64,000 bases of DNA from a virus: positions 1-64,000 of the IMG/VR virus record IMGVR_UViG_3300029914_000002, one strand, 5' to 3'. Below the pieces are notes generated by a model. The model ran no database searches. It was not told the DNA's origin and was given only the letters and a program-made list of their open reading frames with translations. How positions within the stretch are numbered: position 1 is the stretch's first letter; every line of letters begins with the position of its first letter. Below, piece after piece: positions 1-64,000 of this stretch. The position numbers and the translations under genes were made by a program.

Positions 1-321
1 TATGAGTATCCGTTTGAGTGTTTTAAATATAGTGTTTTATTGTTAATTATTTAGCATGTGTTACTTGTCAACCATCTCTTTATTAGTTAACTACGTACAA
101 CTCTCAATTTTAACTTGGGGATTAATTAAAACATAAGAAACAACTCCATAGTAGTTGATCAGAACAATCAACCACGTATGCTTTATTTTAGTCTATCCTA
201 ATTGATGACCCATACAATCAAATTTTATAACTATATAAATAACAAGACATTACTAATATTAAATAGATAAAGCGAATCAACATAAATATATATATTAAGA
301 TATCCAAACGGATACTCATAT
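1..321. repeat. Inverted-repeat-bounded noncoding segment
   Basis: Bases 1-16 (TATGAGTATCCGTTTG) are the exact reverse complement of bases 306-321. The interior has no convincing gene. It shows further pairing: GTTGAT/ATCAAC around 156-174, and AGCATGTG near 53 with CACGTATGCT near 172. A structured RNA closed by a 16-bp helix, or a DNA inverted repeat, would both fit. It abuts the broken 5' end of an RK-tag gene. The left arm starts at the window edge, so its full length is unknown. Confidence 0.4.
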
Positions 322-499
322 ATCTTTTTATGATGATTTTTTTAAAAAATATAACACGTATACGATAGTTCAAATTTTAAATAATGGTATTACATTTGGA
401 CTAGGAATTAAAGAGATAGGTGGTTATTACTCATCAAATTATTTCATAACTTTAAAAGAATATAGAAAATTAAAACTTCAAAAATTAGAATTGTTATGA
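299..499 (+). pseudogene. 5'-truncated RK-tag small protein
   Basis: An open frame without a start codon that ends in the shared C-terminal tail (ITLKEYRKLKLQKLELL). Upstream the frame closes at a TAA inside the inverted-repeat segment 1-321. The SH3/KOW-like N-terminal half seen in sister genes (MKxGDKVxC) is missing. It appears to have lost its 5' end where the inverted repeat begins. Its stop overlaps the next start as ATGA. Confidence 0.5.
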
Positions 500-743
500 T
501 AACTAATATAAATAAATATGATAAAGTAGTATATATTTTGGTCATGATGGTAAAATTAGTCAGTCTAAATTTATCTATGGTAATATTTATACAGTAACAG
601 GCTACTTTCGATCTTATATACCAGAATTGTCTTATATAACTACAGATGAAATAGAAAATTTTTATATTTATCTTAATTTTTTTATTACATTAAAAGAATA
701 TAGAAAATTAAAACTTCAAAAATTAGAATTATGTTTAGAGTAG
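496..743 (+). pseudogene. RK-tag small protein with a one-base frameshift
   Basis: The frame starts MITNINKYDKVVYI. After the T-run near 538-541 the sense continues in another frame (GHDGKISQSKF...) and ends in FITLKEYRKLKLQKLELCLE before TAG. Adding one T to the run (TTTT to TTTTT) restores a single ~82-residue protein. This is either a sequencing error or a real frameshift. The tail matches its neighbours. The stop is TAG and overlaps the next gene's start. Confidence 0.5.
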
Positions 744-940
744 GAGAAAAAATAGTTTATATAAAGCAATCATATACTGGACTTAAATTAGCATCAATTC
801 ATATTATAAAAGATATTAGATTTGATACTAGTATATCATTAGAAGATTCTTATAAAAATTGGTGGTTTTCATCCGAATGTTTTATATCACTATCTGAATA
901 TCGAAAACAAAAACTTAATGAATTAAAAAAAATATCATAA
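731..940 (+). CDS. Small RK-tag protein, KOW/SH3-like
   Basis: 69 residues. It starts MFRVGEKIVYIKQ, matching the xxGDKVVCI start of its sister genes, which suggests a small beta-barrel of the SH3/KOW type. It ends in the shared tail SEYRKQKLNELKK. It overlaps the upstream gene by 13 bases, so translation is probably coupled. Function is unknown. Confidence 0.75.
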   Translation: MFRVGEKIVYIKQSYTGLKLASIHIIKDIRFDTSISLEDSYKNWWFSSECFISLSEYRKQKLNELKKIS

Positions 941-966
941 TATTTTTTTATTCAAAATTAATTTCA

Positions 967-974
967 TATATTTG
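967..974 (+). promoter_or_regulatory. Possible Bacteroidetes -7 element
   Basis: TATATTTG fits the TAnnTTTG -7 consensus and lies 32 bases before the start codon at 1006. No good upstream TTTG is present at the right distance, so support is weak. Confidence 0.35.
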
Positions 975-1005
975 CACATTAAATGTTTAACTAAATAATT
1001 ATAAT

Positions 1006-2067
1006 ATGATAGATAAAAATATTTGTATACCTGGCAACATATTTGTTGTAAATAACAAAGTTTCAAAAGTAAATAATCAATATAATGATTATTATAATCA
1101 AAAAGACTCATTAGGATTAAATGCTTATATTCATATGAAAGATGGAATAGATTATTCTGGTTATAACATGATTGAAATTCCATCAGGTACAAAAATTGAA
1201 ATAATTAAATTTAAAAATGCAACAGCATTTTTTAAAATAATAAGTGAGCCTAATAATATTTATTCTGCATATTGGTCTCCATTTAAAGTTAAAGTTGATA
1301 AAATTGAAGGTCAAGAAATTAGTGAACCTGAAGTTATACCAACTAGATATAAAATCTTCTATAAAGGAAAAGCTCACAAGCCAAAATATTTCAATGATCT
1401 TGGTAAAGTTAAAGCATCATTACTTATTACAATTGGATATTATGAAAATCAATATGAAATGTTCCAAAAATATATTGATCGTAATCCAGAATTAGAAGAC
1501 TCACAAATTCCAGAATGGTGTCAATCTGCGAATGAAACATTTGATAGAGATGATTGTAAATATCTTGAAATTATGTCATACGTTAATGGTGATAACAAAC
1601 ATCCTATCAAATTTGATTTTGATATGCTTAAATATTATGATGATTCAATGAGATTGATTAATGTCACTGCTCAGTTTGGCAACGCAGCAAGAGAAGTATT
1701 CAAAAATGTAATGAATACAAAAGAATATTCTTATATGTTAGTTTATTATCCTTATGAATATCGTAATCCTAATAATTTTGATGTAAGTTATGGCTATAAA
1801 AGTAGTAATTTTGATTTTAGTGAATTGAAAGAAGATCAAAGAATTAAAGACATTTTAAAAGAATCTGGGATCAAAGGAACAAAAAAATCTACCAAATTTG
1901 GTAAAACTGCAATAGCTTTTAAAACTCTTGATGATCTTAAACAAGTTATGTTAAGGCTAGAACCAAAAGAATATTTTATTCTTGATTGTGACGGTGATCA
2001 ATTAATTGAAAAAAATACAAGATTTATTAAATTAATTATGCTTCAAGAAGAAAATTTTGATGAATAA
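1006..2067 (+). CDS. Phage protein of unknown function, 353 aa
   Basis: One of the longer proteins in the left part and not an obvious member of either small-protein family. It is soluble, with no signal peptide or membrane segment. Residues 30-110 are beta-rich. The C-terminal part carries Lys/Glu-rich helices and the strand-like YFILDCDGDQLI near residues 325-335. It begins after a possible -7 element and is followed three bases later by an RK-tag gene. I do not recognise a family. Confidence 0.85.
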   Translation: MIDKNICIPGNIFVVNNKVSKVNNQYNDYYNQKDSLGLNAYIHMKDGIDYSGYNMIEIPSGTKIEIIKFKNATAFFKIISEPNNIYSAYWSPFKVKVDKIEGQEISEPEVIPTRYKIFYKGKAHKPKYFNDLGKVKASLLITIGYYENQYEMFQKYIDRNPELEDSQIPEWCQSANETFDRDDCKYLEIMSYVNGDNKHPIKFDFDMLKYYDDSMRLINVTAQFGNAAREVFKNVMNTKEYSYMLVYYPYEYRNPNNFDVSYGYKSSNFDFSELKEDQRIKDILKESGIKGTKKSTKFGKTAIAFKTLDDLKQVMLRLEPKEYFILDCDGDQLIEKNTRFIKLIMLQEENFDE

Positions 2068-2070
2068 TAT

Positions 2071-2373
2071 ATGAAAATAGGAGATAAAATATTTTGCTTA
2101 GATTATCAAATATATTCGGATTATAATGACGATATTAAATATAAAGGAGGATTATTAAAAAAAAATACAGAATATACAATCTATGGTATTTTTTTAGAAT
2201 TTAGTGATTATTCTGAAAAATGGGTAGCAGAAACTCCTAAGATAGATGATAATAATTGTCAAATATATTTTGAATTAATTGAACTTGATGAGTTGATGTT
2301 TAATAAATGTAGATTTTTAACTAATAATGAATATAGAAAACTTAAGTTGCAGAAAATATATGAAAGTAGGTGA
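2071..2373 (+). CDS. Small RK-tag protein, KOW/SH3-like
   Basis: 100 residues. The start MKIGDKIFCLDYQ is the SH3/KOW-like motif of the family. The tail is NNEYRKLKLQKIYESR. The stop TGA overlaps the next gene by 14 bases. It is the first of three consecutive tagged genes (2071-2783), probably one translationally coupled run. Function unknown. Confidence 0.75.
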   Translation: MKIGDKIFCLDYQIYSDYNDDIKYKGGLLKKNTEYTIYGIFLEFSDYSEKWVAETPKIDDNNCQIYFELIELDELMFNKCRFLTNNEYRKLKLQKIYESR

Positions 2374-2593
2374 TAAAGTAATTTTTCATAGTAATCATTA
2401 TTATAGAGATTTAATAGAAGGTTACACATATACAATATCTGAAATTAATAGAATAGATGATGCTTATATTGAAATACCTAACGAAGATTATATTATAGTA
2501 TTATTAGAAAATACTTACGTTTTTTTATCAGATTTTATAACTATAAAAGAATATCGAAAACTTAAATTGAAAGAAATAGATGAAAGTAGGTGA
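2360..2593 (+). CDS. Small RK-tag protein, KOW/SH3-like
   Basis: 77 residues from MKVGDKVIFHSNH to IKEYRKLKLKEIDESR. I chose the ATG at 2360 rather than an upstream in-frame start because MKVGDKV is where every sister protein begins. It overlaps both neighbours by 14 bases, and the overlap sequence ATGAAAGTAGGTGATAAAG is repeated at both ends, which points to tandem duplication. Confidence 0.75.
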   Translation: MKVGDKVIFHSNHYYRDLIEGYTYTISEINRIDDAYIEIPNEDYIIVLLENTYVFLSDFITIKEYRKLKLKEIDESR

Positions 2594-2783
2594 TAAAGTT
2601 GTATGTATTGATAATTATAATTATACATATAAAATTTCATTAGATAAAATTTTAACAATAAAATTCAATAATAATTCTTATATGAAATTTGATGAAATCG
2701 ATTATAGATATTCAAGTAATAGATTTATAACTATAAAAGAATATAGAAAACGTAAATTAAAAAAATTAAAAAACTTATACTAA
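2580..2783 (+). CDS. Small RK-tag protein, KOW/SH3-like
   Basis: 67 residues from MKVGDKVVCIDNYNY to FITIKEYRKRKLKKLKNLY. It ends the three-gene run. Here no gene start overlaps the tail, yet the tail is kept. That argues that the tail is selected as protein and not only as the leader of the next gene. Confidence 0.75.
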   Translation: MKVGDKVVCIDNYNYTYKISLDKILTIKFNNNSYMKFDEIDYRYSSNRFITIKEYRKRKLKKLKNLY

Positions 2784-2785
2784 TA

Positions 2786-2817
2786 TTTGGTAGTTATAAA
2801 AAAATATATTATCTTTA
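2786..2817 (+). promoter_or_regulatory. Bacteroidetes-type promoter
   Basis: TTTG at 2786-2789, 20 nt, then TATCTTTA at 2810-2817, close to the TTTG-N19/20-TAnnTTTG pattern. It sits just upstream of the LOG-family gene at 2822, which would leave almost no 5' leader. Confidence 0.6.
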
Positions 2818-2821
2818 TAAT

Positions 2822-3346
2822 ATGACAGAAAACAAACAAATAAATAAAAATGTAACTTTTTTTGGAGGTGCTATTAATGATAGAACTACTTCTAAATATA
2901 GTGATAGTGTTTTAATTGGAAACTTTTTAGCTTCAAATGGGTATATAATTAAAAATGGAGGATATAGTGGATTAATGGAAGCTGTTTCTAAGGGAGCTAA
3001 TGAAGCAGAAGGTACAATAATTGGTTATACTTGTTTATCTATTGGCTGTGCAAGAGGAAATGAATATTTAACAGAAACAGTTCCTTGTATTGACATCTAT
3101 CAAAGATTGAGATTATTAATATCTGATAGTGAAATTTTTATAGTCCAAATAGGTGGAATTGGTACATTATCTGAAGTGTTTCTTCTATTAGATGGCATAA
3201 GAAAATTAAAAGTAAAACCAAGAATATTTTTATTTGGACCTGAATGGAACAATTTATTTAATAATTTAACTGACTTTATGTCACCTGATCAAATAAAAAT
3301 GATCACATTTTGTCAGGATTTTGAAGAATTTATAAAAGTTTTTTAA
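2822..3346 (+). CDS. LOG-family (SLOG/Rossmann) nucleotide-binding protein
   Basis: 174 residues matching the TIGR00730/LOG-like fold. A first strand VTFFGGA is followed by NGGYSGLMEAVSKGANEAEG (the family's GGxxGLMxxxxxGA region), and then IGGIGTLSEVF, the counterpart of the catalytic PGGxGTxxE motif. The family's first Pro is Ile here. LOG enzymes release bases from nucleoside monophosphates, and SLOG relatives bind NAD-like nucleotides. The motif change leaves activity uncertain. The other nucleotide and NAD enzymes in the window make a nucleotide role plausible. Confidence 0.8.
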   Translation: MTENKQINKNVTFFGGAINDRTTSKYSDSVLIGNFLASNGYIIKNGGYSGLMEAVSKGANEAEGTIIGYTCLSIGCARGNEYLTETVPCIDIYQRLRLLISDSEIFIVQIGGIGTLSEVFLLLDGIRKLKVKPRIFLFGPEWNNLFNNLTDFMSPDQIKMITFCQDFEEFIKVF

Positions 3347-3391
3347 ATTTATTTAGTTGGTATCATATTTGTAATATTAAAAAAAATATAA

Positions 3392-3721
3392 ATGACTGTA
3401 TTTTATACATATTTATTTGGTGTGATAGTAGTATTTATTCTAATTATAAATATTCATATATTAGATGAAAAAACAAAATATAAAGATGATGATAGAGATT
3501 TATCTATAAAATACTATATATTATTTTATATTTTTAATATATTTTGTTATTTATTTTTAAATGTAATACGTGAAAAAAGAAAAATAAATTATTATAAATA
3601 TTATATAAAATGTTTTGATGATAATAGAATATATTTTGAATTATCATTTAGTTTAGAAATTGAAATCAAAAAAAGAAATAAAATAATTAGATATTTAAAA
3701 ATTAAACAATTAAAAAAATAA
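3392..3721 (+). CDS. Two-pass membrane protein, paralogue of the next gene
   Basis: 109 residues. Membrane segments lie near residues 3-25 and 43-62, separated by a charged loop containing LDEKTKYKDDDRDLS. The C-terminal part is Tyr/Lys-rich and ends RYLKIKQLKK, a relative of the RK tag. It is about 45% identical by eye to the gene at 3741, indicating tandem duplication. Probably sits in the host inner membrane. Function unknown. Confidence 0.75.
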   Translation: MTVFYTYLFGVIVVFILIINIHILDEKTKYKDDDRDLSIKYYILFYIFNIFCYLFLNVIREKRKINYYKYYIKCFDDNRIYFELSFSLEIEIKKRNKIIRYLKIKQLKK

Positions 3722-3740
3722 TCATTATATAAACTTAAAT

Positions 3741-4106
3741 ATGATAATAGCAGTAAAAGTGTATCAAATTATTTTATTTATGATATTAATTGCAATTATT
3801 TATAAAATTGTTCTGGTATTAGATGAAAAAACAAAATTTCCTGATGATCATAGAAAAATATCTTTTAAATATTCTATATTTTTTTATATTTTTAATGCTT
3901 TTTGCTTTCTATTTTTAAATACTATAAGAGAAAATAGAAAAAATGATTATTATAAATATTACGTAAAATATTATAAAAAATATAAAAAATCACTTGATTT
4001 TTTAACTAAATATTCTATATATGATGATTGTAATGCAATAAATTATAATATTAAAACTTATAATAAAATACTTAGATATTTAAAAATTAAACAATTAAAA
4101 AAATAA
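3741..4106 (+). CDS. Two-pass membrane protein, paralogue of the previous gene
   Basis: 121 residues with membrane segments near 8-28 and 48-64. The loop LDEKTKFPDDHRKIS and the tail ILRYLKIKQLKK match the upstream paralogue. The nucleotide stretch after both stops (taatcattatataaac) is also duplicated, so the copied unit included the intergenic spacer. Confidence 0.75.
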   Translation: MIIAVKVYQIILFMILIAIIYKIVLVLDEKTKFPDDHRKISFKYSIFFYIFNAFCFLFLNTIRENRKNDYYKYYVKYYKKYKKSLDFLTKYSIYDDCNAINYNIKTYNKILRYLKIKQLKK

Positions 4107-4165
4107 TCATTATATAAACCCAAACATGACAATATTGTTATGCTTAACAAAAAAAAAAGAAAATT

Positions 4166-4267
4166 ATGAAACATCAACATTAGGTTTTATCATTTGATAG
4201 AGGTTCACCTTTTATTATTTTTAATCAATTAGTATTTAAAAAAATTAATAATTTAATAAAAAAATAA
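4166..4267 (+). CDS. Possible 33-residue protein with in-frame TAG
   Basis: ATG AAA CAT CAA CAT is followed by TAG (4181-4183) and then 27 sense codons to TAA (VLSFDRGSPFIIF...NLIKK). It is read as one gene only if the amber codon is suppressed, as the CUA tRNA gene at 4949 would allow. It is very short, so it could be chance. Confidence 0.3.
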
Positions 4268-4274
4268 TAAAAAT

Positions 4275-4598
4275 ATGAAAACTACAATAAAAAATGATAT
4301 AAAAAAACTGGCGGAGAATCAATCAAATCTCAGAAATCAAAGAAAAACTATTCACATTAAAGGTGAAAGAGTAATGGAATCATGGAAAGCAGATTATTTA
4401 CATTCTGAAAACAGACATGAATTAAGAATGTTATATGCAGCTTATGCAGTATTAAAAGGTAAAATATTTGAAGAAATTGAACCTAAAAATAAACCAGATA
4501 AATTGCCTTTATCATATTACAAAAATTCAATTGATAAATTAGTTGAAAAATATAATGTGATAGAAGAAATTAAAGATGAATCATTAGCATCTATTTAA
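4275..4598 (+). CDS. Conserved phage protein, unknown function
   Basis: 107 residues, basic and helical at the N-terminus (KKLAENQSNLRNQRKTIHIKG) followed by ELRMLYAAYAVLKGKIFEEIE. The pattern of a 'QxxLRNQRKT' helix and a later 'LRxLxxAYxxLRGK' helix is familiar from hypothetical proteins of Bacteroidetes phages, but I know no function. One base separates it from the PTH2-like gene, so the two are probably co-transcribed. Confidence 0.75.
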   Translation: MKTTIKNDIKKLAENQSNLRNQRKTIHIKGERVMESWKADYLHSENRHELRMLYAAYAVLKGKIFEEIEPKNKPDKLPLSYYKNSIDKLVEKYNVIEEIKDESLASI

Positions 4599-4599
4599 T

Positions 4600-4926
4600 A
4601 TGATAATGAAAAACGTCAAAGATGATTTAGAAAAAGATAAATTATTTATATTAATTGACAACAAGCTTGATGTTACTTATGGAGGAGTTCAAGGTGCTCA
4701 CGCTTCATGCCAATGGTTACTTGATCATAAATAGGTGCAAACCTGGAATAATCAATACTTAATTTTTCTATCTGCAGAACTTGAAAAATGGATATTTAAG
4801 TTAACTCTTAAAAATATAGATTTCACAGTGTTCTATGAACCTGATTTAGATAATAAACCAACTGCATTAGCAGTACATGGCAATGATTCTCTATTTCGTA
4901 ATTTAAAACTTTGGGGTGCTTTATAA
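4600..4926 (+). CDS. PTH2-like peptidyl-tRNA hydrolase with in-frame TAG (codon 45)
   Basis: Reading from ATG 4600 gives FILIDNKLDVTYGGVQGAHA, matching the start of the PTH2 family (a hydrophobic strand, then a Gly/Ala helix carrying the HA pair). After HK comes TAG at 4732-4734, then the same frame continues for 63 codons (VQTWNNQYLIFLSAELEKW...YEPDLDNKPTALAV), again PTH2-like. PTH2 enzymes free tRNA from stalled peptidyl-tRNA. Only readthrough of TAG gives a full protein of 108 residues. The CUA-anticodon tRNA starts 22 bases after the stop. The alternative is a gene broken by a nonsense mutation, or a separate GTG start at 4735. Confidence 0.65.
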
Positions 4927-4938
4927 GCACCCCGATTT
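4913..4938 (+). terminator. Hairpin terminator overlapping the PTH2-like stop codon
   Basis: GGGGTGCTT (4913-4921) pairs with AAGCACCCC (4925-4933), followed by GATTTT. The stop codon is inside the loop. Confidence 0.6.
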
Positions 4939-4948
4939 TAATAAAAAT

Positions 4949-5019
4949 GCTCATTTAGTCCAGTGATAGGGCGGTAGCCTCTAAAACTACCTACATCGGT
5001 TTGAATCCGATAGTGAGCA
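4949..5019 (+). tRNA. tRNA with CUA anticodon (amber suppressor)
   Basis: Acceptor GCTCATT pairs with AGTGAGC (one G-U). The D stem is GTCC/GGGC. The anticodon stem is GTAGC/ACTAC (C-A at the loop end) with loop CTCTAAA, so U33, anticodon CUA, A37. The T stem is ATCGG/CCGAT with loop TTTGAAT (C56 is U). The discriminator is A. CCA is not encoded, so a CCA-adding enzyme is needed, and a phage-encoded one lies at 38270. CUA reads UAG. An alternative 9-nt loop with anticodon AAA is less likely because it breaks the U33 rule. Confidence 0.7.
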
Positions 5020-5052
5020 CAAATATATTTTTCATAAGGTATATTTATTTTT

Positions 5053-5085
5053 AAAAGGATTGAAATTCATTTCAATCCTTTTTTT
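5053..5085 (+). terminator. Rho-independent terminator after the CUA tRNA
   Basis: AAAAGGATTGAAATTCATTT pairs back on itself (AAAGGATTGAAAT with ATTTCAATCCTTT) and is followed by a T-run. It ends the PTH2-tRNA transcript. Confidence 0.8.
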
Positions 5086-5096
5086 ATGTATAAAAA

Positions 5097-5128
5097 TTTG
5101 CACATTCAAAATTTAATAGTTATATTTG
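5097..5128 (+). promoter_or_regulatory. Bacteroidetes-type promoter
   Basis: TTTG at 5097-5100, 20 nt, TATATTTG at 5121-5128. A near-perfect match placed just after a terminator, 25 bases before the ATG at 5153. It opens the long run of RK-tag genes from 5153 to 9742. Confidence 0.75.
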
Positions 5129-5152
5129 TATCTTATTTTAAAACTTATAAAA

Positions 5153-5578
5153 ATGATTGTAAATATTGTAAATTATGTAATGAGTAGTTCATATATATCA
5201 TTAAATACTGATTATAATATTTTTTATAATAATAATGATTCTATTAAAATATTAGATTTTAATAAGATGCTTGATATTACTATATCAATGAAAATAAATA
5301 ATATAAATTTAGGTGGACTATTATGGTTCGTTAAAGAAATTCGTATGTATGAAATATGTCAATTAAAAGAATGTAAAGATTTTACTGATATGTTGAGAAT
5401 GATTGGTATAATAATTGGCACAAATACTATATCTATAAGTGATGAAATATATTCAATAAAAGGTTTAACTTTATTAGAATTAACTCACATAATTGATAAT
5501 AATCCTGATAATTCATTTCAGAAATTACGAACATATATTAGAAAGAAAAAACTTGAAAAAATAATGATAGATGCTTAA
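5153..5578 (+). CDS. RK-tag protein of unknown function
   Basis: 141 residues from MIVNIVNYVMSS. I chose ATG 5153 because the promoter's -7 box (5121-5128) overlaps any earlier start. It ends TYIRKKKLEKIMIDA. The body (GLLWFVKEIRMYEICQLKECKDFTDMLRMIG and LTLLELTHIIDNN) is helical and resembles the gene at 6780, so the two form a subfamily distinct from the KOW-like one. Confidence 0.75.
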   Translation: MIVNIVNYVMSSSYISLNTDYNIFYNNNDSIKILDFNKMLDITISMKINNINLGGLLWFVKEIRMYEICQLKECKDFTDMLRMIGIIIGTNTISISDEIYSIKGLTLLELTHIIDNNPDNSFQKLRTYIRKKKLEKIMIDA

Positions 5579-5825
5579 CGTTGGAGACAAAATTTATTTT
5601 ATTAAATCTTTATGATACAATATAGATTTACCATCAAATAAAGAATTAACAATCTTACATATATTTGATTGCCGTAATAATATTGTAATAGGAGGAGTTA
5701 CTACTGTAATTAGAATAAAAGAAGCTATAATTGTTGATGATTATTATTCAGAACAATTTTTATCATTGAAAGATTATAGAAAAGAAAAACTAAAAAAATT
5801 ATCAAATATATGCAAGCTTGGGTAA
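5571..5825 (+). pseudogene. RK-tag KOW-like gene interrupted by TGA
   Basis: Starts MLNVGDKIYFIKSL, then TGA at 5613-5615 (codon 15). The same frame then continues YNIDLPSNKELTILHIFDCR and ends SLKDYRKEKLKKLSNICKLG before TAA. TGA is a normal stop elsewhere in the window, so this is most simply a nonsense mutation or base error. A Trp at this position would be chemically reasonable. Confidence 0.55.
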
Positions 5826-6064
5826 AAAAACATAATTCAACATTTTATTGTATTGATAACTATATAAAAAAAGATAATAAAAATTATAATCTTAAATCTT
5901 ATAAAATGGGTACATCTTTTGATAAATATACTAATTTTAGAATAATATACTATGATAGTAATATATCAAGACAAGTTTTTTTTTCAAATATAACATTATC
6001 TGCTAATGAATATAATAATTTTATAAGAAAAACAAAAATTGAAAAATTATCAAAATATGAATGA
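5810..6064 (+). CDS. RK-tag protein of unknown function
   Basis: 84 residues. It begins MQAWVKKHNSTFYCIDNYIKKDNKNY and ends NFIRKTKIEKLSKYE. The middle is beta-rich with alternating polar and aromatic residues. It is paralogous to the gene at 6057 (shared IDYIIKKDNEKYxxxSY pattern). It overlaps the upstream gene by 16 bases. Confidence 0.7.
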   Translation: MQAWVKKHNSTFYCIDNYIKKDNKNYNLKSYKMGTSFDKYTNFRIIYYDSNISRQVFFSNITLSANEYNNFIRKTKIEKLSKYE

Positions 6065-6320
6065 TTGGATAAATAAATGGATAGAAAGAAAAAATGAATT
6101 ACCATTATTTTTTGATTATATTATTAAAAAAGATAATGAAAAATATGAATTTTATTCATATATGAAATTAACAACTTATGAATTTAGCATAAAAGTTAAA
6201 TTGTCATATTATATTATAAATGTAGATACTATGTTTTCAGATGAAAAAGAAATATCATTTAATTCATTTAATAATTATCTTAGAAAAATTAAATTAGAAA
6301 AATTAAATGAAAATATCTAA
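6057..6320 (+). CDS. RK-tag protein, paralogue of the previous gene
   Basis: 87 residues from MNDWINKWIERKNELPLFF. I preferred ATG 6057 over an upstream TTG because it lines up with the paralogue's MQAWVKK start. The body contains DYIIKKDNEKYEFYSYMK. The tail is NYLRKIKLEKLNENI. Function unknown. Confidence 0.7.
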   Translation: MNDWINKWIERKNELPLFFDYIIKKDNEKYEFYSYMKLTTYEFSIKVKLSYYIINVDTMFSDEKEISFNSFNNYLRKIKLEKLNENI

Positions 6321-6594
6321 TTTTGAATTATTGATTTATGTTATAAATAACGTTGAACGTTTTTATATATCAGAAGGATATGTTATAGATCGTATATCAT
6401 ATAATATAATTAGAAATACATTATGTATAACTGTACGATATTTAATTAAAGTTGATTCTGAATTATGTACAAGTATTACAGTAAATGTTAATATTAGAGA
6501 TTATATTAGAGAAACTAGAAGAATAAAATTTAAGAAAATGAAAATAGATGAAAATAACAAAAAAGGATATGATGATTTATATATTGAATCATGA
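6307..6594 (+). CDS. Small protein with degenerate RK tag
   Basis: 95 residues, MKISNFELLIYVINNVERFYISEGYVIDRI. It carries RETRRIKFKKMK, a weak version of the tag, at residues 69-80, followed by 15 extra residues. The extension overlaps the start of the next gene at 6548, so it may be a run-on after loss of the original stop. Confidence 0.6.
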   Translation: MKISNFELLIYVINNVERFYISEGYVIDRISYNIIRNTLCITVRYLIKVDSELCTSITVNVNIRDYIRETRRIKFKKMKIDENNKKGYDDLYIES

Positions 6595-6783
6595 TGAAGA
6601 ATTTATTCTTAATAAAAAATATACTATTGACGATATAAAATATCATATATCAATAATGAAATTAATATTGATATTACATATTTAATAGCTGATAATAAAT
6701 ATAAACAATTTAATTATTATATTTATATTTTAGAATACGTAAAATATATAAGAAAATTTAAATTATCTAAAATAATATTATGA
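6548..6783 (+). pseudogene. RK-tag gene with a frameshift near 6655
   Basis: Frame one gives MKITKKDMMIYILNHDEEFI...DDIKYHIS. After about 6655 the sense continues in another frame as NNEINIDITYLIADNKYKQF and ends KYIRKFKLSKIIL at TGA 6781-6783. A single-base change rejoins the halves into one ~77-residue tagged protein. Confidence 0.5.
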
Positions 6784-7208
6784 TAAACGTAAAGTTATAT
6801 AATAAAGAATTATTTACTAAACATAATTTGTTTATTGAAGTCTGTATTCCTAATGATAAATATAATTCTATATCTCATTTATTTGATGTAATAATAAATA
6901 AATTAATAGAGTATAAAAATAGAGATGTTTATTTTGCTTCTATTCGTAGTTTAATAGGTATAATGCTAGTTGAAATGAAACATGTAGATGAATTGGAATT
7001 AGAAGATTTTTTTAGAATTTTTCAATATAGATTTGATGTGCTTGATAATAAAATAGATGTGTTTAATGGATGGTATCATTTTATAAATCAAGATATAGAA
7101 GATATTAAAGGAATAACTTTACATCAATTTAATATGATGATTAATGATGATAAATATATTAAAAAATATTTTAGAATGATTAAACTTCAAAAATTATCAA
7201 AATTATGA
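6780..7208 (+). CDS. RK-tag protein, paralogue of the 5153 gene
   Basis: 142 residues. ASIRSLIGIMLVEMKHVDELELEDFFRIF and GITLHQFNMMINDDKYIKKYF match the layout of the 5153 product (an iron-free helical body, then a 'GLTLxxxxxxIDxN' stretch). The tail is YFRMIKLQKLSKL. Start and stop overlap neighbours as ATGA. Function unknown. Confidence 0.75.
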   Translation: MINVKLYNKELFTKHNLFIEVCIPNDKYNSISHLFDVIINKLIEYKNRDVYFASIRSLIGIMLVEMKHVDELELEDFFRIFQYRFDVLDNKIDVFNGWYHFINQDIEDIKGITLHQFNMMINDDKYIKKYFRMIKLQKLSKL

Positions 7209-7576
7209 TAGTAGAATATTATAATATAGATTTTTCAATAAATTATCAATCTGAAGAAATAGATTCAAATAGAATATATAATATTATTAAAAATTATATA
7301 AATAATTATATAATGATATATAAAAATAATCCTCATATTTATGTAGGTAAGGATTGTTTTGATTTTATTTTATATTCCGATAAATTTCATCTTATTTCTT
7401 ACAAATCATCAAAACCTTATATCGGAATATTATATGACTGTTATCTTTATATAAACACAGATTTACAAGAAGGGGATTTTTATTTATCTAATAATAAAAT
7501 AGATTTTAAACAATATAATAGAAAATTAAAAATAGAAAAAATAAATAATTATTATAATGAAAATAGTAAAATTTAA
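7205..7576 (+). CDS. RK-tag protein of unknown function
   Basis: 123 residues, Tyr/Asn/Ile-rich, MIVEYYNIDFSINYQSEEID. It ends QYNRKLKIEKINNYYNENSKI, where the tag is followed by 11 extra residues that overlap the next gene's start at 7557. Confidence 0.65.
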   Translation: MIVEYYNIDFSINYQSEEIDSNRIYNIIKNYINNYIMIYKNNPHIYVGKDCFDFILYSDKFHLISYKSSKPYIGILYDCYLYINTDLQEGDFYLSNNKIDFKQYNRKLKIEKINNYYNENSKI

Positions 7577-7900
7577 TGTTGAAATATTTGATAATTATAT
7601 ATTAAAAACTACTAGGATTTTTACGAATTATTATATAAAGAAATATCTAAAAATTTTAATGATTATGGAGTTGCTGTTGTTTTTAGTCGTAAAATGATGG
7701 ATAATTTAAATTATCTTAATTGTAATTATAAAATTCATATTCAATATCAAGTAAATGATTATATAAACATAAATGATGTTTTTATATATCCATATTATGC
7801 AGCCAATGAATGTGATATTATATTAACAGATTTTGATTTTATTAAATATTATAGAAAACAAAAACTTAAAGAAATATGTTTAAACCAGGAGATAGAGTAG
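7557..7900 (+). pseudogene. RK-tag gene with a frameshift near 7612
   Basis: MKIVKFNVEIFDNYILKTT starts at 7557. After the sequence actactaggattttt the sense passes to another frame: DFYELLYKEISKNF...FSRKMMDNLNYLNCNYK, ending KYYRKQKLKEICLNQEIE at TAG. The in-frame ATG at 7694 could restart translation of the second half. The ATG of the 7876 gene lies inside the tail. Confidence 0.5.
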
Positions 7901-8118
7901 TTTGCATAAATGATGAAAATAATTGTGATCCAAATATAAATCTAATTAAATATAATATTTATATTGTAAAAGAGTTACATGAATATACCAATAATAGAAT
8001 AATATTAGAATATCATGAAAATAGTTTATATTATAATACTAGATTTATATTATTAAAAGAATATAGAAAAGAAAAACTCAAACAAATAGAATTATGTTCA
8101 AACCAGGAGATAAAGTAG
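7876..8118 (+). CDS. Small RK-tag protein, KOW/SH3-like
   Basis: 80 residues. MFKPGDRVVCINDENN is followed by LIKYNIYIVKELHEY, a beta-rich core, and LLKEYRKEKLKQIELCSNQEIK. It stops at TAG, which lies inside the next gene's GATAAAGTAG (DKV) codons. First of a tight run of seven tandem paralogues to 9742. Function unknown. Confidence 0.75.
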   Translation: MFKPGDRVVCINDENNCDPNINLIKYNIYIVKELHEYTNNRIILEYHENSLYYNTRFILLKEYRKEKLKQIELCSNQEIK

Positions 8119-8330
8119 TGTGTATTAATGATAAATATTTTTATAATGATAAATCTATAATAGAAATGATTAAATATAATATTTATACAATAAATAGAAT
8201 TGCAGAAATTTCAGGTAGCAATACAGATAGAGTTGTATTATATGAATGTAAACGTATGTATTTTTCACACAGATTCATATCATTAAAAGAATATAGAAAA
8301 CAAAAATTATTAGAAATATGTTCAAAGTAG
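8094..8330 (+). CDS. Small RK-tag protein, KOW/SH3-like
   Basis: 78 residues, MFKPGDKVVCINDKYFYNDK then MIKYNIYTINRIAEI and SLKEYRKQKLLEICSK. It overlaps the previous gene by 25 bases and the next by 13, and ends at TAG. The shared MIKYNIYTI segment groups it with the 7876 and 8318 copies. Confidence 0.75.
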   Translation: MFKPGDKVVCINDKYFYNDKSIIEMIKYNIYTINRIAEISGSNTDRVVLYECKRMYFSHRFISLKEYRKQKLLEICSK

Positions 8331-8584
8331 GAGATAAAGTAGTTTGTATTGATGTTAAAAAATATAATAATAATAATTATAATGTAAACCTAATTAAATA
8401 TAATATTTATACAATTAATATAGATTTTTCAGTTTTTGATAGATCAAGTTTTGGTAGATCAAGAGTTGAAATAAAAGAATGTTGTAATGAGACATTTTAT
8501 TCAGAGAGATTTATATTATTAAAAGAATATAGAAAACAAAAACTCAAACAAATAGAATTATGTTCAAACCAGGAGATAAAGTAG
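8318..8584 (+). CDS. Small RK-tag protein, KOW/SH3-like
   Basis: 88 residues, MFKVGDKVVCIDVKKY, LIKYNIYTINIDFSV, LLKEYRKQKLKQIELCSNQEIK. It ends at TAG. It is the closest paralogue of 7876; their 3' ends are nearly identical in DNA, which indicates recent duplication or gene conversion. Confidence 0.75.
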   Translation: MFKVGDKVVCIDVKKYNNNNYNVNLIKYNIYTINIDFSVFDRSSFGRSRVEIKECCNETFYSERFILLKEYRKQKLKQIELCSNQEIK

Positions 8585-8799
8585 TTTGCATTGATCAACA
8601 ATATAGAAAAAAATACAATTTACCTAATACAATATTAGAAGTTACAGAATATAAAGATATAAGATATAAAAAATTATTTAGTGAAAATTTTATTATTTGT
8701 TTCAAAGATATAAAATATGGATATAATTATAATTGTTTTATGCTATTAAAAGAATATCGTAAATTAAAATTATTAAAATTAAATAAAAATGATAAGTGA
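8560..8799 (+). CDS. Small RK-tag protein, KOW/SH3-like
   Basis: 79 residues, MFKPGDKVVCIDQQYRKKYNLPNTILEVTEY to LLKEYRKLKLLKLNKNDK. One Arg of the tag is encoded by CGT where neighbours use AGA, so the peptide is kept while the DNA drifts. Confidence 0.75.
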   Translation: MFKPGDKVVCIDQQYRKKYNLPNTILEVTEYKDIRYKKLFSENFIICFKDIKYGYNYNCFMLLKEYRKLKLLKLNKNDK

Positions 8800-9070
8800 A
8801 TCAAGTCTTGTTAATTATATAGAAAATCTAAATCTTAGAAAAACCCATGAATGTTTTGATACTAACTATATAATTGATAATAATTATATAATATGCATTG
8901 AATCATCTACTAATGTTTTTTTCATAGATAAAAAAATGAATTCGAACCTGTATATTTTCATAATTAATATTGAAAAATTAAAAGATATTTATTATAAAAA
9001 AACTGGTAAAAATATAGAAATTTTAATGAGAAAAGAAAAACTAAAAAAATTAGAAGAATGTTCAAGATAA
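8789..9070 (+). CDS. RK-tag protein with a different body
   Basis: 93 residues, MISESSLVNYIENLNLRKTHECFDTNYIID. The N-terminal two-thirds are unlike the KOW-like copies on either side, yet the tail LMRKEKLKKLEECSR is kept. A good example of one tail on unrelated bodies. Confidence 0.7.
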   Translation: MISESSLVNYIENLNLRKTHECFDTNYIIDNNYIICIESSTNVFFIDKKMNSNLYIFIINIEKLKDIYYKKTGKNIEILMRKEKLKKLEECSR

Positions 9071-9282
9071 GAGATAGAGTAGTTTGCATTGATAATTCTT
9101 ATTTATATGATATAAATCTATTACAATTAAATAATATTTATATAATTGAAGATATTTTTAGTTATGATACAGAAAATAATTATATTGGTATGATATTAGA
9201 AAAATATAATTTTGAATTTAATTCTAATAGATTTATATCATTAAAAGAATATAGAAAACAAAAAATATTAAAATTATGTTAA
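9058..9282 (+). CDS. Small RK-tag protein, KOW/SH3-like
   Basis: 74 residues, MFKIRDRVVCIDNSYLYDI, then LLQLNNIYIIEDIFSY and SLKEYRKQKILKLC. The family's conserved Gly in MKxGDKV is Arg here. It shares DNSYL with the 9276 copy. Confidence 0.75.
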   Translation: MFKIRDRVVCIDNSYLYDINLLQLNNIYIIEDIFSYDTENNYIGMILEKYNFEFNSNRFISLKEYRKQKILKLC

Positions 9283-9521
9283 AACCAGGAGATAAAGTAA
9301 TTTGTATTGATAATTCTTATTTAGATGATAATAGTATGAGAAAATTATTATTAAACCATATTTATATAATTAAACTATGCTTTACATATCAATCAGATCA
9401 TTTTAATTATATTATATTAGAAAATGATTTTGAATATCATGAAAATAGATTTATAACATTAAAAGAATATAGAAAACAAAAACTATTAAAATTATGTTCA
9501 AACCAGGAGATAAGTTATTAG
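9276..9521 (+). CDS. Small RK-tag protein, KOW/SH3-like
   Basis: 81 residues, MLKPGDKVICIDNSYLDDN, LLLNHIYIIKLCFTY, TLKEYRKQKLLKLCSNQEISY. It ends at TAG. A tandem paralogue of the 9058 gene. Function unknown. Confidence 0.75.
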   Translation: MLKPGDKVICIDNSYLDDNSMRKLLLNHIYIIKLCFTYQSDHFNYIILENDFEYHENRFITLKEYRKQKLLKLCSNQEISY

Positions 9522-9742
9522 AAATATCAACTAACAAAATTTTCACATTCTGTGATTATATAAAAACTATATCATATTCATCAAATTATAATGATATGAT
9601 AGTGAATGATTATGATTATGAAAATGGTTTAATATCAATCAATGAAGATGCAGAAAATTATCATAGAATTAATAAATATTTATCTATTAAAGAATGTAGA
9701 AAAGAAAAACTTAAAAAATTATATAAAGATTTTAATATTTAA
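9494..9742 (+). CDS. Small RK-tag protein, last of the tandem run
   Basis: 82 residues, MFKPGDKLLEISTNKIFTFCDYIKT to SIKECRKEKLKKLYKDFNI. The usual VVCID is replaced by LLEIS. The tail is kept although noncoding DNA follows. Confidence 0.7.
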   Translation: MFKPGDKLLEISTNKIFTFCDYIKTISYSSNYNDMIVNDYDYENGLISINEDAENYHRINKYLSIKECRKEKLKKLYKDFNI

Positions 9743-9797
9743 AGTTAAAAATCAATAAAATAAATAATATATTAATATCTAAATCATTTATATTTTA

Positions 9798-9805
9798 TAT
9801 CTTTG
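9798..9805 (+). promoter_or_regulatory. Possible -7 element before the 9836 gene
   Basis: TATCTTTG lies 31 bases upstream of ATG 9836 in the ~90-base gap after the tandem run. No clear TTTG lies 19-20 bases further up. Confidence 0.4.
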
Positions 9806-9835
9806 TCATCATTATAATAATTATTTAAAATACTC

Positions 9836-10102
9836 ATGAAAATAACATATACTAAGCAAAAAGGGGCGAGAATTAAATATTCATTCAAAAGACCATTTTC
9901 AATTAATATAAATGGTTATTGGTGGAATTGTGAATTATTAAGATGGGAAAAAGAAGATGACTTCAATTTTTATAAATATGAATATACTAGTAATTATTAT
10001 TCTTTAAAATCAGTTAAAAGATTTCTTATAAAATATAAAGCACCAAAAGGTAAAGATTCCGTTACAAAAAAATTAAATAAAAATATAAAAAAGTGTAAAT
10101 AA
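9836..10102 (+). CDS. Small basic protein, unknown
   Basis: 88 residues, strongly basic (MKITYTKQKGARIKYSFKRPF; C-terminus KKLNKNIKKCK) with a WW-containing centre (NGYWWNCELLRWEKED). It lacks the RK tag. Its charge suggests nucleic-acid contact, but nothing specific is seen. Confidence 0.65.
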   Translation: MKITYTKQKGARIKYSFKRPFSININGYWWNCELLRWEKEDDFNFYKYEYTSNYYSLKSVKRFLIKYKAPKGKDSVTKKLNKNIKKCK

Positions 10103-10149
10103 AATAAACTTTTTTAAAATATTATACTATTAAATATAATTAAACAAAT

Positions 10150-10550
10150 AGTTCTTTGATGTCATGATAAAATGGTTGTTAGTTAAAAACTTAACTAACG
10201 TAAAATCATAAAAGTAATAAGTTTGATTAAAAATCAAACTGAAACTTTTAATCGTTATACATATCAATAATATTGATTACAGTAAACATAGAACGATTAA
10301 TACACTTTTAAATACATCTTAACAACGGACTATAATAAGTCTTAAAAATGGTTGTTCGTTATGTAGTTTAAATAATTAAAAGCGACTACGATTTCTTTAA
10401 ATTATTAAAGAATAGTGTGTTCGGATAAAGAATTTCATCAAACGAAATTCAAACGTCACAGCAAGTACAAATTTGTATAAGTTTAAGTTGACGGTATACC
10501 TATTAATATATCAACCATGTGGATTAATCATGATATGAAAGTTATCATAA
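10150..10550 (+). ncRNA. Large structured noncoding RNA candidate
   Basis: About 400 bases without a gene. Clear hairpins: GTTAGTTAA/TTAACTAAC (10180-10200), AGTTTGATT/AATCAAACT (10220-10240), GAATTTC/GAAATTC (10431-10451). Longer pairs: TTAATCGTT (~10249) with AACGATTAA (~10292), and ATGATAA (~10165) with TTATCAT (~10541) closing the whole. The size and many helices recall ornate phage RNAs such as GOLLD or ROOL, but I see no match to a known family. Confidence 0.55.
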
Positions 10551-10618
10551 AAAAAGATTTAGTTGGAAGTAAATTAAGAAAAAGAAAATTATTAAAAATA
10601 AATGAAAATAGGAGATAA
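10535..10618 (+). CDS. Minimal RK-tag peptide, 27 aa
   Basis: MKVIIKKDLVGSKLRKRKLLKINENRR, so almost nothing but the tag. It directly follows the structured RNA and overlaps its closing helix. Its 3' end overlaps the start of the 10602 gene by 17 bases. It is either a remnant of a tagged gene whose body was replaced by the RNA, or a leader peptide. Confidence 0.45.
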   Translation: MKVIIKKDLVGSKLRKRKLLKINENRR

Positions 10619-10826
10619 AGTTTTATTTACTGATTATTTTTATGAACATCATAAATATATAACAGATAATAGATATAATATTTTTACAATCAAAGATTAT
10701 TTTAGCGATAATTTCACCATTATTTCTTTATATGAACTTCCAATGTATTATTTTGAACCAAAAAATTTAATAACAGTATCAGAAATTAGAAAAAAAAAAT
10801 TAAAAAAATTAAAAATATATGAATAA
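10602..10826 (+). CDS. Small RK-tag protein, KOW/SH3-like
   Basis: 74 residues, MKIGDKVLFTDYFYEHHKYITDNRYNIFTIKDYF to SEIRKKKLKKLKIYE. It overlaps the adenylyltransferase gene at 10819 by 8 bases. Function unknown. Confidence 0.75.
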   Translation: MKIGDKVLFTDYFYEHHKYITDNRYNIFTIKDYFSDNFTIISLYELPMYYFEPKNLITVSEIRKKKLKKLKIYE

Positions 10827-11370
10827 ATTCGGAGTAATATTAGCAAGAGTTCAGCCAGTACATAATGGTCATATGGCATTAATTAAAAAGGCATATGATG
10901 AAAATGAAAATGTAGTATTTTTAGTTGGAAGTGCGGATAAAGTTGACTCAAGAAATCCAATTCCAGTTAGCATTAGAATTGAAATGCTAAAAGATGCATT
11001 AAAAGAAGCTAAGTTGATTGATAAATGTTTAATAATACCATTAGATGATTTAACTTCAGAAAGTGATAATTCTATTGAATGGGGTTTTTATCTTTATACT
11101 AAAATAGTAGATCAAATTAAAGATAGTTGTTTCACTATGTATTATTCAGATGGATTTGAAATCATCACTAAATGGTTTCCAGGATTTATGTTCAAAAATA
11201 ATGTATCTCTGGTGCTATTAGCAAGAGGAACTGTTGAAGATGGTGTATCTGCTACCGAAGTTAGAAAAGCTATACTGAGCAATTCTCCTGAGCTAAAAAA
11301 CATGGTTCCAAAATCAGTCTATAATAACAGAAATACGATTAAATCATTTATTGAATTAAATAAAGAATGA
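10819..11370 (+). CDS. nadM: Nicotinamide-nucleotide adenylyltransferase, NadM-like
   Basis: 183 residues of the nucleotidylyltransferase (HIGH) superfamily. RVQPVHNGHMALI (residues 8-20) is the GxFxPxHxGH signature. VSATEVRKAI near residue 148 is the second signature, ISxTxxR, that binds ATP phosphates. The archaeal-type NMNAT makes NAD from NMN and ATP. In a phage it would restore NAD depleted by host defences. A second enzyme of this superfamily (NadD-like) is at 26941. It overlaps the next start as ATGA. Confidence 0.8.
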   Translation: MNKFGVILARVQPVHNGHMALIKKAYDENENVVFLVGSADKVDSRNPIPVSIRIEMLKDALKEAKLIDKCLIIPLDDLTSESDNSIEWGFYLYTKIVDQIKDSCFTMYYSDGFEIITKWFPGFMFKNNVSLVLLARGTVEDGVSATEVRKAILSNSPELKNMVPKSVYNNRNTIKSFIELNKE

Positions 11371-11651
11371 AAAATATTTATATAACAAAAGATGAACTTG
11401 ATAATTTCACAGAAGAACAATTAAATAGATTAGTATTTGTTTTTTATGATGGGCAAGGAGACACTAGCGTTATGATATGGAAAGATTTTATTGAATTATC
11501 AAAAGAATGGGAGAAAGAACTTGGAATTGGATTTCCAAAAAATTCAGATAAATTTGATTTTTTATATAAAGATAGTGAACTAAATGGTAATATAAGTGAA
11601 TTTCTATATTTTGATTTTAATAATGAATACAAAAGAATTTATTTTAAATAA
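11367..11651 (+). CDS. Hypothetical phage protein
   Basis: 94 residues, acidic. MKNIYITKDELDNFTEEQLNRLVFVFYDGQGDTSVMIWKD, with a Trp/Lys/Glu helix in the middle. It follows the NadM-like gene with an ATGA overlap. I do not recognise it. Confidence 0.7.
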   Translation: MKNIYITKDELDNFTEEQLNRLVFVFYDGQGDTSVMIWKDFIELSKEWEKELGIGFPKNSDKFDFLYKDSELNGNISEFLYFDFNNEYKRIYFK

Positions 11652-11659
11652 TAATTATT

Positions 11660-11896
11660 ATGGCAAAAGATTATTTTGATAAAGAATTTAAAAAAATGTG
11701 GATGGAAACGTGCATTGAATCTTGGAATGATCAATTTCTTGGAATATACTATACAAAACCATTTGAGGAAATTATTTATCTACATAATAATATAGAAGAA
11801 TTAGAAAGATATATTTCAGCATATGAAAAAAAATATGATACTAAACTAACATATAGATTAGATAACGGTTGCTCTTATATTTCACAATTAAAATAG
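11660..11896 (+). CDS. Hypothetical phage protein ending at TAG
   Basis: 78 residues, MAKDYFDKEFKKMWMETCIESWNDQFLGIYY, helical and acidic, ending SYISQLK. The stop is TAG (11894-11896). If the CUA tRNA reads it, nine more residues (RYERAQSQ after the amber) would be added before TAA. Confidence 0.7.
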   Translation: MAKDYFDKEFKKMWMETCIESWNDQFLGIYYTKPFEEIIYLHNNIEELERYISAYEKKYDTKLTYRLDNGCSYISQLK

Positions 11897-11900
11897 AGAT

Positions 11901-12194
11901 ATGAAAGAGCACAATCACAATAATGATATTAATTATAATGCTGTTATTGAACAATGTGGTTTAATATTATATAAAAAGAAAGCAATAGGTAATAAAGCAA
12001 GATTATTGTATATAATTCAAGCAAAATCTGGTAGATATGATCATCAAAGTATTATTATAATAAAAGAAATTAATAAAGATTTCATAAAAATAAATGATTC
12101 TAATGATATAGAATCAAAATTATATGAACCAGATAGATTACTTTATAACCAAATAAAAGAATATATAATAGAAGCAAATTATGAATATAGATAG
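11901..12194 (+). CDS. Hypothetical phage protein
   Basis: 97 residues, MKEHNHNNDINYNAVIEQCGLILYKKKAIGNKARLLYIIQ, basic with beta-like stretches. It overlaps the RNA ligase start by 14 bases, so it is likely co-translated with it. Not recognised. Confidence 0.65.
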   Translation: MKEHNHNNDINYNAVIEQCGLILYKKKAIGNKARLLYIIQAKSGRYDHQSIIIIKEINKDFIKINDSNDIESKLYEPDRLLYNQIKEYIIEANYEYR

Positions 12195-13203
12195 AAAATT
12201 AGCAACAATTCAGGTAATTAAAGACATATTACCAATTAAAGGAGCAGATAGAATAGAGGTTGCACGCATAAAAGGTTGGAAAGTAGTAGTTAAAAAAGAC
12301 GAATTTAAAGTAGGTGACAAAGTTGTTTATTTTGAAATTGATTCACTATTACCTATTAGAGAAGAATTTGAATTTCTTAGAAATAGTTCATATAGAAAAA
12401 CTGATGAACAAGAAGGTTTCCTCTTGAGAACGGTCAAATTACGCAAACAATTTTCATGTGGACTAATAATGTCATTAGATATTTTAAATGATACACCTTG
12501 TCATATATTTAAATTGACAGAAGGTGATGATGTATCTGATTATCTAAATGTTGTAAAATTTGAAGTTCCAATACCTGATGAACTTAAAGCTGATGTTGTT
12601 GGTCCTATTCCTTCATTCATATTGAAGACAAATGAAGAACGCGCACAAAATTTATCTGATGATTTCGATGAATGGAAAAAAGATAATGTAATATTCTATG
12701 AAACAGAGAAACTTGATGGTCAATCTACCACTATGTATTTACATAATGGAGTATTTGGCGTGTGTGGTAGAAACTGGGAATTTAAAAGAAATCCAAATAA
12801 TTTATTTTGGAAATTTGCAATTGAAAATAATATTGAAGAGAAATTAAGAATATATGGTAAAAATATTGCTGTTCAAGGTGAATTAATTGGTTCAGGAATA
12901 GAAGGCAATAACTATAAATTAAGCCATAAAACAATAAAATATTTTAGAGTTTTTAATATAGATGAATATAAATTGGAAGATTATAATACATTCGTTGATA
13001 TTGTAACTAATGTATTAAATGCTGACACGGTTCCTTTAATTTGTAGTTATTATAAATTACCTGGCACTATTGATGAAATATTAAAACATGTTGAAGGCAA
13101 ATCTGTATTAACAAATTCATCAAAAAGGGAGGGAAGTGTATTTAAATCAATTGATTCATCAATAAGTTTTAAGGTCATTAACAATGAATATTTAATTAAT
13201 TGA
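12181..13203 (+). CDS. RNA ligase, DRB0094/Rnl5 family
   Basis: 340 residues. The N-terminal ~120 residues form the OB-like module of this family (ATIQVIKDILPIKGADRIEVARIKGWKVVVKK...GDKVVYFEIDSLLP). The nucleotidyltransferase part starts at ETEKLDGQ, motif I, with Lys177 as the expected AMP-bearing residue. It continues with GRNWEFKRN (motif III area), GELIGSGI (motif IIIa) and GSVFKS...SFKVIN (motifs IV and V). It seals RNA breaks with 3'-OH and 5'-phosphate ends. It probably works with the kinase-phosphatase at 36704. Confidence 0.9.
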   Translation: MNIDRKLATIQVIKDILPIKGADRIEVARIKGWKVVVKKDEFKVGDKVVYFEIDSLLPIREEFEFLRNSSYRKTDEQEGFLLRTVKLRKQFSCGLIMSLDILNDTPCHIFKLTEGDDVSDYLNVVKFEVPIPDELKADVVGPIPSFILKTNEERAQNLSDDFDEWKKDNVIFYETEKLDGQSTTMYLHNGVFGVCGRNWEFKRNPNNLFWKFAIENNIEEKLRIYGKNIAVQGELIGSGIEGNNYKLSHKTIKYFRVFNIDEYKLEDYNTFVDIVTNVLNADTVPLICSYYKLPGTIDEILKHVEGKSVLTNSSKREGSVFKSIDSSISFKVINNEYLIN

Positions 13204-13296
13204 TAATCAACAAATTACGGGAAGATATTATATATTTATATTATATATCATGATCTTGCATCTTTTTTATAATACATTTAATATTAGTGAATTACA

Positions 13297-13619
13297 ATGG
13301 TAGAATTTAAATTTAAAATTAGTGATGAAGCATTTAATTTATTGATGTACATTAAAGAGCATAAACAAGCAGAATATCGTGATTATGAATTTGAAAATAT
13401 AGATAAATTTATAAAATCTAATAATGAATTTATTACAGTTGAACAATTTAAACATAGAAATTGTAATGGAACTTATTATTTAATCGACTTGAGATACATA
13501 ATTTAGTTTGTAGTAATAATTTTGCATGGCATCCTACATTTATATTAACTGAAATAGGTAAAAAAATGTTAGAAAATAATTGTAGAAGAATTAAATTAGA
13601 AAATTTAAATAAAATATAA
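13297..13619 (+). pseudogene. RK-tag protein gene with a frameshift near 13490
   Basis: MVEFKFKISDEAFNLLMYIKEHKQAEYRD is a paralogue of the 13833 product. The frame ends at TAG 13504, but from about 13488 another frame continues the alignment (LVCSNNFAWHPTFILTEIGKKML...RRIKLENLNKI) to TAA at 13617-13619. One missing base explains it. The fold looks like a winged-helix module (HKxLxYIxExxxAEYxD, then a 'LTxxGKKxL' end). Confidence 0.55.
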
Positions 13620-13623
13620 AAAA

Positions 13624-13845
13624 ATGTTTAAACATGGTGATGTAGTAATTGCATTAGAAACATATGATAATTTAATTGTAATAAATAATTCTTATATTAT
13701 TGAACGTACTGGATATGTGAAAAATAGAAAAAAATATTATGTAATATTACAGTATCCGCCTGGTTTTTATATAGAAGAAGAAAAATTTAAATTAGATATA
13801 AAATATCAAAGAATAGAAAAATTGAAAAAAATATGCAAAATATAA
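13624..13845 (+). CDS. Small KOW/SH3-like protein with weak RK tag
   Basis: 73 residues, MFKHGDVVIALETYDNLIVINNSYIIERTGY, then KNRKKYYVILQYPPGF. The tail is reduced to YQRIEKLKKICKI. It overlaps the 13833 gene by 13 bases. Confidence 0.7.
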   Translation: MFKHGDVVIALETYDNLIVINNSYIIERTGYVKNRKKYYVILQYPPGFYIEEEKFKLDIKYQRIEKLKKICKI

Positions 13846-14177
13846 TAAATAGCAGAAATATTATTAATAATATTAGTCATGATGCTCATAAATTATTAAT
13901 TTATATTTATGAGAATGGTAGTGCTGAATATAAAGATCCACAATATCAATCTATCTCTGATTTTATAGGCAATTCATTATATTTGAATCTTGTTGAAGAA
14001 TTTAAAATAAGAAATTGTGACGGTACACTTTATTTAATACCAGAGTTAATAAAATATTCATTAGTTGATAAATATTTTTCAGAATATACTGATAAATATA
14101 TATTATCTGATTTTGGTAAAAAAATACTTGTTAGCGTTATTAGAAAAGAAAAATTAAAAAAATTAGAAAAATTATAA
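13833..14177 (+). CDS. RK-tag protein, winged-helix-like
   Basis: 114 residues. HDAHKLLIYIYENGSAEYKDPQYQSISDFI, RNCDGTLYLI and LSDFGKKILVSV give the order of a winged-helix domain, ending VIRKEKLKKLEKL. The neighbour at 13297 is a frameshifted paralogue. DNA binding is possible; nothing proves it. Confidence 0.65.
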   Translation: MQNIINSRNIINNISHDAHKLLIYIYENGSAEYKDPQYQSISDFIGNSLYLNLVEEFKIRNCDGTLYLIPELIKYSLVDKYFSEYTDKYILSDFGKKILVSVIRKEKLKKLEKL

Positions 14178-14182
14178 AAAAT

Positions 14183-14599
14183 ATGCAAAAAATAGTAATA
14201 GTAAATAGTAATAATGGTTGTACTTTTTCATTATCAACAAAAGTTATACGTAGATATTTCGAACTTTCAAATTTGGGTAAACCATATTTTTATATCAGAG
14301 ATTATAGTTATTTAAATATCACTAAATATAAAAAAATTGAAGATGCTGATGATTATTTTTATACTTCATTTAATGATTTAGGAAAAGAATTAACAAATGA
14401 AAATAACATTTTTGATAAAGAAAATTATTTTGATCAAATGGAAATTTTAAGAGATGATGTAAATTTAGTTAAAGCAGTGGAAGAAATAAAACCTGACGAA
14501 ATAAAAATTGTTGAAATTCCAGATGATGTTGAATGGTATATTAGAGAAGAAGATGATGGACATGAATCAATAGAAGAAACACATAGATCTTGGTTTTAA
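14183..14599 (+). CDS. Hypothetical acidic protein
   Basis: 138 residues, MQKIVIVNSNNGCTFSLSTKVIRRYFELSNLGKPYFYIRDY. The C-terminal third is very acidic (IPDDVEWYIREEDDGHESIEE). The pattern of a basic 'FxLSxxAxxxYxxxxG' start and an acidic 'IVEIPDDVxWxIxEYDG' end is seen in hypothetical proteins of many phages. No function known to me. Confidence 0.75.
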   Translation: MQKIVIVNSNNGCTFSLSTKVIRRYFELSNLGKPYFYIRDYSYLNITKYKKIEDADDYFYTSFNDLGKELTNENNIFDKENYFDQMEILRDDVNLVKAVEEIKPDEIKIVEIPDDVEWYIREEDDGHESIEETHRSWF

Positions 14600-14615
14600 T
14601 TAATTAAATAAATAT

Positions 14616-15083
14616 ATGAAAAAAGAGTTTTATAGTTATTCTGATGAAGAACAAAAACAAATAAAAAGAATTCAAGCATTTAGTTTGATGAAAGAAATAG
14701 AAATTATTAATTGTGATAAATTAGATGATGAAACGCACACACAGTTAATGATATATGTTGTGTTATTTTCTAATCCTCACTTATCATATCTTAATAAATT
14801 TAATACAGAATATACTATTGTAGGCAATGAGATTATTGAAAAAACTTATACAGTTAATAAAAAAATCGAAAAAATCGAAAAAATAAAACCTGATTATATT
14901 TTTGAAAGAAAAGAATATAAAAGAAAAACAGTAGTAGAAGGAAAGGTAGGAATTGTAAATGATTATGAAGAATATGTTAATAGTAAGAAATATTATGAAT
15001 ATTCAGATGATAGTTATGAAAGGAAAAATTGGAGAACTATTGAATATAAATGGAAAAATTACATTAAAGAAATAAATATATGA
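14616..15083 (+). CDS. Hypothetical charged protein
   Basis: 155 residues with many Lys/Glu/Tyr. Residues 80-100 are the short repeat KKIEKIEKIKPDY. No signal or membrane segment. ATGA overlap with the lipoprotein gene at 15080 suggests co-expression. Confidence 0.7.
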   Translation: MKKEFYSYSDEEQKQIKRIQAFSLMKEIEIINCDKLDDETHTQLMIYVVLFSNPHLSYLNKFNTEYTIVGNEIIEKTYTVNKKIEKIEKIKPDYIFERKEYKRKTVVEGKVGIVNDYEEYVNSKKYYEYSDDSYERKNWRTIEYKWKNYIKEINI

Positions 15084-15526
15084 AAAAATTATTTTTATGT
15101 GCATTGTTTAGTGTATTATTTTTGTCTTGTCAAAAATATAAAACATATGTGACAAAACCAGTTGTTTTAAGACAAATGGTTAAAACTGAAGTATCAAATA
15201 AATCAGCAAGTGGTAGTTTTTTATTGGTTTATGGGATTTATAACTCTAAAGAAAAAACCGAATTGATGGTTAGATGTTTAGGAAACGTAGATGGTATGTA
15301 TAGATTAATTGAGTTGCCAATGAAGAGCGTTAGAATAAAGATCAATAACAATATAATTACTCCAACATTACAATTTGTTTATTATAGTAATTACGAATTA
15401 AATATTAACTCTTTACTTTCTATAGGAGAATGTCCAGATCCATTTTCTAACTATAACTTCCTATATTATATTATAAATATTCCAGAAAAATATATTCCAG
15501 AAAAATTAATACCAATAACATTATAA
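15080..15526 (+). CDS. Small lipoprotein
   Basis: 148 residues. The start MKKLFLCALFSVLFLSCQK is a type II signal peptide with lipobox LFLSC, so the mature protein starts at Cys19 and is lipid-anchored in the host envelope. The rest is a beta-rich domain of no known family. Phage lipoproteins of this sort often block superinfection, but that is inference. It pairs with the lipoprotein at 15552. Confidence 0.75.
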   Translation: MKKLFLCALFSVLFLSCQKYKTYVTKPVVLRQMVKTEVSNKSASGSFLLVYGIYNSKEKTELMVRCLGNVDGMYRLIELPMKSVRIKINNNIITPTLQFVYYSNYELNINSLLSIGECPDPFSNYNFLYYIINIPEKYIPEKLIPITL

Positions 15527-15551
15527 TAAATTAAATTAAAAAATTATAAAT

Positions 15552-15839
15552 ATGAAAAAATTAATATTATTTAGTTGCATTTTATTATTTAGCTGTAATA
15601 ATAAAATACATTATGATGGACAAGAGTTTGATAATTATGATCAATATGTAGAATATTCCATTAATCAGTTGAAATCTCCAGTAGTAATTACTAATATTAG
15701 ATCTAAATTTTATTCTAGTGATACTATATATTCTATTGTAGTTAAAGATGCCAATAATATAATTAAAGAATATGATTCACAATCAGAATTAATTGATATT
15801 ATAGCAAAAACAAAAGATATTGGAGATACAATTAGATAA
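15552..15839 (+). CDS. Small lipoprotein
   Basis: 95 residues. MKKLILFSCILLFSCNNKIHYDGQ has lipobox LLFSC with acylated Cys15. The mature part is about 80 polar residues (YDGQEFDNYDQYVEYSINQL). It lies 25 bases after the other lipoprotein, so both probably reach the same compartment. Confidence 0.7.
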   Translation: MKKLILFSCILLFSCNNKIHYDGQEFDNYDQYVEYSINQLKSPVVITNIRSKFYSSDTIYSIVVKDANNIIKEYDSQSELIDIIAKTKDIGDTIR

Positions 15840-15849
15840 ATAATATATT

Positions 15850-16127
15850 ATGGAACAAAATAAAGAAATTATTTACAGAGTTGTAAAAAATATATAAAAT
15901 TATAGAAATATTTATAATTTTATAATTATCACAATAAAAAATGCGATGTTATTATAGTTACTAATGTAGATAATCCTTATTATAGAATTATGAATAATGA
16001 TAAAGAAAATTTGGAATATGATGAATATATTGATAGTCATGATTTAAATATTTATTGACTTATTGATTATTTAATTTATTATGGATTAATGAATAAAAAT
16101 TACAAACAATTAAATTTAAATAATTAA
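15850..16127 (+). pseudogene. Decayed small gene
   Basis: MEQNKEIIYRVVKNI stops at TAA. A later frame carries a long sense stretch (NKKCDVIIVTNVDNPYYRIMNN...SHDLNIY), then TGA, then LIDYLIYYGLMNKNYKQLNLNN. At least two disruptions are needed to read it through, so it is treated as a pseudogene. Confidence 0.4.
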
Positions 16128-16130
16128 ATC

Positions 16131-16283
16131 ATGGATGATATAACAATATTATGCATATGCATTCCGCTTGCGATATTTTTTATATTTTTAGCAATATCTA
16201 CTATTTTTGGTAAAAACAGAAATAGTGGAATTGGTGGATTTAAACCACCAATATCAAATAAAAACTTAAATTCTAAAAAATAA
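16131..16283 (+). CDS. Single-pass membrane peptide, 50 aa
   Basis: MDDITILCICIPLAIFFIFLAISTIFG gives one membrane helix (residues 5-26), followed by a polar tail GKNRNSGIGGFKPPIS. Short Met-Asp start and N-out or N-in topology cannot be decided. Function unknown. Confidence 0.6.
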   Translation: MDDITILCICIPLAIFFIFLAISTIFGKNRNSGIGGFKPPISNKNLNSKK

Positions 16284-16286
16284 ATT

Positions 16287-16436
16287 ATGGATTATACCGC
16301 AGTTTATTACGACAAGAATTTAAAGGTTATTTCTTATGAAAATTTAAAAGATTTAGAAATTTTTATAAATCAGAACAAATCAAGTAAATTAAAATATGTT
16401 CTTTCTGTGAATTTGGACCTTAATCTATTTAATTGA
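16287..16436 (+). CDS. Short protein overlapping the antisense NADAR gene
   Basis: 49 residues, MDYTAVYYDKNLKVISYENL to SVNLDLNLFN. It starts three bases after the upstream stop. Its last 67 bases overlap the 3' end of the minus-strand gene at 16370. This may be a gene truncated when the NADAR cassette came in. Confidence 0.45.
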   Translation: MDYTAVYYDKNLKVISYENLKDLEIFINQNKSSKLKYVLSVNLDLNLFN

Positions 16437-16858
16437 ATTAAGAATTCACTTTTTGTTATTAATGTATTAGTTTTTCCAGATTTTCCAATAGAATGTTCTA
16501 ATTTATAAGGTATTGATTCTTTTAAACTATTTCTAAAATATTCATTTTTTTCAAATAAGCAATCATAAGATCTTGTTATTAAATTATCATATTCTTCGGA
16601 TTGTCTATCAATTGGAGTAGATATCCAATATAATTTTTGCTTATCTACCCAATTTAAATATTGACCAGCTTTCCATGCTTCAAACCCTGATAGTTTCCAT
16701 ATATTCTCTTTAATTTGTATATCTGGAGTCCTTAAAGACTGTACAAAGCCTTCATATGAAGCCACAGATATACCGTCAATCTCGAATTGATAAGGATATA
16801 AATTTGATAGTTTTTTTTCTAAACCATCAGTTCTAAATTTAATATCTAATATTTCCAT
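16370..16858 (-). CDS. NADAR/YbiA-like protein
   Basis: 162 residues, the only minus-strand gene in the first 33 kb. LSNLYPYQFEIDGISVASYEGFVQSLR, KLSGFEAWKAGQ, YWISTPIDRQSEEYDNLITRSYDCLFEKN and HSIGKSGKTNTLITKSEF follow the NADAR pattern. NADAR proteins hydrolyse N-glycosidic bonds in NAD/ADP-ribose or riboflavin intermediates, and some remove ADP-ribose from DNA bases. Its isolated orientation suggests separate acquisition. It fits the NAD theme with the 10819, 26941 and 59772 genes. Confidence 0.8.
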   Translation of the reverse strand: MEILDIKFRTDGLEKKLSNLYPYQFEIDGISVASYEGFVQSLRTPDIQIKENIWKLSGFEAWKAGQYLNWVDKQKLYWISTPIDRQSEEYDNLITRSYDCLFEKNEYFRNSLKESIPYKLEHSIGKSGKTNTLITKSEFLIQLNRLRSKFTERTYFNLLDLF

Positions 16859-16890
16859 TCTATATTATATGGTATAAAAATAAAAAAGTT

Positions 16891-17169
16891 ATGATTAAAG
16901 TAAATATTATATTATCCGAGATTAACTATTATAAAAATAAGTTAACTGAATTTGAAAAGGAGCATATTACAATTGAAAATAATATTAAAACAGTACATAT
17001 AAAATCGGTTAATGATTGTAATAATTATGTTAATATTATGAAATCATTAAATGAATATGAAAATAAATATAAAAATGCAATAGAATATAATGCTAAAATT
17101 GATATTAGAAAAGATAAGTTAAAACAATTATCAAAATATTATCATTATTGTAATAAAATTAATATTTAA
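16891..17169 (+). CDS. Small RK-tag protein, coiled coil
   Basis: 92 residues, MIKVNIILSEINYYKNKLTEFEKEHITIENNIK, then NIMKSLNEYENKYKNAIEY, two helices likely to form a coiled coil. The end is DIRKDKLKQLSKYYHYC, the tag followed by eight residues. No gene follows closely. Confidence 0.7.
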   Translation: MIKVNIILSEINYYKNKLTEFEKEHITIENNIKTVHIKSVNDCNNYVNIMKSLNEYENKYKNAIEYNAKIDIRKDKLKQLSKYYHYCNKINI

Positions 17170-17184
17170 AATAGTTGAGAATAA

Positions 17185-17215
17185 TTTGTGTATTTGAATT
17201 TTTTTATTATCTTTG
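17185..17215 (+). promoter_or_regulatory. Bacteroidetes-type promoter
   Basis: TTTG at 17185-17188, exactly 19 nt, TATCTTTG at 17208-17215: a textbook match. It serves the 17268 gene and the run after it. Confidence 0.8.
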
Positions 17216-17267
17216 TATTTGAAATCAATAAAAAATTGTTTTCATGTTTAATTAAAATAATAATAAT

Positions 17268-18395
17268 ATGAATTTATTAAATGTAACACCAACAACAACA
17301 GTATCATCAACAAAAAAAGTTGATAAACTTGGATTATTAAATAAACTTAATGTAATAGAATCTGACATAAAGGATTTTATATTAACATTGAGAGTATTAG
17401 AAAAAGTTAAAATTATTGATACCCATAGTCACTATTATTCTGATAATTCTAAAACTAATTTTTCTACTAAACAAGAAATTTTCAAACATTTAGGATATGA
17501 AATCACGGATAAAGTAAATAATTATAATAGTATATTAAGAGAATTAAAAAACTTTAATATTAAAGTACCAGATAATTTAATTAAATATGATTTAGAAGTT
17601 GAAGAAATTAAATCTGGTTGTAGATATAATGGATCATCAAGTGAAAAATATAATCAAATTTTAATTAAAACAGATGAAAATTATAATAAATATCTAAATT
17701 CAAGATTAAATTCAAAACTTAGTTCTATCGTAGAAATAGCAGAAACATTTGGATTTATGATAATTCCATTAGAATTAGCAAAAAATTCAATTTTAACTTG
17801 TGATCCAAAAAGAAAATCTGTAGATATTGAATCTGCAATTAACAATTATAAATTTGCAAATTCAGAAAGATATTTTTACATTTTATGTCCAATTGGATTT
17901 TATGATTTTGAAAAACATGTAAAATCTCAAAAATACTATGATGTTTATTTTCCTAGTTCATTATCAATGGTTAGTATGAATGTTGGTATGAATTTACCAT
18001 TATTCAGAAGTATGTATGAAACTATGGTAAATCTTGGTAATAGAGTAGATGCACTTGAAAATTCAACAAAAGTTTTAAAAGAGCAAGTAAAAGGAATAGA
18101 ACAAAATATTTGTAGAATTCAGTCAGAACTTGAAAAAATATCAAAAGAACAAATTCGTCAGCAACAACTAGCTATTCAGCAAGCTGAACAAATTAAAACA
18201 TTAAACCTTGAAGTCCAACAAGCATTAGCAAGAAGAGAAGATCCTTTATTATTTTCTACATCTTATAGTATAACTAATTTTTCTGAAGATTCTCATTGTG
18301 ATGTTGCATTTGCATGGGGTACAGAATTTCCAAATGAATTTTTAGAAATGATGAATGTTAAAGGAATTAAAAAAAGTAATTATTGGTTAAAATAA
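17268..18395 (+). CDS. Coiled-coil protein of unknown function, 375 aa
   Basis: The N-terminal half is mixed helix and strand. Residues 250-325 form a long heptad coiled coil (NLGNRVDALENSTKVLKEQV, then ELEKISKEQIRQQQLAIQQA). The C-terminal SYSITNFSEDSHCDVAFAWG looks folded. There is no membrane segment. It has its own strong promoter and no RK tag. Such 'domain plus coiled coil' proteins can be oligomeric scaffolds; the role is unknown. Confidence 0.85.
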   Translation: MNLLNVTPTTTVSSTKKVDKLGLLNKLNVIESDIKDFILTLRVLEKVKIIDTHSHYYSDNSKTNFSTKQEIFKHLGYEITDKVNNYNSILRELKNFNIKVPDNLIKYDLEVEEIKSGCRYNGSSSEKYNQILIKTDENYNKYLNSRLNSKLSSIVEIAETFGFMIIPLELAKNSILTCDPKRKSVDIESAINNYKFANSERYFYILCPIGFYDFEKHVKSQKYYDVYFPSSLSMVSMNVGMNLPLFRSMYETMVNLGNRVDALENSTKVLKEQVKGIEQNICRIQSELEKISKEQIRQQQLAIQQAEQIKTLNLEVQQALARREDPLLFSTSYSITNFSEDSHCDVAFAWGTEFPNEFLEMMNVKGIKKSNYWLK

Positions 18396-18399
18396 TATT

Positions 18400-18699
18400 A
18401 TGAAATTAAATGAAACTTGGGTATTATATGATATGTGTATGTCTGAAATAGTTGAAGTATTTTCAGATAAAAATAAAGCAATTGAACTTTGTGATATAAA
18501 TATTAAAGATTGTTATATTAAAAATCGTGAGTTAACTCATTTTTTTAAAGATATGTCTGATGAACAATATGATGAGCATTTTAAAAAATATTTTTCAAAT
18601 ACTTTATTTAGCGTTATTACATTAGATGAAGCTATTGAAAATATAAAAGAAAAATTAACTGATTATTTTGAATCAATAATATATCCTAATTATAATTAA
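18400..18699 (+). CDS. Hypothetical protein
   Basis: 99 residues, MKLNETWVLYDMCMSEIVEVFSDKNKAIELCD, with a YDEHFKKYF segment and an acidic helical end (LDEAIENIKEKLTDYFESI). Four bases after the coiled-coil gene, so same transcript. Not recognised. Confidence 0.75.
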   Translation: MKLNETWVLYDMCMSEIVEVFSDKNKAIELCDINIKDCYIKNRELTHFFKDMSDEQYDEHFKKYFSNTLFSVITLDEAIENIKEKLTDYFESIIYPNYN

Positions 18700-18700
18700 A

Positions 18701-19039
18701 ATGATTGATAAAAAAAGATTAAAAGAACACCTTAATAATGGTAAAATAGAATATGTTATGTGCGCTTCTAATTGGATAGATGATGGAATAGATTATCTTT
18801 ATAAGCCATATAATATAGATAAAGGAATTTGCTATAATAGCGTACGGCATCCTTGCATATATGAGCAAACAAATAAAATTTATCCTGCTGAAAAATATGG
18901 AATGTTGACTGTTGAAGGATTTTTAACTACAAAAAATAGATTTCTTAATAGAGAAGAAGCTTTAGAATTAGTTAAATCAAATGATCAGTTAAAACAAGAT
19001 TTAATAGGTAGTGTATTAACATCTGAAGATTTATGGTAA
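18701..19039 (+). CDS. Conserved phage protein, unknown function
   Basis: 112 residues. CASNWIDDGIDYLYKPYNIDKGICYNSVRHPCI, then GFLTTKNRFLNREEALELV and LTSEDLW at the very end. This order (C-A-x-x-W-x-D-D-G, R-H, GFLTxxxRFxxREEA, SEDLW) is a recurring hypothetical family in phages; I know no assigned activity. The conserved Cys, Arg-His and acidic residues look like an active site. Confidence 0.75.
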   Translation: MIDKKRLKEHLNNGKIEYVMCASNWIDDGIDYLYKPYNIDKGICYNSVRHPCIYEQTNKIYPAEKYGMLTVEGFLTTKNRFLNREEALELVKSNDQLKQDLIGSVLTSEDLW

Positions 19040-19293
19040 ATAGAAATATAATTAAAATAGGATATATGAGAATTAATATAGATACTATTTTATGCTATTA
19101 TATTGGTAGAGGTGATAAAACTATTATAATTCAAAGATCACTAGATGATATAAATGATATTGAAATAGATTTTGATAATAATATAGAATGTGAAAAATCA
19201 TTAGCTGAATTAGATTCATTATTAGTTTTAAATGCTCATAATTATATAAGAAAATTAAAAATAGAAGAACTAAATGATAATAGAACGAGATAA
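19033..19293 (+). CDS. RK-tag protein, acidic beta-rich body
   Basis: 86 residues, MVNRNIIKIGYMRINIDTILCYYIGRGDKTIIIQR and ending NYIRKLKIEELNDNRTR. Paralogue of the 19274 gene (shared IKIGxxRxxIDxIxxYY start and acidic EIDFDxxxE centre). It overlaps both neighbours. Confidence 0.7.
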   Translation: MVNRNIIKIGYMRINIDTILCYYIGRGDKTIIIQRSLDDINDIEIDFDNNIECEKSLAELDSLLVLNAHNYIRKLKIEELNDNRTR

Positions 19294-19549
19294 AATTAAA
19301 ATAGGTGATTATAGATTAAAAATTGATAGTATATTTGCATATTATCCTACTACAGTTGAAGAAAATGATCGTTGGTTTATTGTAATTGAACGTGACGTAC
19401 CAGATGGTATTACAGAATTAGAAGTCGAATTTGATACAGAAGAAGAAAGAGATAAAGTTTTATTAGAATTAGATAAATTATGTACTATTGATCCAATGAA
19501 TTTAAGAAAAGAAAAATTAGAAGAAATAAATAAAAATGGAAAAATTTAA
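19274..19549 (+). CDS. RK-tag protein, paralogue of the previous gene
   Basis: 91 residues, MIIERDKIKIGDYRLKIDSIFAYYPTTVEENDRWFIVIERD, acidic EFDTEEERDKVLLELDK, tail MNLRKEKLEEINKNGKI. The order of elements matches the 19033 product. Function unknown. Confidence 0.7.
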   Translation: MIIERDKIKIGDYRLKIDSIFAYYPTTVEENDRWFIVIERDVPDGITELEVEFDTEEERDKVLLELDKLCTIDPMNLRKEKLEEINKNGKI

Positions 19550-19784
19550 AATAATTAAACAAGTTCACACATATCAAAATAATATTACTAATTTTGTTGT
19601 ATATAAAAAGAATTTTATTGGTTGGACTCCAGCAAATATTATTTACAATAATTTTAAATATCAATATGATTCATTCTTTGAAGCTGAGATGTCAATATTT
19701 AATTATTTTGAAACTAAACATGGTGGTATAATAGATATTGATGTAAATATTTATACATACTCACCGTATTCTTTACCAATATGA
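19536..19784 (+). CDS. Hypothetical protein without tag
   Basis: 82 residues, MEKFKIIKQVHTYQNNITNFVVYKKNFIGWTPANII, aromatic and beta-rich. No RK tag although it overlaps a tagged gene by 14 bases. Not recognised. Confidence 0.65.
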   Translation: MEKFKIIKQVHTYQNNITNFVVYKKNFIGWTPANIIYNNFKYQYDSFFEAEMSIFNYFETKHGGIIDIDVNIYTYSPYSLPI

Positions 19785-19828
19785 ATTAAAAAATAAATAA
19801 TATTTTATATATAAAGATATAATTAAAA

Positions 19829-20119
19829 ATGAAAGATAATAGATTAGTAAGAACTGAGTTAGTTACAAGAGAGATCGAAATTGATTTAACATATCATGAG
19901 ATAAAAAAACTTATGATTGAAAAGTCTCCAACTGAAATTTTTGTTATGACATATAGTAGTTCCAAACCATGTATTCGTATTACTAAGCCAATATTAGATA
20001 GTGATAAAGAAATATGTGTTTGTTATGAATCATGTAAAGATAAAGATGAATATTTCCTTACATGGATAGGTTTTTATAATTTACTTGAAAAATATGGATT
20101 ATCAAATATTAGATTTTAA
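19829..20119 (+). CDS. Hypothetical protein
   Basis: 96 residues, MKDNRLVRTELVTREIEIDLTYHEIKKLMIEKSPTEIFVM; two Cys pairs near residues 65-71 (CVCYESCKDKDE). It is preceded by a 44-base A/T-rich gap. Function unknown. Confidence 0.7.
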   Translation: MKDNRLVRTELVTREIEIDLTYHEIKKLMIEKSPTEIFVMTYSSSKPCIRITKPILDSDKEICVCYESCKDKDEYFLTWIGFYNLLEKYGLSNIRF

Positions 20120-20149
20120 TATTTTATCAAATAAAAAAAATAAATTAAA

Positions 20150-20638
20150 ATGAAAATAAAAAAAGAAGATTATTATGAATATAAACAAAATAGATCATTA
20201 TCATCATTTAAACATGCATTAATTGTTATTGGTGTAGCATTTTTAGCATTTATGGCATTCCAATTTGGAACTAAAATTGGTCAAAATACAGAATTGAATT
20301 ATTATTTAAATGTAATGAATCCTGTTGACCCAAATATTGAAGTTGGGCAAACTTGGATTTATATTCTTAATAAAGATAATCCATTTGAAGATACAATTCA
20401 AATTAAGAAAAAAATTATAGGAATTAAAAATGATTATATTTTATATGTTCAAAGCAACTCTGATAGTACAATAAATAGTAATGATACTATTAGTGAAAAT
20501 GAATCTTATTTTATAATAGGATGTGAATTATTGAAATCAGATAGTACTAAATTTAATATTGAGTTTCCTATATTTAATGAAAATATACCTGAATATAAAC
20601 CTGAATATGAATTCAAATTAAATTATATAAATAATTAA
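20150..20638 (+). CDS. Single-pass membrane protein
   Basis: 162 residues. A basic N-terminus (KIKKEDYYEYKQNRS) precedes one membrane helix (ALIVIGVAFLAFMAFQFG, residues 24-41). The C-terminal ~120 residues are polar, periplasmic by the positive-inside rule, with a beta-rich PDNIEVGQTWIY-like start. It opens a short run of membrane-protein genes to 20998. Confidence 0.75.
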   Translation: MKIKKEDYYEYKQNRSLSSFKHALIVIGVAFLAFMAFQFGTKIGQNTELNYYLNVMNPVDPNIEVGQTWIYILNKDNPFEDTIQIKKKIIGIKNDYILYVQSNSDSTINSNDTISENESYFIIGCELLKSDSTKFNIEFPIFNENIPEYKPEYEFKLNYINN

Positions 20639-20642
20639 AAAT

Positions 20643-20804
20643 ATGAAAAAATTAGAATATATTAATGTATTTATTCTGATAATATTATGTGGTATTTTAG
20701 GGTATCTAATATCTTATCCATTTGATCTCAAATTTCAAACTATAGTTATATCAGTATTATTTTTATCATATTTAACTTTTTTTTTATATAAAAATAAAAA
20801 ATAA
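20643..20804 (+). CDS. Two-pass membrane peptide, 53 aa
   Basis: MKKLEYINVFILIILCGILGYLISYPF and FQTIVISVLFLSYLTFFLYK are two membrane helices joined by a short loop. Holin-like in size, but it is not placed beside a lysis gene, so that role is not claimed. Confidence 0.65.
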   Translation: MKKLEYINVFILIILCGILGYLISYPFDLKFQTIVISVLFLSYLTFFLYKNKK

Positions 20805-20821
20805 AGAAAAATTAAAAAATA

Positions 20822-20998
20822 ATGAGAATACTATTATATTTTATGTTGTTTATGCTAATGTCTCTAACTGGTTTATTTTGTTATTTAATATATTATCAGC
20901 CAAATGATAAATTACATATTGGATTATCAATAATAGCATTTTTTATATATTTAGGAATATTTATATATGTAGATGAAAAATCAAGAAAAATTAATTAA
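20822..20998 (+). CDS. Two-pass membrane peptide, 58 aa
   Basis: MRILLYFMLFMLMSLTGLFCYLIYY and LSIIAFFIYLGIFIYVDEKSRK form two membrane helices with a charged C-terminus. It resembles the peptide at 20643 in topology, not in sequence. Confidence 0.65.
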   Translation: MRILLYFMLFMLMSLTGLFCYLIYYQPNDKLHIGLSIIAFFIYLGIFIYVDEKSRKIN

Positions 20999-21012
20999 TT
21001 AAATGAATAAAA

Positions 21013-21252
21013 ATGAATAAAAATAATATTACAGTCAAAGTGGAGGGAGCAACTGCAATCGGCAAATCCGCTGTTACACTAGCAATAGTAAAAGCTCTTA
21101 AAGAATTTGGATTTGAAGTAGATTTAGAAGATACTGGACATAGAAATATTAATCATTTAGAGCATTCCATGGAGCATGATATATCATTTTCTGAACGAAT
21201 GAATACTATGAATAGTAATACTAAAGTGATAATAAAAGAAATAACAATTTAA
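21013..21252 (+). CDS. Small P-loop NTPase-like protein
   Basis: 79 residues. VEGATAIGKSAVTLAIVKALKEFGFEVDLED carries the Walker A loop G-A-T-A-I-G-K-S (residues 12-19) and the following helix and strand. There is no Walker B, so this is a fragment-sized P-loop protein, as found in many phages with unknown role. Confidence 0.7.
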   Translation: MNKNNITVKVEGATAIGKSAVTLAIVKALKEFGFEVDLEDTGHRNINHLEHSMEHDISFSERMNTMNSNTKVIIKEITI

Positions 21253-21254
21253 AT

Positions 21255-21557
21255 ATGAAAAGATATAGAAGATTAGAAGATATTTTAGTGTTTCATTGGA
21301 CTGGTGATTTTTCAATTATTGATGAAATTAATAATGCAGTAAAATCATTTAATAAAGAACATCAAGATACTTTAAATGCAAGTAAAGATGTTGATAATGA
21401 CGATAAAATTTTAATAATAACTCATAATGGAGAATATGGTACAATGAGTGAATCAGTTAAAATGAATGATTATATTATATTTGATGTAAATGAAATTGAA
21501 ACATCATTAGGTGCATATTCTGAAGATTATTTAAATGATCATTTTATATTAATATAA
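21255..21557 (+). CDS. Hypothetical protein
   Basis: 100 residues, MKRYRRLEDILVFHWTGDFSIIDEINNAVKSFNKEHQD, acidic, with KILIITHNGEYG at residue 53 that could be a buried strand. Stop and next start overlap. Not recognised. Confidence 0.7.
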   Translation: MKRYRRLEDILVFHWTGDFSIIDEINNAVKSFNKEHQDTLNASKDVDNDDKILIITHNGEYGTMSESVKMNDYIIFDVNEIETSLGAYSEDYLNDHFILI

Positions 21558-21733
21558 TGAAAAGAATAGAAGTCGAATTTAATGTTAAAATGATTATTGA
21601 TGTTGAAGATAATCAGAATATAGAAACAGTTGTTAATACAATTGAAATTGGTGAATTTGATATAGATGAAGATGCCAATATTATAGCATGTAACATAACG
21701 AATAGAAATTATTCTAATTTTTTAAAAAAATGA
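21557..21733 (+). CDS. Small acidic protein, 58 aa
   Basis: MKRIEVEFNVKMIIDVEDNQNIE to NRNYSNFLKK, an even beta-strand pattern rich in Asp/Glu/Ile. It overlaps both neighbours as ATGA, so it is part of the 21255-22871 run. Function unknown. Confidence 0.65.
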   Translation: MKRIEVEFNVKMIIDVEDNQNIETVVNTIEIGEFDIDEDANIIACNITNRNYSNFLKK

Positions 21734-22431
21734 AAATTTTAAACATAGGGGATATTCACGGATTTGATTCATGGAAAAAATTTGTAGATGATATTTCTCA
21801 ATATGATAAAATAATATTTGTAGGAGATTATGTTGATGAATATCATCTAAGTAATATTACAATATTAAATAATTTATTAGATATCATTGAATTTAAGAAA
21901 AAATATCCAGATAAAGTTATTTTATTATTAGGTAATCATGATTATCAATATGCTATACGACCACCTAGTATGAATATTTTAGGACATTGCTCTGGATATA
22001 GAGCAGAAATGCATTTTGATTTATATGAAATATTTCATAATAATTTAAAATTATTTCAATTATCTTATCAATACGAAAATTATATTTGGACCCATGCAGG
22101 AATTCATCGTGGATGGTATGACCATTTTTTAATAGAATTTAAAAAAGTTTCTGATTTTGAAGGTACTATATCAGATAAATTAAATTTAGCATTTGAATTT
22201 GAGTTAGAATGCTTACTTGATTGCGGATATGTACGTGGTGGATATAATAAAGTTAGCGGTCCATTGTGGGCTGATAAAACTGAATCATGGACTAAACCAT
22301 TAAAGAATTGTCATCAAATTTGCGGTCATACCCACACAGATAAAATAGTTCATCATGAAATACCAAATATAAATTCATCTGTTACATATATTGACTCCTT
22401 GCCAGAATATTGTTACATTTTAAATATATAA
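21730..22431 (+). CDS. Metallophosphoesterase, PPP/Ap4A-hydrolase type
   Basis: 233 residues with all metal motifs: GDIHG (7-11), GDYVDE (~31-36), LLGNHDY (~65-71), THAGIH (~113) and GHTHTDK (~196). The family removes phosphate from Ser/Thr or Tyr or cleaves dinucleoside polyphosphates; lambda and many other phages carry one. No substrate can be deduced here. Confidence 0.85.
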   Translation: MKILNIGDIHGFDSWKKFVDDISQYDKIIFVGDYVDEYHLSNITILNNLLDIIEFKKKYPDKVILLLGNHDYQYAIRPPSMNILGHCSGYRAEMHFDLYEIFHNNLKLFQLSYQYENYIWTHAGIHRGWYDHFLIEFKKVSDFEGTISDKLNLAFEFELECLLDCGYVRGGYNKVSGPLWADKTESWTKPLKNCHQICGHTHTDKIVHHEIPNINSSVTYIDSLPEYCYILNI

Positions 22432-22434
22432 ATT

Positions 22435-22656
22435 ATGAAAATTAAAATATTTAATTACTATTTCGGTACCAGACTTGCATATGCTGATACTATTACTAAA
22501 CTTGAGTATGAATTGAATCATTGGATAGAATATGATAAACCTGAAATTAAACAATTCACACAATCAAATACTAAAGAATATTTAATATATACCTTTTTAT
22601 ATTACGAAAAAAAAGAATTAAGAAAAACAAAACTTGAAAAAATTAATGAATTATGA
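22435..22656 (+). CDS. Small RK-tag protein
   Basis: 73 residues, MKIKIFNYYFGTRLAYADTITKLEYELNHWIEYDKPEIK. It ends KELRKTKLEKINEL. The body is unlike the KOW-like group. Overlaps the next gene as ATGA. Confidence 0.7.
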   Translation: MKIKIFNYYFGTRLAYADTITKLEYELNHWIEYDKPEIKQFTQSNTKEYLIYTFLYYEKKELRKTKLEKINEL

Positions 22657-22871
22657 AAACAGATAAATTAAAAAATAGATTACTTGAGTTTTATATATTA
22701 GGATTCAAAAATGAAATAGATTTTTGTGATGTACCAAATAAAGAAAATCTAAAAAAATCATATTTATTAGGAAAAAAACATTCAGATGCAGGCGATACAT
22801 TTGAATCTACTGAATATTTGAACGACGATATCATTGAATATTTAATAGAAAAAGAGGAATTAAATTATTGA
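22653..22871 (+). CDS. Hypothetical helical protein
   Basis: 72 residues. KNRLLEFYILGFKNEI and KSYLLGKKHSDAGD form a pattern (LxxxYxxGFxxEL...AYxLGxxHAxxGD) common in phage hypothetical proteins. Acidic C-terminus. No function known. Last gene before the 750-base tRNA-like region. Confidence 0.7.
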   Translation: MKTDKLKNRLLEFYILGFKNEIDFCDVPNKENLKKSYLLGKKHSDAGDTFESTEYLNDDIIEYLIEKEELNY

Positions 22872-22893
22872 GGATGAATAAATTATAAATAAT

Positions 22894-22917
22894 ATTTGCA
22901 ATTTGCAAATTGCAAAT
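22894..22917. promoter_or_regulatory. Perfect 24-bp palindrome, possible operator
   Basis: A direct arrangement of ATTTGCA, ATTTGCAAAT and TGCAAAT makes a perfect self-complementary 24-mer just after the stop of the 22653 gene. It could be an operator or a cruciform. No T-run follows, so it is not a simple terminator. Confidence 0.4.
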
Positions 22918-23176
22918 TTAAAAATTTTATATATAGTTTATGATTGTGAGTTATTAATTTAACTATCAATTAATTAAGTTAGAGAAGCTTAACGATTTAT
23001 TATTTACGTAAAAAATGATACTGATTGTGCTATAGTTTAATAGTGCTAAATGGATAAGGAATAACCAATTCCCCCATTTTAGGTGACTTTTTTTAATTCA
23101 GTAAGACGATTAAGTTGTTTTTTTCAAAGTAAAAAAACATTGGTTACATCTATTCATTGTATTCTCAGGTGGAGAT
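22918..23176 (+). other. Noncoding region upstream of three tRNA-like elements
   Basis: No gene is seen. A nested hairpin AAATGG/CCATTT enclosing GGAAT/ATTCC (about 23049-23080), followed by GGTGACTTTTTTT, could be a terminator. TTGTTTTTTT pairs with AAAAAAACA near 23118-23140. It may be the leader of the tRNA-like transcript. Confidence 0.35.
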
Positions 23177-23274
23177 AGCTAGGTGGCGGAAAGGTTAGAC
23201 GTTTGGGTAAAAGTCCCATTAGTGAGGTAGCTCAAAGATTATTTCTTATATAGGTTCGAGTCCTATCCTAACTA
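23177..23274 (+). tRNA. tRNA-Leu-like element with abnormal anticodon loop
   Basis: Acceptor AGCTAGG/CCTAACT (one C-A mismatch), D region TGGCGGAAAGGTTAGACG typical of tRNA-Leu, T arm ATAGG-TTCGAGT-CCTAT, discriminator A. The anticodon arm is GGG-TAAAAGT-CCC, without U33. A variable arm TGAG/CTCA is followed by a second hairpin AAGA/TCTT, making it longer than a normal Leu tRNA. CCA is not encoded. It may be a decayed tRNA or a mimic. Confidence 0.5.
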
Positions 23275-23284
23275 CATTTAAAAA

Positions 23285-23345
23285 TGAAAAGACGGATCTA
23301 AGCCAAAAAAGCATTAGTATGTGGGTTCAACTCCCACATTTTCAC
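23285..23345 (+). ncRNA. Short tRNA-like element, D-arm lacking
   Basis: T arm GTGGG-TTCAACT-CCCAC is perfect and the acceptor TGAAAA/TTTTCA pairs. Only one arm fits between them: CTAA-GC-CAAAAAA-GC-A-TTAG, a stem with a bulged A and loop CAAAAAA. There is no U33 and no usual anticodon. It shares GCCAAAAAAGC with the next element. Confidence 0.5.
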
Positions 23346-23361
23346 TAAATAATATTAATTA

Positions 23362-23454
23362 AAGAAAGTAAGTCAAAAGGTCAGACTAGTAAAGCCAAAA
23401 AAGCGTTTATATAAAAAATATTCATTTATGTTGGTTCGAATCCAACCTTTCTTT
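23362..23454 (+). tRNA. tRNA-like element with A-rich anticodon loop
   Basis: Perfect 7-bp acceptor AAGAAAG/CTTTCTT, D arm AGTC-AAAAGGTCA-GACT, T arm GTTGG-TTCGAAT-CCAAC and a long variable arm (ATAT/ATAT). The anticodon arm is GTAAA-GC-CAAAAAA-GC-G-TTTAT, with the same GCCAAAAAAGC core and bulged purine as the 23285 element but a changed, still paired, outer stem. Not a regular decoding loop. Confidence 0.5.
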
Positions 23455-23578
23455 CAAAAATTTAAAAATATGAAATCACATACTCAAAAAAATAATTTTT
23501 TATTTAACTGAAAAGTTTGTGATGATGAAAAAACTTTTTTTGAATTTTTGAAATAATAATAAAATATTGAATTTTTTA

Positions 23579-23610
23579 TTTGGTTAATCCATAATATAGT
23601 TGTATCTTTG
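23579..23610 (+). promoter_or_regulatory. Bacteroidetes-type promoter
   Basis: TTTG at 23579-23582, 20 nt, TATCTTTG at 23603-23610. It drives the run starting at 23643. Confidence 0.75.
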
Positions 23611-23642
23611 TAAGCTATATTATGGATTTATTAATTTATATT

Positions 23643-23879
23643 ATGAAACAAGGGGATAAAGTAGTTTGTATATGTAACACAAGAGGAGCCTTTATGGGGA
23701 GTCCAAGATTATATGTAGGTAAAACATATACAGTAAAAGATTATCATATGGTAGGATTTTCTGCAAATTTTATATGTCTTGATGAGCATCCACAATATTC
23801 ATATACAGAAAAAGATTTTATAACTCAATCTGAAAATAGAAAAAATAAGTTAAATAAAATAAATAAATGTATAATATGA
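23643..23879 (+). CDS. Small RK-tag protein, KOW/SH3-like
   Basis: 78 residues from MKQGDKVVCICNTRGAFMGSPRLYVGKTYTVKDY. ATG 23643 is preferred to 23622, which lies almost on the transcription start. The tail is SENRKNKLNKINKCII. It resembles phage proteins with 'G-K-x-Y-x-V' small barrels. Confidence 0.7.
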   Translation: MKQGDKVVCICNTRGAFMGSPRLYVGKTYTVKDYHMVGFSANFICLDEHPQYSYTEKDFITQSENRKNKLNKINKCII

Positions 23880-24064
23880 AAAAATTTAATTTAGATAGGG
23901 AGCATGGTATTTTTTGTGGAGTGTGTGCTGGATTGTCAAATTATTTTGATATTGATAAATTATTAATAAGAGTATTATTTTTGATATTTTTTAGTTATAG
24001 TTTATTACCATATCTTATAATTGCATTAGTCAAATCAAATAATGATACTGATGAACAAACATAA
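23876..24064 (+). CDS. PspC-domain membrane protein
   Basis: 62 residues from MKKFNLDREHGIFCGVCAGLSNYFDIDKLLIRVLFLIFF. The basic start, 'GVCAGLSxYFxID' and the following membrane helix are the PspC fold. PspC proteins sense or respond to envelope stress. A phage copy might buffer the host membrane or interfere with its stress response. Confidence 0.8.
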   Translation: MKKFNLDREHGIFCGVCAGLSNYFDIDKLLIRVLFLIFFSYSLLPYLIIALVKSNNDTDEQT

Positions 24065-24449
24065 AAATAAAAAAGTTTCATTCGATTTTGATAGTACATT
24101 ATCAAAAACTAATATTCAGGATTATGCAAAATTATTGATCGAAAAAGGAATAGAAGTTCATATTGTAACTGATAGATTTGAAAATACAACTAAATGCGCA
24201 TACACAAATGATTATTTGTTTGAAGTAGTTGAAAAATTAGGAATTAATAAAAATAATATTCATTTCCTTAATATGACAGATAAACATAAATTTTTTTTAG
24301 ATAATTCAGATTTTATTTGGCATCTTGATGATGATGATATTGCTATGAGTTTTATTAATGCGGAAACAAATGTTATATGTATATTAAATGATAAAATGAT
24401 AGATTGGAAAGTTAACTGCAATAATTTATTACAAAAATATATAAAATGA
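24051..24449 (+). CDS. HAD-like phosphatase
   Basis: 132 residues from MNKHKNKKVSFDFDSTLSK. DFDSTLS is motif I (Asp nucleophile), HIVTDRFE gives motif II, and WHLDDDDIAMSF the acidic motif IV. Similar short HAD proteins are frequent in phages. The substrate is unknown. It overlaps the PspC gene by 14 bases. Confidence 0.75.
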   Translation: MNKHKNKKVSFDFDSTLSKTNIQDYAKLLIEKGIEVHIVTDRFENTTKCAYTNDYLFEVVEKLGINKNNIHFLNMTDKHKFFLDNSDFIWHLDDDDIAMSFINAETNVICILNDKMIDWKVNCNNLLQKYIK

Positions 24450-24661
24450 AAAAAGGTAAAAAATTAAAAATATTCTTATGTTTTTTCGTGATATTATTAA
24501 TGTCATTTTATTTAATTGATCTTGTATCATATTATTTAATAGGCGCTGAAATTAATATTAAGTATTTTATATTTGATACAATTGCTATAATATATTGGAT
24601 TTATCTTTTGAAAAATACTATTAAAAATAAAAACAAAAAAAGTGAAACAATAACTAAATAA
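24446..24661 (+). CDS. Two-pass membrane protein
   Basis: 71 residues. Helices at FLCFFVILLMSFYLIDLVSYY and FIFDTIAIIYWIYLL, with basic ends (KKGKKLK; KNKNKKSE). ATGA overlap with the HAD gene. Function unknown. Confidence 0.7.
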   Translation: MKKGKKLKIFLCFFVILLMSFYLIDLVSYYLIGAEINIKYFIFDTIAIIYWIYLLKNTIKNKNKKSETITK

Positions 24662-24698
24662 AAATATAAACCAAATAAAAAATTAAACATAAATAAAT

Positions 24699-25019
24699 AT
24701 GGAAACTAAATTATCAAAGGAAGAATTGCAAGAGCAATTGAATATAATTGAAGAAAAAGAAAAAGAATTGAAAGAAGAAATTTTTTATCAAGATTATTCT
24801 GATCTTACATTTTTTCAATTATGGAAAAATCATAACGATTGGAAAAGAATTATTATATTTGATATTATTTATAGTATTATAATTGCTGCATTATGTTATC
24901 ATACAATATTATTACCAGTAATATTTATTCCTACTGCAATTCTTTTTTTAGCTTCTTTATCAACTGCATTAGACGTTAAGATGAAAATTAATAGCATTAA
25001 AAAGAAAAGAACAAATTAA
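24699..25019 (+). CDS. Coiled-coil membrane protein
   Basis: 106 residues. Residues 1-30 are a Glu/Lys coiled coil (KEELQEQLNIIEEKEKELKE). Two membrane helices follow (IIIFDIIYSIIIAALCY; TILLPVIFIPTAILFLASL). The end is basic. Confidence 0.7.
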   Translation: METKLSKEELQEQLNIIEEKEKELKEEIFYQDYSDLTFFQLWKNHNDWKRIIIFDIIYSIIIAALCYHTILLPVIFIPTAILFLASLSTALDVKMKINSIKKKRTN

Positions 25020-25098
25020 AATTTAATATGAATGAAATAGAAATATATGATTATAAATTTCTAATAGTAATTAATATTATATAATATAAAATTAAATT

Positions 25099-25497
25099 AT
25101 GGAATCAGATTCAAAATGTCCAAAATGTGGTTCATATAGATTCTACGATGGTACTAAATGTACAAATTGTGGATATAAGAATGATAATCCTGATGATGAT
25201 ATAATTATATGTCCTGGATTTTTTAAATATGATAAATTAAATATGATAAATATGGTGTGGGGAGTTGATAGTGGAAGTATAGATGATAAAATTTTAAAGC
25301 CATTAGGATTAGTTTGTGATGGAGGTGGATCATTTAAAAATAATGAGCTTAGTTATCATGTTACAAATATTAATAGTAATAAAAATAAAATTGATATTTA
25401 TCTTACTAAAAAAGAATTTAATAATATTGAAAATTATATGAAAAAATATAATAAAGAAATTAGATTAAAAAAATTAAAAATATTAAATTTAAAATAA
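25099..25497 (+). CDS. Zinc-ribbon protein with RK-like tail
   Basis: 132 residues. CPKCGSYRFYDGTKCTNCG (residues 7-25) is a zinc ribbon with two CxxC pairs. The central domain follows, and the end is KEIRLKKLKILNLK, an RK-tag variant. Zinc ribbons of this kind bind nucleic acid or partner proteins. Confidence 0.75.
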   Translation: MESDSKCPKCGSYRFYDGTKCTNCGYKNDNPDDDIIICPGFFKYDKLNMINMVWGVDSGSIDDKILKPLGLVCDGGGSFKNNELSYHVTNINSNKNKIDIYLTKKEFNNIENYMKKYNKEIRLKKLKILNLK

Positions 25498-25499
25498 AA

Positions 25500-25667
25500 A
25501 TGGAAAAAGCAACTTATTGTATAGGAGTAAATGAAGTAGGAATTAATTCATATGTAGAACATGAAATTCCTGAAAACGATGTAGATGAATCAACAGTGTT
25601 AACGCCTGATGTTGATATTAATGAATCTTATAATGAAACAGATGGATTAATTAATGATGTAAAATAA
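25500..25667 (+). CDS. Small acidic protein, 55 aa
   Basis: MEKATYCIGVNEVGINSYVEHEIPEN, then an Asp/Glu/Asn-rich stretch to INDVK. No hydrophobic segment. Possibly disordered. Function unknown. Confidence 0.55.
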   Translation: MEKATYCIGVNEVGINSYVEHEIPENDVDESTVLTPDVDINESYNETDGLINDVK

Positions 25668-25678
25668 AATTATAGAAT

Positions 25679-26092
25679 ATGAATATGAAAAAAATTATAA
25701 TTCTTCTTATACTTGGATTTGGAATATTTTCAAATTCATATTCTATTGATAAATATTCTATTGATAGCGTAAAAATAAGAGTAAATAATGTAAAATATGA
25801 AAATTGTTATACTCTATATGAATGGCAATCTTGGCAAAAAGTCAATGGTCAATTGTATATAGATAAAGATAATAAAAGAATAACTTTAGCATTAAATATG
25901 CCTAAAGTATACATTTATATGAATGAAAAACTTGAAAGATATAGTAATAATATAAATTTTGATTGTTTTTATACGAATGATGTTTATACGCTATCTATTT
26001 ATATGTATAATAATGATACATATTTTTATATTTTAGATGACTTTAATCAAATTGAAATAATTTATAAATTAAATAAAAAATGGAAGAATTAA
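25679..26092 (+). CDS. Secreted protein with signal peptide
   Basis: 137 residues. MNMKKIIILLILGFGIFSNSYSID is a type I signal peptide, probably cut after SYS. The mature ~112 residues are beta-rich with aromatic residues (YTLYEWQSWQKVNGQLYID). Start may be the second Met (25685). Exported to the host envelope; role unknown. Confidence 0.7.
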   Translation: MNMKKIIILLILGFGIFSNSYSIDKYSIDSVKIRVNNVKYENCYTLYEWQSWQKVNGQLYIDKDNKRITLALNMPKVYIYMNEKLERYSNNINFDCFYTNDVYTLSIYMYNNDTYFYILDDFNQIEIIYKLNKKWKN

Positions 26093-26508
26093 AACAAGGC
26101 ACAAGAGTAAAATATCATGAGCAATTACTTATTGGAACAGGTAAAATTGTTGGAGTGGTAACAAATGATATGCCTTTAACTGGTAGATTATATATAGTTG
26201 AACCAGATGAAAAAGTAATTAGTGAAATTTATCATTATTCAAATATCGCAGTATTCGAAAGTAATTTAGAAGTTATAGATGAAATAAAAATAAAAAAAGC
26301 ATTTTTATCATTTGAAGATAACTTAAACATTAAAGATCTTGAAATAGAAGATGGAAACCAATTTAAATGCTTTCATATTGATTTAACTGAAGGTGAAGAT
26401 AATGGTATGTATATCAAACTTTGTTCTTGGGATGAAAATTTAGAGCATAAAAATTTTGATCAATTTATAGGCAAAAAAGTTAAAATAACTATTGAAGAAA
26501 TAAATTAA
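26080..26508 (+). CDS. Hypothetical two-domain protein
   Basis: 142 residues. Residues 1-60 are KOW-like (GTRVKYHEQLLIGTGKIVGVVTND). Residues 70-142 form an acidic domain with YIKLCSWDENLEHKNFDQFIGKK, which resembles a short OB-like fold (KVKITIEEI). No tag. Confidence 0.65.
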   Translation: MEELKQGTRVKYHEQLLIGTGKIVGVVTNDMPLTGRLYIVEPDEKVISEIYHYSNIAVFESNLEVIDEIKIKKAFLSFEDNLNIKDLEIEDGNQFKCFHIDLTEGEDNGMYIKLCSWDENLEHKNFDQFIGKKVKITIEEIN

Positions 26509-26511
26509 ATT

Positions 26512-26724
26512 ATGAAAAAATTTTTAATGTCATATTTTGCAATTATTTGGGAAGTCAAATATAGTATATTGACTACATGGTTGTTTTTCTTTTTATTAGC
26601 AACGTGCAGTAAATCACCTTTTAGTTTTTTACATTTAGCGATTTCATCATTTTGTTTTGTATTAGGAATTATTTCATTTATAATTTTATTTATAACTTTA
26701 TTATCAAATCATAGATATAAATAA
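26512..26724 (+). CDS. Two-pass membrane protein
   Basis: 70 residues. Hydrophobic segments at YSILTTWLFFFLLATC and LAISSFCFVLGIISFIILF. Three bases after the previous stop. Function unknown. Confidence 0.65.
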   Translation: MKKFLMSYFAIIWEVKYSILTTWLFFFLLATCSKSPFSFLHLAISSFCFVLGIISFIILFITLLSNHRYK

Positions 26725-26725
26725 T

Positions 26726-26944
26726 ATGAAAATAGGAGAATTAATAGATTTAAACTCAGAAGCTCATGAAATTATAAATTCCAATTTAAGTTGGAATGTT
26801 AAATATGATTTGATTTTTTCTGATGATATGTCATCAAAAGTTAAATTAGATTATTATGATCCAGACACATCATATGAAGAAGATGTACTAGCTTGGATTG
26901 GAGCCTTTGATGAATATTTAAAATATAATAACATATTAAAATGA
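26726..26944 (+). CDS. Hypothetical small protein
   Basis: 72 residues, MKIGELIDLNSEAHEIINSNLSWNVKYDLIFSDD, acidic and helical, ending LAWIGAFDEYLKYNNILK. ATGA overlap with the NadD-like gene. Confidence 0.7.
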   Translation: MKIGELIDLNSEAHEIINSNLSWNVKYDLIFSDDMSSKVKLDYYDPDTSYEEDVLAWIGAFDEYLKYNNILK

Positions 26945-27561
26945 AAAATATCGCACTTTTTTTTGGTAGCTATAATCCTTGTCATAATACACATATTAAG
27001 GTAGCTGAATGTGTATCTAAGTTAGATTATATTGATGAAGTGCAATTAGTAGTTTCGCCACAAAATCCATTTAAGCATGATTTAGCTGATTATAATGATA
27101 GATTTAATATGTGTGAGTTATCTGTAGAAAATTATGCTAATATCACAGTAAATCATATCGAACGTTATTTACCTTTACCATCATTTACCATTAATGCATT
27201 AAATGAGTTAAGTAAATTAAATCCTGATACTAAATATTATATGATAATGGGGTTAGATATTTTTTTAGATATAGATAAATGGAAAAGTTATAAGGTTATA
27301 TGTGAAAAATACCCTTTTTTAGTTTTACCAAGAGATTTTGATATAGAAACAAATGAAAAATGTTTTATTTATAAGAAAACTGAATTACTCAATAGTAATG
27401 TAATTATAAATAAAGATACTGTTTTTTTGAAAGATTTTAAAATATCATCATTATCTTCAACAAAAATAAGAAATAGTGTTGCAAATTCAGAAGATATTAG
27501 TATCTTTGTACCAGAAACAGTAAATAAATATATTCATCAACATAATCTATACAAAATATGA
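26941..27561 (+). CDS. nadD: Nicotinate-nucleotide adenylyltransferase, NadD-like
   Basis: 206 residues. FFGSYNPCHNTHIKVAE is the nucleotidylyltransferase signature; the usual HxGH is HNTH here. VVSPQNPFK follows, as in Bacteroidetes NadD, then a Met-Gly-x-Asp strand (YYMIMGLDIF), and ISSLSSTKIRNSV is the ISSTxIR motif. NadD adenylates nicotinate mononucleotide in de novo and salvage NAD synthesis. With the NadM-like enzyme at 10819 it gives the phage two entries to NAD. Confidence 0.85.
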   Translation: MKNIALFFGSYNPCHNTHIKVAECVSKLDYIDEVQLVVSPQNPFKHDLADYNDRFNMCELSVENYANITVNHIERYLPLPSFTINALNELSKLNPDTKYYMIMGLDIFLDIDKWKSYKVICEKYPFLVLPRDFDIETNEKCFIYKKTELLNSNVIINKDTVFLKDFKISSLSSTKIRNSVANSEDISIFVPETVNKYIHQHNLYKI

Positions 27562-27869
27562 TTTATGTAACAACTACTTATTCCGATGATTATACCCATA
27601 TTGAAAATGTATGGGATGTAAATGTAGATAATGTTGAAGAACTTTATAAAATTTTTATTACTGAAAAATCAATAGAGATGAATATTATTATAAATAAATA
27701 TTGGTTAAATATAATGGATTTTGAACTTTTTCATAAACATTTAACAAAAACACAATATAATAATTTATCTAAAAAATGGAAAAAGTTTTTACGTTTATGG
27801 AATAAAGATAAATTCATTTTTGAAAAATTAAATGGATTAAAATTAGAATTTAAATGTTTATCTAATTAA
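27558..27869 (+). CDS. Hypothetical protein
   Basis: 103 residues, MIYVTTTYSDDYTHIENVWDVNVDNVEELYKIFITE, ending in a basic helix (KKWKKFLRLWNKDKFIFEKL). ATGA overlap with the NadD-like gene suggests shared expression. Not recognised. Confidence 0.7.
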   Translation: MIYVTTTYSDDYTHIENVWDVNVDNVEELYKIFITEKSIEMNIIINKYWLNIMDFELFHKHLTKTQYNNLSKKWKKFLRLWNKDKFIFEKLNGLKLEFKCLSN

Positions 27870-27875
27870 TAAAAT

Positions 27876-28247
27876 ATGCATAATTTCAGTGAACTGTTAA
27901 ATTTTAATACATTAGAAGAAGGTCAAAAAAATTTGAATAAAGCGGTTGAAATTCGAGATATGATGGGAGGAGAATTATATTGGAACATAGCTAATGATGA
28001 TTGTGATGAAATTTCAAATAAGCTTGTTGATCTTAAAGTTAAATTGTTCAAAATAAAAGAAAAACTTAACGGCATAAGTATTAAAGTTATTAAATTTTAT
28101 TTAAGAATAAAAAAAATAGAATATTTAGATTCATCTTTAAATAGTAATGATAATAGATGTTTTGGATATTATATTCTAGATACTATAGAATTTAAATATA
28201 TTGAAAATTTTTACAATAAAATTGATATAAATATATGGAAAATATAA
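27876..28247 (+). CDS. Hypothetical helical protein
   Basis: 123 residues, MHNFSELLNFNTLEEGQKNLNKAVEIRDMM, with amphipathic helices around residues 50-85 (LVDLKVKLFKIKEKLNGISIK). It overlaps the next gene by 13 bases. Not recognised. Confidence 0.7.
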   Translation: MHNFSELLNFNTLEEGQKNLNKAVEIRDMMGGELYWNIANDDCDEISNKLVDLKVKLFKIKEKLNGISIKVIKFYLRIKKIEYLDSSLNSNDNRCFGYYILDTIEFKYIENFYNKIDINIWKI

Positions 28248-28468
28248 ACGAATTATCTTTAAAATTAAAGAATGAATTGATTAATGATTTAATGACATCT
28301 CCAAGAAATTTAGATGTAGAATATCTTCATGTTGGAATGAAAGTATACTCCAGACGAGAGTTGGCTAATGAAATTAAAAATGAAACTGAATTTGGATTAG
28401 AGTGGCTAGCAACATCAATAACTGTTGCAATAAATATAATTGCTAAGGATTCATTAAAAAATAAATAA
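28235..28468 (+). CDS. Hypothetical protein
   Basis: 77 residues, MENINELSLKLKNELINDLMTSPRNLDVEYLHVGMKVYSRREL, then an alanine-containing helix. The RREL followed by a Glu-rich helix could contact nucleic acid, but no family is evident. Confidence 0.7.
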   Translation: MENINELSLKLKNELINDLMTSPRNLDVEYLHVGMKVYSRRELANEIKNETEFGLEWLATSITVAINIIAKDSLKNK

Positions 28469-28502
28469 AGAAAATTATAATAAACAATAAATAAAAATTA
28501 AA

Positions 28503-28841
28503 ATGAAAGAAAAAATTAAAGAATACCCAGTTATTACGACAGAAGAATTCGAAGCAAAAAAATTATTTATGATAATTGATGTTCTTGATATATTTTATAA
28601 AAAGCATATCAAAAATAGTATAGAGTCAGTAAATATTGTTCTTAATTTTTTTGATAAATTCTCAAAAGAAAATAATATACAATGTAAAAATTTGTATGTA
28701 GTATCATTTGAATATAAAGGAGATGTAGTAGGATATTATGGATGCTGTGATATATTATCAGATGAATATTTAGAAAAATTTAGTGACTATTGCGATAATA
28801 TCGGATTAGATTTAGATTATTATATCGAAGATAATGATTAA
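28503..28841 (+). CDS. Hypothetical protein
   Basis: 112 residues, acidic, MKEKIKEYPVITTEEFEAKKLFMIIDVLDIFYKKH. FEYKGDVVGYYGCCDIL near residue 75 is a strand with two Cys. Overlaps the next gene by 8 bases. Confidence 0.7.
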   Translation: MKEKIKEYPVITTEEFEAKKLFMIIDVLDIFYKKHIKNSIESVNIVLNFFDKFSKENNIQCKNLYVVSFEYKGDVVGYYGCCDILSDEYLEKFSDYCDNIGLDLDYYIEDND

Positions 28842-29298
28842 TTTAAAAAAAATTAACGGAAATGAAATTATAGATTTCATTAACAAATCATATGAAGATA
28901 ATGATGATCTTGATGATTGCTCACTAGGATTTCCACTTACATTTGAAAGTCAAAGAATTTTCAATGACAGATATGAATTGAGATTTATGTCCCGTTATAA
29001 TAATTGGGGTAGTAACGGTACATTACAACCTATATCTGATAATATTATTGCTATTGATGAAGAAGGTAATATTATAATAGGATTAGAAGAACCTTTTGAA
29101 GATGATGAAAGTTCTGATATATTAGAAGATATACTAAGCAAATGGTTACCTACTCATGTTTTCAGTGATCAATCTGAAAATTTTAATAATATAATGATTG
29201 ACGCACGTGAAAAAATTAATAAAATTTCTATTAACGATATAAATCTTATGGATAATATAATCAAACAATTAACCAATGCTAGAACAATGATGAAATAA
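28834..29298 (+). CDS. Hypothetical acidic protein
   Basis: 154 residues with clusters of Asp/Glu (EDNDDLDDCS; EPFEDDESSDILEDI). RFMSRYNNWGSNGTLQPISDNII is a distinctive polar core. It may be a DNA-mimic-like acidic protein; nothing confirms this. Confidence 0.7.
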   Translation: MINLKKINGNEIIDFINKSYEDNDDLDDCSLGFPLTFESQRIFNDRYELRFMSRYNNWGSNGTLQPISDNIIAIDEEGNIIIGLEEPFEDDESSDILEDILSKWLPTHVFSDQSENFNNIMIDAREKINKISINDINLMDNIIKQLTNARTMMK

Positions 29299-29299
29299 T

Positions 29300-29497
29300 A
29301 TGAATGCTACTGAAATTGTTACAAATAGAGAAGATTTTAAAGATAAATTAAAAAAACTTTTCATTCCATCATGTATAAAGGATTTTGGTGATATAGAACC
29401 ATTTAACATAGGATACGCAATGAAAAACTGGACATTTTTTTATTATTCTGTTGAAAATATTGGAATACATACAGTAGAATTAATTGAAAATAAATAA
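29300..29497 (+). CDS. Hypothetical small protein
   Basis: 65 residues, MNATEIVTNREDFKDKLKKLFIPSCIKDFGD to NIGIHTVELIENK. Sits between two larger genes with two-base spacing. Not recognised. Confidence 0.65.
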   Translation: MNATEIVTNREDFKDKLKKLFIPSCIKDFGDIEPFNIGYAMKNWTFFYYSVENIGIHTVELIENK

Positions 29498-29498
29498 T

Positions 29499-29906
29499 AT
29501 GAAAAAACAATTTATATCACCTTTTAATGAGGAGTCTTTTGAAAAAGAATTTATTCAACATGATATTAGTAAATATGATGTTTTGTATCATGTAACAACT
29601 GAAGATAGAATAGAAAATATTAAAAATGATGGACTGAAAATTAACCAGCCTCAGTATAAATCACTTGTTGAGACAGGGATGTTGTTCTTTTCTTATCCTA
29701 TACTACATAATACTCAAGATTTATTTAGATATTATGATAAATCGTATATTGTAGCACTTGATGTACAAAAATTGATTAAAGATGGTATTATTTTTTATGA
29801 TGATAATTTCTCAAATCAAGATCAATCATCAAATAGAAATCATTTATGCTGTGAAGTAGATATACCAGTTAAATATATTAAAAAAATTATAGAACCATTT
29901 GAATAA
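29499..29906 (+). CDS. ADP-ribosyltransferase-like protein (LYHVT motif)
   Basis: 135 residues from MKKQFISPFNEESFEKEF. VLYHVTTEDRIENIKNDGLK is the 'LYHxTxxxxIxxIxxxGL' entrance seen in Tpt1/KptA, DarT and related ART-fold proteins. A later CCEVDIPVKYIKKI could supply the acidic catalytic residue. The phage might modify a host target or process RNA 2'-phosphates. The family is inferred from motifs only. Confidence 0.5.
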   Translation: MKKQFISPFNEESFEKEFIQHDISKYDVLYHVTTEDRIENIKNDGLKINQPQYKSLVETGMLFFSYPILHNTQDLFRYYDKSYIVALDVQKLIKDGIIFYDDNFSNQDQSSNRNHLCCEVDIPVKYIKKIIEPFE

Positions 29907-30106
29907 TAATTTGCATTGAAAATATTAATTCAATTGATGCGTTCACTCGTAATTTGCCATTATTTAAGCCTTTGCATGTAGTATCTAATGATCAATTTAG
30001 AATTGAATTTAAAGAATATAAAAATAGGTTATATTATAAAAACCGTCATATATTTATTACACCATCTGAATATAGAAAACTTAAATTAAATAAATTAAAT
30101 AATTAA
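29903..30106 (+). pseudogene. RK-tag gene without start codon
   Basis: An open frame IICIENINSIDAFTRNLPLFKPLHVV to SEYRKLKLNKLNN that aligns with the intact copy at 30316 (ILICTHNKEG...LFKPLHVK). The first ~6 codons (MIKPGD) are gone where the 29499 gene's end now sits. Likely a deletion fused the two. Confidence 0.5.
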
Positions 30107-30332
30107 ATCTGGCGATATATTAATTTGTACTCAGCATAATTCAAGTTTTGGGTTCACTAACACTAACTTAAAACTTTTTACTCCATTGCATGTTAAACAT
30201 TTAAAATATGGAGATACATTTGAATTTTATGAATATCCAGGTAAAACTTATATATCTGAATATCACACTTTCATAAAATTATCTGATTATAGAAAACTTA
30301 AATTAAATAAATTAAATGATAAAACCTGGTGA
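30099..30332 (+). CDS. RK-tag KOW-like gene whose ATG has become ATA
   Basis: ATA ATT AAA TCT GGC GAT aligns with ATG ATA AAA CCT GGT GAT of the 30316 copy. The 77-residue frame is otherwise whole (KSGDILICTQHNSSF...LFTPLHVKH...IKLSDYRKLKLNKLND). Either it starts weakly at ATA or it is silenced. It is the middle of three tandem copies. Confidence 0.5.
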   Translation: MIKSGDILICTQHNSSFGFTNTNLKLFTPLHVKHLKYGDTFEFYEYPGKTYISEYHTFIKLSDYRKLKLNKLNDKTW

Positions 30333-30552
30333 TATATTAATTTGTACTCATAATAAAGAAGGTTCAAGTAAAATTGAACTTTTCAAACCTTTACATGTTA
30401 AACTAACAACAAATGATGATCATTTTTTTGAATTTGAAGAATTTGAAAATGTTGCATACACCAGTAATTATCATATTTTTATAAAATTATCTGAATATAG
30501 AAAACTTAAATTAAATGAATTAAATGAAATCTCAAATAAAGAAATTTATTGA
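30316..30552 (+). CDS. Small RK-tag protein, KOW/SH3-like
   Basis: 78 residues, MIKPGDILICTHNKEGSSKIELFKPLHVKL, an acidic centre, tail KLSEYRKLKLNELNEISNKEIY. The only copy of the three at 29903-30552 with an intact start. It overlaps the next gene by 29 bases. Confidence 0.75.
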   Translation: MIKPGDILICTHNKEGSSKIELFKPLHVKLTTNDDHFFEFEEFENVAYTSNYHIFIKLSEYRKLKLNELNEISNKEIY

Positions 30553-30817
30553 TTATATATTCGAAAAAATACATAAGCAAAAAATAGAATTAATTCTTAA
30601 AAAATATAAAATTGATACTGATTCATATGAGAAAGGTAGGCAATTTGGATATGAGAAAGGGTTTATTGACGGAACAAAATCGAATCCACAAAAACATTAC
30701 TCTGTACCAAAAAAAGATTATGATGACTTAATTATATATTTAGCATCTCATAATCTTGTACTTATATATAACGTAGATTCACCAGATGGAACTGGATTAA
30801 TGGTTAGAAAAATATAA
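30524..30817 (+). CDS. Hypothetical basic protein
   Basis: 97 residues, MKSQIKKFIDYIFEKIHKQKIELILKKYK, then YEKGRQFGYEKGFIDG, a Gly-spaced helix repeated twice. The rest is beta-rich, ending VDSPDGTGLMVRKI. Not recognised. Confidence 0.65.
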   Translation: MKSQIKKFIDYIFEKIHKQKIELILKKYKIDTDSYEKGRQFGYEKGFIDGTKSNPQKHYSVPKKDYDDLIIYLASHNLVLIYNVDSPDGTGLMVRKI

Positions 30818-30828
30818 AAATAATAATT

Positions 30829-31227
30829 ATGGGCCTTGATTTAACATTTTATAAAACAAAAGATATATATAATGAGATAACTCCAGTTATATATAAAGAT
30901 AATGATTATACAGAAGATGAAGCAAAAAATTCAATAATATTTGAAGATTTTGAAAAAAAGGTAATAGAAATTTATTATCTTAGAAATAATTACCAATTAC
31001 TAACTTATTTAATTAGTGAATATGGTCAAATAAAAAATGATAAAAAATCATATTTTAAAAATAATGAGCTTAATGATTGCATTGTTAAAATTAAAGAAAG
31101 TGATATATTAAATATTAAAGAAGTTATAAAAAATAAGCACTGGACAGATAAAGATGAAACTCATTTCATTGATATTCTTAAAAAATCAATTGTGCACAAT
31201 AGCATTTTAATACATATTAGTTATTAA
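30829..31227 (+). CDS. Hypothetical phage protein (MGLD start)
   Basis: 132 residues. The start MGLDLTFYKTKD recalls the 'MGLDMYL' proteins common in phages and bacteria. The rest is charged and helical (EYGQIKNDKKSYFKNNELND). Function unknown. Confidence 0.7.
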   Translation: MGLDLTFYKTKDIYNEITPVIYKDNDYTEDEAKNSIIFEDFEKKVIEIYYLRNNYQLLTYLISEYGQIKNDKKSYFKNNELNDCIVKIKESDILNIKEVIKNKHWTDKDETHFIDILKKSIVHNSILIHISY

Positions 31228-31274
31228 TATTATTATTTAACTTTTAAGATACTACATATACCAAATATATGTGG

Positions 31275-31282
31275 TATCTTTG
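31275..31282 (+). promoter_or_regulatory. Possible -7 element
   Basis: TATCTTTG 36 bases before ATG 31318. It follows a hairpin-like ATACCACATATA/TATATGTGGTAT arrangement (31250-31278), which could be an operator. No TTTG is at the expected upstream distance. Confidence 0.45.
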
Positions 31283-31317
31283 TATTTGAAATTTTTAAAC
31301 AATTAAATCATATTATT

Positions 31318-31521
31318 ATGAGTACAATGTTAATATTATCAGTATTTTTAGGAATTATTTCTGTTATTTTTTTTGGATTTGCATTTCTTGGTAAATCAAA
31401 TAGATTAATGATGTATATTATTGGATGCTTATTCTTTTGTGCTAGCATGATTTTTATGCATGAATATTCTGATCATGTAAAATGTAATAATTCTAAATTA
31501 GAGTATTATATTAAAAAATAA
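31318..31521 (+). CDS. Two-pass membrane protein
   Basis: 67 residues. MLILSVFLGIISVIFFGFAFLG and MMYIIGCLFFCASMIFMHEY are membrane helices, with a polar end. It precedes the structured RNA at 31540. Function unknown. Confidence 0.65.
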   Translation: MSTMLILSVFLGIISVIFFGFAFLGKSNRLMMYIIGCLFFCASMIFMHEYSDHVKCNNSKLEYYIKK

Positions 31522-31539
31522 ATTATTAGAGTATTTTTA

Positions 31540-31795
31540 TTATAACTTCATGTTATTCATTTAGTGAAATAACAACAAGAGATAAACAGGTTTGGTGAGG
31601 TTATGAAATAATATTTGTAAACCGAAGTGGAACTAAGATGCCATTGAAAAAAGTTAGTAAGTTCGGCGCAGGACTAAAAAGATTACAAGGTCTAAGTTAG
31701 AGAGGGATCCAAGAAAGAACTGAACTATGCCATAGTAGAAATAAATACCTGTAATAATTTATAAAAAGTGAATGATTAATCATTCACTTTTTTTG
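31540..31795 (+). ncRNA. Structured noncoding RNA with terminator
   Basis: About 250 bases, less AT-rich than the surroundings, without a gene. ACAGGT (~31586) pairs with ACCTGT (~31747). CCGAAGTGGAACTAA pairs with TTAGTAAGTTCGG. CTATG/CATAG forms a small hairpin. The segment ends with a terminator (31763-31793). It is a discrete small RNA. I checked it against RNase P, tmRNA, 6S and group I cores and saw no clear match. Confidence 0.6.
31763..31793 (+). terminator. Rho-independent terminator
   Basis: AAAAAGTGAATGATTAATCA folds with TGATTAATCATTCACTTTTT; stem AGTGAATGAT/ATCATTCACT followed by seven T. Confidence 0.85.
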
Positions 31796-31889
31796 CGTAT
31801 ATAATAGTTATATAACATAAATTTAATATAATTTTAATAGTAAATCATCTAATAATATAGTGAATATTAAATATATAATAATAAAAAAT

Positions 31890-32594
31890 ATGGAAATAGA
31901 AGCACTTTTTATATCAGATGTGCATCTTGGTACAAAATATACAAAAGCTACTGAATTATTAGAAATATTAAAATATTATAAGCCAAAAAAATTATTTTTA
32001 ATAGGAGATATCATTGATGGATGGGCGTTAAAAAAGAAGCATTACTGGAATCAAGAACAAACAAATGTAATTAGAAAAATTTTATCATATTCAAAAAATG
32101 GAACAGAAATATATTACATATCAGGAAATCATGATGATTTTTTAAAACATTATATATTTGATTTTGGTAATATTCATATAATATCTGAAATGATATGGAA
32201 TAATTGTTTAATTACTCATGGAGATAAATATGATACTGTAGTTATGAATAATAAATGGATTGCTCATTTGGGTAGTATTGGTTATGATATCGCTCTTTAT
32301 TTAAATAAATATATTAGTAATATTAGAAAATTATTTGGTTTAGATAAAAAATCTTTCAGTAAATGGTTAAAAAATAATGTAAAAGAAGCTATCAATTTTA
32401 TATACAAATTTGAAGAAATTTTAATAACAGATACAATAAAAAAAGGTTGTGATACTGTAATTTGCGGTCATGTTCACACTCCTGATGATAAAATTATAAA
32501 TAATGTAAGATATTTAAATACTGGTGATTGGATTGAAAATTGTTCATATATTATATATGATAAAAATAAATTCACTTTAAAATATTATGATTAA
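31890..32594 (+). CDS. LpxH-like metallophosphoesterase
   Basis: 234 residues from MEIEALFISDVHLGTKY. Metal motifs: SDVHLG, IGDIIDGW, SGNHDDF, ITHGDKYD and CGHVHTPD. The pattern is that of UDP-2,3-diacylglucosamine hydrolases and relatives acting on glycolipids. It overlaps the glycosyltransferase gene by eight bases. The pair could alter host surface glycolipid. The second ATG (31890) is chosen because the extra N-terminal residues are not family-like. Confidence 0.8.
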   Translation: MEIEALFISDVHLGTKYTKATELLEILKYYKPKKLFLIGDIIDGWALKKKHYWNQEQTNVIRKILSYSKNGTEIYYISGNHDDFLKHYIFDFGNIHIISEMIWNNCLITHGDKYDTVVMNNKWIAHLGSIGYDIALYLNKYISNIRKLFGLDKKSFSKWLKNNVKEAINFIYKFEEILITDTIKKGCDTVICGHVHTPDDKIINNVRYLNTGDWIENCSYIIYDKNKFTLKYYD

Positions 32595-33312
32595 TATAAA
32601 AGATTTATTGACAATTATTATTCCTTGTAAAAATGAAGAAAAATATATAGAAAGCACTTTAACTAATATTAATAATCAAAATAATGTTAAAGGAATAATT
32701 GTTTATATTTCTGATGCAGGATCAACAGATAACACATTAGATATAATTAGTAGTTTTGAAAATAATTTAAAAAATAATTTAAAAATTAAAATAATTGAAG
32801 GTGGTAGAGTATCTGTAGGTAGAAATAATGGATTGAAATTAGTTGATACTCCTTATGTTTTATTTATGGACGCTGATACAACATTAGAAAATGATAATCA
32901 AATAAATGAATATTTAAATTGTATGATAAATAATGATTTATATTTAATGACTTCTCCATTATATTGTATTGTAAATGATAAATATGCAAAAATAATGTTC
33001 AAATCTTTTAACGCTTTAAATAAAATATTATCTAATATTCAACCGTTTGCAATTGGATTGTTTTTTATGACAAAAACTGATATTATTAAAAAATTAGGTG
33101 GCTTTGATGAATCTGTTATACATTCAGAAGATTATCTATTATCTAAAAAATATAATAGAAATAAATTTAAAATAGGTAAATATAAAGTAGGACAAGATAA
33201 TAGAAGATTTAAAAGATTTGGATATTTCAAAATGATAAAATTATTATCAAATGGATTATTATATCAAAATAATATAGATTATTTCAGAAAAGATAATAAT
33301 TATTGGAATTAA
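32587..33312 (+). CDS. Family 2 glycosyltransferase
   Basis: 241 residues. LLTIIIPCKNEEKYIESTL and ISDAGSTDNTLDII are the GT-A nucleotide-sugar binding strands. FMDADTTL is the metal-binding DxD. GGFDESVIHSEDYLLSKKY is the acceptor-side ED motif. A C-terminal membrane-associated helix follows. It probably transfers a sugar to a lipid or surface glycan together with the LpxH-like partner. Confidence 0.85.
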   Translation: MINIKDLLTIIIPCKNEEKYIESTLTNINNQNNVKGIIVYISDAGSTDNTLDIISSFENNLKNNLKIKIIEGGRVSVGRNNGLKLVDTPYVLFMDADTTLENDNQINEYLNCMINNDLYLMTSPLYCIVNDKYAKIMFKSFNALNKILSNIQPFAIGLFFMTKTDIIKKLGGFDESVIHSEDYLLSKKYNRNKFKIGKYKVGQDNRRFKRFGYFKMIKLLSNGLLYQNNIDYFRKDNNYWN

Positions 33313-33327
33313 AAAATTCTGAAAGAA

Positions 33328-33639
33328 CTATAAGTTAAAATTAGTTGCAGCATTTTTTAGTTTAATTATTTCTTTATCTTTATCAAATATTAATATAGCA
33401 TCTGGATAAATGATCCATCCTTTAGTATGACTAAAATCATAAAAATTAATTGTATATGATGCCATAGTTCCAGTTTCATAATCAATTATTTTAAAAATTT
33501 TATTTGTTAATTTTTTCAAATAATATTTTTTTAATTCTGAATTTGAAAAACTTATATTATTCACATCAAGAATAACATAATCTCCTACTTCAGGTTTATC
33601 AGTATTATTTATTTCTTCAAATCTTTTTAAGTATTTCAT
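33328..33639 (-). CDS. MKY/KFN-family protein, KOW-like
   Basis: 103 residues, MKYLKRFEEINNTDKPEVGDYVILDVNN to KNAATNFNL. The N-terminal 9-mer, the VGDYVI barrel start and the NFNL end define the family. It is the last gene of a four-gene minus-strand set (34671 down to 33328). The neighbours' ends and starts overlap as ATGA. Function unknown. Confidence 0.75.
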   Translation of the reverse strand: MKYLKRFEEINNTDKPEVGDYVILDVNNISFSNSELKKYYLKKLTNKIFKIIDYETGTMASYTINFYDFSHTKGWIIYPDAILIFDKDKEIIKLKNAATNFNL

Positions 33640-34004
33640 ATGTTAAATTTATTTGCATTTTTTTTAATTTCTATTCGTTGTTTTAATTCTTCTTTTGTTT
33701 TTCCAATTGCATTTATATCCTCTAAATTAAATATTTTATTATAACCTCCATAAGGTTTATCATATGGAAAAAACTTTAATACATTTTCTGGAATTTTAAA
33801 TCCATATGTTACAATTATTCTATCATCATTAAAAAATGTATATATTTGTCCAGGATGATTAAGAAGATAATCTTTTAAATTATCAAGTTCTTTTTCATCA
33901 TAGTATCTTTTTAAATGATTAATATATTTTTTACTTATTATTGAAACATAATCTCCTACTTCAGGCTTATTAGTAGTATTTTCAAATGTTTTTATATATT
34001 TCAT
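33636..34004 (-). CDS. MKY/KFN-family protein, KOW-like
   Basis: 122 residues, MKYIKTFENTTNKPEVGDYVSIISKKYINH, then ILNHPGQIYTFFNDDRIIVTYGFKIPENVLKFFPYDK. It ends IEIKKNANKFNI. Closest paralogue is 34348 (shared NHPGQI/NYPGKI, VSYG, IPDN). Function unknown. Confidence 0.75.
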   Translation of the reverse strand: MKYIKTFENTTNKPEVGDYVSIISKKYINHLKRYYDEKELDNLKDYLLNHPGQIYTFFNDDRIIVTYGFKIPENVLKFFPYDKPYGGYNKIFNLEDINAIGKTKEELKQRIEIKKNANKFNI

Positions 34005-34351
34005 ATGTTAAATTTATTTGCTTGTAATATAGCTTTTAATTCTTCTTTATTTTTAGAATATTTTATAATATCTATTGCTTTCATAGAAAATCCATATTCA
34101 TTATTTGATAGAAATATTTTAAAATTATTTAATTCAAATGGAATATTATCATATTGTATAATATAATGTGTAGTTCCAGGAAATAATTTACCAGTAATTT
34201 CAACAAGTTTACCTATATTATTATTAATAAAATCATTAAATATTTTATATTTTTCATTATTATGACCTTCATACCATTCACATATGACGTAATTTCCTAC
34301 TTCAAGTTTATCAGTATTATTTATTTCTTCAAATGTTTTTATGTATTTCAT
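34001..34351 (-). CDS. MKY/KFN-family protein, KOW-like
   Basis: 116 residues, MKYIKTFEEINNTDKLEVGNYVICEWYEG to LKAILQANKFNI. A shared TKEELK-like segment near the end (SKNKEELKAILQ) recurs in the sister genes. Function unknown. Confidence 0.75.
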   Translation of the reverse strand: MKYIKTFEEINNTDKLEVGNYVICEWYEGHNNEKYKIFNDFINNNIGKLVEITGKLFPGTTHYIIQYDNIPFELNNFKIFLSNNEYGFSMKAIDIIKYSKNKEELKAILQANKFNI

Positions 34352-34671
34352 AAATTAAATTTATTTGCTGCAATTTTAAGTTTCAAATCCTCTTTGGTTT
34401 TAGAAAATGCATATATTTCGTTATATTGAAAATTTTTAAAATATCCATATTTTTCAATATATCCTAATAATTCTTTCATATTATCAGGTATATTTTTACC
34501 ATATGATACCTCAACGCTATGTATATTATTTCCAATACTATAAAATTTAATTATTTTACCTGGATAATTAAGAAAAAAATCTTTATAATCTTCATATCTA
34601 CTATTTATTGAAACATAATCTCCTACTTCAGGCTTATTAGTAGTATTTTCAAATAATTTTAAGTATTTCAT
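34348..34671 (-). CDS. MKY/KFN-family protein, KOW-like
   Basis: 107 residues from MKYLKLFENTTNKPEVGDYVSIN; ends KTKEDLKLKIAANKFNL. I took the ATG at 34671 because every sister protein starts with MKYxKxFE; the longer frame adds 22 residues with no family match. Confidence 0.75.
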   Translation of the reverse strand: MKYLKLFENTTNKPEVGDYVSINSRYEDYKDFFLNYPGKIIKFYSIGNNIHSVEVSYGKNIPDNMKELLGYIEKYGYFKNFQYNEIYAFSKTKEDLKLKIAANKFNL

Positions 34672-34755
34672 ATTATTATATATTAAAAAAATATAATTAA
34701 ATTCCTCAATTGAAATAATTATAGTATTTTTGTACATAATATTAAATATAAATAT

Positions 34756-35280
34756 ATGGAACTAAAAGTAGTAGATTATAAGATATATAAAATTCATACC
34801 ACACGTGAACAATATCGTGAGAATGCTATCAAATATGATTATGCATTAAAAAATAAAAATTGGGCTAACGATTTTGAAGGAATGATTGAAAAAAAATATT
34901 CTGGATATTCTGATGAAATAGGTTCATTTAGTGAGAATCATTATTTATTAAAAACTGTATTTGTTGGTGATAAATTTGATATAAATAAAGATTTTTATGA
35001 TAAATGTAAAGAACCTTACTATAATATAGTAAATATTGAATTTAGAGAATATGGTGATAATTTGACCGATGAAATTATTAAATCTAAATTTGAAGTAGTT
35101 AAACCAAATAAACCAACTACATATCCTAAATATAATAATGAAATTAAATTTAATTATGATAAAAAAAATGTTACAATTGAAAAAATATACTTTGATGGAT
35201 ATCAATGGCAATATAAATTAAAGAATATTGGGCATATTTATGATTATATTTCTGAAACTACTATCAATAAATATAATTGA
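34756..35280 (+). CDS. Hypothetical protein
   Basis: 174 residues, MELKVVDYKIYKIHTTREQYRENAIKYDYALKNKNWAND, Tyr/Lys-rich, with YYNIVNIEFREYGDNLTDEI. It starts a plus-strand block after the minus-strand MKY/KFN set. Not recognised. Confidence 0.7.
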   Translation: MELKVVDYKIYKIHTTREQYRENAIKYDYALKNKNWANDFEGMIEKKYSGYSDEIGSFSENHYLLKTVFVGDKFDINKDFYDKCKEPYYNIVNIEFREYGDNLTDEIIKSKFEVVKPNKPTTYPKYNNEIKFNYDKKNVTIEKIYFDGYQWQYKLKNIGHIYDYISETTINKYN

Positions 35281-35312
35281 ATTGTTAAAAAAATATAAAA
35301 ATTATTTAATTT

Positions 35313-35344
35313 TTTGGTATATAATAAAAAATGTGATAATTTTG
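35313..35344 (+). promoter_or_regulatory. Bacteroidetes-type promoter
   Basis: TTTG at 35313-35316, 20 nt, TAATTTTG at 35337-35344, 23 bases before the MgtC start. It is close in sequence to the promoters of the 49.2-51.4 kb array. Confidence 0.75.
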
Positions 35345-35366
35345 TAATGTAATTAAAAATTAAAAT

Positions 35367-35996
35367 ATGCAACCAGAATACGAGCACATTATTCAAATCT
35401 TAGCATCATTAGCCGCTGGCTCTATATTGGGATTAGAACGTGGATTTCATGGTAAGCCTGCAGGTTTTAAAACTATGATATTGATTTGCGTTAGTTCATG
35501 TTTATTCACTATACTATCAGTTAATTTAGTTAGTGGTGATCGTATAGCATCAAATATAGTTACAGGAATAGGATTTATTGGTGCTGGAGTTGTATTTAAA
35601 GAAGGTGGAAATGTTCGTGGTATAACTTCTGCAGCTATCATTTGGATGGCATCAGCAATAGGTATGTGTATTGGGTTTCAAAATTACGCACTATCTTTCT
35701 TTGTTTTATTAGTAGTTATGCTAGTTATGATTGTACTATTTAAGTTTGAGAAATTGTTTGATACTTTTCATCATTCTAAATTATATATTATACATTTTAT
35801 ATTTTCTGAATATTCATTAGAAGATTTAGAAAAAGAAATGACAGAACTTGAAATTTCATATAAAAGAAATAAAATAGGTAAAACTAATAATATTATTAAT
35901 GTTGAATATAATGTAATAATTTATCCAATTGAAAATATGAAAAAAATTGATAATTTTTTAATCAATAATACTCATATAAATAGTTTTTATGATTAA
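35367..35996 (+). CDS. mgtC: MgtC/SapB-family membrane protein
   Basis: 209 residues. LASLAAGSILGLERGFHGKPAGFKTMILICVSSCLFT, then GIGFIGAGVVFKEGGNVRGITSAAIIWMASAIGM, is the MgtC membrane domain with its hallmark 'RGITSAA'. A cytoplasmic ~75-residue ACT-like tail follows. Bacterial MgtC limits the F-ATPase and supports growth at low magnesium. In a phage it may change host energy state or cyclic-nucleotide signalling. It has its own promoter. Confidence 0.85.
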   Translation: MQPEYEHIIQILASLAAGSILGLERGFHGKPAGFKTMILICVSSCLFTILSVNLVSGDRIASNIVTGIGFIGAGVVFKEGGNVRGITSAAIIWMASAIGMCIGFQNYALSFFVLLVVMLVMIVLFKFEKLFDTFHHSKLYIIHFIFSEYSLEDLEKEMTELEISYKRNKIGKTNNIINVEYNVIIYPIENMKKIDNFLINNTHINSFYD

Positions 35997-36015
35997 ATAA
36001 AATAAATAAATAAAT

Positions 36016-36675
36016 ATGTGGAATATTTTAAAAAGTAATGCTCGTAAAAAACTTGACGCTGAAAAAATTAAATTTGAATCTGAAAAAATTAAGCTTGAAG
36101 CTGAAAGATTGGATGCGCTATATAATATAGAAAGCAAACGACTAAATGATAAGATATCTAATGCATGTATCAAATTTAGAAAAAAAGAAAAAGACAGAAT
36201 AAAAAAATTGAATGAAATTTGTCCAAAATGTTCTTCTAATAAAGTTGTTGATAAAATAAGTCAATTGAAAGGAGAGATAAATGGAACATCATTTGGATCA
36301 ATGTCATTTGGATCAGGATATTCTTCAGGATCAATTCATGGAAGCATGGATACGTATGAAATTAATAAATGTAATGATTGTGGTAATGAATGGAAAAAAG
36401 TTACTTATAATAATTACGGTGAAACTTCATGGGATCAAAAAATTAGATTCTTAAGATTATCTATATCTAATTTTATTCAATTTCCAGATAAAAAAGAACC
36501 TTATTATGTTATAGAAACAAGAAATTTCTGGTCTGGTACTAAATTAGAAATTTTACCTTTATTGCTTGAAAAAGAACATATTGAAAATGAATATTATAGT
36601 GTTAACAAAATTATAATGGATTTAATTAAAGGTAATGAAGATATTTTAATTGATAAATTAGGATTTATAAAATGA
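36016..36675 (+). CDS. Coiled-coil plus zinc-ribbon protein
   Basis: 219 residues. Residues 10-65 form a Glu/Lys coiled coil (KLDAEKIKFESEKIKLEAER). CPKCSSNKVVDK (~71) and CNDCGNEWKK (~120) supply two CxxC pairs, between which lies a Gly/Ser-rich loop (SFGSMSFGSGYSSGSIHGS). A folded C-terminal domain follows. Function unknown. Confidence 0.75.
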   Translation: MWNILKSNARKKLDAEKIKFESEKIKLEAERLDALYNIESKRLNDKISNACIKFRKKEKDRIKKLNEICPKCSSNKVVDKISQLKGEINGTSFGSMSFGSGYSSGSIHGSMDTYEINKCNDCGNEWKKVTYNNYGETSWDQKIRFLRLSISNFIQFPDKKEPYYVIETRNFWSGTKLEILPLLLEKEHIENEYYSVNKIIMDLIKGNEDILIDKLGFIK

Positions 36676-36703
36676 TAAATGGAATAGTTATAGATATTAA
36701 AAA

Positions 36704-37642
36704 ATGAAAAAAGATAAAAAATTAGTCATATCTTGTGGATTACCAGCAGCAGGTAAATCAAGCATCATTGAAAAATATGTTGATTATAAATGTACATTAC
36801 TATCAAGAGATATTGAAGGAGATACATTAAGTTCTCTTAATAAAAAACTTGAACAATTAATGTTAGATGGCGTGGATATTGTATTAGATGGAACATATTC
36901 AACTAAATTATCTAGGGCTGATGTTATTGAATTAGCAAAAAAATATAATTATTATATATTATGTATTCATTTTACTACAAAAATTGAAGATTGTATGTTC
37001 AATCAGGTAACAAGAATGATAAGAAAATATGGTAAATTATTCACAGAATTAAGTGAATATTCTAACTCTAATGATCCACATATGTTTCCTGTTGCTGCAC
37101 TTTATAAAATTAATAAAAATTTTGAAGCACCTGAATTATCAGAAGGTATTGATGATATAGAAAAAATAGATTTTAAACGTTATTCATCAGAATATAAAAA
37201 TAAAGCAATTTTATTTGATTATGATGGTACATTGAGATTAACTAAAAGTGGTGAACATTATCCAACTGATATTAGTGATATTGAAATAATTCCAGGTAGA
37301 ACAGAAAAACTTTTAGAATTACAAAGTCAAGGTTATATATTACTTGGAGTTTCAAATCAAAGTGGAATAGCAAAAGGATTATTATCTAATGATACAGCAA
37401 TAGCTTGTTTTGAAAAAACAAATGAAATGCTAGGAGTTAATATTGATTATAAATATTGTGGGCATTCAGTTCCTCCAATAACTTGCTATTGTAGAAAACC
37501 AGGAGTTGGACTAGGAATAGAATTTATTGAAAAATATAAACTTGATCCATCTCAATGCATAATGGTTGGAGATTTAACAAGTGATAAAACATTTGCTAAA
37601 AGATGTGGATTCAAATATATTGATGCTGCTAATTTCTTCTAA
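36704..37642 (+). CDS. pnkp: Polynucleotide kinase-phosphatase (Pnkp-like)
   Basis: 312 residues in two domains. Residues 1-150: P-loop kinase with CGLPAAGKSS (Walker A, 12-19), LSRD and LDGTYST. Residues 158-312: HAD phosphatase with FDYDGTLRLT (Asp162/Asp164), SNQSGIAKG, and CYCRKPGVG followed by MVGDLTSD, typical of PNK3P/HisB-like enzymes. It phosphorylates 5'-OH and removes 3'-phosphate ends, preparing cleaved tRNA for the RNA ligase at 12181. Confidence 0.85.
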   Translation: MKKDKKLVISCGLPAAGKSSIIEKYVDYKCTLLSRDIEGDTLSSLNKKLEQLMLDGVDIVLDGTYSTKLSRADVIELAKKYNYYILCIHFTTKIEDCMFNQVTRMIRKYGKLFTELSEYSNSNDPHMFPVAALYKINKNFEAPELSEGIDDIEKIDFKRYSSEYKNKAILFDYDGTLRLTKSGEHYPTDISDIEIIPGRTEKLLELQSQGYILLGVSNQSGIAKGLLSNDTAIACFEKTNEMLGVNIDYKYCGHSVPPITCYCRKPGVGLGIEFIEKYKLDPSQCIMVGDLTSDKTFAKRCGFKYIDAANFF

Positions 37643-37666
37643 TTAATATTAAAAAACATTAAATTA

Positions 37667-37698
37667 AACCTTGAATATTTTATATTCAAGGTTTTTTT
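37667..37698 (+). terminator. Rho-independent terminator
   Basis: ACCTTGAATAT/ATATTCAAGGT with a three-base loop, then eight T. It ends the Pnkp transcript. Confidence 0.85.
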
Positions 37699-37700
37699 TA

Positions 37701-37708
37701 TACTTTTG
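37701..37708 (+). promoter_or_regulatory. Possible -7 element before the 37733 gene
   Basis: TACTTTTG immediately after the terminator T-run, 24 bases before ATG 37733. The upstream -33 region overlaps the terminator stem and lacks a clean TTTG. Confidence 0.45.
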
Positions 37709-37732
37709 TATTGTAATTAAAACAAACTACTT

Positions 37733-37999
37733 ATGAAAGAGCCGAAAGATATAATTGATATTCCTACAATTGATAATATTGATTTATTCTATTCAAATAG
37801 GGATAGAGCAGAACATATGAATTTAGAACATTGTCCATGCTGTGGAAAAGAATTAAAAAATCCAGAATATTTCATCAATTCTATATATGGTGGATGTATG
37901 TATAAATCTGATGATAAAGAAGTTTATTCTGACACATGGATTATGGGTGTAGGTCCAGAATGTAGAAAAAAGTTTCCAGAAGGTTATGTATTCAAATAA
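37733..37999 (+). CDS. Small zinc-binding protein
   Basis: 88 residues. EHCPCCGKELKN (residues 33-44) and VGPECRKKFPEGYVFK at the end supply four possible zinc ligands. This 'CPxCGxxL...GPECxKK' form is a common phage small zinc-finger protein. Partner unknown. Confidence 0.75.
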   Translation: MKEPKDIIDIPTIDNIDLFYSNRDRAEHMNLEHCPCCGKELKNPEYFINSIYGGCMYKSDDKEVYSDTWIMGVGPECRKKFPEGYVFK

Positions 38000-38007
38000 T
38001 TGGTATT

Positions 38008-38265
38008 ATGAAAGATAAACTTTTTAAAATTTTTAAAATTTTTTATAATTTCATTTTATTGATTGTATATGGATATATGTTTTCACTTACAATTGGTGCA
38101 ATAAAAATTACATATAATTTATATAATATTCATTATTATTCATTAAATAAATGTATTTAGAATTATATTGTTTTAGGATTAGTTTCATTGATAATTTTTA
38201 TTATATTTATTACTATATTAGTTATTTCATATATTACATTAAAAACTAAAAAAAATAAAATATAA
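38008..38265 (+). CDS. Two-pass membrane protein with in-frame TAG (codon 51)
   Basis: MKDKLFKIFKIFYNFILLIVYGYMF... runs 50 codons, meets TAG at 38158-38160, then continues in the same frame for 34 codons (NYIVLGLVSLIIFIIFITIL...LKTKKNKI) to TAA. The two halves give two matching membrane helices joined at the amber codon, as in the other small membrane proteins here. It lies three bases upstream of the CCA-adding gene. Full translation needs amber suppression. Confidence 0.6.
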
Positions 38266-38269
38266 AATT

Positions 38270-38992
38270 ATGCCAAAAATTTATGAAGTGGGCGGATGTG
38301 TACGTGACCGTATCTTAGGAGTTGATTGTAAAGATATAGACTTTACTTTTGTATTGGATGACAAGAATCAATCAGTTGAATCTGGATTCATGTCAATGGA
38401 CTTGTGGTTACGTAAAAATGGCTACACCGTATATAATTCAACTCCAAGATGTTTCACAATCAAAGCAAAGTTTCCAAAAGGACATAAGCATGAAGGGTTA
38501 ACTGCAGATTTTGTAATGGCTAGAAAGGAAATTGGTTATTACGAAGGAACAAGACGTCCAATTTTAGAACTTGGTACACTTGAAGATGATTTAATCAGAC
38601 GTGATTTCACATTGAATGCTATGGCACTTGATGAAGATGAAAATTTGATTGATTTATTTGATGGAGTAAAAGATCTTAAAATGGGTATTCTTAGAACGCC
38701 AAGACCTTGCCAACTTACATTTGATGAGGATCCATTACGGATTTTACGTTGTGAGCGTTTTTGTATTACAAAAGGTTTCAGAATGACTGATGATATTGAA
38801 GTTGCTATTAAAAATTATGATTATGAATCAAAAATGCAAGTAGTTTCAAATGAAAGAATTCAAGATGAACTTACCAAGTGTTTTAAATTTGATACATTAA
38901 AAACAATTTTGATGTTGAATGAATTTCCTGAATTGAGAGATTATGTATTTAATCATACTAAGATGTGGTTGAAACCATCATTTCAAAAATAA
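38270..38992 (+). CDS. cca: CCA tRNA nucleotidyltransferase, catalytic half
   Basis: 240 residues. YEVGGCVRDRILG (5-17) is the G-G-x-V-R-D motif. CKDIDFTF holds the metal-binding DxD. RRDFTLNAMALD (~110) and DPLRILRCERF (~148) are motifs C and D, and SNERIQDEL is the next family motif. It adds CCA to tRNA 3' ends. The HD domain and C-terminal body that bacterial enzymes carry are absent here but are encoded separately at 59009. Needed because no tRNA in the window encodes CCA. Confidence 0.9.
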   Translation: MPKIYEVGGCVRDRILGVDCKDIDFTFVLDDKNQSVESGFMSMDLWLRKNGYTVYNSTPRCFTIKAKFPKGHKHEGLTADFVMARKEIGYYEGTRRPILELGTLEDDLIRRDFTLNAMALDEDENLIDLFDGVKDLKMGILRTPRPCQLTFDEDPLRILRCERFCITKGFRMTDDIEVAIKNYDYESKMQVVSNERIQDELTKCFKFDTLKTILMLNEFPELRDYVFNHTKMWLKPSFQK

Positions 38993-39029
38993 AAAAAGAG
39001 TTGTGATTTAAATCACAACTCTTTTTTTA
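38991..39029. terminator. Bidirectional terminator between convergent genes
   Basis: AAAAAAAGAGTTGTGATTT pairs with AAATCACAACTCTTTTTTT. It serves the CCA gene (plus) and the 39027 gene (minus). Confidence 0.85.
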
Positions 39030-39227
39030 TTTTTTCTTTAAACGTTTATTTAAAATTTCACTTATAACATAATTAATATCATTATTTGTTGGTTTATAAC
39101 CTTCAATTGTAGTGGATTTAAAATTTTTAACTGCACTATTTATTGCAACTAAAAATTGAAGTTTTAATTCTTCTCTTATTCTCCAATTTTCAAATTCCTT
39201 TATTTCTTTTTCTTTATCTGTTTTCAT
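39027..39227 (-). CDS. Small helical protein
   Basis: 66 residues, MKTDKEKEIKEFENWRIREELKLQFLVAINSAVKNFKS, ending SEILNKRLKKK. Charged and helical throughout. Last gene of the minus-strand group that holds the cyclic-phosphate receiver. Function unknown. Confidence 0.65.
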   Translation of the reverse strand: MKTDKEKEIKEFENWRIREELKLQFLVAINSAVKNFKSTTIEGYKPTNNDINYVISEILNKRLKKK

Positions 39228-39234
39228 AATATTA

Positions 39235-39573
39235 TTAATAACAATGTTTCATGTAATTCTTTAAATAACAATCAATATTTTCTCTACCCACTGTATTAGC
39301 TGATTGCATTGCATATGCAGGTAGTTTTATTTTTTTCATGTCACAGTATCTACATAACCATTTCGCACACTCATAGCCATCCCCATTACCTGTACCTAAG
39401 TCATGATCAAAGCATATCGCATCAGGTAATCCATTGATCATAATCCAATCTTGAAATTCAAGTTGTGATGTTACCCAGGATACATTTACGTCTTTTCCTA
39501 TTGGACTAAAAACTAACCAATCATTTTTCATTGGATCACGAGAGTCATCTAGCCAAAGTAATGTTTTCATCAT
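39235..39573 (-). CDS. Cyclic-phosphate-processing receiver (cREC) domain protein
   Basis: 112 residues. TLLWLDDSRDPMKNDWLVFSP and DAICFDHDLGTGNGDGYECAKWLC match the cREC fold, a receiver-like domain with the acidic pocket (DD near the start, DHDLG in the middle). In the literature on RNA-repair gene clusters it is proposed to process RNA 2',3'-cyclic phosphate ends. Its position near the Pnkp-like and CCA genes supports that role. Confidence 0.75.
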   Translation of the reverse strand: MMKTLLWLDDSRDPMKNDWLVFSPIGKDVNVSWVTSQLEFQDWIMINGLPDAICFDHDLGTGNGDGYECAKWLCRYCDMKKIKLPAYAMQSANTVGRENIDCYLKNYMKHCY

Positions 39574-39734
39574 TTTTTTGTAAATTTATTTTTAATTGAT
39601 TTATATCTTTTTCTAAAAAAAGTTTTTATAATTGATAAAATAATAGAACCACATAAAGACAATCCTAAATAAATCAACATAAAAACAAAAAATATTTTAG
39701 TTAAACGATCTGATGATTTGGACATTTTATTCAT
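39570..39734 (-). CDS. Single-pass membrane peptide, 54 aa
   Basis: MNKMSKSSDRLTKIFFVFMLIYLGLSLCG then ILSIIKTFFRKRYKS: one membrane helix with a very basic C-terminus. ATGA overlap with the cREC gene. Function unknown. Confidence 0.6.
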   Translation of the reverse strand: MNKMSKSSDRLTKIFFVFMLIYLGLSLCGSIILSIIKTFFRKRYKSIKNKFTKK

Positions 39735-39807
39735 TTATTTTTTATTACAAATATATAATAAAAAAATGAATTATTGTTGAATAATTCATTAATTTTTGTT
39801 AAATATT

Positions 39808-40026
39808 TTAATAATCTTGATAATAATTCATATTCGGTAAATTATTATCATGTGCATATTTTTTACCTTTATTTATTATATCTTCTTCTGATGTGGAATC
39901 AAAATTATATTCAATTCCGTTTTCATCACACCATCTTTTATAATAAGTATAATATTTATCTAATGATGTACCAGGCATCTGATTTGTATCAGCTTCGTTT
40001 AATTCTTTAAATTTTTTAACTTTCAT
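39808..40026 (-). CDS. Short protein with MKxxKFKELNEA start
   Basis: 72 residues. MKVKKFKELNEADTNQMPG resembles the MKYIKxFEEINN starts but has no KFNL end. The rest is aromatic (YYTYYKRWCDENGIEYNF). The ELNE-A junction is like the cleavage sites after Glu in T4-type capsid-targeting peptides. Confidence 0.7.
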   Translation of the reverse strand: MKVKKFKELNEADTNQMPGTSLDKYYTYYKRWCDENGIEYNFDSTSEEDIINKGKKYAHDNNLPNMNYYQDY

Positions 40027-40043
40027 ATTTGTATATATTAAAT

Positions 40044-40496
40044 TTATAAATTAAATTTACTTGCTTCTTTTTTTAGTTTATATTGTTTATATTGTTCTGG
40101 ATATTTGTCAATAATTTCTTTTCTATATTTATAATTTAAAACATCAAAAAAATCTTCATCATTTACATTATCTTTTATGTTCCAATTTGCACCTGCTTTT
40201 ATTAATTCATTCATAATTTGAATATTACTATAATATGAAGTATACCATAAAGCTGTTCTATTTAAATTATTAGTCAAATCTAAAATAGCTCCTGCTTTTA
40301 TTAATTCTTTAACTCCTTCTAAAAAATCTTTATTAACTGATGTTATTAATGGAGTATTACCTTCCATTGTTTTGGAGTTTATATCAACATCAGTTTTTTC
40401 AATCAATTCCTTAATTTCTTCAATATTTTTAGTTCTAATATAAAAATATAGATTATCATTATTATAATTATTTTCAAATTTTTTTAAGTATTTCAT
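40044..40496 (-). CDS. MKY/KFN ankyrin-repeat protein
   Basis: 150 residues. MKYLKKFENNYN start; four ankyrin-like units (DINSKTMEGNTPLITSVNKD, ELIKAGAILDLTNNLNRTAL, ELIKAGANWNIKDNVN); end YPEQYKQYKLKKEASKFNL. Ankyrin repeats bind proteins. One of five ankyrin members in the window. Overlaps neighbour as ATGA. Confidence 0.85.
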   Translation of the reverse strand: MKYLKKFENNYNNDNLYFYIRTKNIEEIKELIEKTDVDINSKTMEGNTPLITSVNKDFLEGVKELIKAGAILDLTNNLNRTALWYTSYYSNIQIMNELIKAGANWNIKDNVNDEDFFDVLNYKYRKEIIDKYPEQYKQYKLKKEASKFNL

Positions 40497-40984
40497 ATGT
40501 TAAATTTACCTGCTTCTTTTTTAAGTTTATATTCTTCATATTTTTTAGGATAATTATCAATTATATATTGTAATATTATTGGATTTGAACTATTAATTCT
40601 ACTAAAAATATCTAATCCTTTTATATTTTTAGTATTAAGATCAATTCCAGATTTCATTATTAAATCAATAATATTATCAATTTTAAATTTATATGTGGTA
40701 TAATTCCATTGATTATTATCTACAATATGAAATAAGCAATTTTCATTAACTCTATTTGTTAAATTTACATCTGCTCCACTCTCAATTAACAATTTAATGA
40801 TACTATAATTTAATTTAATTACAGCCTTAATTAATGGAGTTCTACTTTTACTAGAATCAAAGCAATTAACATTAGCTCCATCTGTTATTAATTCTCTTAC
40901 TTTTTGTAAAGATGATTTAGATTCAGAATATTTTAATAATTCATCATCTAATTCTTTCTGAGTATATGTTATTAAATGTTTCAT
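40493..40984 (-). CDS. MKY/KFN ankyrin-repeat protein
   Basis: 163 residues. The start is divergent (MKHLITYTQKELDDELLKY). Ankyrin units include ELITDGANVNCFDSSKSRTP, LLIESGADVNLTNRVNEN and LIMKSGIDLNTKNIKGLD. The end YPKKYEEYKLKKEAGKFNI matches the 40044 product. A protein-binding role is inferred. Confidence 0.85.
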   Translation of the reverse strand: MKHLITYTQKELDDELLKYSESKSSLQKVRELITDGANVNCFDSSKSRTPLIKAVIKLNYSIIKLLIESGADVNLTNRVNENCLFHIVDNNQWNYTTYKFKIDNIIDLIMKSGIDLNTKNIKGLDIFSRINSSNPIILQYIIDNYPKKYEEYKLKKEAGKFNI

Positions 40985-41499
40985 ATGTTAAATTTATTTG
41001 CTTCTTTTTTAAGTTTGTATTTTTCATATTGCGTAGGATATTTATTCATAATTTCTTTTGAATGTTTTATAGTTAAATAATCAAGAAATTCCAATTCATA
41101 TTTATTAATAATATTCCAATCAGCTCCTTCTTCTATTAATAATTCCATAACATCATAATGATGTCTATCTGCAGCCCATATTAATGCACTTTTATTATCA
41201 CAATCAACATAATCAATATTGGCGCCAGCATTCAATAGTTCTGTTGATATTTGTGCATATAAATTATAATATTTAGATATATTATTTTTTATATAACAAC
41301 TTAAAATTGAACATTTAATTAACGGAGTTCTATTCATCCAATTTACATCAATATTATCAATAATACATCCATTATCAATAGCATTTCTTATTTTTTTTAA
41401 TAATTTTATAGCATCTGATTCATAATATATTTCATCTTCTAAAATATAATTCAAATCAGAATTCATTATAGAAATCTCAAATTTTTTTAAATATTTCAT
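40981..41499 (-). CDS. MKY/KFN ankyrin-repeat protein
   Basis: 172 residues. MKYLKKFEISIMNSDLNYI; ankyrin units VDWMNRTPLIKCSIL-like, ELLNAGANIDYVDCDNKSAL, ELLIEEGADWNIINKYE; end YPTQYEKYKLKKEANKFNI. The region between the last repeat and the KFNI end is nearly constant among the ankyrin members. Confidence 0.85.
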   Translation of the reverse strand: MKYLKKFEISIMNSDLNYILEDEIYYESDAIKLLKKIRNAIDNGCIIDNIDVNWMNRTPLIKCSILSCYIKNNISKYYNLYAQISTELLNAGANIDYVDCDNKSALIWAADRHHYDVMELLIEEGADWNIINKYELEFLDYLTIKHSKEIMNKYPTQYEKYKLKKEANKFNI

Positions 41500-42002
41500 A
41501 AGTTAAATTGTTTTGCTAATTTTCTATCTGGATATTTATTATAAAACCAATTCCAATAACCTTCCAAATCATTATATGGTAAATTATTATTATAACATTG
41601 AAATTGTGTTACAGATTCTGGTAATTCTGGCAATTCAGATAAATTATTATTCTCGCATAAAAAATATTCTAAATTACTTGGTAATTCTGGCAATTCTTCT
41701 AAATTATTACCACCACAAGATAAATTTATTAATGATTTTGGTAATTTAGGCAATGTTTTTAATTTATTCTCATGAATATATAATCCTGTTAATGTATCTG
41801 GTAATTCTGGCAACGTTTTTAATTCATTATTACCACAAAATAATTCTTCTAAATTACTTGGTAATTCTGGTAATGATTTTAATTTATTGTGATGACAATC
41901 TAAATATGTTAATGTATCTGATAATTCAGGTAAAGACGTTAAACCTTTATTAGCAAGATTGAGTTTTGTTATTATATTTTCAAATCTTTTTATATATTTC
42001 AT
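41496..42002 (-). CDS. MKY/KFN leucine-rich-repeat protein
   Basis: 168 residues. After MKYIKRFENIITKLNLAN come about six 20-21-residue repeats of the bacterial L-P-x-L-P type (LTSLPELSDTLTYLDCHHNK, LKTLPELPDTLTGLYIHENK). The end is RKLAKQFNL. LPxLP repeats occur in secreted effectors such as IpaH; no ligase domain is present here. Protein binding is likely. Confidence 0.85.
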   Translation of the reverse strand: MKYIKRFENIITKLNLANKGLTSLPELSDTLTYLDCHHNKLKSLPELPSNLEELFCGNNELKTLPELPDTLTGLYIHENKLKTLPKLPKSLINLSCGGNNLEELPELPSNLEYFLCENNNLSELPELPESVTQFQCYNNNLPYNDLEGYWNWFYNKYPDRKLAKQFNL

Positions 42003-42376
42003 ATGTTAAATTTATTTGTATCTTTAAGATATGGTAATGCTTCTTTACTTGTTAACTTCCATTTTGAATTTAATGTTGTAATATTTCTAATTTTATCAAG
42101 TGTCATACTTGATAAAATATTAGGTTGTATATATCTATCTATCTTAAAATCAATTTTCATAAGAATATTATATTCCTGTACATTAGCTGCATAAGCTATA
42201 ATTTTAATAAAACTTTTATGATAAAATATATCATAATCTATATTATTTTCATCTAAAATATCAATGTGCTCATATAGATCTTCATATACATTTTCATATT
42301 CAAAATATGTTTTAAACATTATATTATATCCATTTCTATCTATTTTCTTATCTTCATATTCTTTTATATATTTCAT
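41999..42376 (-). CDS. MKY/KFN-family protein, unknown body
   Basis: 125 residues. MKYIKEYEDKKIDRNGYNIM start and LKDTNKFNI end. The middle (EHIDILDENNIDYDIFYHKS...IIAYAANVQEYNILMKID) could be degenerate ankyrin helices. Function unknown. Confidence 0.75.
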   Translation of the reverse strand: MKYIKEYEDKKIDRNGYNIMFKTYFEYENVYEDLYEHIDILDENNIDYDIFYHKSFIKIIAYAANVQEYNILMKIDFKIDRYIQPNILSSMTLDKIRNITTLNSKWKLTSKEALPYLKDTNKFNI

Positions 42377-42801
42377 AAGTTAAATTTATTTGTAGCGTTA
42401 TTTAATTCCCATTGATAATATGTAGTTTCTTTTAATTCTTCAAATTTATCTTGAGAAACTTTTAACGATGATGATATAAATATTTTTTCAAATGAAGAAG
42501 GATATGTGTTTATTATTTCCCTTCCAATATGAATTTTTTCATTTTCTTTTAATTCATGTTGATCTAGTTCACATATATAAGAAATAATATCTACATTCAG
42601 TTGAATACATTCATCAAAAATTTTTGGAGATAAAATTCTGCATAGTGCTAAATAATTATTTTGCTTGTTAAATTTCCAATTATAACTACCGGATTTATAT
42701 ATCATATAAAATCCTGAAGGATATTCAGTTATAAAATCATTAAATTGAATTTTTGATTTTATTTTATCTTTATAATTCTCATATATTTTAATATATTTCA
42801 T
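42373..42801 (-). CDS. MKY/KFN-family protein, unknown body
   Basis: 142 residues. MKYIKIYENYKDKIKSKIQF to WELNNATNKFNL. The middle (ICELDQHELKENEKIHIGREIINTYPSSFEKI) contains the 'YPxxFEK' element that the ankyrin members have near their ends. Function unknown. Confidence 0.75.
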   Translation of the reverse strand: MKYIKIYENYKDKIKSKIQFNDFITEYPSGFYMIYKSGSYNWKFNKQNNYLALCRILSPKIFDECIQLNVDIISYICELDQHELKENEKIHIGREIINTYPSSFEKIFISSSLKVSQDKFEELKETTYYQWELNNATNKFNL

Positions 42802-43142
42802 AAGTTAAATTTTTCTTCTGCTTCTTTTTTAATTAAATAGTTATTATATTCATTTGGATAATTTTTTATAATATTTTCATATTGCTTATCAGTCAATAAA
42901 TATGTAAAATAGTAACCTTTATTATTTTTAACATTCCAATCTGCTCCTGCTTCAATTAAAATGTTAACTATCTGCATATAATCATGCTGTGCTGCATAAA
43001 ATAATGGAGTACGACCATCAATAGCTTTAATATTTATATCAGTGCCAGTACGAATTAAATGTTTAATTCTATTAATATCACCTTTTAAAATTGCATTAAA
43101 TAAATCAATGCCTTTATCTTCAAATAATTTTATATATTTCAT
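42798..43142 (-). CDS. MKY/KFN ankyrin-repeat protein
   Basis: 114 residues. MKYIKLFEDKGIDLFNAILK; repeats HLIRTGTDINIKAIDGRTPL, ILIEAGADWNVKNNKGYYF; end YPNEYNNYLIKKEAEEKFNL. The shortest and most canonical ankyrin member. Confidence 0.85.
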   Translation of the reverse strand: MKYIKLFEDKGIDLFNAILKGDINRIKHLIRTGTDINIKAIDGRTPLFYAAQHDYMQIVNILIEAGADWNVKNNKGYYFTYLLTDKQYENIIKNYPNEYNNYLIKKEAEEKFNL

Positions 43143-43450
43143 ATGTTAAATTTATTTATATTCTTCCAAAGTTCTGGATCAGTTGACATTCTAAAAAATG
43201 GTTCTTCTTTAAAATTATTATGAGTTATCCAATTTTCAACAGTAAATTTATTAATATCACTAGATCCATTATAATATCTAAATGGTGGATATTCTAAATC
43301 TTCTATTTTTGCAAATGTATATGTGATTCCATTATAATCAATTAATTTAACTAAATATTTTTTATTTTTATTATAATTACTATTAAAACTATAATATGAT
43401 CCAATATTAAGATTTAATTCTATTTTTTCAAATGTTTTTATATATTTCAT
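43139..43450 (-). CDS. MKY/KFN-family protein
   Basis: 103 residues. MKYIKTFEKIELNLNIGSYYSFNSNYNKNKKYLVKLIDYNG, a variant of the KOW-like body (NIGSYYSF for VGDYVSI), end LWKNINKFNI. Function unknown. Confidence 0.75.
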   Translation of the reverse strand: MKYIKTFEKIELNLNIGSYYSFNSNYNKNKKYLVKLIDYNGITYTFAKIEDLEYPPFRYYNGSSDINKFTVENWITHNNFKEEPFFRMSTDPELWKNINKFNI

Positions 43451-43857
43451 ATGTTAAATTTATTTGAACTTATTATCAAATCAAAATCATCTTTATTTAT
43501 TTGATTTATTATATAATCAACATGTTTAGCTGTTATGCTAAATGTATATATACAATTATATTCATTTTTAACTAAATCTAATCCATCTATAGTTTCAAAA
43601 TATTCTTCAATAATATTAAATTCATCATGAATATTTGATAATTTCAAATAAGTTTCTCCTAATATTATAGCAAATTCAAATGTTGTTGAAGAAGGTGTCT
43701 TTGAATAAAAAGATATTTCATTATGATATTTATATATTTTATTATAATTTGAAGTTAGATTAAAATCTAATGATAATATAAAATTTACTAAAAAATTCAT
43801 AAAATAAGCACTATTATCAGTTAAATCATATTTCTCAAATGTTTTTATATATTTCAT
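43447..43857 (-). CDS. MKY/KFN-family protein, unknown body
   Basis: 136 residues. MKYIKTFEKYDLTDNSAYFMNFLVNFILS to DLIISSNKFNI. It has a mixed helix-strand body (EFAIILGETYLKLSNIHDEF). First gene of the nine-gene ATGA-linked chain running down to 40044. Confidence 0.75.
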   Translation of the reverse strand: MKYIKTFEKYDLTDNSAYFMNFLVNFILSLDFNLTSNYNKIYKYHNEISFYSKTPSSTTFEFAIILGETYLKLSNIHDEFNIIEEYFETIDGLDLVKNEYNCIYTFSITAKHVDYIINQINKDDFDLIISSNKFNI

Positions 43858-43875
43858 ATTATTATTTATTATTTA

Positions 43876-45525
43876 TTATTTATTATTATTATTTAACTTT
43901 TCAATTGCTTCATTCATAATATCATCTGTTATACCTAATTCATGAGTGGTTTTAACAATATGTTTTTTATTAAATACATCATATAAATCATGCTTATTAT
44001 CATCTATAATTATAAAATTACTAACTATTTTATTATTTTTCAACCAATCTTTTATATCGGCACCTCTTTTTTTAGATTTGTCATTTGGAACACAGTCATA
44101 TATTTTATATTTAAAACCTGCTTTTTTCATCATATCTTCTATTTTACTTTTAGGTTTATCATCTCTATATGATGAAGATAAAACAACTTTAGCATCTGTT
44201 TTTTCAATTATTGTGTTTAAATTACTCATGGCAGTTTTACTCCATTTATCAGGCTCATTAAAAAATTTATGATAATTTACATCAGAATTTTTATTATAAG
44301 GAATAAGTGGTCCATCAATATCTTCAAATATTACTTTTATTCCTCCATCTTTTTCTTTTTCTTTATCTTTTTCAATAGTTTTTATTATACCATTAAATGA
44401 TTCTAATCTGGAATAATTTTCATCATCTGCATCTATTATTATCCAAGGAGCATTTTTAGTATTTGTTTTTTTGAAAATTTCATTTATATATTTAGTAAAT
44501 TCGTCCCATTTATCTAAAGTTTGTTCATCATTCTTACTAAATTTCCAATATTTTAATGGGTTAGATTTTCTTAATTCAAACCTCATTTTTTGTACATCCT
44601 GAGATATAGAAAACCATATTTTTATAAGTATTATATCATCATCAATTAATTTATCTTCAAAATTATTGACTTCTTTCATGAATTTATTATATTTATCTTC
44701 ATTTGAATATCCCATTACAGGTTCTACATAACCTCTTGTATACCAAGATCTATCAAAGAACACAATTTCACCGTTTTTAGGTAACACTTTTTCATATCTT
44801 TCAAACCAATTATCACTTTCTTCTTCTGAAGGAATACCAAAAGTTTGAACTTTAAAATGCTTAGGATCAAGAAATCTTGTTATATTTCTAATTGCAGATC
44901 CTTTTCCTGCTGCATCTCTACCTTCAAATATAATTAACACTTTTTTATTATTATATACAATCCACTCTTGTAATTTCAATAATTCTATTTGATATTTATA
45001 TTTTGTTTTTTGATAATCATCAAAAGGTACTTTATTTATTTTAATATCTATTTTATTATATGGTTCATATGACTTATCAGTTTCAATTTTATTGTAGAAA
45101 AATTCATAAGTGTTATCTATATATCTATCAACATTATCAAGATATGCTTTGAAAACACTATCTGCATTCTTTATATTAATATCAAATGAATTTGTTATAG
45201 AATATATTTTTAGAATATCATTAGCAAATTTACCTAATCTCATCTGTTTAATTATATCATCATCTACATTATTTAAAAAATCTTTAAATAAATCTTTAAA
45301 TTTACCCATAGTATTTTTATTATAATTATTTAATAAATATGTTTTATATGATTCTAAATCTTCTTTAATTTGAGTTTTATAGAAATCTAATGTGTATTTT
45401 TTATCAATAGATTGCTTCAAATTTATAATTAAGCTTTTAAAAGAATGAATAAGGTTTTCCAATTCATCTTTACTACGATGAAAAAAAGCTTCATTTAGTT
45501 TATTATAATCATTATAGTTTAACAT
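43876..45525 (-). CDS. PPK2 kinase fused to a HAD (SAK-type) domain
   Basis: 549 residues. The start MLNYNDYNKLNEAFF is like the short N-terminal peptides of neighbouring genes. Residues 15-160 are a helical region of unknown role. Residues ~165-390 are polyphosphate kinase 2: FEGRDAAGKGSAIR (Walker A, 200-213), FDRSWYTRGYVEPV (Walker B and lid). Residues ~397-549 are a HAD domain with FEDIDGPLIPY, KVVLSSSYRDD and FIIIDDNKHDL, like the HAD domain of multi-domain RNA-repair proteins. PPK2 makes NDP/NTP from polyphosphate. I know of no described PPK2-HAD fusion. Confidence 0.85.
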   Translation of the reverse strand: MLNYNDYNKLNEAFFHRSKDELENLIHSFKSLIINLKQSIDKKYTLDFYKTQIKEDLESYKTYLLNNYNKNTMGKFKDLFKDFLNNVDDDIIKQMRLGKFANDILKIYSITNSFDINIKNADSVFKAYLDNVDRYIDNTYEFFYNKIETDKSYEPYNKIDIKINKVPFDDYQKTKYKYQIELLKLQEWIVYNNKKVLIIFEGRDAAGKGSAIRNITRFLDPKHFKVQTFGIPSEEESDNWFERYEKVLPKNGEIVFFDRSWYTRGYVEPVMGYSNEDKYNKFMKEVNNFEDKLIDDDIILIKIWFSISQDVQKMRFELRKSNPLKYWKFSKNDEQTLDKWDEFTKYINEIFKKTNTKNAPWIIIDADDENYSRLESFNGIIKTIEKDKEKEKDGGIKVIFEDIDGPLIPYNKNSDVNYHKFFNEPDKWSKTAMSNLNTIIEKTDAKVVLSSSYRDDKPKSKIEDMMKKAGFKYKIYDCVPNDKSKKRGADIKDWLKNNKIVSNFIIIDDNKHDLYDVFNKKHIVKTTHELGITDDIMNEAIEKLNNNNK

Positions 45526-45613
45526 TAGGCACTAATATTTTTATTTGTATTATATATAAAAAAATAAGATCGTTATTTTATATTAAACTATTTTTATTTA
45601 TGAATAATTATTT

Positions 45614-45621
45614 ATATCTTT
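45614..45621 (+). promoter_or_regulatory. Possible -7 element before the 45706 gene
   Basis: TATCTTTG in the divergent gap between the PPK2 gene (minus) and the 45706 gene (plus). No good -33 element. Confidence 0.4.
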
Positions 45622-45705
45622 GTAATCTTAAATATTTTTAATGCTTATGATAAAAAAATATCATAAATATTATATTAAACTTTATATTAATTAAAAAATA
45701 AAAAT

Positions 45706-46152
45706 ATGAAAAATATTGAAAAAACTAAATTTGAAATTAATAGTATAGACTTTAGTAATTTGAATGACACTGATTCAAATAATTTAAAAATAGAGTTATT
45801 GAAATATAATGATGATGAATTAAAAGAATTATTATTATATATAATGGACGATAAATTATCAATAAACATAAATATGGATAGTGATCCAAATTTAAAAATA
45901 CTATTTGATGATAAAAGAATTATGAATATTCTTGAAACCATGTATGATGAAAATAAAAAAGAAATGGATAATATAGAAAAAAATACTCCAAATTTTAAAG
46001 CTATATTATGCGTTGGATTAGGATATGATATTTCAGGGTTGACTGATGAAAATATTAAAAATATTCTTGAAAATGAATTTGGTGATAAATCAAAAATGAT
46101 ATTAACAGCAATGAGATTAGCATTCAAATTTGGTAAATGCTCTAATGAATAA
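45706..46152 (+). CDS. Hypothetical acidic protein
   Basis: 148 residues, MKNIEKTKFEINSIDFSNLND, acidic helices, then FKAILCVGLGYDISGLTDENIKNILENEFGDKSKM. The last part looks like a small helical bundle. Own transcript between two minus-strand genes. Not recognised. Confidence 0.75.
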   Translation: MKNIEKTKFEINSIDFSNLNDTDSNNLKIELLKYNDDELKELLLYIMDDKLSININMDSDPNLKILFDDKRIMNILETMYDENKKEMDNIEKNTPNFKAILCVGLGYDISGLTDENIKNILENEFGDKSKMILTAMRLAFKFGKCSNE

Positions 46153-46167
46153 TAAAATAATATTTAT

Positions 46168-46202
46168 TAAAAAAGTTCAAGTAAATTACTTGAACTTTTT
46201 TG
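46168..46202. terminator. Bidirectional terminator
   Basis: AAAAAAGTTCAAGTA / TACTTGAACTTTTTT between convergent genes. Its stem TCAAGTA/TACTTGA is the same as the hairpins repeated in the RNA array at 49.5-51.9 kb. Confidence 0.85.
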
Positions 46203-46205
46203 TTT

Positions 46206-46805
46206 TTATAGTTTTCTATTTTTTATTTTGTAAAATTGAAAATCATTTGGTAAATTTTTATTTGGAAAATAATAAGTTAATGTATCATTAGTAGGCGATA
46301 TTATTTGTTTGTAAAATCCATTAGGAACATGAGCACCAGATTTTAGAATTAATAAATTTCCAGTAAAATCTAATACAACTTTAACTGTCAATTTTTTATA
46401 TTTAGTAAATAGAGTAGTTCTTTCATAGTTTTCTAAATGTTCCCATGTTACTCTATTTAATGTATAATATTGCAAAGAGCAATTTAAATATGAAAATGTT
46501 TCATATAAATGATTTTTAGTATCAGAAAAAGTTGCGGCTGGAGCTAAATGTCCTTTATCCCATACATTATTCAAATAATCCGCATTAGTTGAAGTAATTA
46601 TACCTGGAACTTCATAAAAATCCATTCCTGCTCTTGAAACATTCTTTGTCACATTAGTTATATAATAAATAACCCAATTAGGTTGCTTATATACCTCATT
46701 GTATGATACAGTATAAATGTCGTTTTTGACTATAACATTAGTTCTTTGAGAAAAAGAAAATAATGTTGCAAACATAAAAATTAATAATATTGATAATTTT
46801 TTCAT
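46206..46805 (-). CDS. Secreted DNA/RNA non-specific endonuclease (NUC1-type)
   Basis: 199 residues. MKKLSILLIFMFATLFSFSQ is a signal peptide. WDKGHLAPAATFSDTKNHLYETF contains the D(R/K)GH catalytic motif with the general-base His, and NCSLQYYTLNRVTWEHLE holds the metal-binding Asn of the beta-beta-alpha-metal fold. Exported to the periplasm or outside, where it could cut competing DNA or host nucleic acid. Confidence 0.85.
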   Translation of the reverse strand: MKKLSILLIFMFATLFSFSQRTNVIVKNDIYTVSYNEVYKQPNWVIYYITNVTKNVSRAGMDFYEVPGIITSTNADYLNNVWDKGHLAPAATFSDTKNHLYETFSYLNCSLQYYTLNRVTWEHLENYERTTLFTKYKKLTVKVVLDFTGNLLILKSGAHVPNGFYKQIISPTNDTLTYYFPNKNLPNDFQFYKIKNRKL

Positions 46806-46863
46806 AAGATTTTTTATTTTATATATTAATATATATAAGTATCAAAAATAAAATTTATAAAAT

Positions 46864-47163
46864 ATGAAATATATAAAAACTTTTGAATTCGTTAGCAGAG
46901 AAGTAGATTTACCAATAGGATATTATGTTATTCCTGCTCTTAAAGGAATAAATTATGATATTCAATATAAAAATAAAATCAGTAATAATATTTTTCAAAT
47001 AATAAATAAAAGTAAGACACAATTTAAAATTGATTTTAAAGATTATTATCATGAAGATGGGTTTTGGATTGACAAAAAAGATGTTTATAAATTCTCAGGA
47101 AGTAAAAAAGTACTACAAGATAAATTGGAATTAATGAAACAAACGAATAAATTTAACTTATGA
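46864..47163 (+). CDS. MKY/KFN-family protein
   Basis: 99 residues, MKYIKTFEFVSREVDLPIGYYVIPALKG to LELMKQTNKFNL. The plus-strand version of the family, with PIGYYVI in place of VGDYVI. ATGA overlap with the next gene. Confidence 0.75.
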   Translation: MKYIKTFEFVSREVDLPIGYYVIPALKGINYDIQYKNKISNNIFQIINKSKTQFKIDFKDYYHEDGFWIDKKDVYKFSGSKKVLQDKLELMKQTNKFNL

Positions 47164-47552
47164 TAACAAATTTTAAACTATATGAAATAATAAAAAAATC
47201 TCCAACTAAAAAAGCATTAGCAAGAGATTATAAAATAGGAGATTATGTTATATGTGAATGTAAAACATCATTTACATTTCCTGAACTTCCTGAACTTAAT
47301 GAATTTACATTGAATAATATCGGACAAATAATAGATATTTTGGATATAAGAAGACGTAGTGATATTTATGTTGTTCAATTTGATTATATTCCAGAAATAT
47401 TAAGACCTGGATTCCAAATCAAATATAATAAAGCTGATATAAATAAAAAATATGAAAATTCAATAACTTTTAATAGAGAAGATATAAAATATTTATCAGA
47501 TGATAAATCAGATTTAGAAACATTAATATCAGCAAATAAATTTAATTTATAA
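47160..47552 (+). CDS. MKY/KFN-family protein, variant start
   Basis: 130 residues. The start is MITNFKLYEIIKKSP in place of MKYIKTFE. Then KIGDYVICECKTSFTF, IDILDIRRRSDIYVVQFDYI and the end ISANKFNL. It shows that the start tolerates change while hydrophobic-x-x-F-K-x-Y/F-E spacing is kept. Confidence 0.75.
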   Translation: MITNFKLYEIIKKSPTKKALARDYKIGDYVICECKTSFTFPELPELNEFTLNNIGQIIDILDIRRRSDIYVVQFDYIPEILRPGFQIKYNKADINKKYENSITFNREDIKYLSDDKSDLETLISANKFNL

Positions 47553-47553
47553 T

Positions 47554-48093
47554 TTATTTATATAAAATATTTTTCATATTTTTTGCATTATCTGATTGAC
47601 CATCAAACGCTTCTACTTCCCAAGGACGTTGATCATAATTCATATCTGATATATCAACCACTTCATTCAACCATAAATATGCACCACTTTTGCTAATGAT
47701 TAATGTTTTATCATAATATTGTTTTAAATGAATTAATTCATGAGATAATATAGTAATATTTTGACTTCTATCATAATTTCCAATAAGAATATAATATATA
47801 TCATTAGAATCCACTATATATGCTTTTAATTCAATATCTTCTCCATTAATTTCTTCTGATGTCTGTTGAATATTTTTAATTATAACAGTTACGGTATCAA
47901 TTTTAAGTGATCTTAGTCCTGATTCTACTATAGTATCTAAATATGATTTATTAGTTAAATTATAAATATGATGATATTTATAAAATTCAATTTTATCAAA
48001 TGGTTTATCTTTAACTGTAGATAATTTATAAATTATAAATGTAACTATTAGTAAAGATAAAATTATTATTCCAATTTTTATTATTTTGCTCAT
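47554..48093 (-). CDS. Membrane-anchored zinc metalloprotease-like protein
   Basis: 179 residues. One N-terminal membrane helix (IGIIILSLLIVTFIIYKL). The rest is outside the inner membrane, with LSHELIHLKQYY (HExxH) and RPWEVEAFDGQ near the end, the third ligand region of this zincin type. Bacterial relatives are DUF4157-like or 'eCIS-type' proteases. The target may be an envelope protein. Confidence 0.75.
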   Translation of the reverse strand: MSKIIKIGIIILSLLIVTFIIYKLSTVKDKPFDKIEFYKYHHIYNLTNKSYLDTIVESGLRSLKIDTVTVIIKNIQQTSEEINGEDIELKAYIVDSNDIYYILIGNYDRSQNITILSHELIHLKQYYDKTLIISKSGAYLWLNEVVDISDMNYDQRPWEVEAFDGQSDNAKNMKNILYK

Positions 48094-48617
48094 TTGTGAG
48101 TTATTTTTTTTAAAGATTCAATTATTAAATTTATATTAGCATTAATCCAACCGCATAATTGATTAGATATTATATTCTCAGTTTCTCTATCCTTTTTAGC
48201 TAAATTTAACCAATATGATAAAGGTTTTACTGCTAAATTATATTTATTACCACCTAACCATAAAGAATTGATTGTAGCAGAATATTTATTTGTTGATCTA
48301 TTTATTCCATTTGGATTAACTTCTATGTTTTTTATTACATTAAATATAGTATTTGTAGGATCTGATTTTTTTAATTGAATTATCATTGCTTCATCTTCAA
48401 TAATCTCATCATTAATGAGTCTATTTAGAGAATTTATTGATATTATTGATTTAGTAACTACTTGTTCAGTTAATTTACCAATAGGTAATAATAAATTTTT
48501 AAGTTGTTCTATTAATTTATTTGCTTTTATTCCTGCGTTATACCTAGTATTTTCAGGAGTAAAACCATCAGTTAGTACATCTTCATTGTATTTATCAAAA
48601 CTTTTTATATTTTTCAT
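48090..48617 (-). CDS. Hypothetical protein with MKNIKSFDKYNED start
   Basis: 175 residues. MKNIKSFDKYNEDVLTDG resembles the MKYIKxFE starts. The body is helical (NKLIEQLKNLLLPIGKLTEQ) with LWLGGNKYNLAVKPLSYWLN. It overlaps the metalloprotease gene as ATGA. If the start is a capsid-targeting peptide, this would be an internal virion protein. Confidence 0.75.
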   Translation of the reverse strand: MKNIKSFDKYNEDVLTDGFTPENTRYNAGIKANKLIEQLKNLLLPIGKLTEQVVTKSIISINSLNRLINDEIIEDEAMIIQLKKSDPTNTIFNVIKNIEVNPNGINRSTNKYSATINSLWLGGNKYNLAVKPLSYWLNLAKKDRETENIISNQLCGWINANINLIIESLKKITHK

Positions 48618-48650
48618 AATACCATATATATTAAAAAATAAAAATCAAAT

Positions 48651-48824
48651 ATGCAGGACGATAAAAAATGGTTAGAAGATATTAATGACGATATGATATG
48701 TGAAGTTTGTGGGCATAAAAATAAAAATTGTACATGTAAAACTCAAAGAACTAATAATATAATTATGACAATTGGCGTTATTCTTCTTGTGTTAGCTTTT
48801 CTTGCATTAGAATTTTTAGTATAA
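48651..48824 (+). CDS. Zinc-finger membrane peptide, 57 aa
   Basis: MQDDKKWLEDINDDMICEVCGHKNKNCTCKTQ has CxxC...CxC zinc ligands. IIMTIGVILLVLAFLALEFLV is a C-terminal membrane helix. Likely tail-anchored with the zinc finger in the cytoplasm. Confidence 0.65.
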   Translation: MQDDKKWLEDINDDMICEVCGHKNKNCTCKTQRTNNIIMTIGVILLVLAFLALEFLV

Positions 48825-48840
48825 AAATAAAATAAATAAT

Positions 48841-49170
48841 ATGATTAAAGTTTATATTGCATCTCCTTATACAAAAGGAGATCCTGCAGTTAATGTCAAA
48901 ACTCAAATTGATATGGCAGATGAATTAATAAATAAAGGATTTGCGCCATTCGTTCCATTATATTTCCATTTTCAACATATGCATCATCCCAGACCATATG
49001 AAGATTGGTTGAAATTAGATTTAGAATGGATAAAAAGTTGTGATTGTATATTAAGATTACCAGGAGAATCAAGCGGAGCAGATAAAGAAGTTGATTTTGC
49101 AACTAATAATGATACATTAGTATTTTTCTCAATGAAAGATTTATGTTTTTATTACGATATAGAATATTAA
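48841..49170 (+). CDS. Nucleoside 2-deoxyribosyltransferase-like (DUF4406-type)
   Basis: 109 residues. YIASPYTKGDPAVNVKTQIDMADELINKGFAPFVPLYFH, YEDWLKLDLEWIKSCDCILRLPGESSGADKEVDFA: the standard order of this superfamily with the catalytic Glu in the last segment. It may cleave or transfer nucleoside bases. Last gene before the RNA locus. Confidence 0.85.
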   Translation: MIKVYIASPYTKGDPAVNVKTQIDMADELINKGFAPFVPLYFHFQHMHHPRPYEDWLKLDLEWIKSCDCILRLPGESSGADKEVDFATNNDTLVFFSMKDLCFYYDIEY

Positions 49171-49875
49171 TTTATTGATATATAAATATTTAAAAAATAT
49201 TTTAAAATTTAACACTAAAATATTTGGTGATATGAAAACTTTTAGTAATTTTGCATCACAAACAAAAACAAATGTAATTATTTACAATCAAATCAACTAA
49301 GAAAAATAATAAATATCTTAGTTGATTTGATAATTTAATAAGAGGACTTGAAAAAAATTTCAAAACTTTAACATTAAATATTTGGTGAAATGAAAACATT
49401 TTTATAATTTTATTCTACAATAAAAAAACAAAAATTTTTAAGTAATAGTATTGAAAAAAAAAAACTTCAAAACTTTATCATTAAATATTTGGTAAAACAA
49501 AAAACTTTTTGTAATTTTATTCTACAACAAAAAATATCAAGTAAGAGTACTTGAGAAAAAAAGTTCAAAACTTTAACATTAAATATTTGGTAAAACAAAA
49601 AACTTTTTGTAATTTTGAACTACAACATCAAAAGAAAAGTAATTATAAAAATTATATTTTAATTGAAAAAAAGTAGAAAAAACTTTCAAAAATATTTGGT
49701 AAAACAAAAAACTTTTTGTAACTTTGAACTACAATTCAAAAAGAAATATAGTTTTAAAAAATTAAATTTCAATTGAAAAAAGTTCAAACTTTAACATTAA
49801 AATATTTGGTAAAACAAAAAACTTTTTGTAACTTTGAACTACAATAAAAAACAAATCAAACTTCAGATTGAAAAA

Positions 49876-49945
49876 AATCTAATGGTACAAAAACCAACTC
49901 AAAGCTTGCGAGAGTATAGATAGTGCAAATGAACACACTTAGATT
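49876..49945 (+). ncRNA. Cloverleaf RNA, copy 1
   Basis: 70 nt. P1 AATCTAA/TTAGATT; arm TGG-TACAAAAA-CCA; arm CTC-AAAGCTTGC-GAG; arm GTG-CAAATGAA-CAC. The middle stem is CTC/GAG where other copies have CCTT/AAGG: a compensatory change around a constant AAGCTTGC loop. Transcribed from the promoter at 49805. Confidence 0.75.
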
Positions 49946-50159
49946 AATGTAATAATAATTTAGTAGTAAGGAAACAAACTTTAATCTTGAAAAAGTTTAT
50001 AGTGAAACTTGAAAATAAATTTAATATTACAAAAGTAAATATAGTAAGTTCAAACTTACTGTTTCTAATCTGTGAAGATAAAAAGGACTGAAAATGATTT
50101 GATTTTTATTTACTCTTGTAAACGTACTTGAGAAAAAATAGAAAATACTTTCAAAAATA
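49946..50159 (+). ncRNA. 3' part of array unit 1: hairpins and GGACUGA element
   Basis: AGTAAGTT/AACTTACT (50043-50060) is followed by ATCT-GTGA-AGAT (50068-50079) and AAAAAGGACTGAAAA. The GNRA-type hairpin plus GGACTGA recurs at 51120 and 51869 with changed but paired stems. The unit ends near GTACTTGA before the next promoter. Confidence 0.6.
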
Positions 50160-50191
50160 TTTGGTAAAACAAAAAACTTTTTGTAAATTTA

Positions 50192-50874
50192 TTCTATAAT
50201 AATTTAAATCAAAAAATCAGATTTAAACAAGAAATATCAGCGAGATTTGCGCTCTGAGTGTATATATTTATAAGAAAATATATATCAACCAGATGAATGA
50301 GAAGCTCATAGTGGTGAGTCAATGATAAGATTATAATCTTAAATAATCAATATTATCAAAGATAGACAGTCCATTGAAACAGATATATAAGACATGTAGA
50401 ACTTATCTTGTTATAAATATACAAAGCAACCACACCGTGGAGATTGAATATTGGAATTAAATTTCGAATATGATAAAATCCTAATGTTAGATGAGACGTG
50501 ACTAACTACTTTCATTCCACTACAAGGACTGATTATTGATTAAATTATAAAATGTTGGAGATAAGCACACAGGGTGCATCATTATTAGAATAATCTAATT
50601 TGAAGGGGCAAGTGTCAATGACACAAGGTTCAATTCCTTCTATCTTCACTATGAATATTGATTTCAACACTGAAAATCAGAACTTGTTCTGAAAGTAAGT
50701 TCCACTATTGATATTCATAACCAACAACAAGCGAGTTTTGGTTAAATAATAAATATTAAAAAATGTATATTAATTAATTGAAATCTCTTGAAAAAGAGCT
50801 GTTAATTTAAATAATATGATTTAATAACATTATTTAATCAAAATTCCTTGGATAAAAACAAGTAGGAGTACTTG
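50192..50874 (+). ncRNA. Array unit with tRNA-like element, ~680 nt
   Basis: Transcribed from the promoter at 50160. Hairpins: TATATATTT/AAATATATA (~50240), CCAC-ACC-GTGG (~50430), TCAGAAC-TT-GTTCTGA (~50678). ATGAATAT (50650) pairs with ATATTCAT (50709). The tRNA-like element is at 50557-50648. It ends at the hairpin CAAGTA/TACTTG (50859-50874). No gene is present. Confidence 0.55.
50557..50648 (+). tRNA. tRNA-like element with long variable arm
   Basis: Acceptor GGAGATA/TATCTTC (one G-U), D arm GCAC-ACAGG-GTGC, anticodon-position arm ATTAG-AATAAT-CTAAT (6-nt loop, no U33), variable arm GTGTC-AAT-GACAC, T arm AAGG-TTCAATT-CCTT, discriminator A. Type II shape as in Leu/Ser, but the anticodon loop is abnormal. 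CCA not encoded. Confidence 0.5.
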
Positions 50875-50978
50875 AAAAATAGTTCAAACTTTAACATTAA
50901 AATATTTGGTAAAACAAAAAACTTTTTGTAAATTTGAACTACAATAAAAAAGAAAATCATAATTCAGATTTAATAGAT

Positions 50979-51048
50979 AATCTAATGGGATAAAAACCAC
51001 CTTGAAGCTTGCAAAAGGAAAGATAGTGCAATTAAACACTCTTAGATT
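50979..51048 (+). ncRNA. Cloverleaf RNA, copy 2
   Basis: 70 nt. P1 AATCTAA/TTAGATT, arm TGGGATAAAAACCA, arm CCTT-GAAGCTTGCAA-AAGG, arm GTG-CAATTAAA-CAC. Driven by the promoter at 50905. Confidence 0.75.
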
Positions 51049-51185
51049 GATAATGATAATAATCGTAAGATTATTAAATTACAAGAATAAATATGATAAA
51101 TGAAAATTTATTTTTTCTAAGCTGAGAAGCTAAAAGAACTGATAAAAGATTTTTTTTAATACTCATTTCAAGTAAGAGTACTTGA
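51049..51185 (+). ncRNA. 3' part of array unit 2
   Basis: ATTACAAGAATAAATATGAT matches the ATTACAA-x-A-G-TA-x-ATAT segment of the other units. Then AGCT-GAGA-AGCT (51120-51131) and AAAAGAACTGATAAAAG, then TCAAGTA-AGAG-TACTTGA (51168-51185). Same order as units 1 and 3. Confidence 0.6.
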
Positions 51186-51436
51186 AAAAAATGTAGAAAA
51201 AATTCAAAAATATTTGGTAAAACAAAAAACTTTTTGTAATTTTGTACTTAATAAATAATAATCATCTAATTGAAACTAGTTTATTGCTTCCATGTGATAC
51301 TTCAATTTATGATTAGTAAGATTATTATTAATTTAAAAAAGTATAAAAATTCAAAAATATTTGGTAAAACAAAAAACTTTTTGTAAATTTGGACTACAAT
51401 AATGAAACAAATCAAATTTCAGATTGAAGCAATAAA

Positions 51437-51505
51437 AATATAATGGTACAAAAACCACCTTGAAGCTTGCAAAAGGAGATAGTGCAAATGAACACAACTT
51501 ATATA
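51437..51505 (+). ncRNA. Cloverleaf RNA, copy 3
   Basis: 69 nt. P1 is AATATAA/TTATATA where the other copies have AATCTAA/TTAGATT: a C-G pair replaced by an A-T pair. The arms TGG/CCA, CCTT/AAGG and GTG/CAC are kept. First of four in unit 3 (promoter 51360). Confidence 0.75.
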
Positions 51506-51530
51506 TTAAGTATCTTGCTGAAACAATTAA

Positions 51531-51598
51531 AATCTAATGGGATAGAAACCACCTTGAAGCTTGCAAAAGGAGATAGTGCAATTAAACACACTTAGATA
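51531..51598 (+). ncRNA. Cloverleaf RNA, copy 4
   Basis: 68 nt, AATCTAATGGGATAGAAACC then ACCTTGAAGCTTGCAAAAGG, GTG/CAC arm, TTAGATATT. Nearly identical to copy 5. Confidence 0.75.
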
Positions 51599-51623
51599 TT
51601 AAATATTGTATAAGTAACTAAAA

Positions 51624-51691
51624 AATCTAATGGGATAGAAACCACCTTGAAGCTTGCAAAAGGAGATAGTGCAATTAAACACACTTAGATA
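51624..51691 (+). ncRNA. Cloverleaf RNA, copy 5
   Basis: 68 nt, same sequence as copy 4 apart from the flanks, so a recent tandem duplication with a ~93-base period. Confidence 0.75.
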
Positions 51692-51716
51692 TTAATGAAA
51701 TTGAAAAAGTAATAAA

Positions 51717-51766
51717 AATAATCAAAGGCAATAGCCACCTTGAAGCTTGCAAAAGGAGAGATTAAT
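51717..51766 (+). ncRNA. Cloverleaf RNA, copy 6, shortened
   Basis: About 50 nt. The outer stem is TAATC/GATTA, the first arm GGC-AATA-GCC, the second CCTT-GAAGCTTGCAA-AAGG. The GTG/CAC arm is absent, but pairing is kept in the stems that remain. Confidence 0.6.
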
Positions 51767-51928
51767 ATTACAAAAGTAAATATTGCAAAAGTAATAAAAA
51801 TTCAAGGATTTATATTACAAGAGTAGATATAATGAACATAACCAAATGTTTATTGTTCCAATGATAAAGTTCTGTGAAGAACAAAGGACTGAAATAGATT
51901 TGTGACATTTTCAAGTAAAAGTACTTGA
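51767..51928 (+). ncRNA. 3' part of array unit 3
   Basis: TTATATTACAAGAGTAGATA, then GTTCT-GTGA-AGAAC (51869-51882) with AAAGGACTGAAA, then TCAAGTA-AAAG-TACTTGA (51911-51928) and CTTTTAAAA. Same module order as units 1 and 2, with four cloverleafs upstream instead of one. Confidence 0.6.
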
Positions 51929-51936
51929 ACTTTTAA

Positions 51937-52075
51937 AACAACATGAATTAATATAAAATTATGTAGGTTGAAATTCCAGGAAAGTGGATCAATAATGAGC
52001 AGAAAGTTAATGTCTTTCTATCGCTTTTGTTAAGTCTTATTTAAAATTCTTCTATATTAATTCTGTTGTTTTTTT
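51937..52075 (+). ncRNA. 139-nt RNA closed by an 18-bp helix
   Basis: AACAACATGAATTAATATA (51937-51955) pairs with TATATTAATTCTGTTGTT (52053-52070) with one bulge, then seven T. Inside is AGAAAG-TTAATGT-CTTTCT. A self-contained small RNA with a terminator-like end. Confidence 0.6.
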
Positions 52076-52080
52076 AAAGC

Positions 52081-52660
52081 GTTCTTTGTAAAATTGAAAA
52101 TATTTGGCTGTCTGTAGTCATAAATAAACTACGAAAGTAGTATAAAGTGAGTTATAGTTGTTTCTATAACTTGCGGTATTAAATGTGCAGTTGATTTTAT
52201 TTTTTCGGAAATAAAATTAATTGTAAACAATAATACTTGAGCAGACAATCAGGATATCATTAAACCTTGATTATCGAGGGTAACACTGTAGAGAAAGTGG
52301 TTTAATGCAAAGGCTATGTGGGTAGTCTGAGTGAGATGGGAACATCAATAAGAATAACCTGAAGGATTATTGCAAGAAATACGATTTCCAGTTGTGTAAT
52401 TGCGTTATCCAATATAAAAGTTGACTTAAAACCGAAAGGTAAATTAGATTGTAATACAATGTACAGGTGGTGCTGTAATTAAGGTTACCTTAACATTACC
52501 AAGTGTTACGAGAGTATCTTAGTTGACTTAAAATATGGAGGTAGGGATATCTCAGAGAGTAGTTTAGTATAGCTCAGTTCAAAAGATTGAGAAGCTGGTT
52601 GTCGAACCACTACTTTCATCATCCACAAAACAAACTTTAACTGCAAATTTAATGCAAATT
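52081..52660 (+). ncRNA. Large structured RNA with a tRNA-like 3' part
   Basis: Less AT-rich than its surroundings. TGTCTG (~52110) pairs with CAGACA (~52241). Hairpins ACTAC-GAAA-GTAGT, AGTTATAG/CTATAACT, TTTATTTT-TTCGG-AAATAAA, GATG-GGAA-CATC, AATAACC-TGAA-GGATTATT, TAAGG-TTA-CCTTA. GNRA and UUCG loops are typical of folded RNA. Near 52555-52615, TAGTATAGCTCAGTTC, CTCA/TGAG and TGGTT-GTCG-AACCA look like a tRNA D arm and T arm without an anticodon arm. Confidence 0.6.
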
Positions 52661-52985
52661 AAAATAAACAAATAAAGGAAAAGAGTTCGACTGTTGTTAG
52701 TGATAGGTGACTACTAGTTATGAGAAGCAATTCGTCGTAGCCGTGAAAGACCCCAAGTCCAACATGATTTTTAAGAAAGTTCTCTAAATCCGCAAGATTT
52801 AATCTGGAAGGCATTCTAGATGAGTAATGATTATTAAGAGAGTAATTAACAACAAAAGGAGTGGTGAATCTAATTGACCGTCATTGGAGGAGTACCAATT
52901 CAAAAGATTGGTGGAAAAGAAGCAGAAAAAATAATAGTTTCTAAAGTTCTTCTCTATAATGCTGTATTCTCAAGCAATATAAAAT
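52661..52985 (+). ncRNA. Structured RNA upstream of the locus terminator
   Basis: About 320 bases without a gene, continuing the G/C-richer composition. GTGACTACTAGTTATGAGAA and later AATCCGCAAGATTTAATCTG suggest hairpins. Two near-repeats, ACCAATTCAAAAGATTGGTGG near 52890 and AGTTCAAAAGATTGAG near 52580, share TTCAAAAGATT. Probably the 3' part of the RNA starting at 52081. Confidence 0.45.
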
Positions 52986-52988
52986 AAA

Positions 52989-53025
52989 AATCCTATCTAA
53001 TTGAAAAATTAGATAGGATTTTTTA
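52989..53025 (+). terminator. Terminator of the RNA locus
   Basis: AATCCTATCTAATT/AATTAGATAGGATT then TTTTT. The strongest terminator in the 3.9-kb locus. Confidence 0.85.
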
Positions 53026-53071
53026 TTTATAAGCTATTTCACTTATAAATACACTTTATAAGTTATTTCAC

Positions 53072-53383
53072 TTATAAATTGAATTTGTTTGCATCTTGTT
53101 TTAATTTATAATCTTTCATAAATTCTTCAACTTCGTCGTCAATAACTATATATTCTCTGTTTTTTAAACATAATCTATCATCCACGTACTTTCCTTTTTG
53201 ATCTAGATACACTCCAACATCACCATTACAGGAACCAAATGGATGAGTAAGAGTACCAGTTAAATACTCATCATCCTCTTTAAATTTGATTTTAGTGCCT
53301 ACTGGATATTTAGATCTACCTGCTAATATAACATCATCATCTAACATTGTAAATTGATGCTCATTAAATTTTAGTATTTTCAT
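53072..53383 (-). CDS. MKY/KFN-family protein, KOW-like
   Basis: 103 residues from MKILKFNEHQFTMLDDDVILAGRSKYPVGTKIKFKEDDEY. ATG 53383 is taken since MKILKFNE is the family-like start. The body resembles a KOW/SH3 barrel (VGTKIKF...GDVGVYLD). End KLKQDANKFNL. Confidence 0.75.
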   Translation of the reverse strand: MKILKFNEHQFTMLDDDVILAGRSKYPVGTKIKFKEDDEYLTGTLTHPFGSCNGDVGVYLDQKGKYVDDRLCLKNREYIVIDDEVEEFMKDYKLKQDANKFNL

Positions 53384-53387
53384 ATTA

Positions 53388-53837
53388 CTATATATTAAAT
53401 TTTTTAGCATTAAATATATCAGGATGATTTATCTCTAACCATTTGTTATATTCATCTAAATTGTTATAAGGTAGGTTATTACCTTCACATACTAATATTT
53501 CTAATGTCTCTGGTAATAATGGTAACTCAGATAAATTATTATTACTACAATTTAATGTCTTTAATGAATATGGTAATGTCGGCAATTCTTTTAAATTATT
53601 AGAATAGCAAAATATTTTTTTTATTGAGTGCGGTAAAGTAGGTAACTCACGCAAAACATTATTAAAACAAGATAATATCTCTAATGTCTCTGGTAATGTT
53701 GGCAATTCTTTTAAATTATTATTATAGCAATATAATTCTGTTGTTGTATCTGGAATATTTGATATTATAAATAATCCTTTATCATTTAATGTCAATACAT
53801 TATCCATTATATGTTCAAATGTTTTTATATATTTCAT
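53388..53837 (-). CDS. MKY/KFN leucine-rich-repeat protein
   Basis: 149 residues. MKYIKTFEHIMDNVLTLND; five LPxLP repeats (LKELPTLPETLEILSCFNNV, LSELPLLPETLEILVCEGNN); end HPDIFNAKKFNI. A paralogue of the 41496 product 12 kb away, including the NNLPYNxLxEY motif after the repeats. Confidence 0.85.
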   Translation of the reverse strand: MKYIKTFEHIMDNVLTLNDKGLFIISNIPDTTTELYCYNNNLKELPTLPETLEILSCFNNVLRELPTLPHSIKKIFCYSNNLKELPTLPYSLKTLNCSNNNLSELPLLPETLEILVCEGNNLPYNNLDEYNKWLEINHPDIFNAKKFNI

Positions 53838-54406
53838 ATATTAAATTTATTTGTATTTTTAACCATTAAATAATTTGAATATTCTTCTGGATATTCTTCT
53901 ATAATTTCTTTTCTATATGCAGGAGGTAAATAATCTATAAATGTATGGTCAATATCATCAGTTATATTCCAATCTGCTCCATTTTCAATTAAAAACTTAG
54001 TTATTTTTAATGCTTTTTTATCTCTATAATTATAATTAGAATTCACAATTAATGCAGTTTCACTATTATTATTTATTTTATTTATATCTGCTCCTGCTGT
54101 TATTAAATCTTGAATCATTTCTTCTTTTTTATTTCGTACTACTAATATCAATGGAGTATTTCCAAAATTATCAGTAGTATTAACATCAGCTCCTGAATCA
54201 ATTAAAATTTTAAATATTTGATATAACCCATACCTTATAGTGATTATTAAAGGAGTATCTCCATTACTATTTTTAATATTAAGATTTATATTTGGGATTT
54301 TAGATATCAATTCTTTAATTTTAGGTGAATCAATTTCATAAATATATTTAAATATATCTTTTTCATCATAAAATTTTGTTAATTCAAATTGTTTTATATA
54401 TTTCAT
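53834..54406 (-). CDS. MKY/KFN ankyrin-repeat protein
   Basis: 190 residues. MKYIKQFELTKFYDEKDIF; ankyrin units LNIKNSNGDTPLIITIRYGL, ILIDSGADVNTTDNFGNTPL, DLITAGADINKINNNSETAL, FLIENGADWNITDDIDH; end YPEEYSNYLMVKNTNKFNI. The clearest ankyrin protein in the window. Confidence 0.9.
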   Translation of the reverse strand: MKYIKQFELTKFYDEKDIFKYIYEIDSPKIKELISKIPNINLNIKNSNGDTPLIITIRYGLYQIFKILIDSGADVNTTDNFGNTPLILVVRNKKEEMIQDLITAGADINKINNNSETALIVNSNYNYRDKKALKITKFLIENGADWNITDDIDHTFIDYLPPAYRKEIIEEYPEEYSNYLMVKNTNKFNI

Positions 54407-54726
54407 AAGTTAAATTTATTTGCTTGTAATTCTAATTCTAATTCTTCTTTAGTTCTAGCATATTTTTCAACATCACTTGAATTTAACTCTATATGATAAA
54501 CATAATATTTTCCTTTTTTATCAAAACATTCAATTAGTTCATCTGGTACATATTCATATCCAAACTTAATCCAAATAGGATTGGTTCCTCTTATATCAAT
54601 AATTTTACAAATATTATTTTTAAAAAAAACTGATATCCCTTGGTTTCTAGGTTCAAAGTTAATTATAGCATAATCTCCTTTTTTTATATCTCTATTTAAT
54701 CTTTCAAATGTTTTTAAATATTTCAT
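54403..54726 (-). CDS. MKY/KFN-family protein, KOW-like
   Basis: 107 residues. MKYLKTFERLNRDIKKGDYAIINFEPRNQG, then ICKIIDIRGTNPIWIKFGYEYVPDELI; end ARTKEELELELQANKFNL. The GxYIP/YVPDE element is shared with 33636 and 34348. Confidence 0.75.
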   Translation of the reverse strand: MKYLKTFERLNRDIKKGDYAIINFEPRNQGISVFFKNNICKIIDIRGTNPIWIKFGYEYVPDELIECFDKKGKYYVYHIELNSSDVEKYARTKEELELELQANKFNL

Positions 54727-55166
54727 ATGTTAAATTTATCAGTATTTTTATTAAGTTTAAGTTCTTTAACTATTTCTGGATATTTTTTATCAAGCCATTT
54801 TTTCAATTTATCATCTGTAATTAAATCATAAAATGTTTCACCTTTATATTTTATATTATAATCAATTCCGTTATCTAATAATAATTGAATCATTTTCTTT
54901 TTTTCATATATATCTCCTTCACCTGTTATAACAAAAAATAAAACTGTTTGATATTTTAATATGTCATTTAATTTATCAATATAATCAGGTAATAAATATA
55001 TAAATCTTTTAAGATTACCATCATAAGCGGATTGCATCAGGGCATTATAACCCATTCGTATACCCATTCGTATTAAATCATTTTCTACTGCTGAATTCCA
55101 CATATCTAAATCATGAGATTTAAATACGTTAGTAAACCTATTTTCAAATGTTTTTAAATATTTCAT
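54723..55166 (-). CDS. MKY/KFN-family protein, ankyrin-like
   Basis: 147 residues. MKYLKTFENRFTNVFKSHDLDMWN; RMGYNALMQSAYDGNLKRFI and LLLDNGIDYNIKYKGETFYD are ankyrin-like; end KLNKNTDKFNI. First gene of the five-gene minus-strand chain. Confidence 0.75.
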   Translation of the reverse strand: MKYLKTFENRFTNVFKSHDLDMWNSAVENDLIRMGIRMGYNALMQSAYDGNLKRFIYLLPDYIDKLNDILKYQTVLFFVITGEGDIYEKKKMIQLLLDNGIDYNIKYKGETFYDLITDDKLKKWLDKKYPEIVKELKLNKNTDKFNI

Positions 55167-55250
55167 GTAACTATATATTAAATTAAGTTATTAAAAAATA
55201 AAAATAAGAATATTTTATATTAATAATAATAATCATTGAATTATATTTAT

Positions 55251-55258
55251 TATCTTTG
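55251..55258 (+). promoter_or_regulatory. -7 element before the 55281 gene
   Basis: TATCTTTG 23 bases before ATG 55281. It lies inside a longer in-frame extension, which excludes the upstream start. The -33 position is poor (only TTGA further down). Confidence 0.5.
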
Positions 55259-55280
55259 TATTCTAAATAATATAAATATT

Positions 55281-55613
55281 ATGAATGTAACAGATGTAAT
55301 GTTAAATGTTATTTCTTTATTTGATAAAGAAGACAAAGTAAATTCAGATTATTATCATAATGGTAGTGAAACTGGACCAATATTAGAATATGATGTTAGT
55401 TATGATAATGTTATTGAAGCTACATATGGATGGAATGATTATGAAGAAGGAGAAACTACACAAATAAAAATTTATTTCACAACAGATGATATAAAAGTAG
55501 AAAAAAATATCTCTGGTTCAAGTGTGATGTGTGATGACCCATATGATGAAGATTCGAATTTTGTATTTTCAAATGAGATAGATTTTATAACTTGGTTAAA
55601 AGAAGAAATCTAA
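55281..55613 (+). CDS. Hypothetical acidic protein
   Basis: 110 residues from MNVTDVMLNVISLFDKEDKVNSDYYHNGS. Acidic (DYEEGETTQIKIYFTTDD), ending FITWLKEEI. Overlaps the next gene at TAATG. Not recognised. Confidence 0.7.
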   Translation: MNVTDVMLNVISLFDKEDKVNSDYYHNGSETGPILEYDVSYDNVIEATYGWNDYEEGETTQIKIYFTTDDIKVEKNISGSSVMCDDPYDEDSNFVFSNEIDFITWLKEEI

Positions 55614-55903
55614 TGAATTACGATGAAACATTTGCTAAAAGAGATAAATTAATAATCAAAGCAGATTCTATAACAGAAAATTATTTAGAACTTGCTACAG
55701 AATTATTAGAAAAATCTAATAATTTTTTACATACTTCTAGAATAACTCACACTGATATTGATTCTGATGGCATAACATTTGAATTTTGGATAAATGATTA
55801 TGATTTTCCTCAAGGAAAACGTCAAATTCTTATAACTAAAGAAATTTTAGATAAAAATATTAATTCTTTTTTAAGAAAGAAAAAACTAAAATTATTAAAA
55901 TGA
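55613..55903 (+). CDS. RK-tag protein
   Basis: 96 residues from MNYDETFAKRDKLIIKADSITENYLELATELL, ending SFLRKKKLKLLK. ATG 55613 overlaps the upstream stop (TAATG), which fixes the start. The body is unrelated to the KOW-like group. ATGA overlap with the next gene. Confidence 0.7.
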   Translation: MNYDETFAKRDKLIIKADSITENYLELATELLEKSNNFLHTSRITHTDIDSDGITFEFWINDYDFPQGKRQILITKEILDKNINSFLRKKKLKLLK

Positions 55904-56223
55904 ATAAGCCAGATAGAAATCAATATTATAAATTATACTCTACTGTTATAGTTTGTAATTCAGTTGGATCATCATTATGTAATAAATGTAAAAAAAACAA
56001 TCAAGAGTTTTCAGTTTTTCTTGGATCTGATACTAAACTTAGTACTTTATTTGGATATTATTGTAGTGATTGTTTACCATTACTTGTAAAAGAAGCAAAT
56101 ATTAAAGGTCAATATAATTTTGAAAAATATTACAATAACGCTTGTAAACGATATTATGAAGAATGTGTTCAATATGTAAGAAAAACAAAATTAGATAATC
56201 TAGGTAATATTATAAAAGAATAA
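55900..56223 (+). CDS. Zinc-finger RK-tag protein
   Basis: 107 residues. CNSVGSSLCNKCKKNNQEFS and FGYYCSDCLPLLV supply two CxxC pairs. The tail is QYVRKTKLDNLGNIIKE. Another unrelated body joined to the tag. Confidence 0.7.
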   Translation: MNKPDRNQYYKLYSTVIVCNSVGSSLCNKCKKNNQEFSVFLGSDTKLSTLFGYYCSDCLPLLVKEANIKGQYNFEKYYNNACKRYYEECVQYVRKTKLDNLGNIIKE

Positions 56224-56227
56224 TAAT

Positions 56228-56407
56228 ATGAAAAAAATTAAAGCTGAAGCTGAAAAAATTATTGCGATAATTAAAGATCCAATTAATGGTACAATTCAAA
56301 CAATAACATCTATATCCAAAGATACGTTTGAAACAGAAGATGGTAAAATATTTTATTATGATAAAGATGCAATAGAATATGAAAAAAAATTAAAATATGT
56401 TAAGTAG
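56228..56407 (+). CDS. Small charged protein, 59 aa
   Basis: MKKIKAEAEKIIAIIKDPINGTIQT to EYEKKLKYVK. Beta-rich centre. The stop is TAG; readthrough would add only three residues before TGA. Function unknown. Confidence 0.6.
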   Translation: MKKIKAEAEKIIAIIKDPINGTIQTITSISKDTFETEDGKIFYYDKDAIEYEKKLKYVK

Positions 56408-56417
56408 ATGATATTTA

Positions 56418-56449
56418 TTTGATATAATAAATAATTAGTTGTACTTTTG
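56418..56449 (+). promoter_or_regulatory. Bacteroidetes-type promoter
   Basis: TTTG at 56418-56421, 20 nt, TACTTTTG at 56442-56449; 34 bases before ATG 56483. TTGTAC...GTACAA (56439-56456) straddles the -7 box as a possible operator. Confidence 0.7.
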
Positions 56450-56482
56450 TAGTACAAATTAATCATTTAAAATCATATAATT

Positions 56483-56869
56483 ATGAGAATATTTAATATT
56501 GAAAATTTATCACAAAAAGATGCAATTGAATTTTTAAGTAATAAATTAACTGATAAAGTTGAATATGTTAAAGTATCAAATGCTTGCATGGGAAATGATA
56601 CTATTATATTGACATTATCTTTTGATAAAAAAGAAAATTGGCATTATGGTTATATCCAAAACTCAAACTATTTAAGAATGAATATTGAGCAATCTGGTGA
56701 AGTAGAAATATTTGAATGTTCATTACATCAAAAAGGTTCTTCAAGAAGAGAAAGATTAAATTCTAAATTCCGTAAATGTACAGTAAAATCAATGGAAAAA
56801 GTTGTTGAAAAAATAATTATTTTTGTTGAAAAAGTAAATTCAGAATTAAAAATATGTGAAATTAATTAA
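56483..56869 (+). CDS. Hypothetical protein
   Basis: 128 residues, MRIFNIENLSQKDAIEFLSNKLTDKVEYVKVSNACMG. A centre rich in Trp/Tyr and an S-S-R-R-E-R-L basic patch (~88) precede a C-terminal helix. Not recognised. Confidence 0.75.
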   Translation: MRIFNIENLSQKDAIEFLSNKLTDKVEYVKVSNACMGNDTIILTLSFDKKENWHYGYIQNSNYLRMNIEQSGEVEIFECSLHQKGSSRRERLNSKFRKCTVKSMEKVVEKIIIFVEKVNSELKICEIN

Positions 56870-56878
56870 TACAATTGT

Positions 56879-57187
56879 ATGAAAAATAACTATTTAAATT
56901 TATATGTAGATGATATTAAGATAACTAATATTATATTTAATCTTTTATCCAAATATAATAGTAATATGTCTAATCAAGATTTTAAAAATAATATTATTGA
57001 AATAGACAATATTCAATCTGATGATTTATCTGAGTATGATGATGATTTGATTTGTGATTTTTATGACAATAAATTATCAAAAATTTGTAAAAAACAAATA
57101 GATTTTTATTTAAAAGATAATACTATGATGGCAAGAGGTGAAAAATTTTGTGATTATATGCGGTTTATTAAGGGTATAAATTATTAA
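56879..57187 (+). CDS. Hypothetical acidic protein
   Basis: 102 residues, MKNNYLNLYVDDIKITNIIFNLLSKYNSN, with SDDLSEYDDDLICDFYDNKL. Ends at a bidirectional terminator. Not recognised. Confidence 0.7.
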   Translation: MKNNYLNLYVDDIKITNIIFNLLSKYNSNMSNQDFKNNIIEIDNIQSDDLSEYDDDLICDFYDNKLSKICKKQIDFYLKDNTMMARGEKFCDYMRFIKGINY

Positions 57188-57189
57188 AA

Positions 57190-57212
57190 AATAGAGATAT
57201 TAAATATCTCTC
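57190..57212. terminator. Bidirectional terminator
   Basis: AGAGATATTTAATATCTCT-type hairpin (AGAGATATT/AATATCTCT) flanked by A-run and T-run between convergent genes. Confidence 0.75.
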
Positions 57213-58072
57213 TTTTTGTTTTTTATTATTTTTATCCAATCTTCTAATTTATGTTCTGGTATCCATTTTAATTCACTTTCAGTATCAGTTTCAAATTCTT
57301 CTGAAGTATATCTTTCACCTCTTCTTTTAGGAATAAATTCAAAATCTCCAAACATTTTAGCAACATCAATAATCGTAGTATTTATTCCAGATCTTAAATA
57401 CCATTCATGATTCATATTTGTGAATGATGATAATACTACACCTCTCACAATGTCCTCAATGTGTGTAAAATCTCTACTCTGAGTACCTGGCTCAACAACT
57501 GTACATTTATTACCTTCTTTAATTTGCTGCTCAAATATACCAATTACAGTAGCATAATCACCTGTAGTTATTTGTCCTTCTCCATACACATTAAAAAAAT
57601 AACAAATTTCATATTGTAAATTATACCAAGTATTATAATTTTTAATTAGTTCAACTATTTTTGCTTTCATCCATGAATAAGGAGCTAAATTTTCATTTTC
57701 TCCGTTATTTCCAAATTTAGAAGAAGATGCAGAATATATTAATTTGGCATTCCATTTTCTACATAATTCCATTATTATTGGAGTTCCATATAAAATAGTT
57801 TTTTCTACATATTTAATATCATCAAAAGATTTTACTATTCTTGAATATTCACCAAAATGAAATACTACATCAAATTCTTTATCTTTAAATATTTCAGGAG
57901 CATCCCATGTATTACCATCATAATATGTTACCCCATCTATATGATTTTCTTTTTTGCCTGTGAAATAATTATCTAATGATGTTATATTTATATCTTTATA
58001 ATTTTTCTTTAAATATTTAATAAGATTAGTTCCTACAAATCCAGCGCCTCCTGTTATTAATACATTATTCAT
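57200..58072 (-). CDS. NAD-dependent sugar-nucleotide epimerase/dehydratase
   Basis: 290 residues from MNNVLITGGAGFVGTNLIKYL (GxxGxxG dinucleotide motif). FGEYSRI, YSASSSKFG and YSWMKAKIVELI (catalytic Tyr-x-x-x-Lys) follow, then FFNVYGEGQ and the substrate domain. It is an extended SDR of the UDP-glucose 4-epimerase/GDP-mannose type. May act with the glycosyltransferase at 32587 on surface sugars. I used ATG 58072 because the Rossmann strand starts there. Confidence 0.85.
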   Translation of the reverse strand: MNNVLITGGAGFVGTNLIKYLKKNYKDINITSLDNYFTGKKENHIDGVTYYDGNTWDAPEIFKDKEFDVVFHFGEYSRIVKSFDDIKYVEKTILYGTPIIMELCRKWNAKLIYSASSSKFGNNGENENLAPYSWMKAKIVELIKNYNTWYNLQYEICYFFNVYGEGQITTGDYATVIGIFEQQIKEGNKCTVVEPGTQSRDFTHIEDIVRGVVLSSFTNMNHEWYLRSGINTTIIDVAKMFGDFEFIPKRRGERYTSEEFETDTESELKWIPEHKLEDWIKIIKNKKRDI

Positions 58073-58119
58073 TCCTATTTTTATTTTTATATATTTATTA
58101 TATATGGTCATAAAAACAA

Positions 58120-58147
58120 AAAAGATGATACATATATATCATCTTTT
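58120..58147. terminator. Hairpin terminator
   Basis: AAAAAGATGATA/TATCATCTTTTT with a six-base loop, between two minus-strand genes; ends the transcript of the 58279 gene. Confidence 0.7.
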
Positions 58148-58278
58148 TCTAAATATGCCTGATTTTACAGGACCTTTTGAGCTTAATTGTTATTCTTTCT
58201 TGGATATCAAAAGTGCTAATTACACTACATATTATTTTTAATCTACTCAATAACTGATCATGATGACCTTAATAAAAT

Positions 58279-59008
<730 letters not shown>

Positions 59009-59019
<11 letters not shown>

Positions 59020-59767
59020 TTTTAAATGTTTTAATATAATTGATGGCATCTTCTTCAGTCCATTCTCCTGATTTTATTTTTTCATCAGTTACTTTCTTTA
59101 TATCACCAACCATTCTACCAGTAGTAATATTTAACATTCCCATAATAATAGTTCCTGTTATTGGTGATCTCCATTTAGATTCATTATCTTTCTTACGAAC
59201 TTCCAATATTCTATTTTTTATTTCATCCAATCCTGATATAATACGTTGTCTTTTATCATCATATTTAGTGGTTATATCACACTTACAGAACTCAATTAAC
59301 TCTAATACTATATCATGTCCAACTTCTAAATCTAACCTTCTTATAGCTGATTCTGTTACATCCCTATGCATCTTTACTCTACCATGATATTTGACCATTC
59401 TATAAACATAATCAATAGTTTTCTTATTAGTTATATTAAATCTTTTTAATATTTTTTTTACCATTTTTGCACCTACATTTTCATGATCATGAAATGTCCA
59501 ATTTCCATCATCATTTTTAGATCTAACAGAAATTTTACCAATATCATGTAATACTGCAACAATTTTCATTTTTAAGTTATCATTATCATATTCAATCACG
59601 TTATTAAGTACGCCTAATGTATGGTAATAATTATTTTTATGACCATTAGTAGTTGTATGTAAATTACATAATTCTGGTAAAATTATATCTAAATCACCAT
59701 CTTTATATAACATATTAATAGTATCAGTTAATTTTTTTGACCGTAATAAACTTAACGCGTTTTTCAT
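59009..59767 (-). CDS. HD-domain half of a CCA-adding enzyme
   Basis: 252 residues. NNYYHTLGVLNNV, IVAVLHDIGKIS and FHDHENVGAKMVKKILKRF are the HD metal residues as found in bacterial CCA-adding enzymes. The end RSPITGTIIMGMLNITTGRMVGDIKKVTDE...INYIK matches the C-terminal tRNA-binding tail of those enzymes (the 'ITGxDLM...GPxIGxxL' segment). In E. coli this domain has 2',3'-cyclic phosphodiesterase and phosphatase activity. The catalytic half is separate at 38270. Confidence 0.75.
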
Positions 59768-59771
59768 TTTA

Positions 59772-60578
59772 TTAAATTAAATAGTAATTACTAAAAACAT
59801 TTTTGAAAATTTCATAATTATTACCTACTGAGTTTCTATCATTGATAATGGCAAATATAACTTTTTCAAAATATTTAGAATATCCTTCATTTACTAATAA
59901 ATGTTTGAACATTTTAGCCATTTCTTCAGGATCATTTTTGAATACTCCACATCCAAATGAACCTAAAATTATAATATCTACATCATTTTTAATAGCAAGA
60001 GATAGTATTAATCTTATTTTTTCTTTGGTGAGTTCTTCATAATCCCATTTCGTTATTTTTTCAGAATTAATATTAATTGATGATATATTATCTTTTGTAA
60101 TTGTATCAGAATAATCATTAAAATCAACTTCTACATTATTAAGATTTAATGCTGCAATAGTTACAACATCTGACTCAACTTCATTTATATAATTATAATT
60201 TACATCTTTGAAAAACACAGCATTCTTTGTATATAACGCTTTATCGTCTCCTAATGGATAGTTATCAGTATTAATAACATGAGTTAAATTTGAGCATCTA
60301 AATAAGCATTCTTCTTGTGCTTTTGATCCTCTTGCAACTCCGCCACCTGGATGTTTATATGATGCCATATTAAGAACGCAAGTTTTACCTAATTTACTAT
60401 ATTCTGTAACTGCAGATACACTATCAGAATTTATAACCTGTATATTTTCATAACAAGGAATCCTAATATCTGACATTAATCGTTCGTCAAATAAATGTAA
60501 TGTAGTTTCTGAATTTAGCATTTCTGAACTATGTGATTTGGTGTCTTCAAATACATGTATCAATTCTTGATTAGTCAT
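59772..60578 (-). CDS. PARG-like protein, TIGR02452 family
   Basis: 268 residues. LNMASYKHPGGGVARGSKAQ, EECLFRCSNLTHVI, AVFFKDVNYNY, VTIAALNLNNVEV and IIILGSFGCGVFKNDPEEMAKMFKHLL follow the microbial PARG order (GGG ribose-binding loop, then the QEE-like catalytic acids, here AQEE). It would remove ADP-ribose from proteins or nucleic acid, undoing host ADP-ribosylation or balancing the phage's own ART-like protein. Confidence 0.85.
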   Translation of the reverse strand: MTNQELIHVFEDTKSHSSEMLNSETTLHLFDERLMSDIRIPCYENIQVINSDSVSAVTEYSKLGKTCVLNMASYKHPGGGVARGSKAQEECLFRCSNLTHVINTDNYPLGDDKALYTKNAVFFKDVNYNYINEVESDVVTIAALNLNNVEVDFNDYSDTITKDNISSININSEKITKWDYEELTKEKIRLILSLAIKNDVDIIILGSFGCGVFKNDPEEMAKMFKHLLVNEGYSKYFEKVIFAIINDRNSVGNNYEIFKNVFSNYYLI

Positions 60579-61341
60579 TTTCTATATTTTTTACTGATTT
60601 AAGGCTTAAAACTCTAAAATATTTATCTCCAAAAGTTTTATCTTCTTCTGTAATAACTTCCATTTCGAGAACTTTATTTTTTATTCTTTTTGATTTACCA
60701 TTCATTAATGGTAATCCATAATCATAACCAGAATAAGATTGTTGAGAATATTCATTGAATCTGAATTCAAATGAATTGTCTCTATAATTTCCTTCACTAT
60801 TTAAAGAATGATAAAAATTATGTGAAAAAATACCAGAAATTTTATATTTTTCATAAGTTTCTGCAATTATTTTTTTATTATCAAATTCTTTTTTTTCATG
60901 TTCAATATTTTGATCAAGTAATTCTTTTGATGTAAATAATATATCATTATAAAAATAACAACCTAATTCAATTAATCTATTTTTAACTATTTCATAACGT
61001 TCACCATAAACACCAGTTTCAAAATACCATATCAAGTAAGATTGATCTTTACATTCACTAATAAGTTGACTTTCATATTTACCAAAATGAAAATATTTAT
61101 CTGGATATTCAAATTTTGGCTCTTTTGACCAACTTTGACTTTTTCCTTTTAATTCTTCATCAATTTTCACGTCAGGGTAAAGTTCTTTTACTTTATCTAA
61201 ATCAAAAGAAATATTTTTTATATAATTATAATTCTGTTTAATACCATATTGATATGATTCAGTGTTAATTGTTCTATACAAAGGTTCTTCTGAATAACTC
61301 CAAAGAGTATAAAATTTATTTGCAAATCCAATTAGTTTCAT
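60571..61341 (-). CDS. Hypothetical protein with FGKY motif
   Basis: 256 residues from MKLIGFANKFYTLWSYSEEP. I take ATG 61341: a minus-strand -7 box (61369-61376) lies within the longer frame. KYFHFGKYESQLISECKDQSYLIWYF resembles the C-terminal 'FGKYKGxxIxEIxxxDxxYLxWxxx' module of exonuclease X-like proteins. The rest is unknown. It overlaps the PARG-like gene by eight bases. Confidence 0.65.
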   Translation of the reverse strand: MKLIGFANKFYTLWSYSEEPLYRTINTESYQYGIKQNYNYIKNISFDLDKVKELYPDVKIDEELKGKSQSWSKEPKFEYPDKYFHFGKYESQLISECKDQSYLIWYFETGVYGERYEIVKNRLIELGCYFYNDILFTSKELLDQNIEHEKKEFDNKKIIAETYEKYKISGIFSHNFYHSLNSEGNYRDNSFEFRFNEYSQQSYSGYDYGLPLMNGKSKRIKNKVLEMEVITEEDKTFGDKYFRVLSLKSVKNIEND

Positions 61342-61368
61342 ATGTTTATGTTTTAAATTATTGATACA

Positions 61369-61376
61369 CAAAGATA
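61369..61376 (-). promoter_or_regulatory. Minus-strand -7 element
   Basis: TATCTTTG on the minus strand (CAAAGATA as written), 28 bases before ATG 61341. It probably starts the 61341-58824 transcript. The -33 site is weak. Confidence 0.5.
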
Positions 61377-61493
61377 CTACAAAAATCTGATATATAAAAA
61401 TATATAACAATTATTACCATTATATTGTAGTTAAATATTATTAAATATAAAACATATCAATCTAATATTTATATAAAGTAAAAATATAAAATT

Positions 61494-61697
61494 ATGGGAT
61501 TCAATAAAAGATTTATATCAAAAGATTCACTTAGAAACATTGCAAATTTAGATGATTATTTAAGTTTTTTTAATTATTTTAAAAGTGATGTAGTATTATT
61601 TGAAGATACATTCTCTCTTAATATTATGAAAGATTTAAAAAAATATAATATTACTGATAAATATGAAATATTAAATATAATGAATAAGTGCAAATGA
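61494..61697 (+). CDS. Hypothetical small protein
   Basis: 67 residues, MGFNKRFISKDSLRNIANLDDYLSFFNYFKSDVVLF, helical. ATGA overlap with the next gene. Not recognised. Confidence 0.65.
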   Translation: MGFNKRFISKDSLRNIANLDDYLSFFNYFKSDVVLFEDTFSLNIMKDLKKYNITDKYEILNIMNKCK

Positions 61698-61909
61698 AAT
61701 ATTTATGCAAAAAAACATACTCAAAAGAAATTATAGCTGGAAATTTTTATGATTATTATTTAACATCTACTAAAAATTATGTTAAAATTGAAGAGTTATA
61801 TTTCGTTGCTAATAATAATATGTTATCAGAGCCAAAAATTTATAAATATTTTTATACCGAAACAGAAATACGAAAAATAAAATTGGAAAAATTGAAAGAA
61901 TTTAAATAA
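61694..61909 (+). CDS. RK-tag protein, MKYLCKK subfamily
   Basis: 71 residues from MKYLCKKTYSKEIIAGNFYDYYLTSTKNYVKIEELYFV, ending TEIRKIKLEKLKEFK. ATG 61694 lies in the ATGA overlap. First of four paralogues; their starts (MKYLCKK-x-Y) are constant and their centres differ. Confidence 0.7.
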   Translation: MKYLCKKTYSKEIIAGNFYDYYLTSTKNYVKIEELYFVANNNMLSEPKIYKYFYTETEIRKIKLEKLKEFK

Positions 61910-61916
61910 TTTATTG

Positions 61917-61924
61917 TATCTTTG
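61917..61924 (+). promoter_or_regulatory. Possible -7 element
   Basis: TATCTTTG 19 bases before ATG 61943. No TTTG at the right upstream distance. Confidence 0.4.
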
Positions 61925-61942
61925 TTTCAAATAAGATAATTT

Positions 61943-62179
61943 ATGAGATATCTATGTAAAAAATATTATATTGATTTTATTGTAGGAGAATATTATTATT
62001 CTGATAATATATCATATAGAAATATTAACTATAATTATAAATATATTTTAATTAATAGCACTAAATTTATTTTAGATGATGATGACACTAGAATAGATCC
62101 AAAATTATATGAATATTTTAGTAATATTCAAGAACTACGAAAACTTAAATTAAAAAAATTAGATGAAATATCTATGTAA
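61943..62179 (+). CDS. RK-tag protein, MKYLCKK subfamily
   Basis: 78 residues, MRYLCKKYYIDFIVGEYYYSDNISYRNINYNYKYILINSTKF to ELRKLKLKKLDEISM. Nearly identical to the next gene over 55 residues, so a recent tandem duplication. Overlap of 17 bases. Confidence 0.75.
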   Translation: MRYLCKKYYIDFIVGEYYYSDNISYRNINYNYKYILINSTKFILDDDDTRIDPKLYEYFSNIQELRKLKLKKLDEISM

Positions 62180-62417
62180 AAAAGCATATAATGAAAATTT
62201 TATTGTAGGAAAGTATTATTATTCTGATAATAATATTCATTCTGATAATATGTCATATAGAAATATTAACTATAATTATAAATATATTTTAATTAATAGC
62301 ACTAAATTTATTTTAGATAATAACACTATAATAGATCCAAAATTATATGAATATTTTAGTAATATTCAAGAACTACGAAAACTTAAATTAAAAAAGTTAT
62401 ATGAAATATCTATGTAA
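62163..62417 (+). CDS. RK-tag protein, MKYLCKK subfamily
   Basis: 84 residues, MKYLCKKAYNENFIVGKYYYSDNNIHSDNMSYRN. It has a six-residue insertion (NNIHSD) against the previous copy, itself a small repeat of YYSDN. Tail ELRKLKLKKLYEISM. Confidence 0.75.
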   Translation: MKYLCKKAYNENFIVGKYYYSDNNIHSDNMSYRNINYNYKYILINSTKFILDNNTIIDPKLYEYFSNIQELRKLKLKKLYEISM

Positions 62418-62610
62418 AAAATCATATCCAGATTTTATTGTAGGAAAATATTATTATAGTGAGAACTATGATTATGAAGGTTTTATAATAATAAATCAAC
62501 ATATGTTTTTTGACTTTCCTGAAATTAAAACAGGAAATATTCATGACTATTTTGAAACAATGCCAGAAATTAGAAGAAAAAAGCTAGCAAAATTACAAGA
62601 ATTCAAATAA
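62401..62610 (+). CDS. RK-tag protein, MKYLCKK subfamily
   Basis: 69 residues, MKYLCKKSYPDFIVGKYYYSENYDYEGFIIIN, tail PEIRRKKLAKLQEFK. Last of the four copies. The tail is kept though no gene follows on this strand. Confidence 0.75.
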   Translation: MKYLCKKSYPDFIVGKYYYSENYDYEGFIIINQHMFFDFPEIKTGNIHDYFETMPEIRRKKLAKLQEFK

Positions 62611-62664
62611 TTTAAACATTCGTTTATTTTTTGTATATAATACAAATTTAAATCGGTTTTTTAT

Positions 62665-64000
62665 TTAATAATTTATCAATGATGTTGTAGTTAATGTCAA
62701 CCATATTTTTTCTTTATCAGTATCAAATAATACTTTATTATTTTTTTCTAAATAATTATGAAAATCTTCACTTTCTATAATTTCAATAAATGAGTCAACA
62801 TTTTTTTTATCCATAACAACAGATAATCCAGATAATATTAACGTAGGAGATTTCATTATTTTATAATGAATTTTGCCCTTTATAAATGTAATAGGTAATA
62901 TTATCTGAATCTCATTTTCATTCAGTTCTTTTAATAAGCCTTGTTTTCTACCGTATCCGTACCATGCATCATATTTAGATAATTTAGTAATATTACCATT
63001 ATCTCTTTTATTTAATTCATATTTATTATCTAATAGATATTTATATGCTAACGGAAAATCTTCAATTAAAATATCTTTAGTTATAATTTTATTATTAATA
63101 TAAGGATATATGAACCAATAATCTTTTTTAGTAGTTGATTTATATGCCTTTTTACAAATATTTTTTTCTATTTTAATATTAGAATCATTTTTATAAACAT
63201 AATTATCATCAGAATAATCAAATTTGTAAATTTTATCTCTAAGTGTTGCTATTCCGCCATTTGCATATTTAATTATATTTTTTAAATTATTTGATGTCTC
63301 TTGTTTAAACCAATTACAATTTTTCTTACTTAATATCTGTGAAACTGATTCTGTTTCATATTCAAAAGTATCATTAATTATATCATTACAAATTATTATA
63401 CATGTATAAGCTGAAATATTATCCCAAATTTTATTATTTTTATTATCATATATTTTTAATAATCTATTATTTATAATTTCTCTTAATATTTCTCCTGTTT
63501 TATTTATTAAAAATGAATTAGGTATAATAAATCCTACTTTCTTACTAATTTTTAATGATTTTTCAATAAATGCATAATATAAATCTATATTTCCTTTTTT
63601 AATAGTTTCAAAATTTAATTCTTTTAATTTATTAACATAATCATTTTCTAAATTTTGAATTCTTACATATGGAGGATTTCCAAATATGATATCAAATTTC
63701 ATGTCAACAAATAAAAAATCACTATTTTGTATATTTACTAATAATAATTGATTATTATATCCTAATACATTAAAATATCTATTTAATAATTCTTTTAAAA
63801 TATTTATAAAATTAATATCGATATCATAACAATATAATCTATTTTCAACAAAAAATATCATATCATTTAATTCGACATTTTGTTTTCTAAAATATTCTAA
63901 AAGACTAAACACAAAAGAACCTTTACCAACACTTGGTTCACAAATAATATCTGTTATTTTTGGCTCTAAATATTCAATTATTTGTTCACATACTATACTT
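62665..64000 (-). CDS. N6-adenine DNA methylase (Eco57I-like), partial
   Basis: The frame is open to the right edge, so the 5' end is outside the window. Near the edge it reads CEPSVGKGSFVFS, motif I for S-adenosylmethionine binding (ExSxGxGxF type). FDIIFGNPPYVRIQNLEND is motif IV, the N-P-P-Y catalytic loop. GNIDLYYAFIEKSL and VGFIIPNSFLIN follow, as in Eco57I-like enzymes. The ~170 C-terminal residues would be the specificity part. It may protect phage DNA or be part of a restriction-type system lying further right. Confidence 0.85.
   Translation of the reverse strand, partial: SIVCEQIIEYLEPKITDIICEPSVGKGSFVFSLLEYFRKQNVELNDMIFFVENRLYCYDIDINFINILKELLNRYFNVLGYNNQLLLVNIQNSDFLFVDMKFDIIFGNPPYVRIQNLENDYVNKLKELNFETIKKGNIDLYYAFIEKSLKISKKVGFIIPNSFLINKTGEILREIINNRLLKIYDNKNNKIWDNISAYTCIIICNDIINDTFEYETESVSQILSKKNCNWFKQETSNNLKNIIKYANGGIATLRDKIYKFDYSDDNYVYKNDSNIKIEKNICKKAYKSTTKKDYWFIYPYINNKIITKDILIEDFPLAYKYLLDNKYELNKRDNGNITKLSKYDAWYGYGRKQGLLKELNENEIQIILPITFIKGKIHYKIMKSPTLILSGLSVVMDKKNVDSFIEIIESEDFHNYLEKNNKVLFDTDKEKIWLTLTTTSLINY

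What the first reader, a model, noticed from the sequence alone, without database searches (positions are those of the whole stretch)
299..62610. One C-terminal peptide, R-K-x-K-L-x-K-L, on more than 40 otherwise different small proteins
The tail (Y/I)RKxKLxKL ends KOW-like barrels, winged-helix-like, zinc-finger, coiled-coil, acidic and MKYLCKK proteins at 299-9742, 10535-10826, 13297-14177, 16891, 19033-19549, 22435, 23643, 25099, 29903-30552, 55613-56223 and 61694-62610. Bodies are unrelated while the tail stays, with different codons (AGA/CGT), and it is kept where no gene follows (2783, 9742, 62610). That pattern suggests a sorting, packaging, RNA-binding or degradation tag. It is amphipathic and basic.
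Basis: partly seen in the sequence, partly recalled or inferred. Interest (0 to 1): 0.9.

Follow-up and report, generated by a model that had tools for sequence, protein, structure and literature searches.

The report
Shared docking tail on phage proteins
About a fifth of the genes in a group of huge Bacteroidota phages end in the same short helical peptide (R-x-x-K-L-x-x-L) although the proteins in front of it differ widely; the peptide itself, not its DNA, is being conserved, so it is probably a common docking tag that brings the phage's early small proteins to one partner in the infected cell.

Summary
In the window, 38 genes plus 5 open fragments end in the tail, all on the + strand. The 217-kb phage record has 85 tailed genes of 405, its relative G008 91 of 615 and G002 34 of 238; shuffled or internal segments reach the same score in about 0.2% of cases. 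Tail codon usage equals the genome's. In 68 orthologue pairs the core is far better conserved than the bodies (R0 99%, K3 97%, L4 88% against 61%), yet its synonymous codons differ as often as in the bodies. At least 32 of 210 tails are kept where no gene follows closely on the same strand. The tail is therefore conserved as a peptide, not as a DNA leader. AlphaFold2 makes it a confident C-terminal helix on two unrelated folds, and some body relatives lack it. It is nearly absent from membrane proteins and lipoproteins, and never occurs with a second end-tag (MKYIKTFE...NKFNL). Tailed operons carry host-type TAnnTTTG promoters; the second class shares a TATATA-type element with many large, virion-like operons. 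I read it as a modular docking helix on early cytoplasmic proteins. The shared partner is inferred and unidentified. Virion packaging is disfavoured; nucleic-acid binding or a degron is not excluded.

The parts
464..499 (+). tail RKLKLQKLELL, open frame 299-499 without normal start
   Evidence: PSSM 35.0
702..743 (+). tail RKLKLQKLELCLE, open frame 525-743
   Evidence: PSSM 33.5
731..940 (+). tailed SH3-like gene; tail 902-940 RKQKLNELKKIS
2071..2373 (+). tailed SH3-like gene; tail 2335-2373
2360..2593 (+). tailed SH3-like gene (longest ORF from 2327); tail 2555-2593
2580..2783 (+). tailed SH3-like gene; tail 2745-2783 RKRKLKKLKNLY
3392..3721 (+). tailed protein with predicted transmembrane segments; tail RYLKIKQLKK
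3741..4106 (+). similar protein to 3392-3721; tail RYLKIKQLKK
5126..5578 (+). tailed gene; tail RKKKLEKIMIDA; no gene within 230 bp downstream
5778..5825 (+). tail RKEKLKKLSNICKLG, open frame 5616-5825
   Evidence: PSSM 26.2
5810..6064 (+). tailed gene; tail RKTKIEKLSKYE
6039..6320 (+). tailed gene; tail RKIKLEKLNENI
6780..7208 (+). tailed gene; tail RMIKLQKLSKL
7205..7576 (+). tailed gene; tail RKLKIEKINNYYNENSKI
7694..7900 (+). tailed gene; tail RKQKLKEICLNQEIE
7876..8118 (+). tailed SH3-like gene
8094..8330 (+). tailed SH3-like gene
8318..8584 (+). tailed SH3-like gene; AlphaFold2 model: barrel + C-terminal helix residues 68-85
8560..8799 (+). tailed SH3-like gene
8789..9070 (+). tailed gene with a different body; tail RKEKLKKLEECSR
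9058..9282 (+). tailed SH3-like gene; tail RKQKILKLC
9276..9521 (+). tailed SH3-like gene
9494..9742 (+). tailed SH3-like gene; tail RKEKLKKLYKDFNI; next gene 93 bp on
10577..10618 (+). tail RKRKLLKINENRR on a short open frame 10487-10618
   Evidence: PSSM 18.0
10602..10826 (+). tailed SH3-like gene
13584..13619 (+). tail remnant RRIKLENLNKI downstream of the truncated paralogue 13297-13506
13624..13845 (+). tailed SH3-like gene; tail RIEKLKKICKI
13833..14177 (+). tailed gene of another body type; tail RKEKLKKLEKL
16891..17169 (+). tailed gene, looks helical from sequence; tail RKDKLKQLSKYYHYCNKINI
19033..19293 (+). tailed gene; tail RKLKIEELNDNRTR
19274..19549 (+). paralogue of 19033-19293; tail RKEKLEEINKNGKI
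22435..22656 (+). tailed gene; tail RKTKLEKINEL
23643..23879 (+). tailed SH3-like gene; TATCTTTG promoter-like box upstream
25099..25497 (+). tailed protein with a zinc-ribbon-like start; weak tail RLKKLKILNLK
29954..30106 (+). tailed short gene
30186..30332 (+). tailed short gene
30316..30552 (+). tailed SH3-like gene
55592..55903 (+). tailed gene; tail RKKKLKLLK
55900..56223 (+). tailed Cys-rich protein; tail RKTKLDNLGNIIKE
61694..61909 (+). tailed LCKK protein (SH3-like superfamily)
61943..62179 (+). tailed LCKK protein
62163..62417 (+). tailed LCKK protein
62401..62610 (+). tailed LCKK protein; next gene is on the opposite strand

Best explanation
The tail is a modular C-terminal docking helix. 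SHOWN: it is conserved as a peptide (core R-x-x-K-[LI]-x-x-[LI], positions i, i+3, i+4, i+7), not as DNA; it is predicted as a helix on two unrelated folds; it was gained by, or lost from, homologous bodies; it is largely confined to soluble cytoplasmic-type proteins; it excludes the other end-tag; and its operons carry host-type (early-type) promoters. INFERRED: the one-sided conserved face R0/K3/L4/L7 binds one common partner (a host complex such as RNA polymerase or the ribosome, or a phage-built structure), so that a fast-changing set of small early proteins is delivered to the same place during takeover. The bodies do different jobs or vary against host defences while the address stays.
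For: 72 of 405 genes against 0.41 expected; 85, 91 and 34 tailed genes in three phages. Tail codon usage equals background. Orthologues: R0 99%, K3 97%, L4 88%, K1 79%, L7 78% identical against 61% in bodies, with synonymous differences equal to the body's (Leu 0.41 against 0.38, Lys 0.12 against 0.11, Arg 0.10 against 0.15); positions 2, 5, 6, 8 and 9, mostly on the other face, vary like the body. Helical conservation moment peaks at 100-110 degrees (permutation p 0.04). AlphaFold2: helix 68-85 at pLDDT about 94-96 on an SH3-like barrel and the end of helix 35-59 in a helical mini-protein, mean pLDDT 93.5; profile comparison of those families aligns only 13 tail columns. 76 body clusters by blastp. 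Untailed homologues: G007_112992 and G007_43188, and a Gp23-type major capsid protein for the tailed 284-aa protein. Membrane-segment proteins 6 of 210 tailed against 170 of 1048 others, p 1e-8; lipoproteins 0 of 210 against 9. Mutual exclusion with the other tag, p 1e-9. Promoters.
Against: No partner has been identified. Untailed homologues with a clear end are few (three). The biggest block of tailed proteins is one SH3-like superfamily, so part of the recurrence is common descent. The helical-moment test is weak, and the PSSM was trained on motif-selected sequences. Early timing rests on promoter sequence only. The two relatives G005 and G007, inside the clade by DNA polymerase, almost lack the tail, so it is not essential for this phage type.
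Confidence: 0.55

Rival explanations
1. Nucleic-acid-binding tail: the basic helix holds many small proteins on RNA or DNA (nucleoid, mRNA, ribosome) without a specific protein partner.
For: Tail segment net charge +3.4 against +0.5 for other C-termini; SH3/KOW-like bodies often bind RNA (general knowledge).
Against: Position 0 is nearly always Arg and position 3 nearly always Lys, while the neighbouring K1 may be N, I, L or Y; L4 and L7 are equally fixed as Leu/Ile. Unspecific binding would conserve charge, not these residues on one face.
Confidence: 0.17
2. One very fast-evolving ancestral family: the tail is simply the most conserved part of a single superfamily and has no separate function.
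For: KOW-like and LCKK families, about 51 of 173 tailed bodies by blastp clusters, are one SH3-like superfamily.
Against: An SH3 barrel and a helical mini-protein align only over the tail; a Gp23-like body, an SNSSSSSF-family body and a P-loop ATPase-like body also carry it; some homologues lack it.
Confidence: 0.1
3. Timed degradation signal: the tail marks early proteins for removal by a host or phage protease.
For: C-terminal placement, and host-type promoters suggesting early genes.
Against: The last residues and the distance to the C-terminus vary, 9-28 residues, unlike ssrA-type degrons; no ClpP or Lon domain found in the held records, which are partial.
Confidence: 0.1
4. Virion packaging or injection tag, like T4's capsid-targeting sequence but C-terminal.
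For: Logic matches T4 internal proteins, diverse small bodies sharing only a targeting sequence (PMC3012670); one tailed protein resembles the C-terminal half of the Gp23-type capsid protein.
Against: Tailed operons show no excess of the late-type element (13/72 against 10.5 shuffled) but an excess of host-type promoters (28/72 against 8.5); the other tag class (27/34 against 8.5) shares its element with many large, virion-like operons and is the better packaging candidate.
Confidence: 0.07
5. DNA-level feature: an A-rich translation leader for the next gene, or a recombination handle, read through as a peptide.
For: 155 of 210 tails lie within 30 bp of or overlap a downstream gene, and Bacteroidota favour A-rich upstream sequence (PMC6847099).
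Against: Background codon usage; normal synonymous divergence; tail intact in 32 of 210 genes with no close downstream gene on the strand.
Confidence: 0.02

Closest known systems
T4 capsid-targeting sequence on internal proteins
   Same: A short shared peptide on otherwise highly diverse small phage proteins (PMC3012670)
   Different: That one is N-terminal (own knowledge) and acts in head assembly; this one is a C-terminal R-x-x-K-L-x-x-L helix on genes with host-type promoters. The MKYIKTFE class in these phages resembles it more.
Encapsulation peptides of bacterial microcompartments
   Same: Short amphipathic helices at protein ends that address unrelated cargo to one structure (PMC11157265, PMC7221423)
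   Different: No sequence relation shown; here a basic, near-invariant R/K/L/L face; no encapsulin domain found in these phages; microcompartment shells not searched.
Cargo-loading peptides of encapsulins
   Same: Short C-terminal tags on unrelated proteins (general knowledge)
   Different: Different sequence; PF04454 absent from the six records.
ssrA/tmRNA and other C-degrons
   Same: Common C-terminal peptide on many proteins
   Different: Genome-encoded, not at a fixed distance from the terminus, no fixed final residues.

Membership tests
T4-type capsid-targeting sequence | N-terminal position | tested here: not met
   68 of 76 matches lie 10-19 residues from the C-terminus
T4-type capsid-targeting sequence | co-expression with head genes (late promoter) | tested here: not met
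   late-type element 13/72 against 10.5 in shuffled upstream DNA; timing inferred from sequence only
T4-type capsid-targeting sequence | presence in the virion | not testable with these tools
   needs virion proteomics
ssrA-like degron | fixed distance to the C-terminus and fixed last residues | tested here: not met
   distance 9-28 residues, variable ends
Encapsulin cargo peptide | encapsulin shell gene in the genome | tested here: not met
   PF04454 no match in six (partial) records
Microcompartment encapsulation peptide | amphipathic end helix on unrelated proteins | tested here: met
Microcompartment encapsulation peptide | shell proteins | not tested
   BMC families not searched
Conserved DNA leader | synonymous sites conserved in the tail | tested here: not met
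   synonymous differences equal to bodies; background codon usage

The most novel reading that the evidence does not exclude
These phages address a whole early-protein repertoire, about 15-20% of genes and dozens of unrelated bodies, to one hub in the host cell with a clade-specific C-terminal helix, while a second, mutually exclusive end-tag marks proteins with late-type promoters: a two-tag sorting scheme inside a phage.
Probability: 0.38. Interest if true: 0.9.

Novelty: new variant of a known kind. Interest (0 to 1): 0.75.

Why it matters
Most small phage genes have no known function. A shared, peptide-conserved address on 15-20% of a phage's genes would turn dozens of orphan proteins into one testable question (what does the tail bind?) and would give a bait for finding the host or phage hub. 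A second exclusive tag with late-type promoters would make protein sorting by time and place in huge phages experimentally accessible.

Tried and rejected
DNA leader or recombination handle: rejected by codon usage, synonymous divergence and terminal genes. Chance in an AT-rich genome: rejected by shuffles, internal controls and tail-poor relatives G005 (1/113) and G007 (2/241). Family libraries gave no convincing body function for the window's tailed proteins tested nor for larger tailed proteins. No relatives of tailed proteins in annotated phages or in bacterial genomes. ClpP, Lon and encapsulin partners not found. PDB fold search of the barrel gives only weak SH3 matches (best E 0.09); the helical family has no meaningful match. 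Literature searches for a described phage tail of this kind returned nothing relevant. A stop-recoding artefact was considered because of the CUA-anticodon tRNA: only 7 of 85 tailed genes of the record end in TAG, with read-through extensions of at most 25 codons.
Full report
WHERE IT IS. The window is the first 64 kb of a 216,921-base phage record of about 22% GC. Its DNA polymerase finds as nearest annotated-collection relatives the 735- and 634-642-kb 'huge phage' genomes, at 54.6% and 41-43% identity. The source paper calls the clade of its largest genomes Mahaphage and predicts Bacteroidetes hosts for those over 634 kb (PMC7162821). Close relatives in IMG/VR (G008 330 kb, G002, G006, G005, G007) allowed comparison.

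THE OBSERVATION. A strict motif in the last 30 residues hits 72 of 405 genes against 0.41 in shuffled C-termini (maximum 3 of 500), nearly always 10-19 residues from the end. A PSSM at a threshold reached by 0.2% of shuffled C-termini, and by 0.25% of internal segments, finds 85/405, 91/615 and 34/238 genes in G000, G008 and G002, 38 of them in the window. Five further open frames in the window carry it, none on the minus strand. An unsupervised pattern count ranks the same residues among its top patterns.

PEPTIDE, NOT DNA. Arg, Lys and Leu codons in the tail follow the genome-wide proportions. Across 68 orthologue pairs the identities are R0 99%, K1 79%, K3 97%, L4 88%, L7 78%; positions 2, 5, 6, 8 and 9 are 51-61%, like the bodies at 61%; synonymous codon differences at identical residues match the bodies for Leu, Lys and Arg. 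Most apparent tail losses between orthologues were variants such as RTSKLKKL, RINKLNEI or RIDKLNKI that keep R, K, L and L/I. 32 of 210 tails have no close downstream gene on the same strand, yet all keep R, K, L/I and L/I.

STRUCTURE AND MODULARITY. On a helix the conserved residues lie at 0, 300, 40 and 340 degrees, one face; the conservation moment is largest near 100-110 degrees, p 0.04 by permutation. AlphaFold2 gives an SH3-like barrel plus C-terminal helix (mean pLDDT 84, helix region about 94-96) and, for another family, a helical mini-protein whose last helix ends with the tail (mean pLDDT 93.5). hhalign between these two families aligns only 13 tail columns. By blastp the tailed bodies form 76 clusters, though two large ones (KOW-like and LCKK) are one superfamily. 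Homologues without the tail: G007_112992, G007_43188 and the Gp23-type capsid protein G007_67327, whose C-terminal half matches a tailed 284-aa protein. SH3-like bodies also occur with the other tag, though these links are weak (E about 1e-3).

WHERE AND WHEN IT ACTS. Predicted membrane segments occur in 6 of 210 tailed proteins and 170 of 1048 others (p 1e-8); lipoprotein signals in 0 and 9. Upstream of operons holding tailed genes, TAnnTTTG-type boxes occur in 28 of 72 against 8.5 shuffled, and the two-part form in 18 against 1.8; this is the primary Bacteroidota promoter (PMC6847099, PMC9723704). A T-rich ATATA element is near shuffled level there (13 against 10.5), but occurs in 27 of 34 operons of the MKYIKTFE/NKFNL class (8.5 shuffled) and 16 of 35 operons with proteins of 400 aa or more (7.3 shuffled), including the 2152-aa gene. 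Tailed genes therefore look early and the other class late. The two classes never overlap: 0 against 15.9 expected in G000, p 1e-9.

DISTRIBUTION. The tail occurs in G000-G004, G006, G008 and some further contigs, but is nearly absent in G005 and G007 of the same clade. A strict DNA form of the motif is absent or seen once in ten more distant records and absent from the 735-kb genome.

INTERPRETATION. A near-invariant R/K/L/L face kept on many bodies, with the rest free to vary, is what a docking helix for a common partner would show. I put this at 0.55; the partner is unknown. Nucleic-acid binding, a shared-ancestry artefact, a degron and virion packaging are ranked lower for the reasons given under rivals. 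The closest known logic is the T4 internal-protein set, which shares only a capsid-targeting sequence (PMC3012670), but position and promoter type differ.

Noticed in passing
window 33328-34737, 40044-43857, 53072-55166 (-); 46864-47552 (+): A second shared-ends class: proteins start MKYIKTFE-like and end NKFN[IL]; bodies include ankyrin, leucine-rich and SH3-like types. 37 genes with both ends in the record, 48 in G008; T4-capsid-targeting-like start (from memory) and late-type promoter element. Kept at operon ends (33328, 47552, 53072). In G006 the end is NKYNI.
   Followed up: partly
window 4600-5020: A small reading frame has one in-frame TAG (4732-4734) and continues 63 codons after it; 23 bp after its end lies a tRNA with anticodon CUA (4949-5020). 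The protein resembles a peptidyl-tRNA hydrolase by eye, but Pfam gave no match. Possible amber-suppressor feedback.
   Followed up: partly
window 52555-52976 (+): GOLLD RNA, 278.9 bits, in a gene-poor stretch of about 49.2-53.0 kb.
   Followed up: no
window 49190-51420: At least eight repeats of about 100 nt share AATATTTGGTAAAACAAAAAACTTTTTGTAA(T/A)TTTG, which contains a TAnnTTTG-like box: possibly a serial array of host-type promoters or small RNAs beside GOLLD.
   Followed up: no
window 43876-45525 (-): Fusion of polyphosphate kinase 2 with an HAD domain of the RNA-repair type.
   Followed up: no
L007:1472-2326 (record 85472-86326): A tailed 284-aa protein matches the C-terminal half of the Gp23-type major capsid protein of relative G007 at 22% identity (E about 1e-7); no full-length capsid gene was found in this record.
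   Followed up: partly
window 13297-13619: Truncated paralogue of 13833-14177 whose tail remnant survives downstream in another frame.
   Followed up: partly
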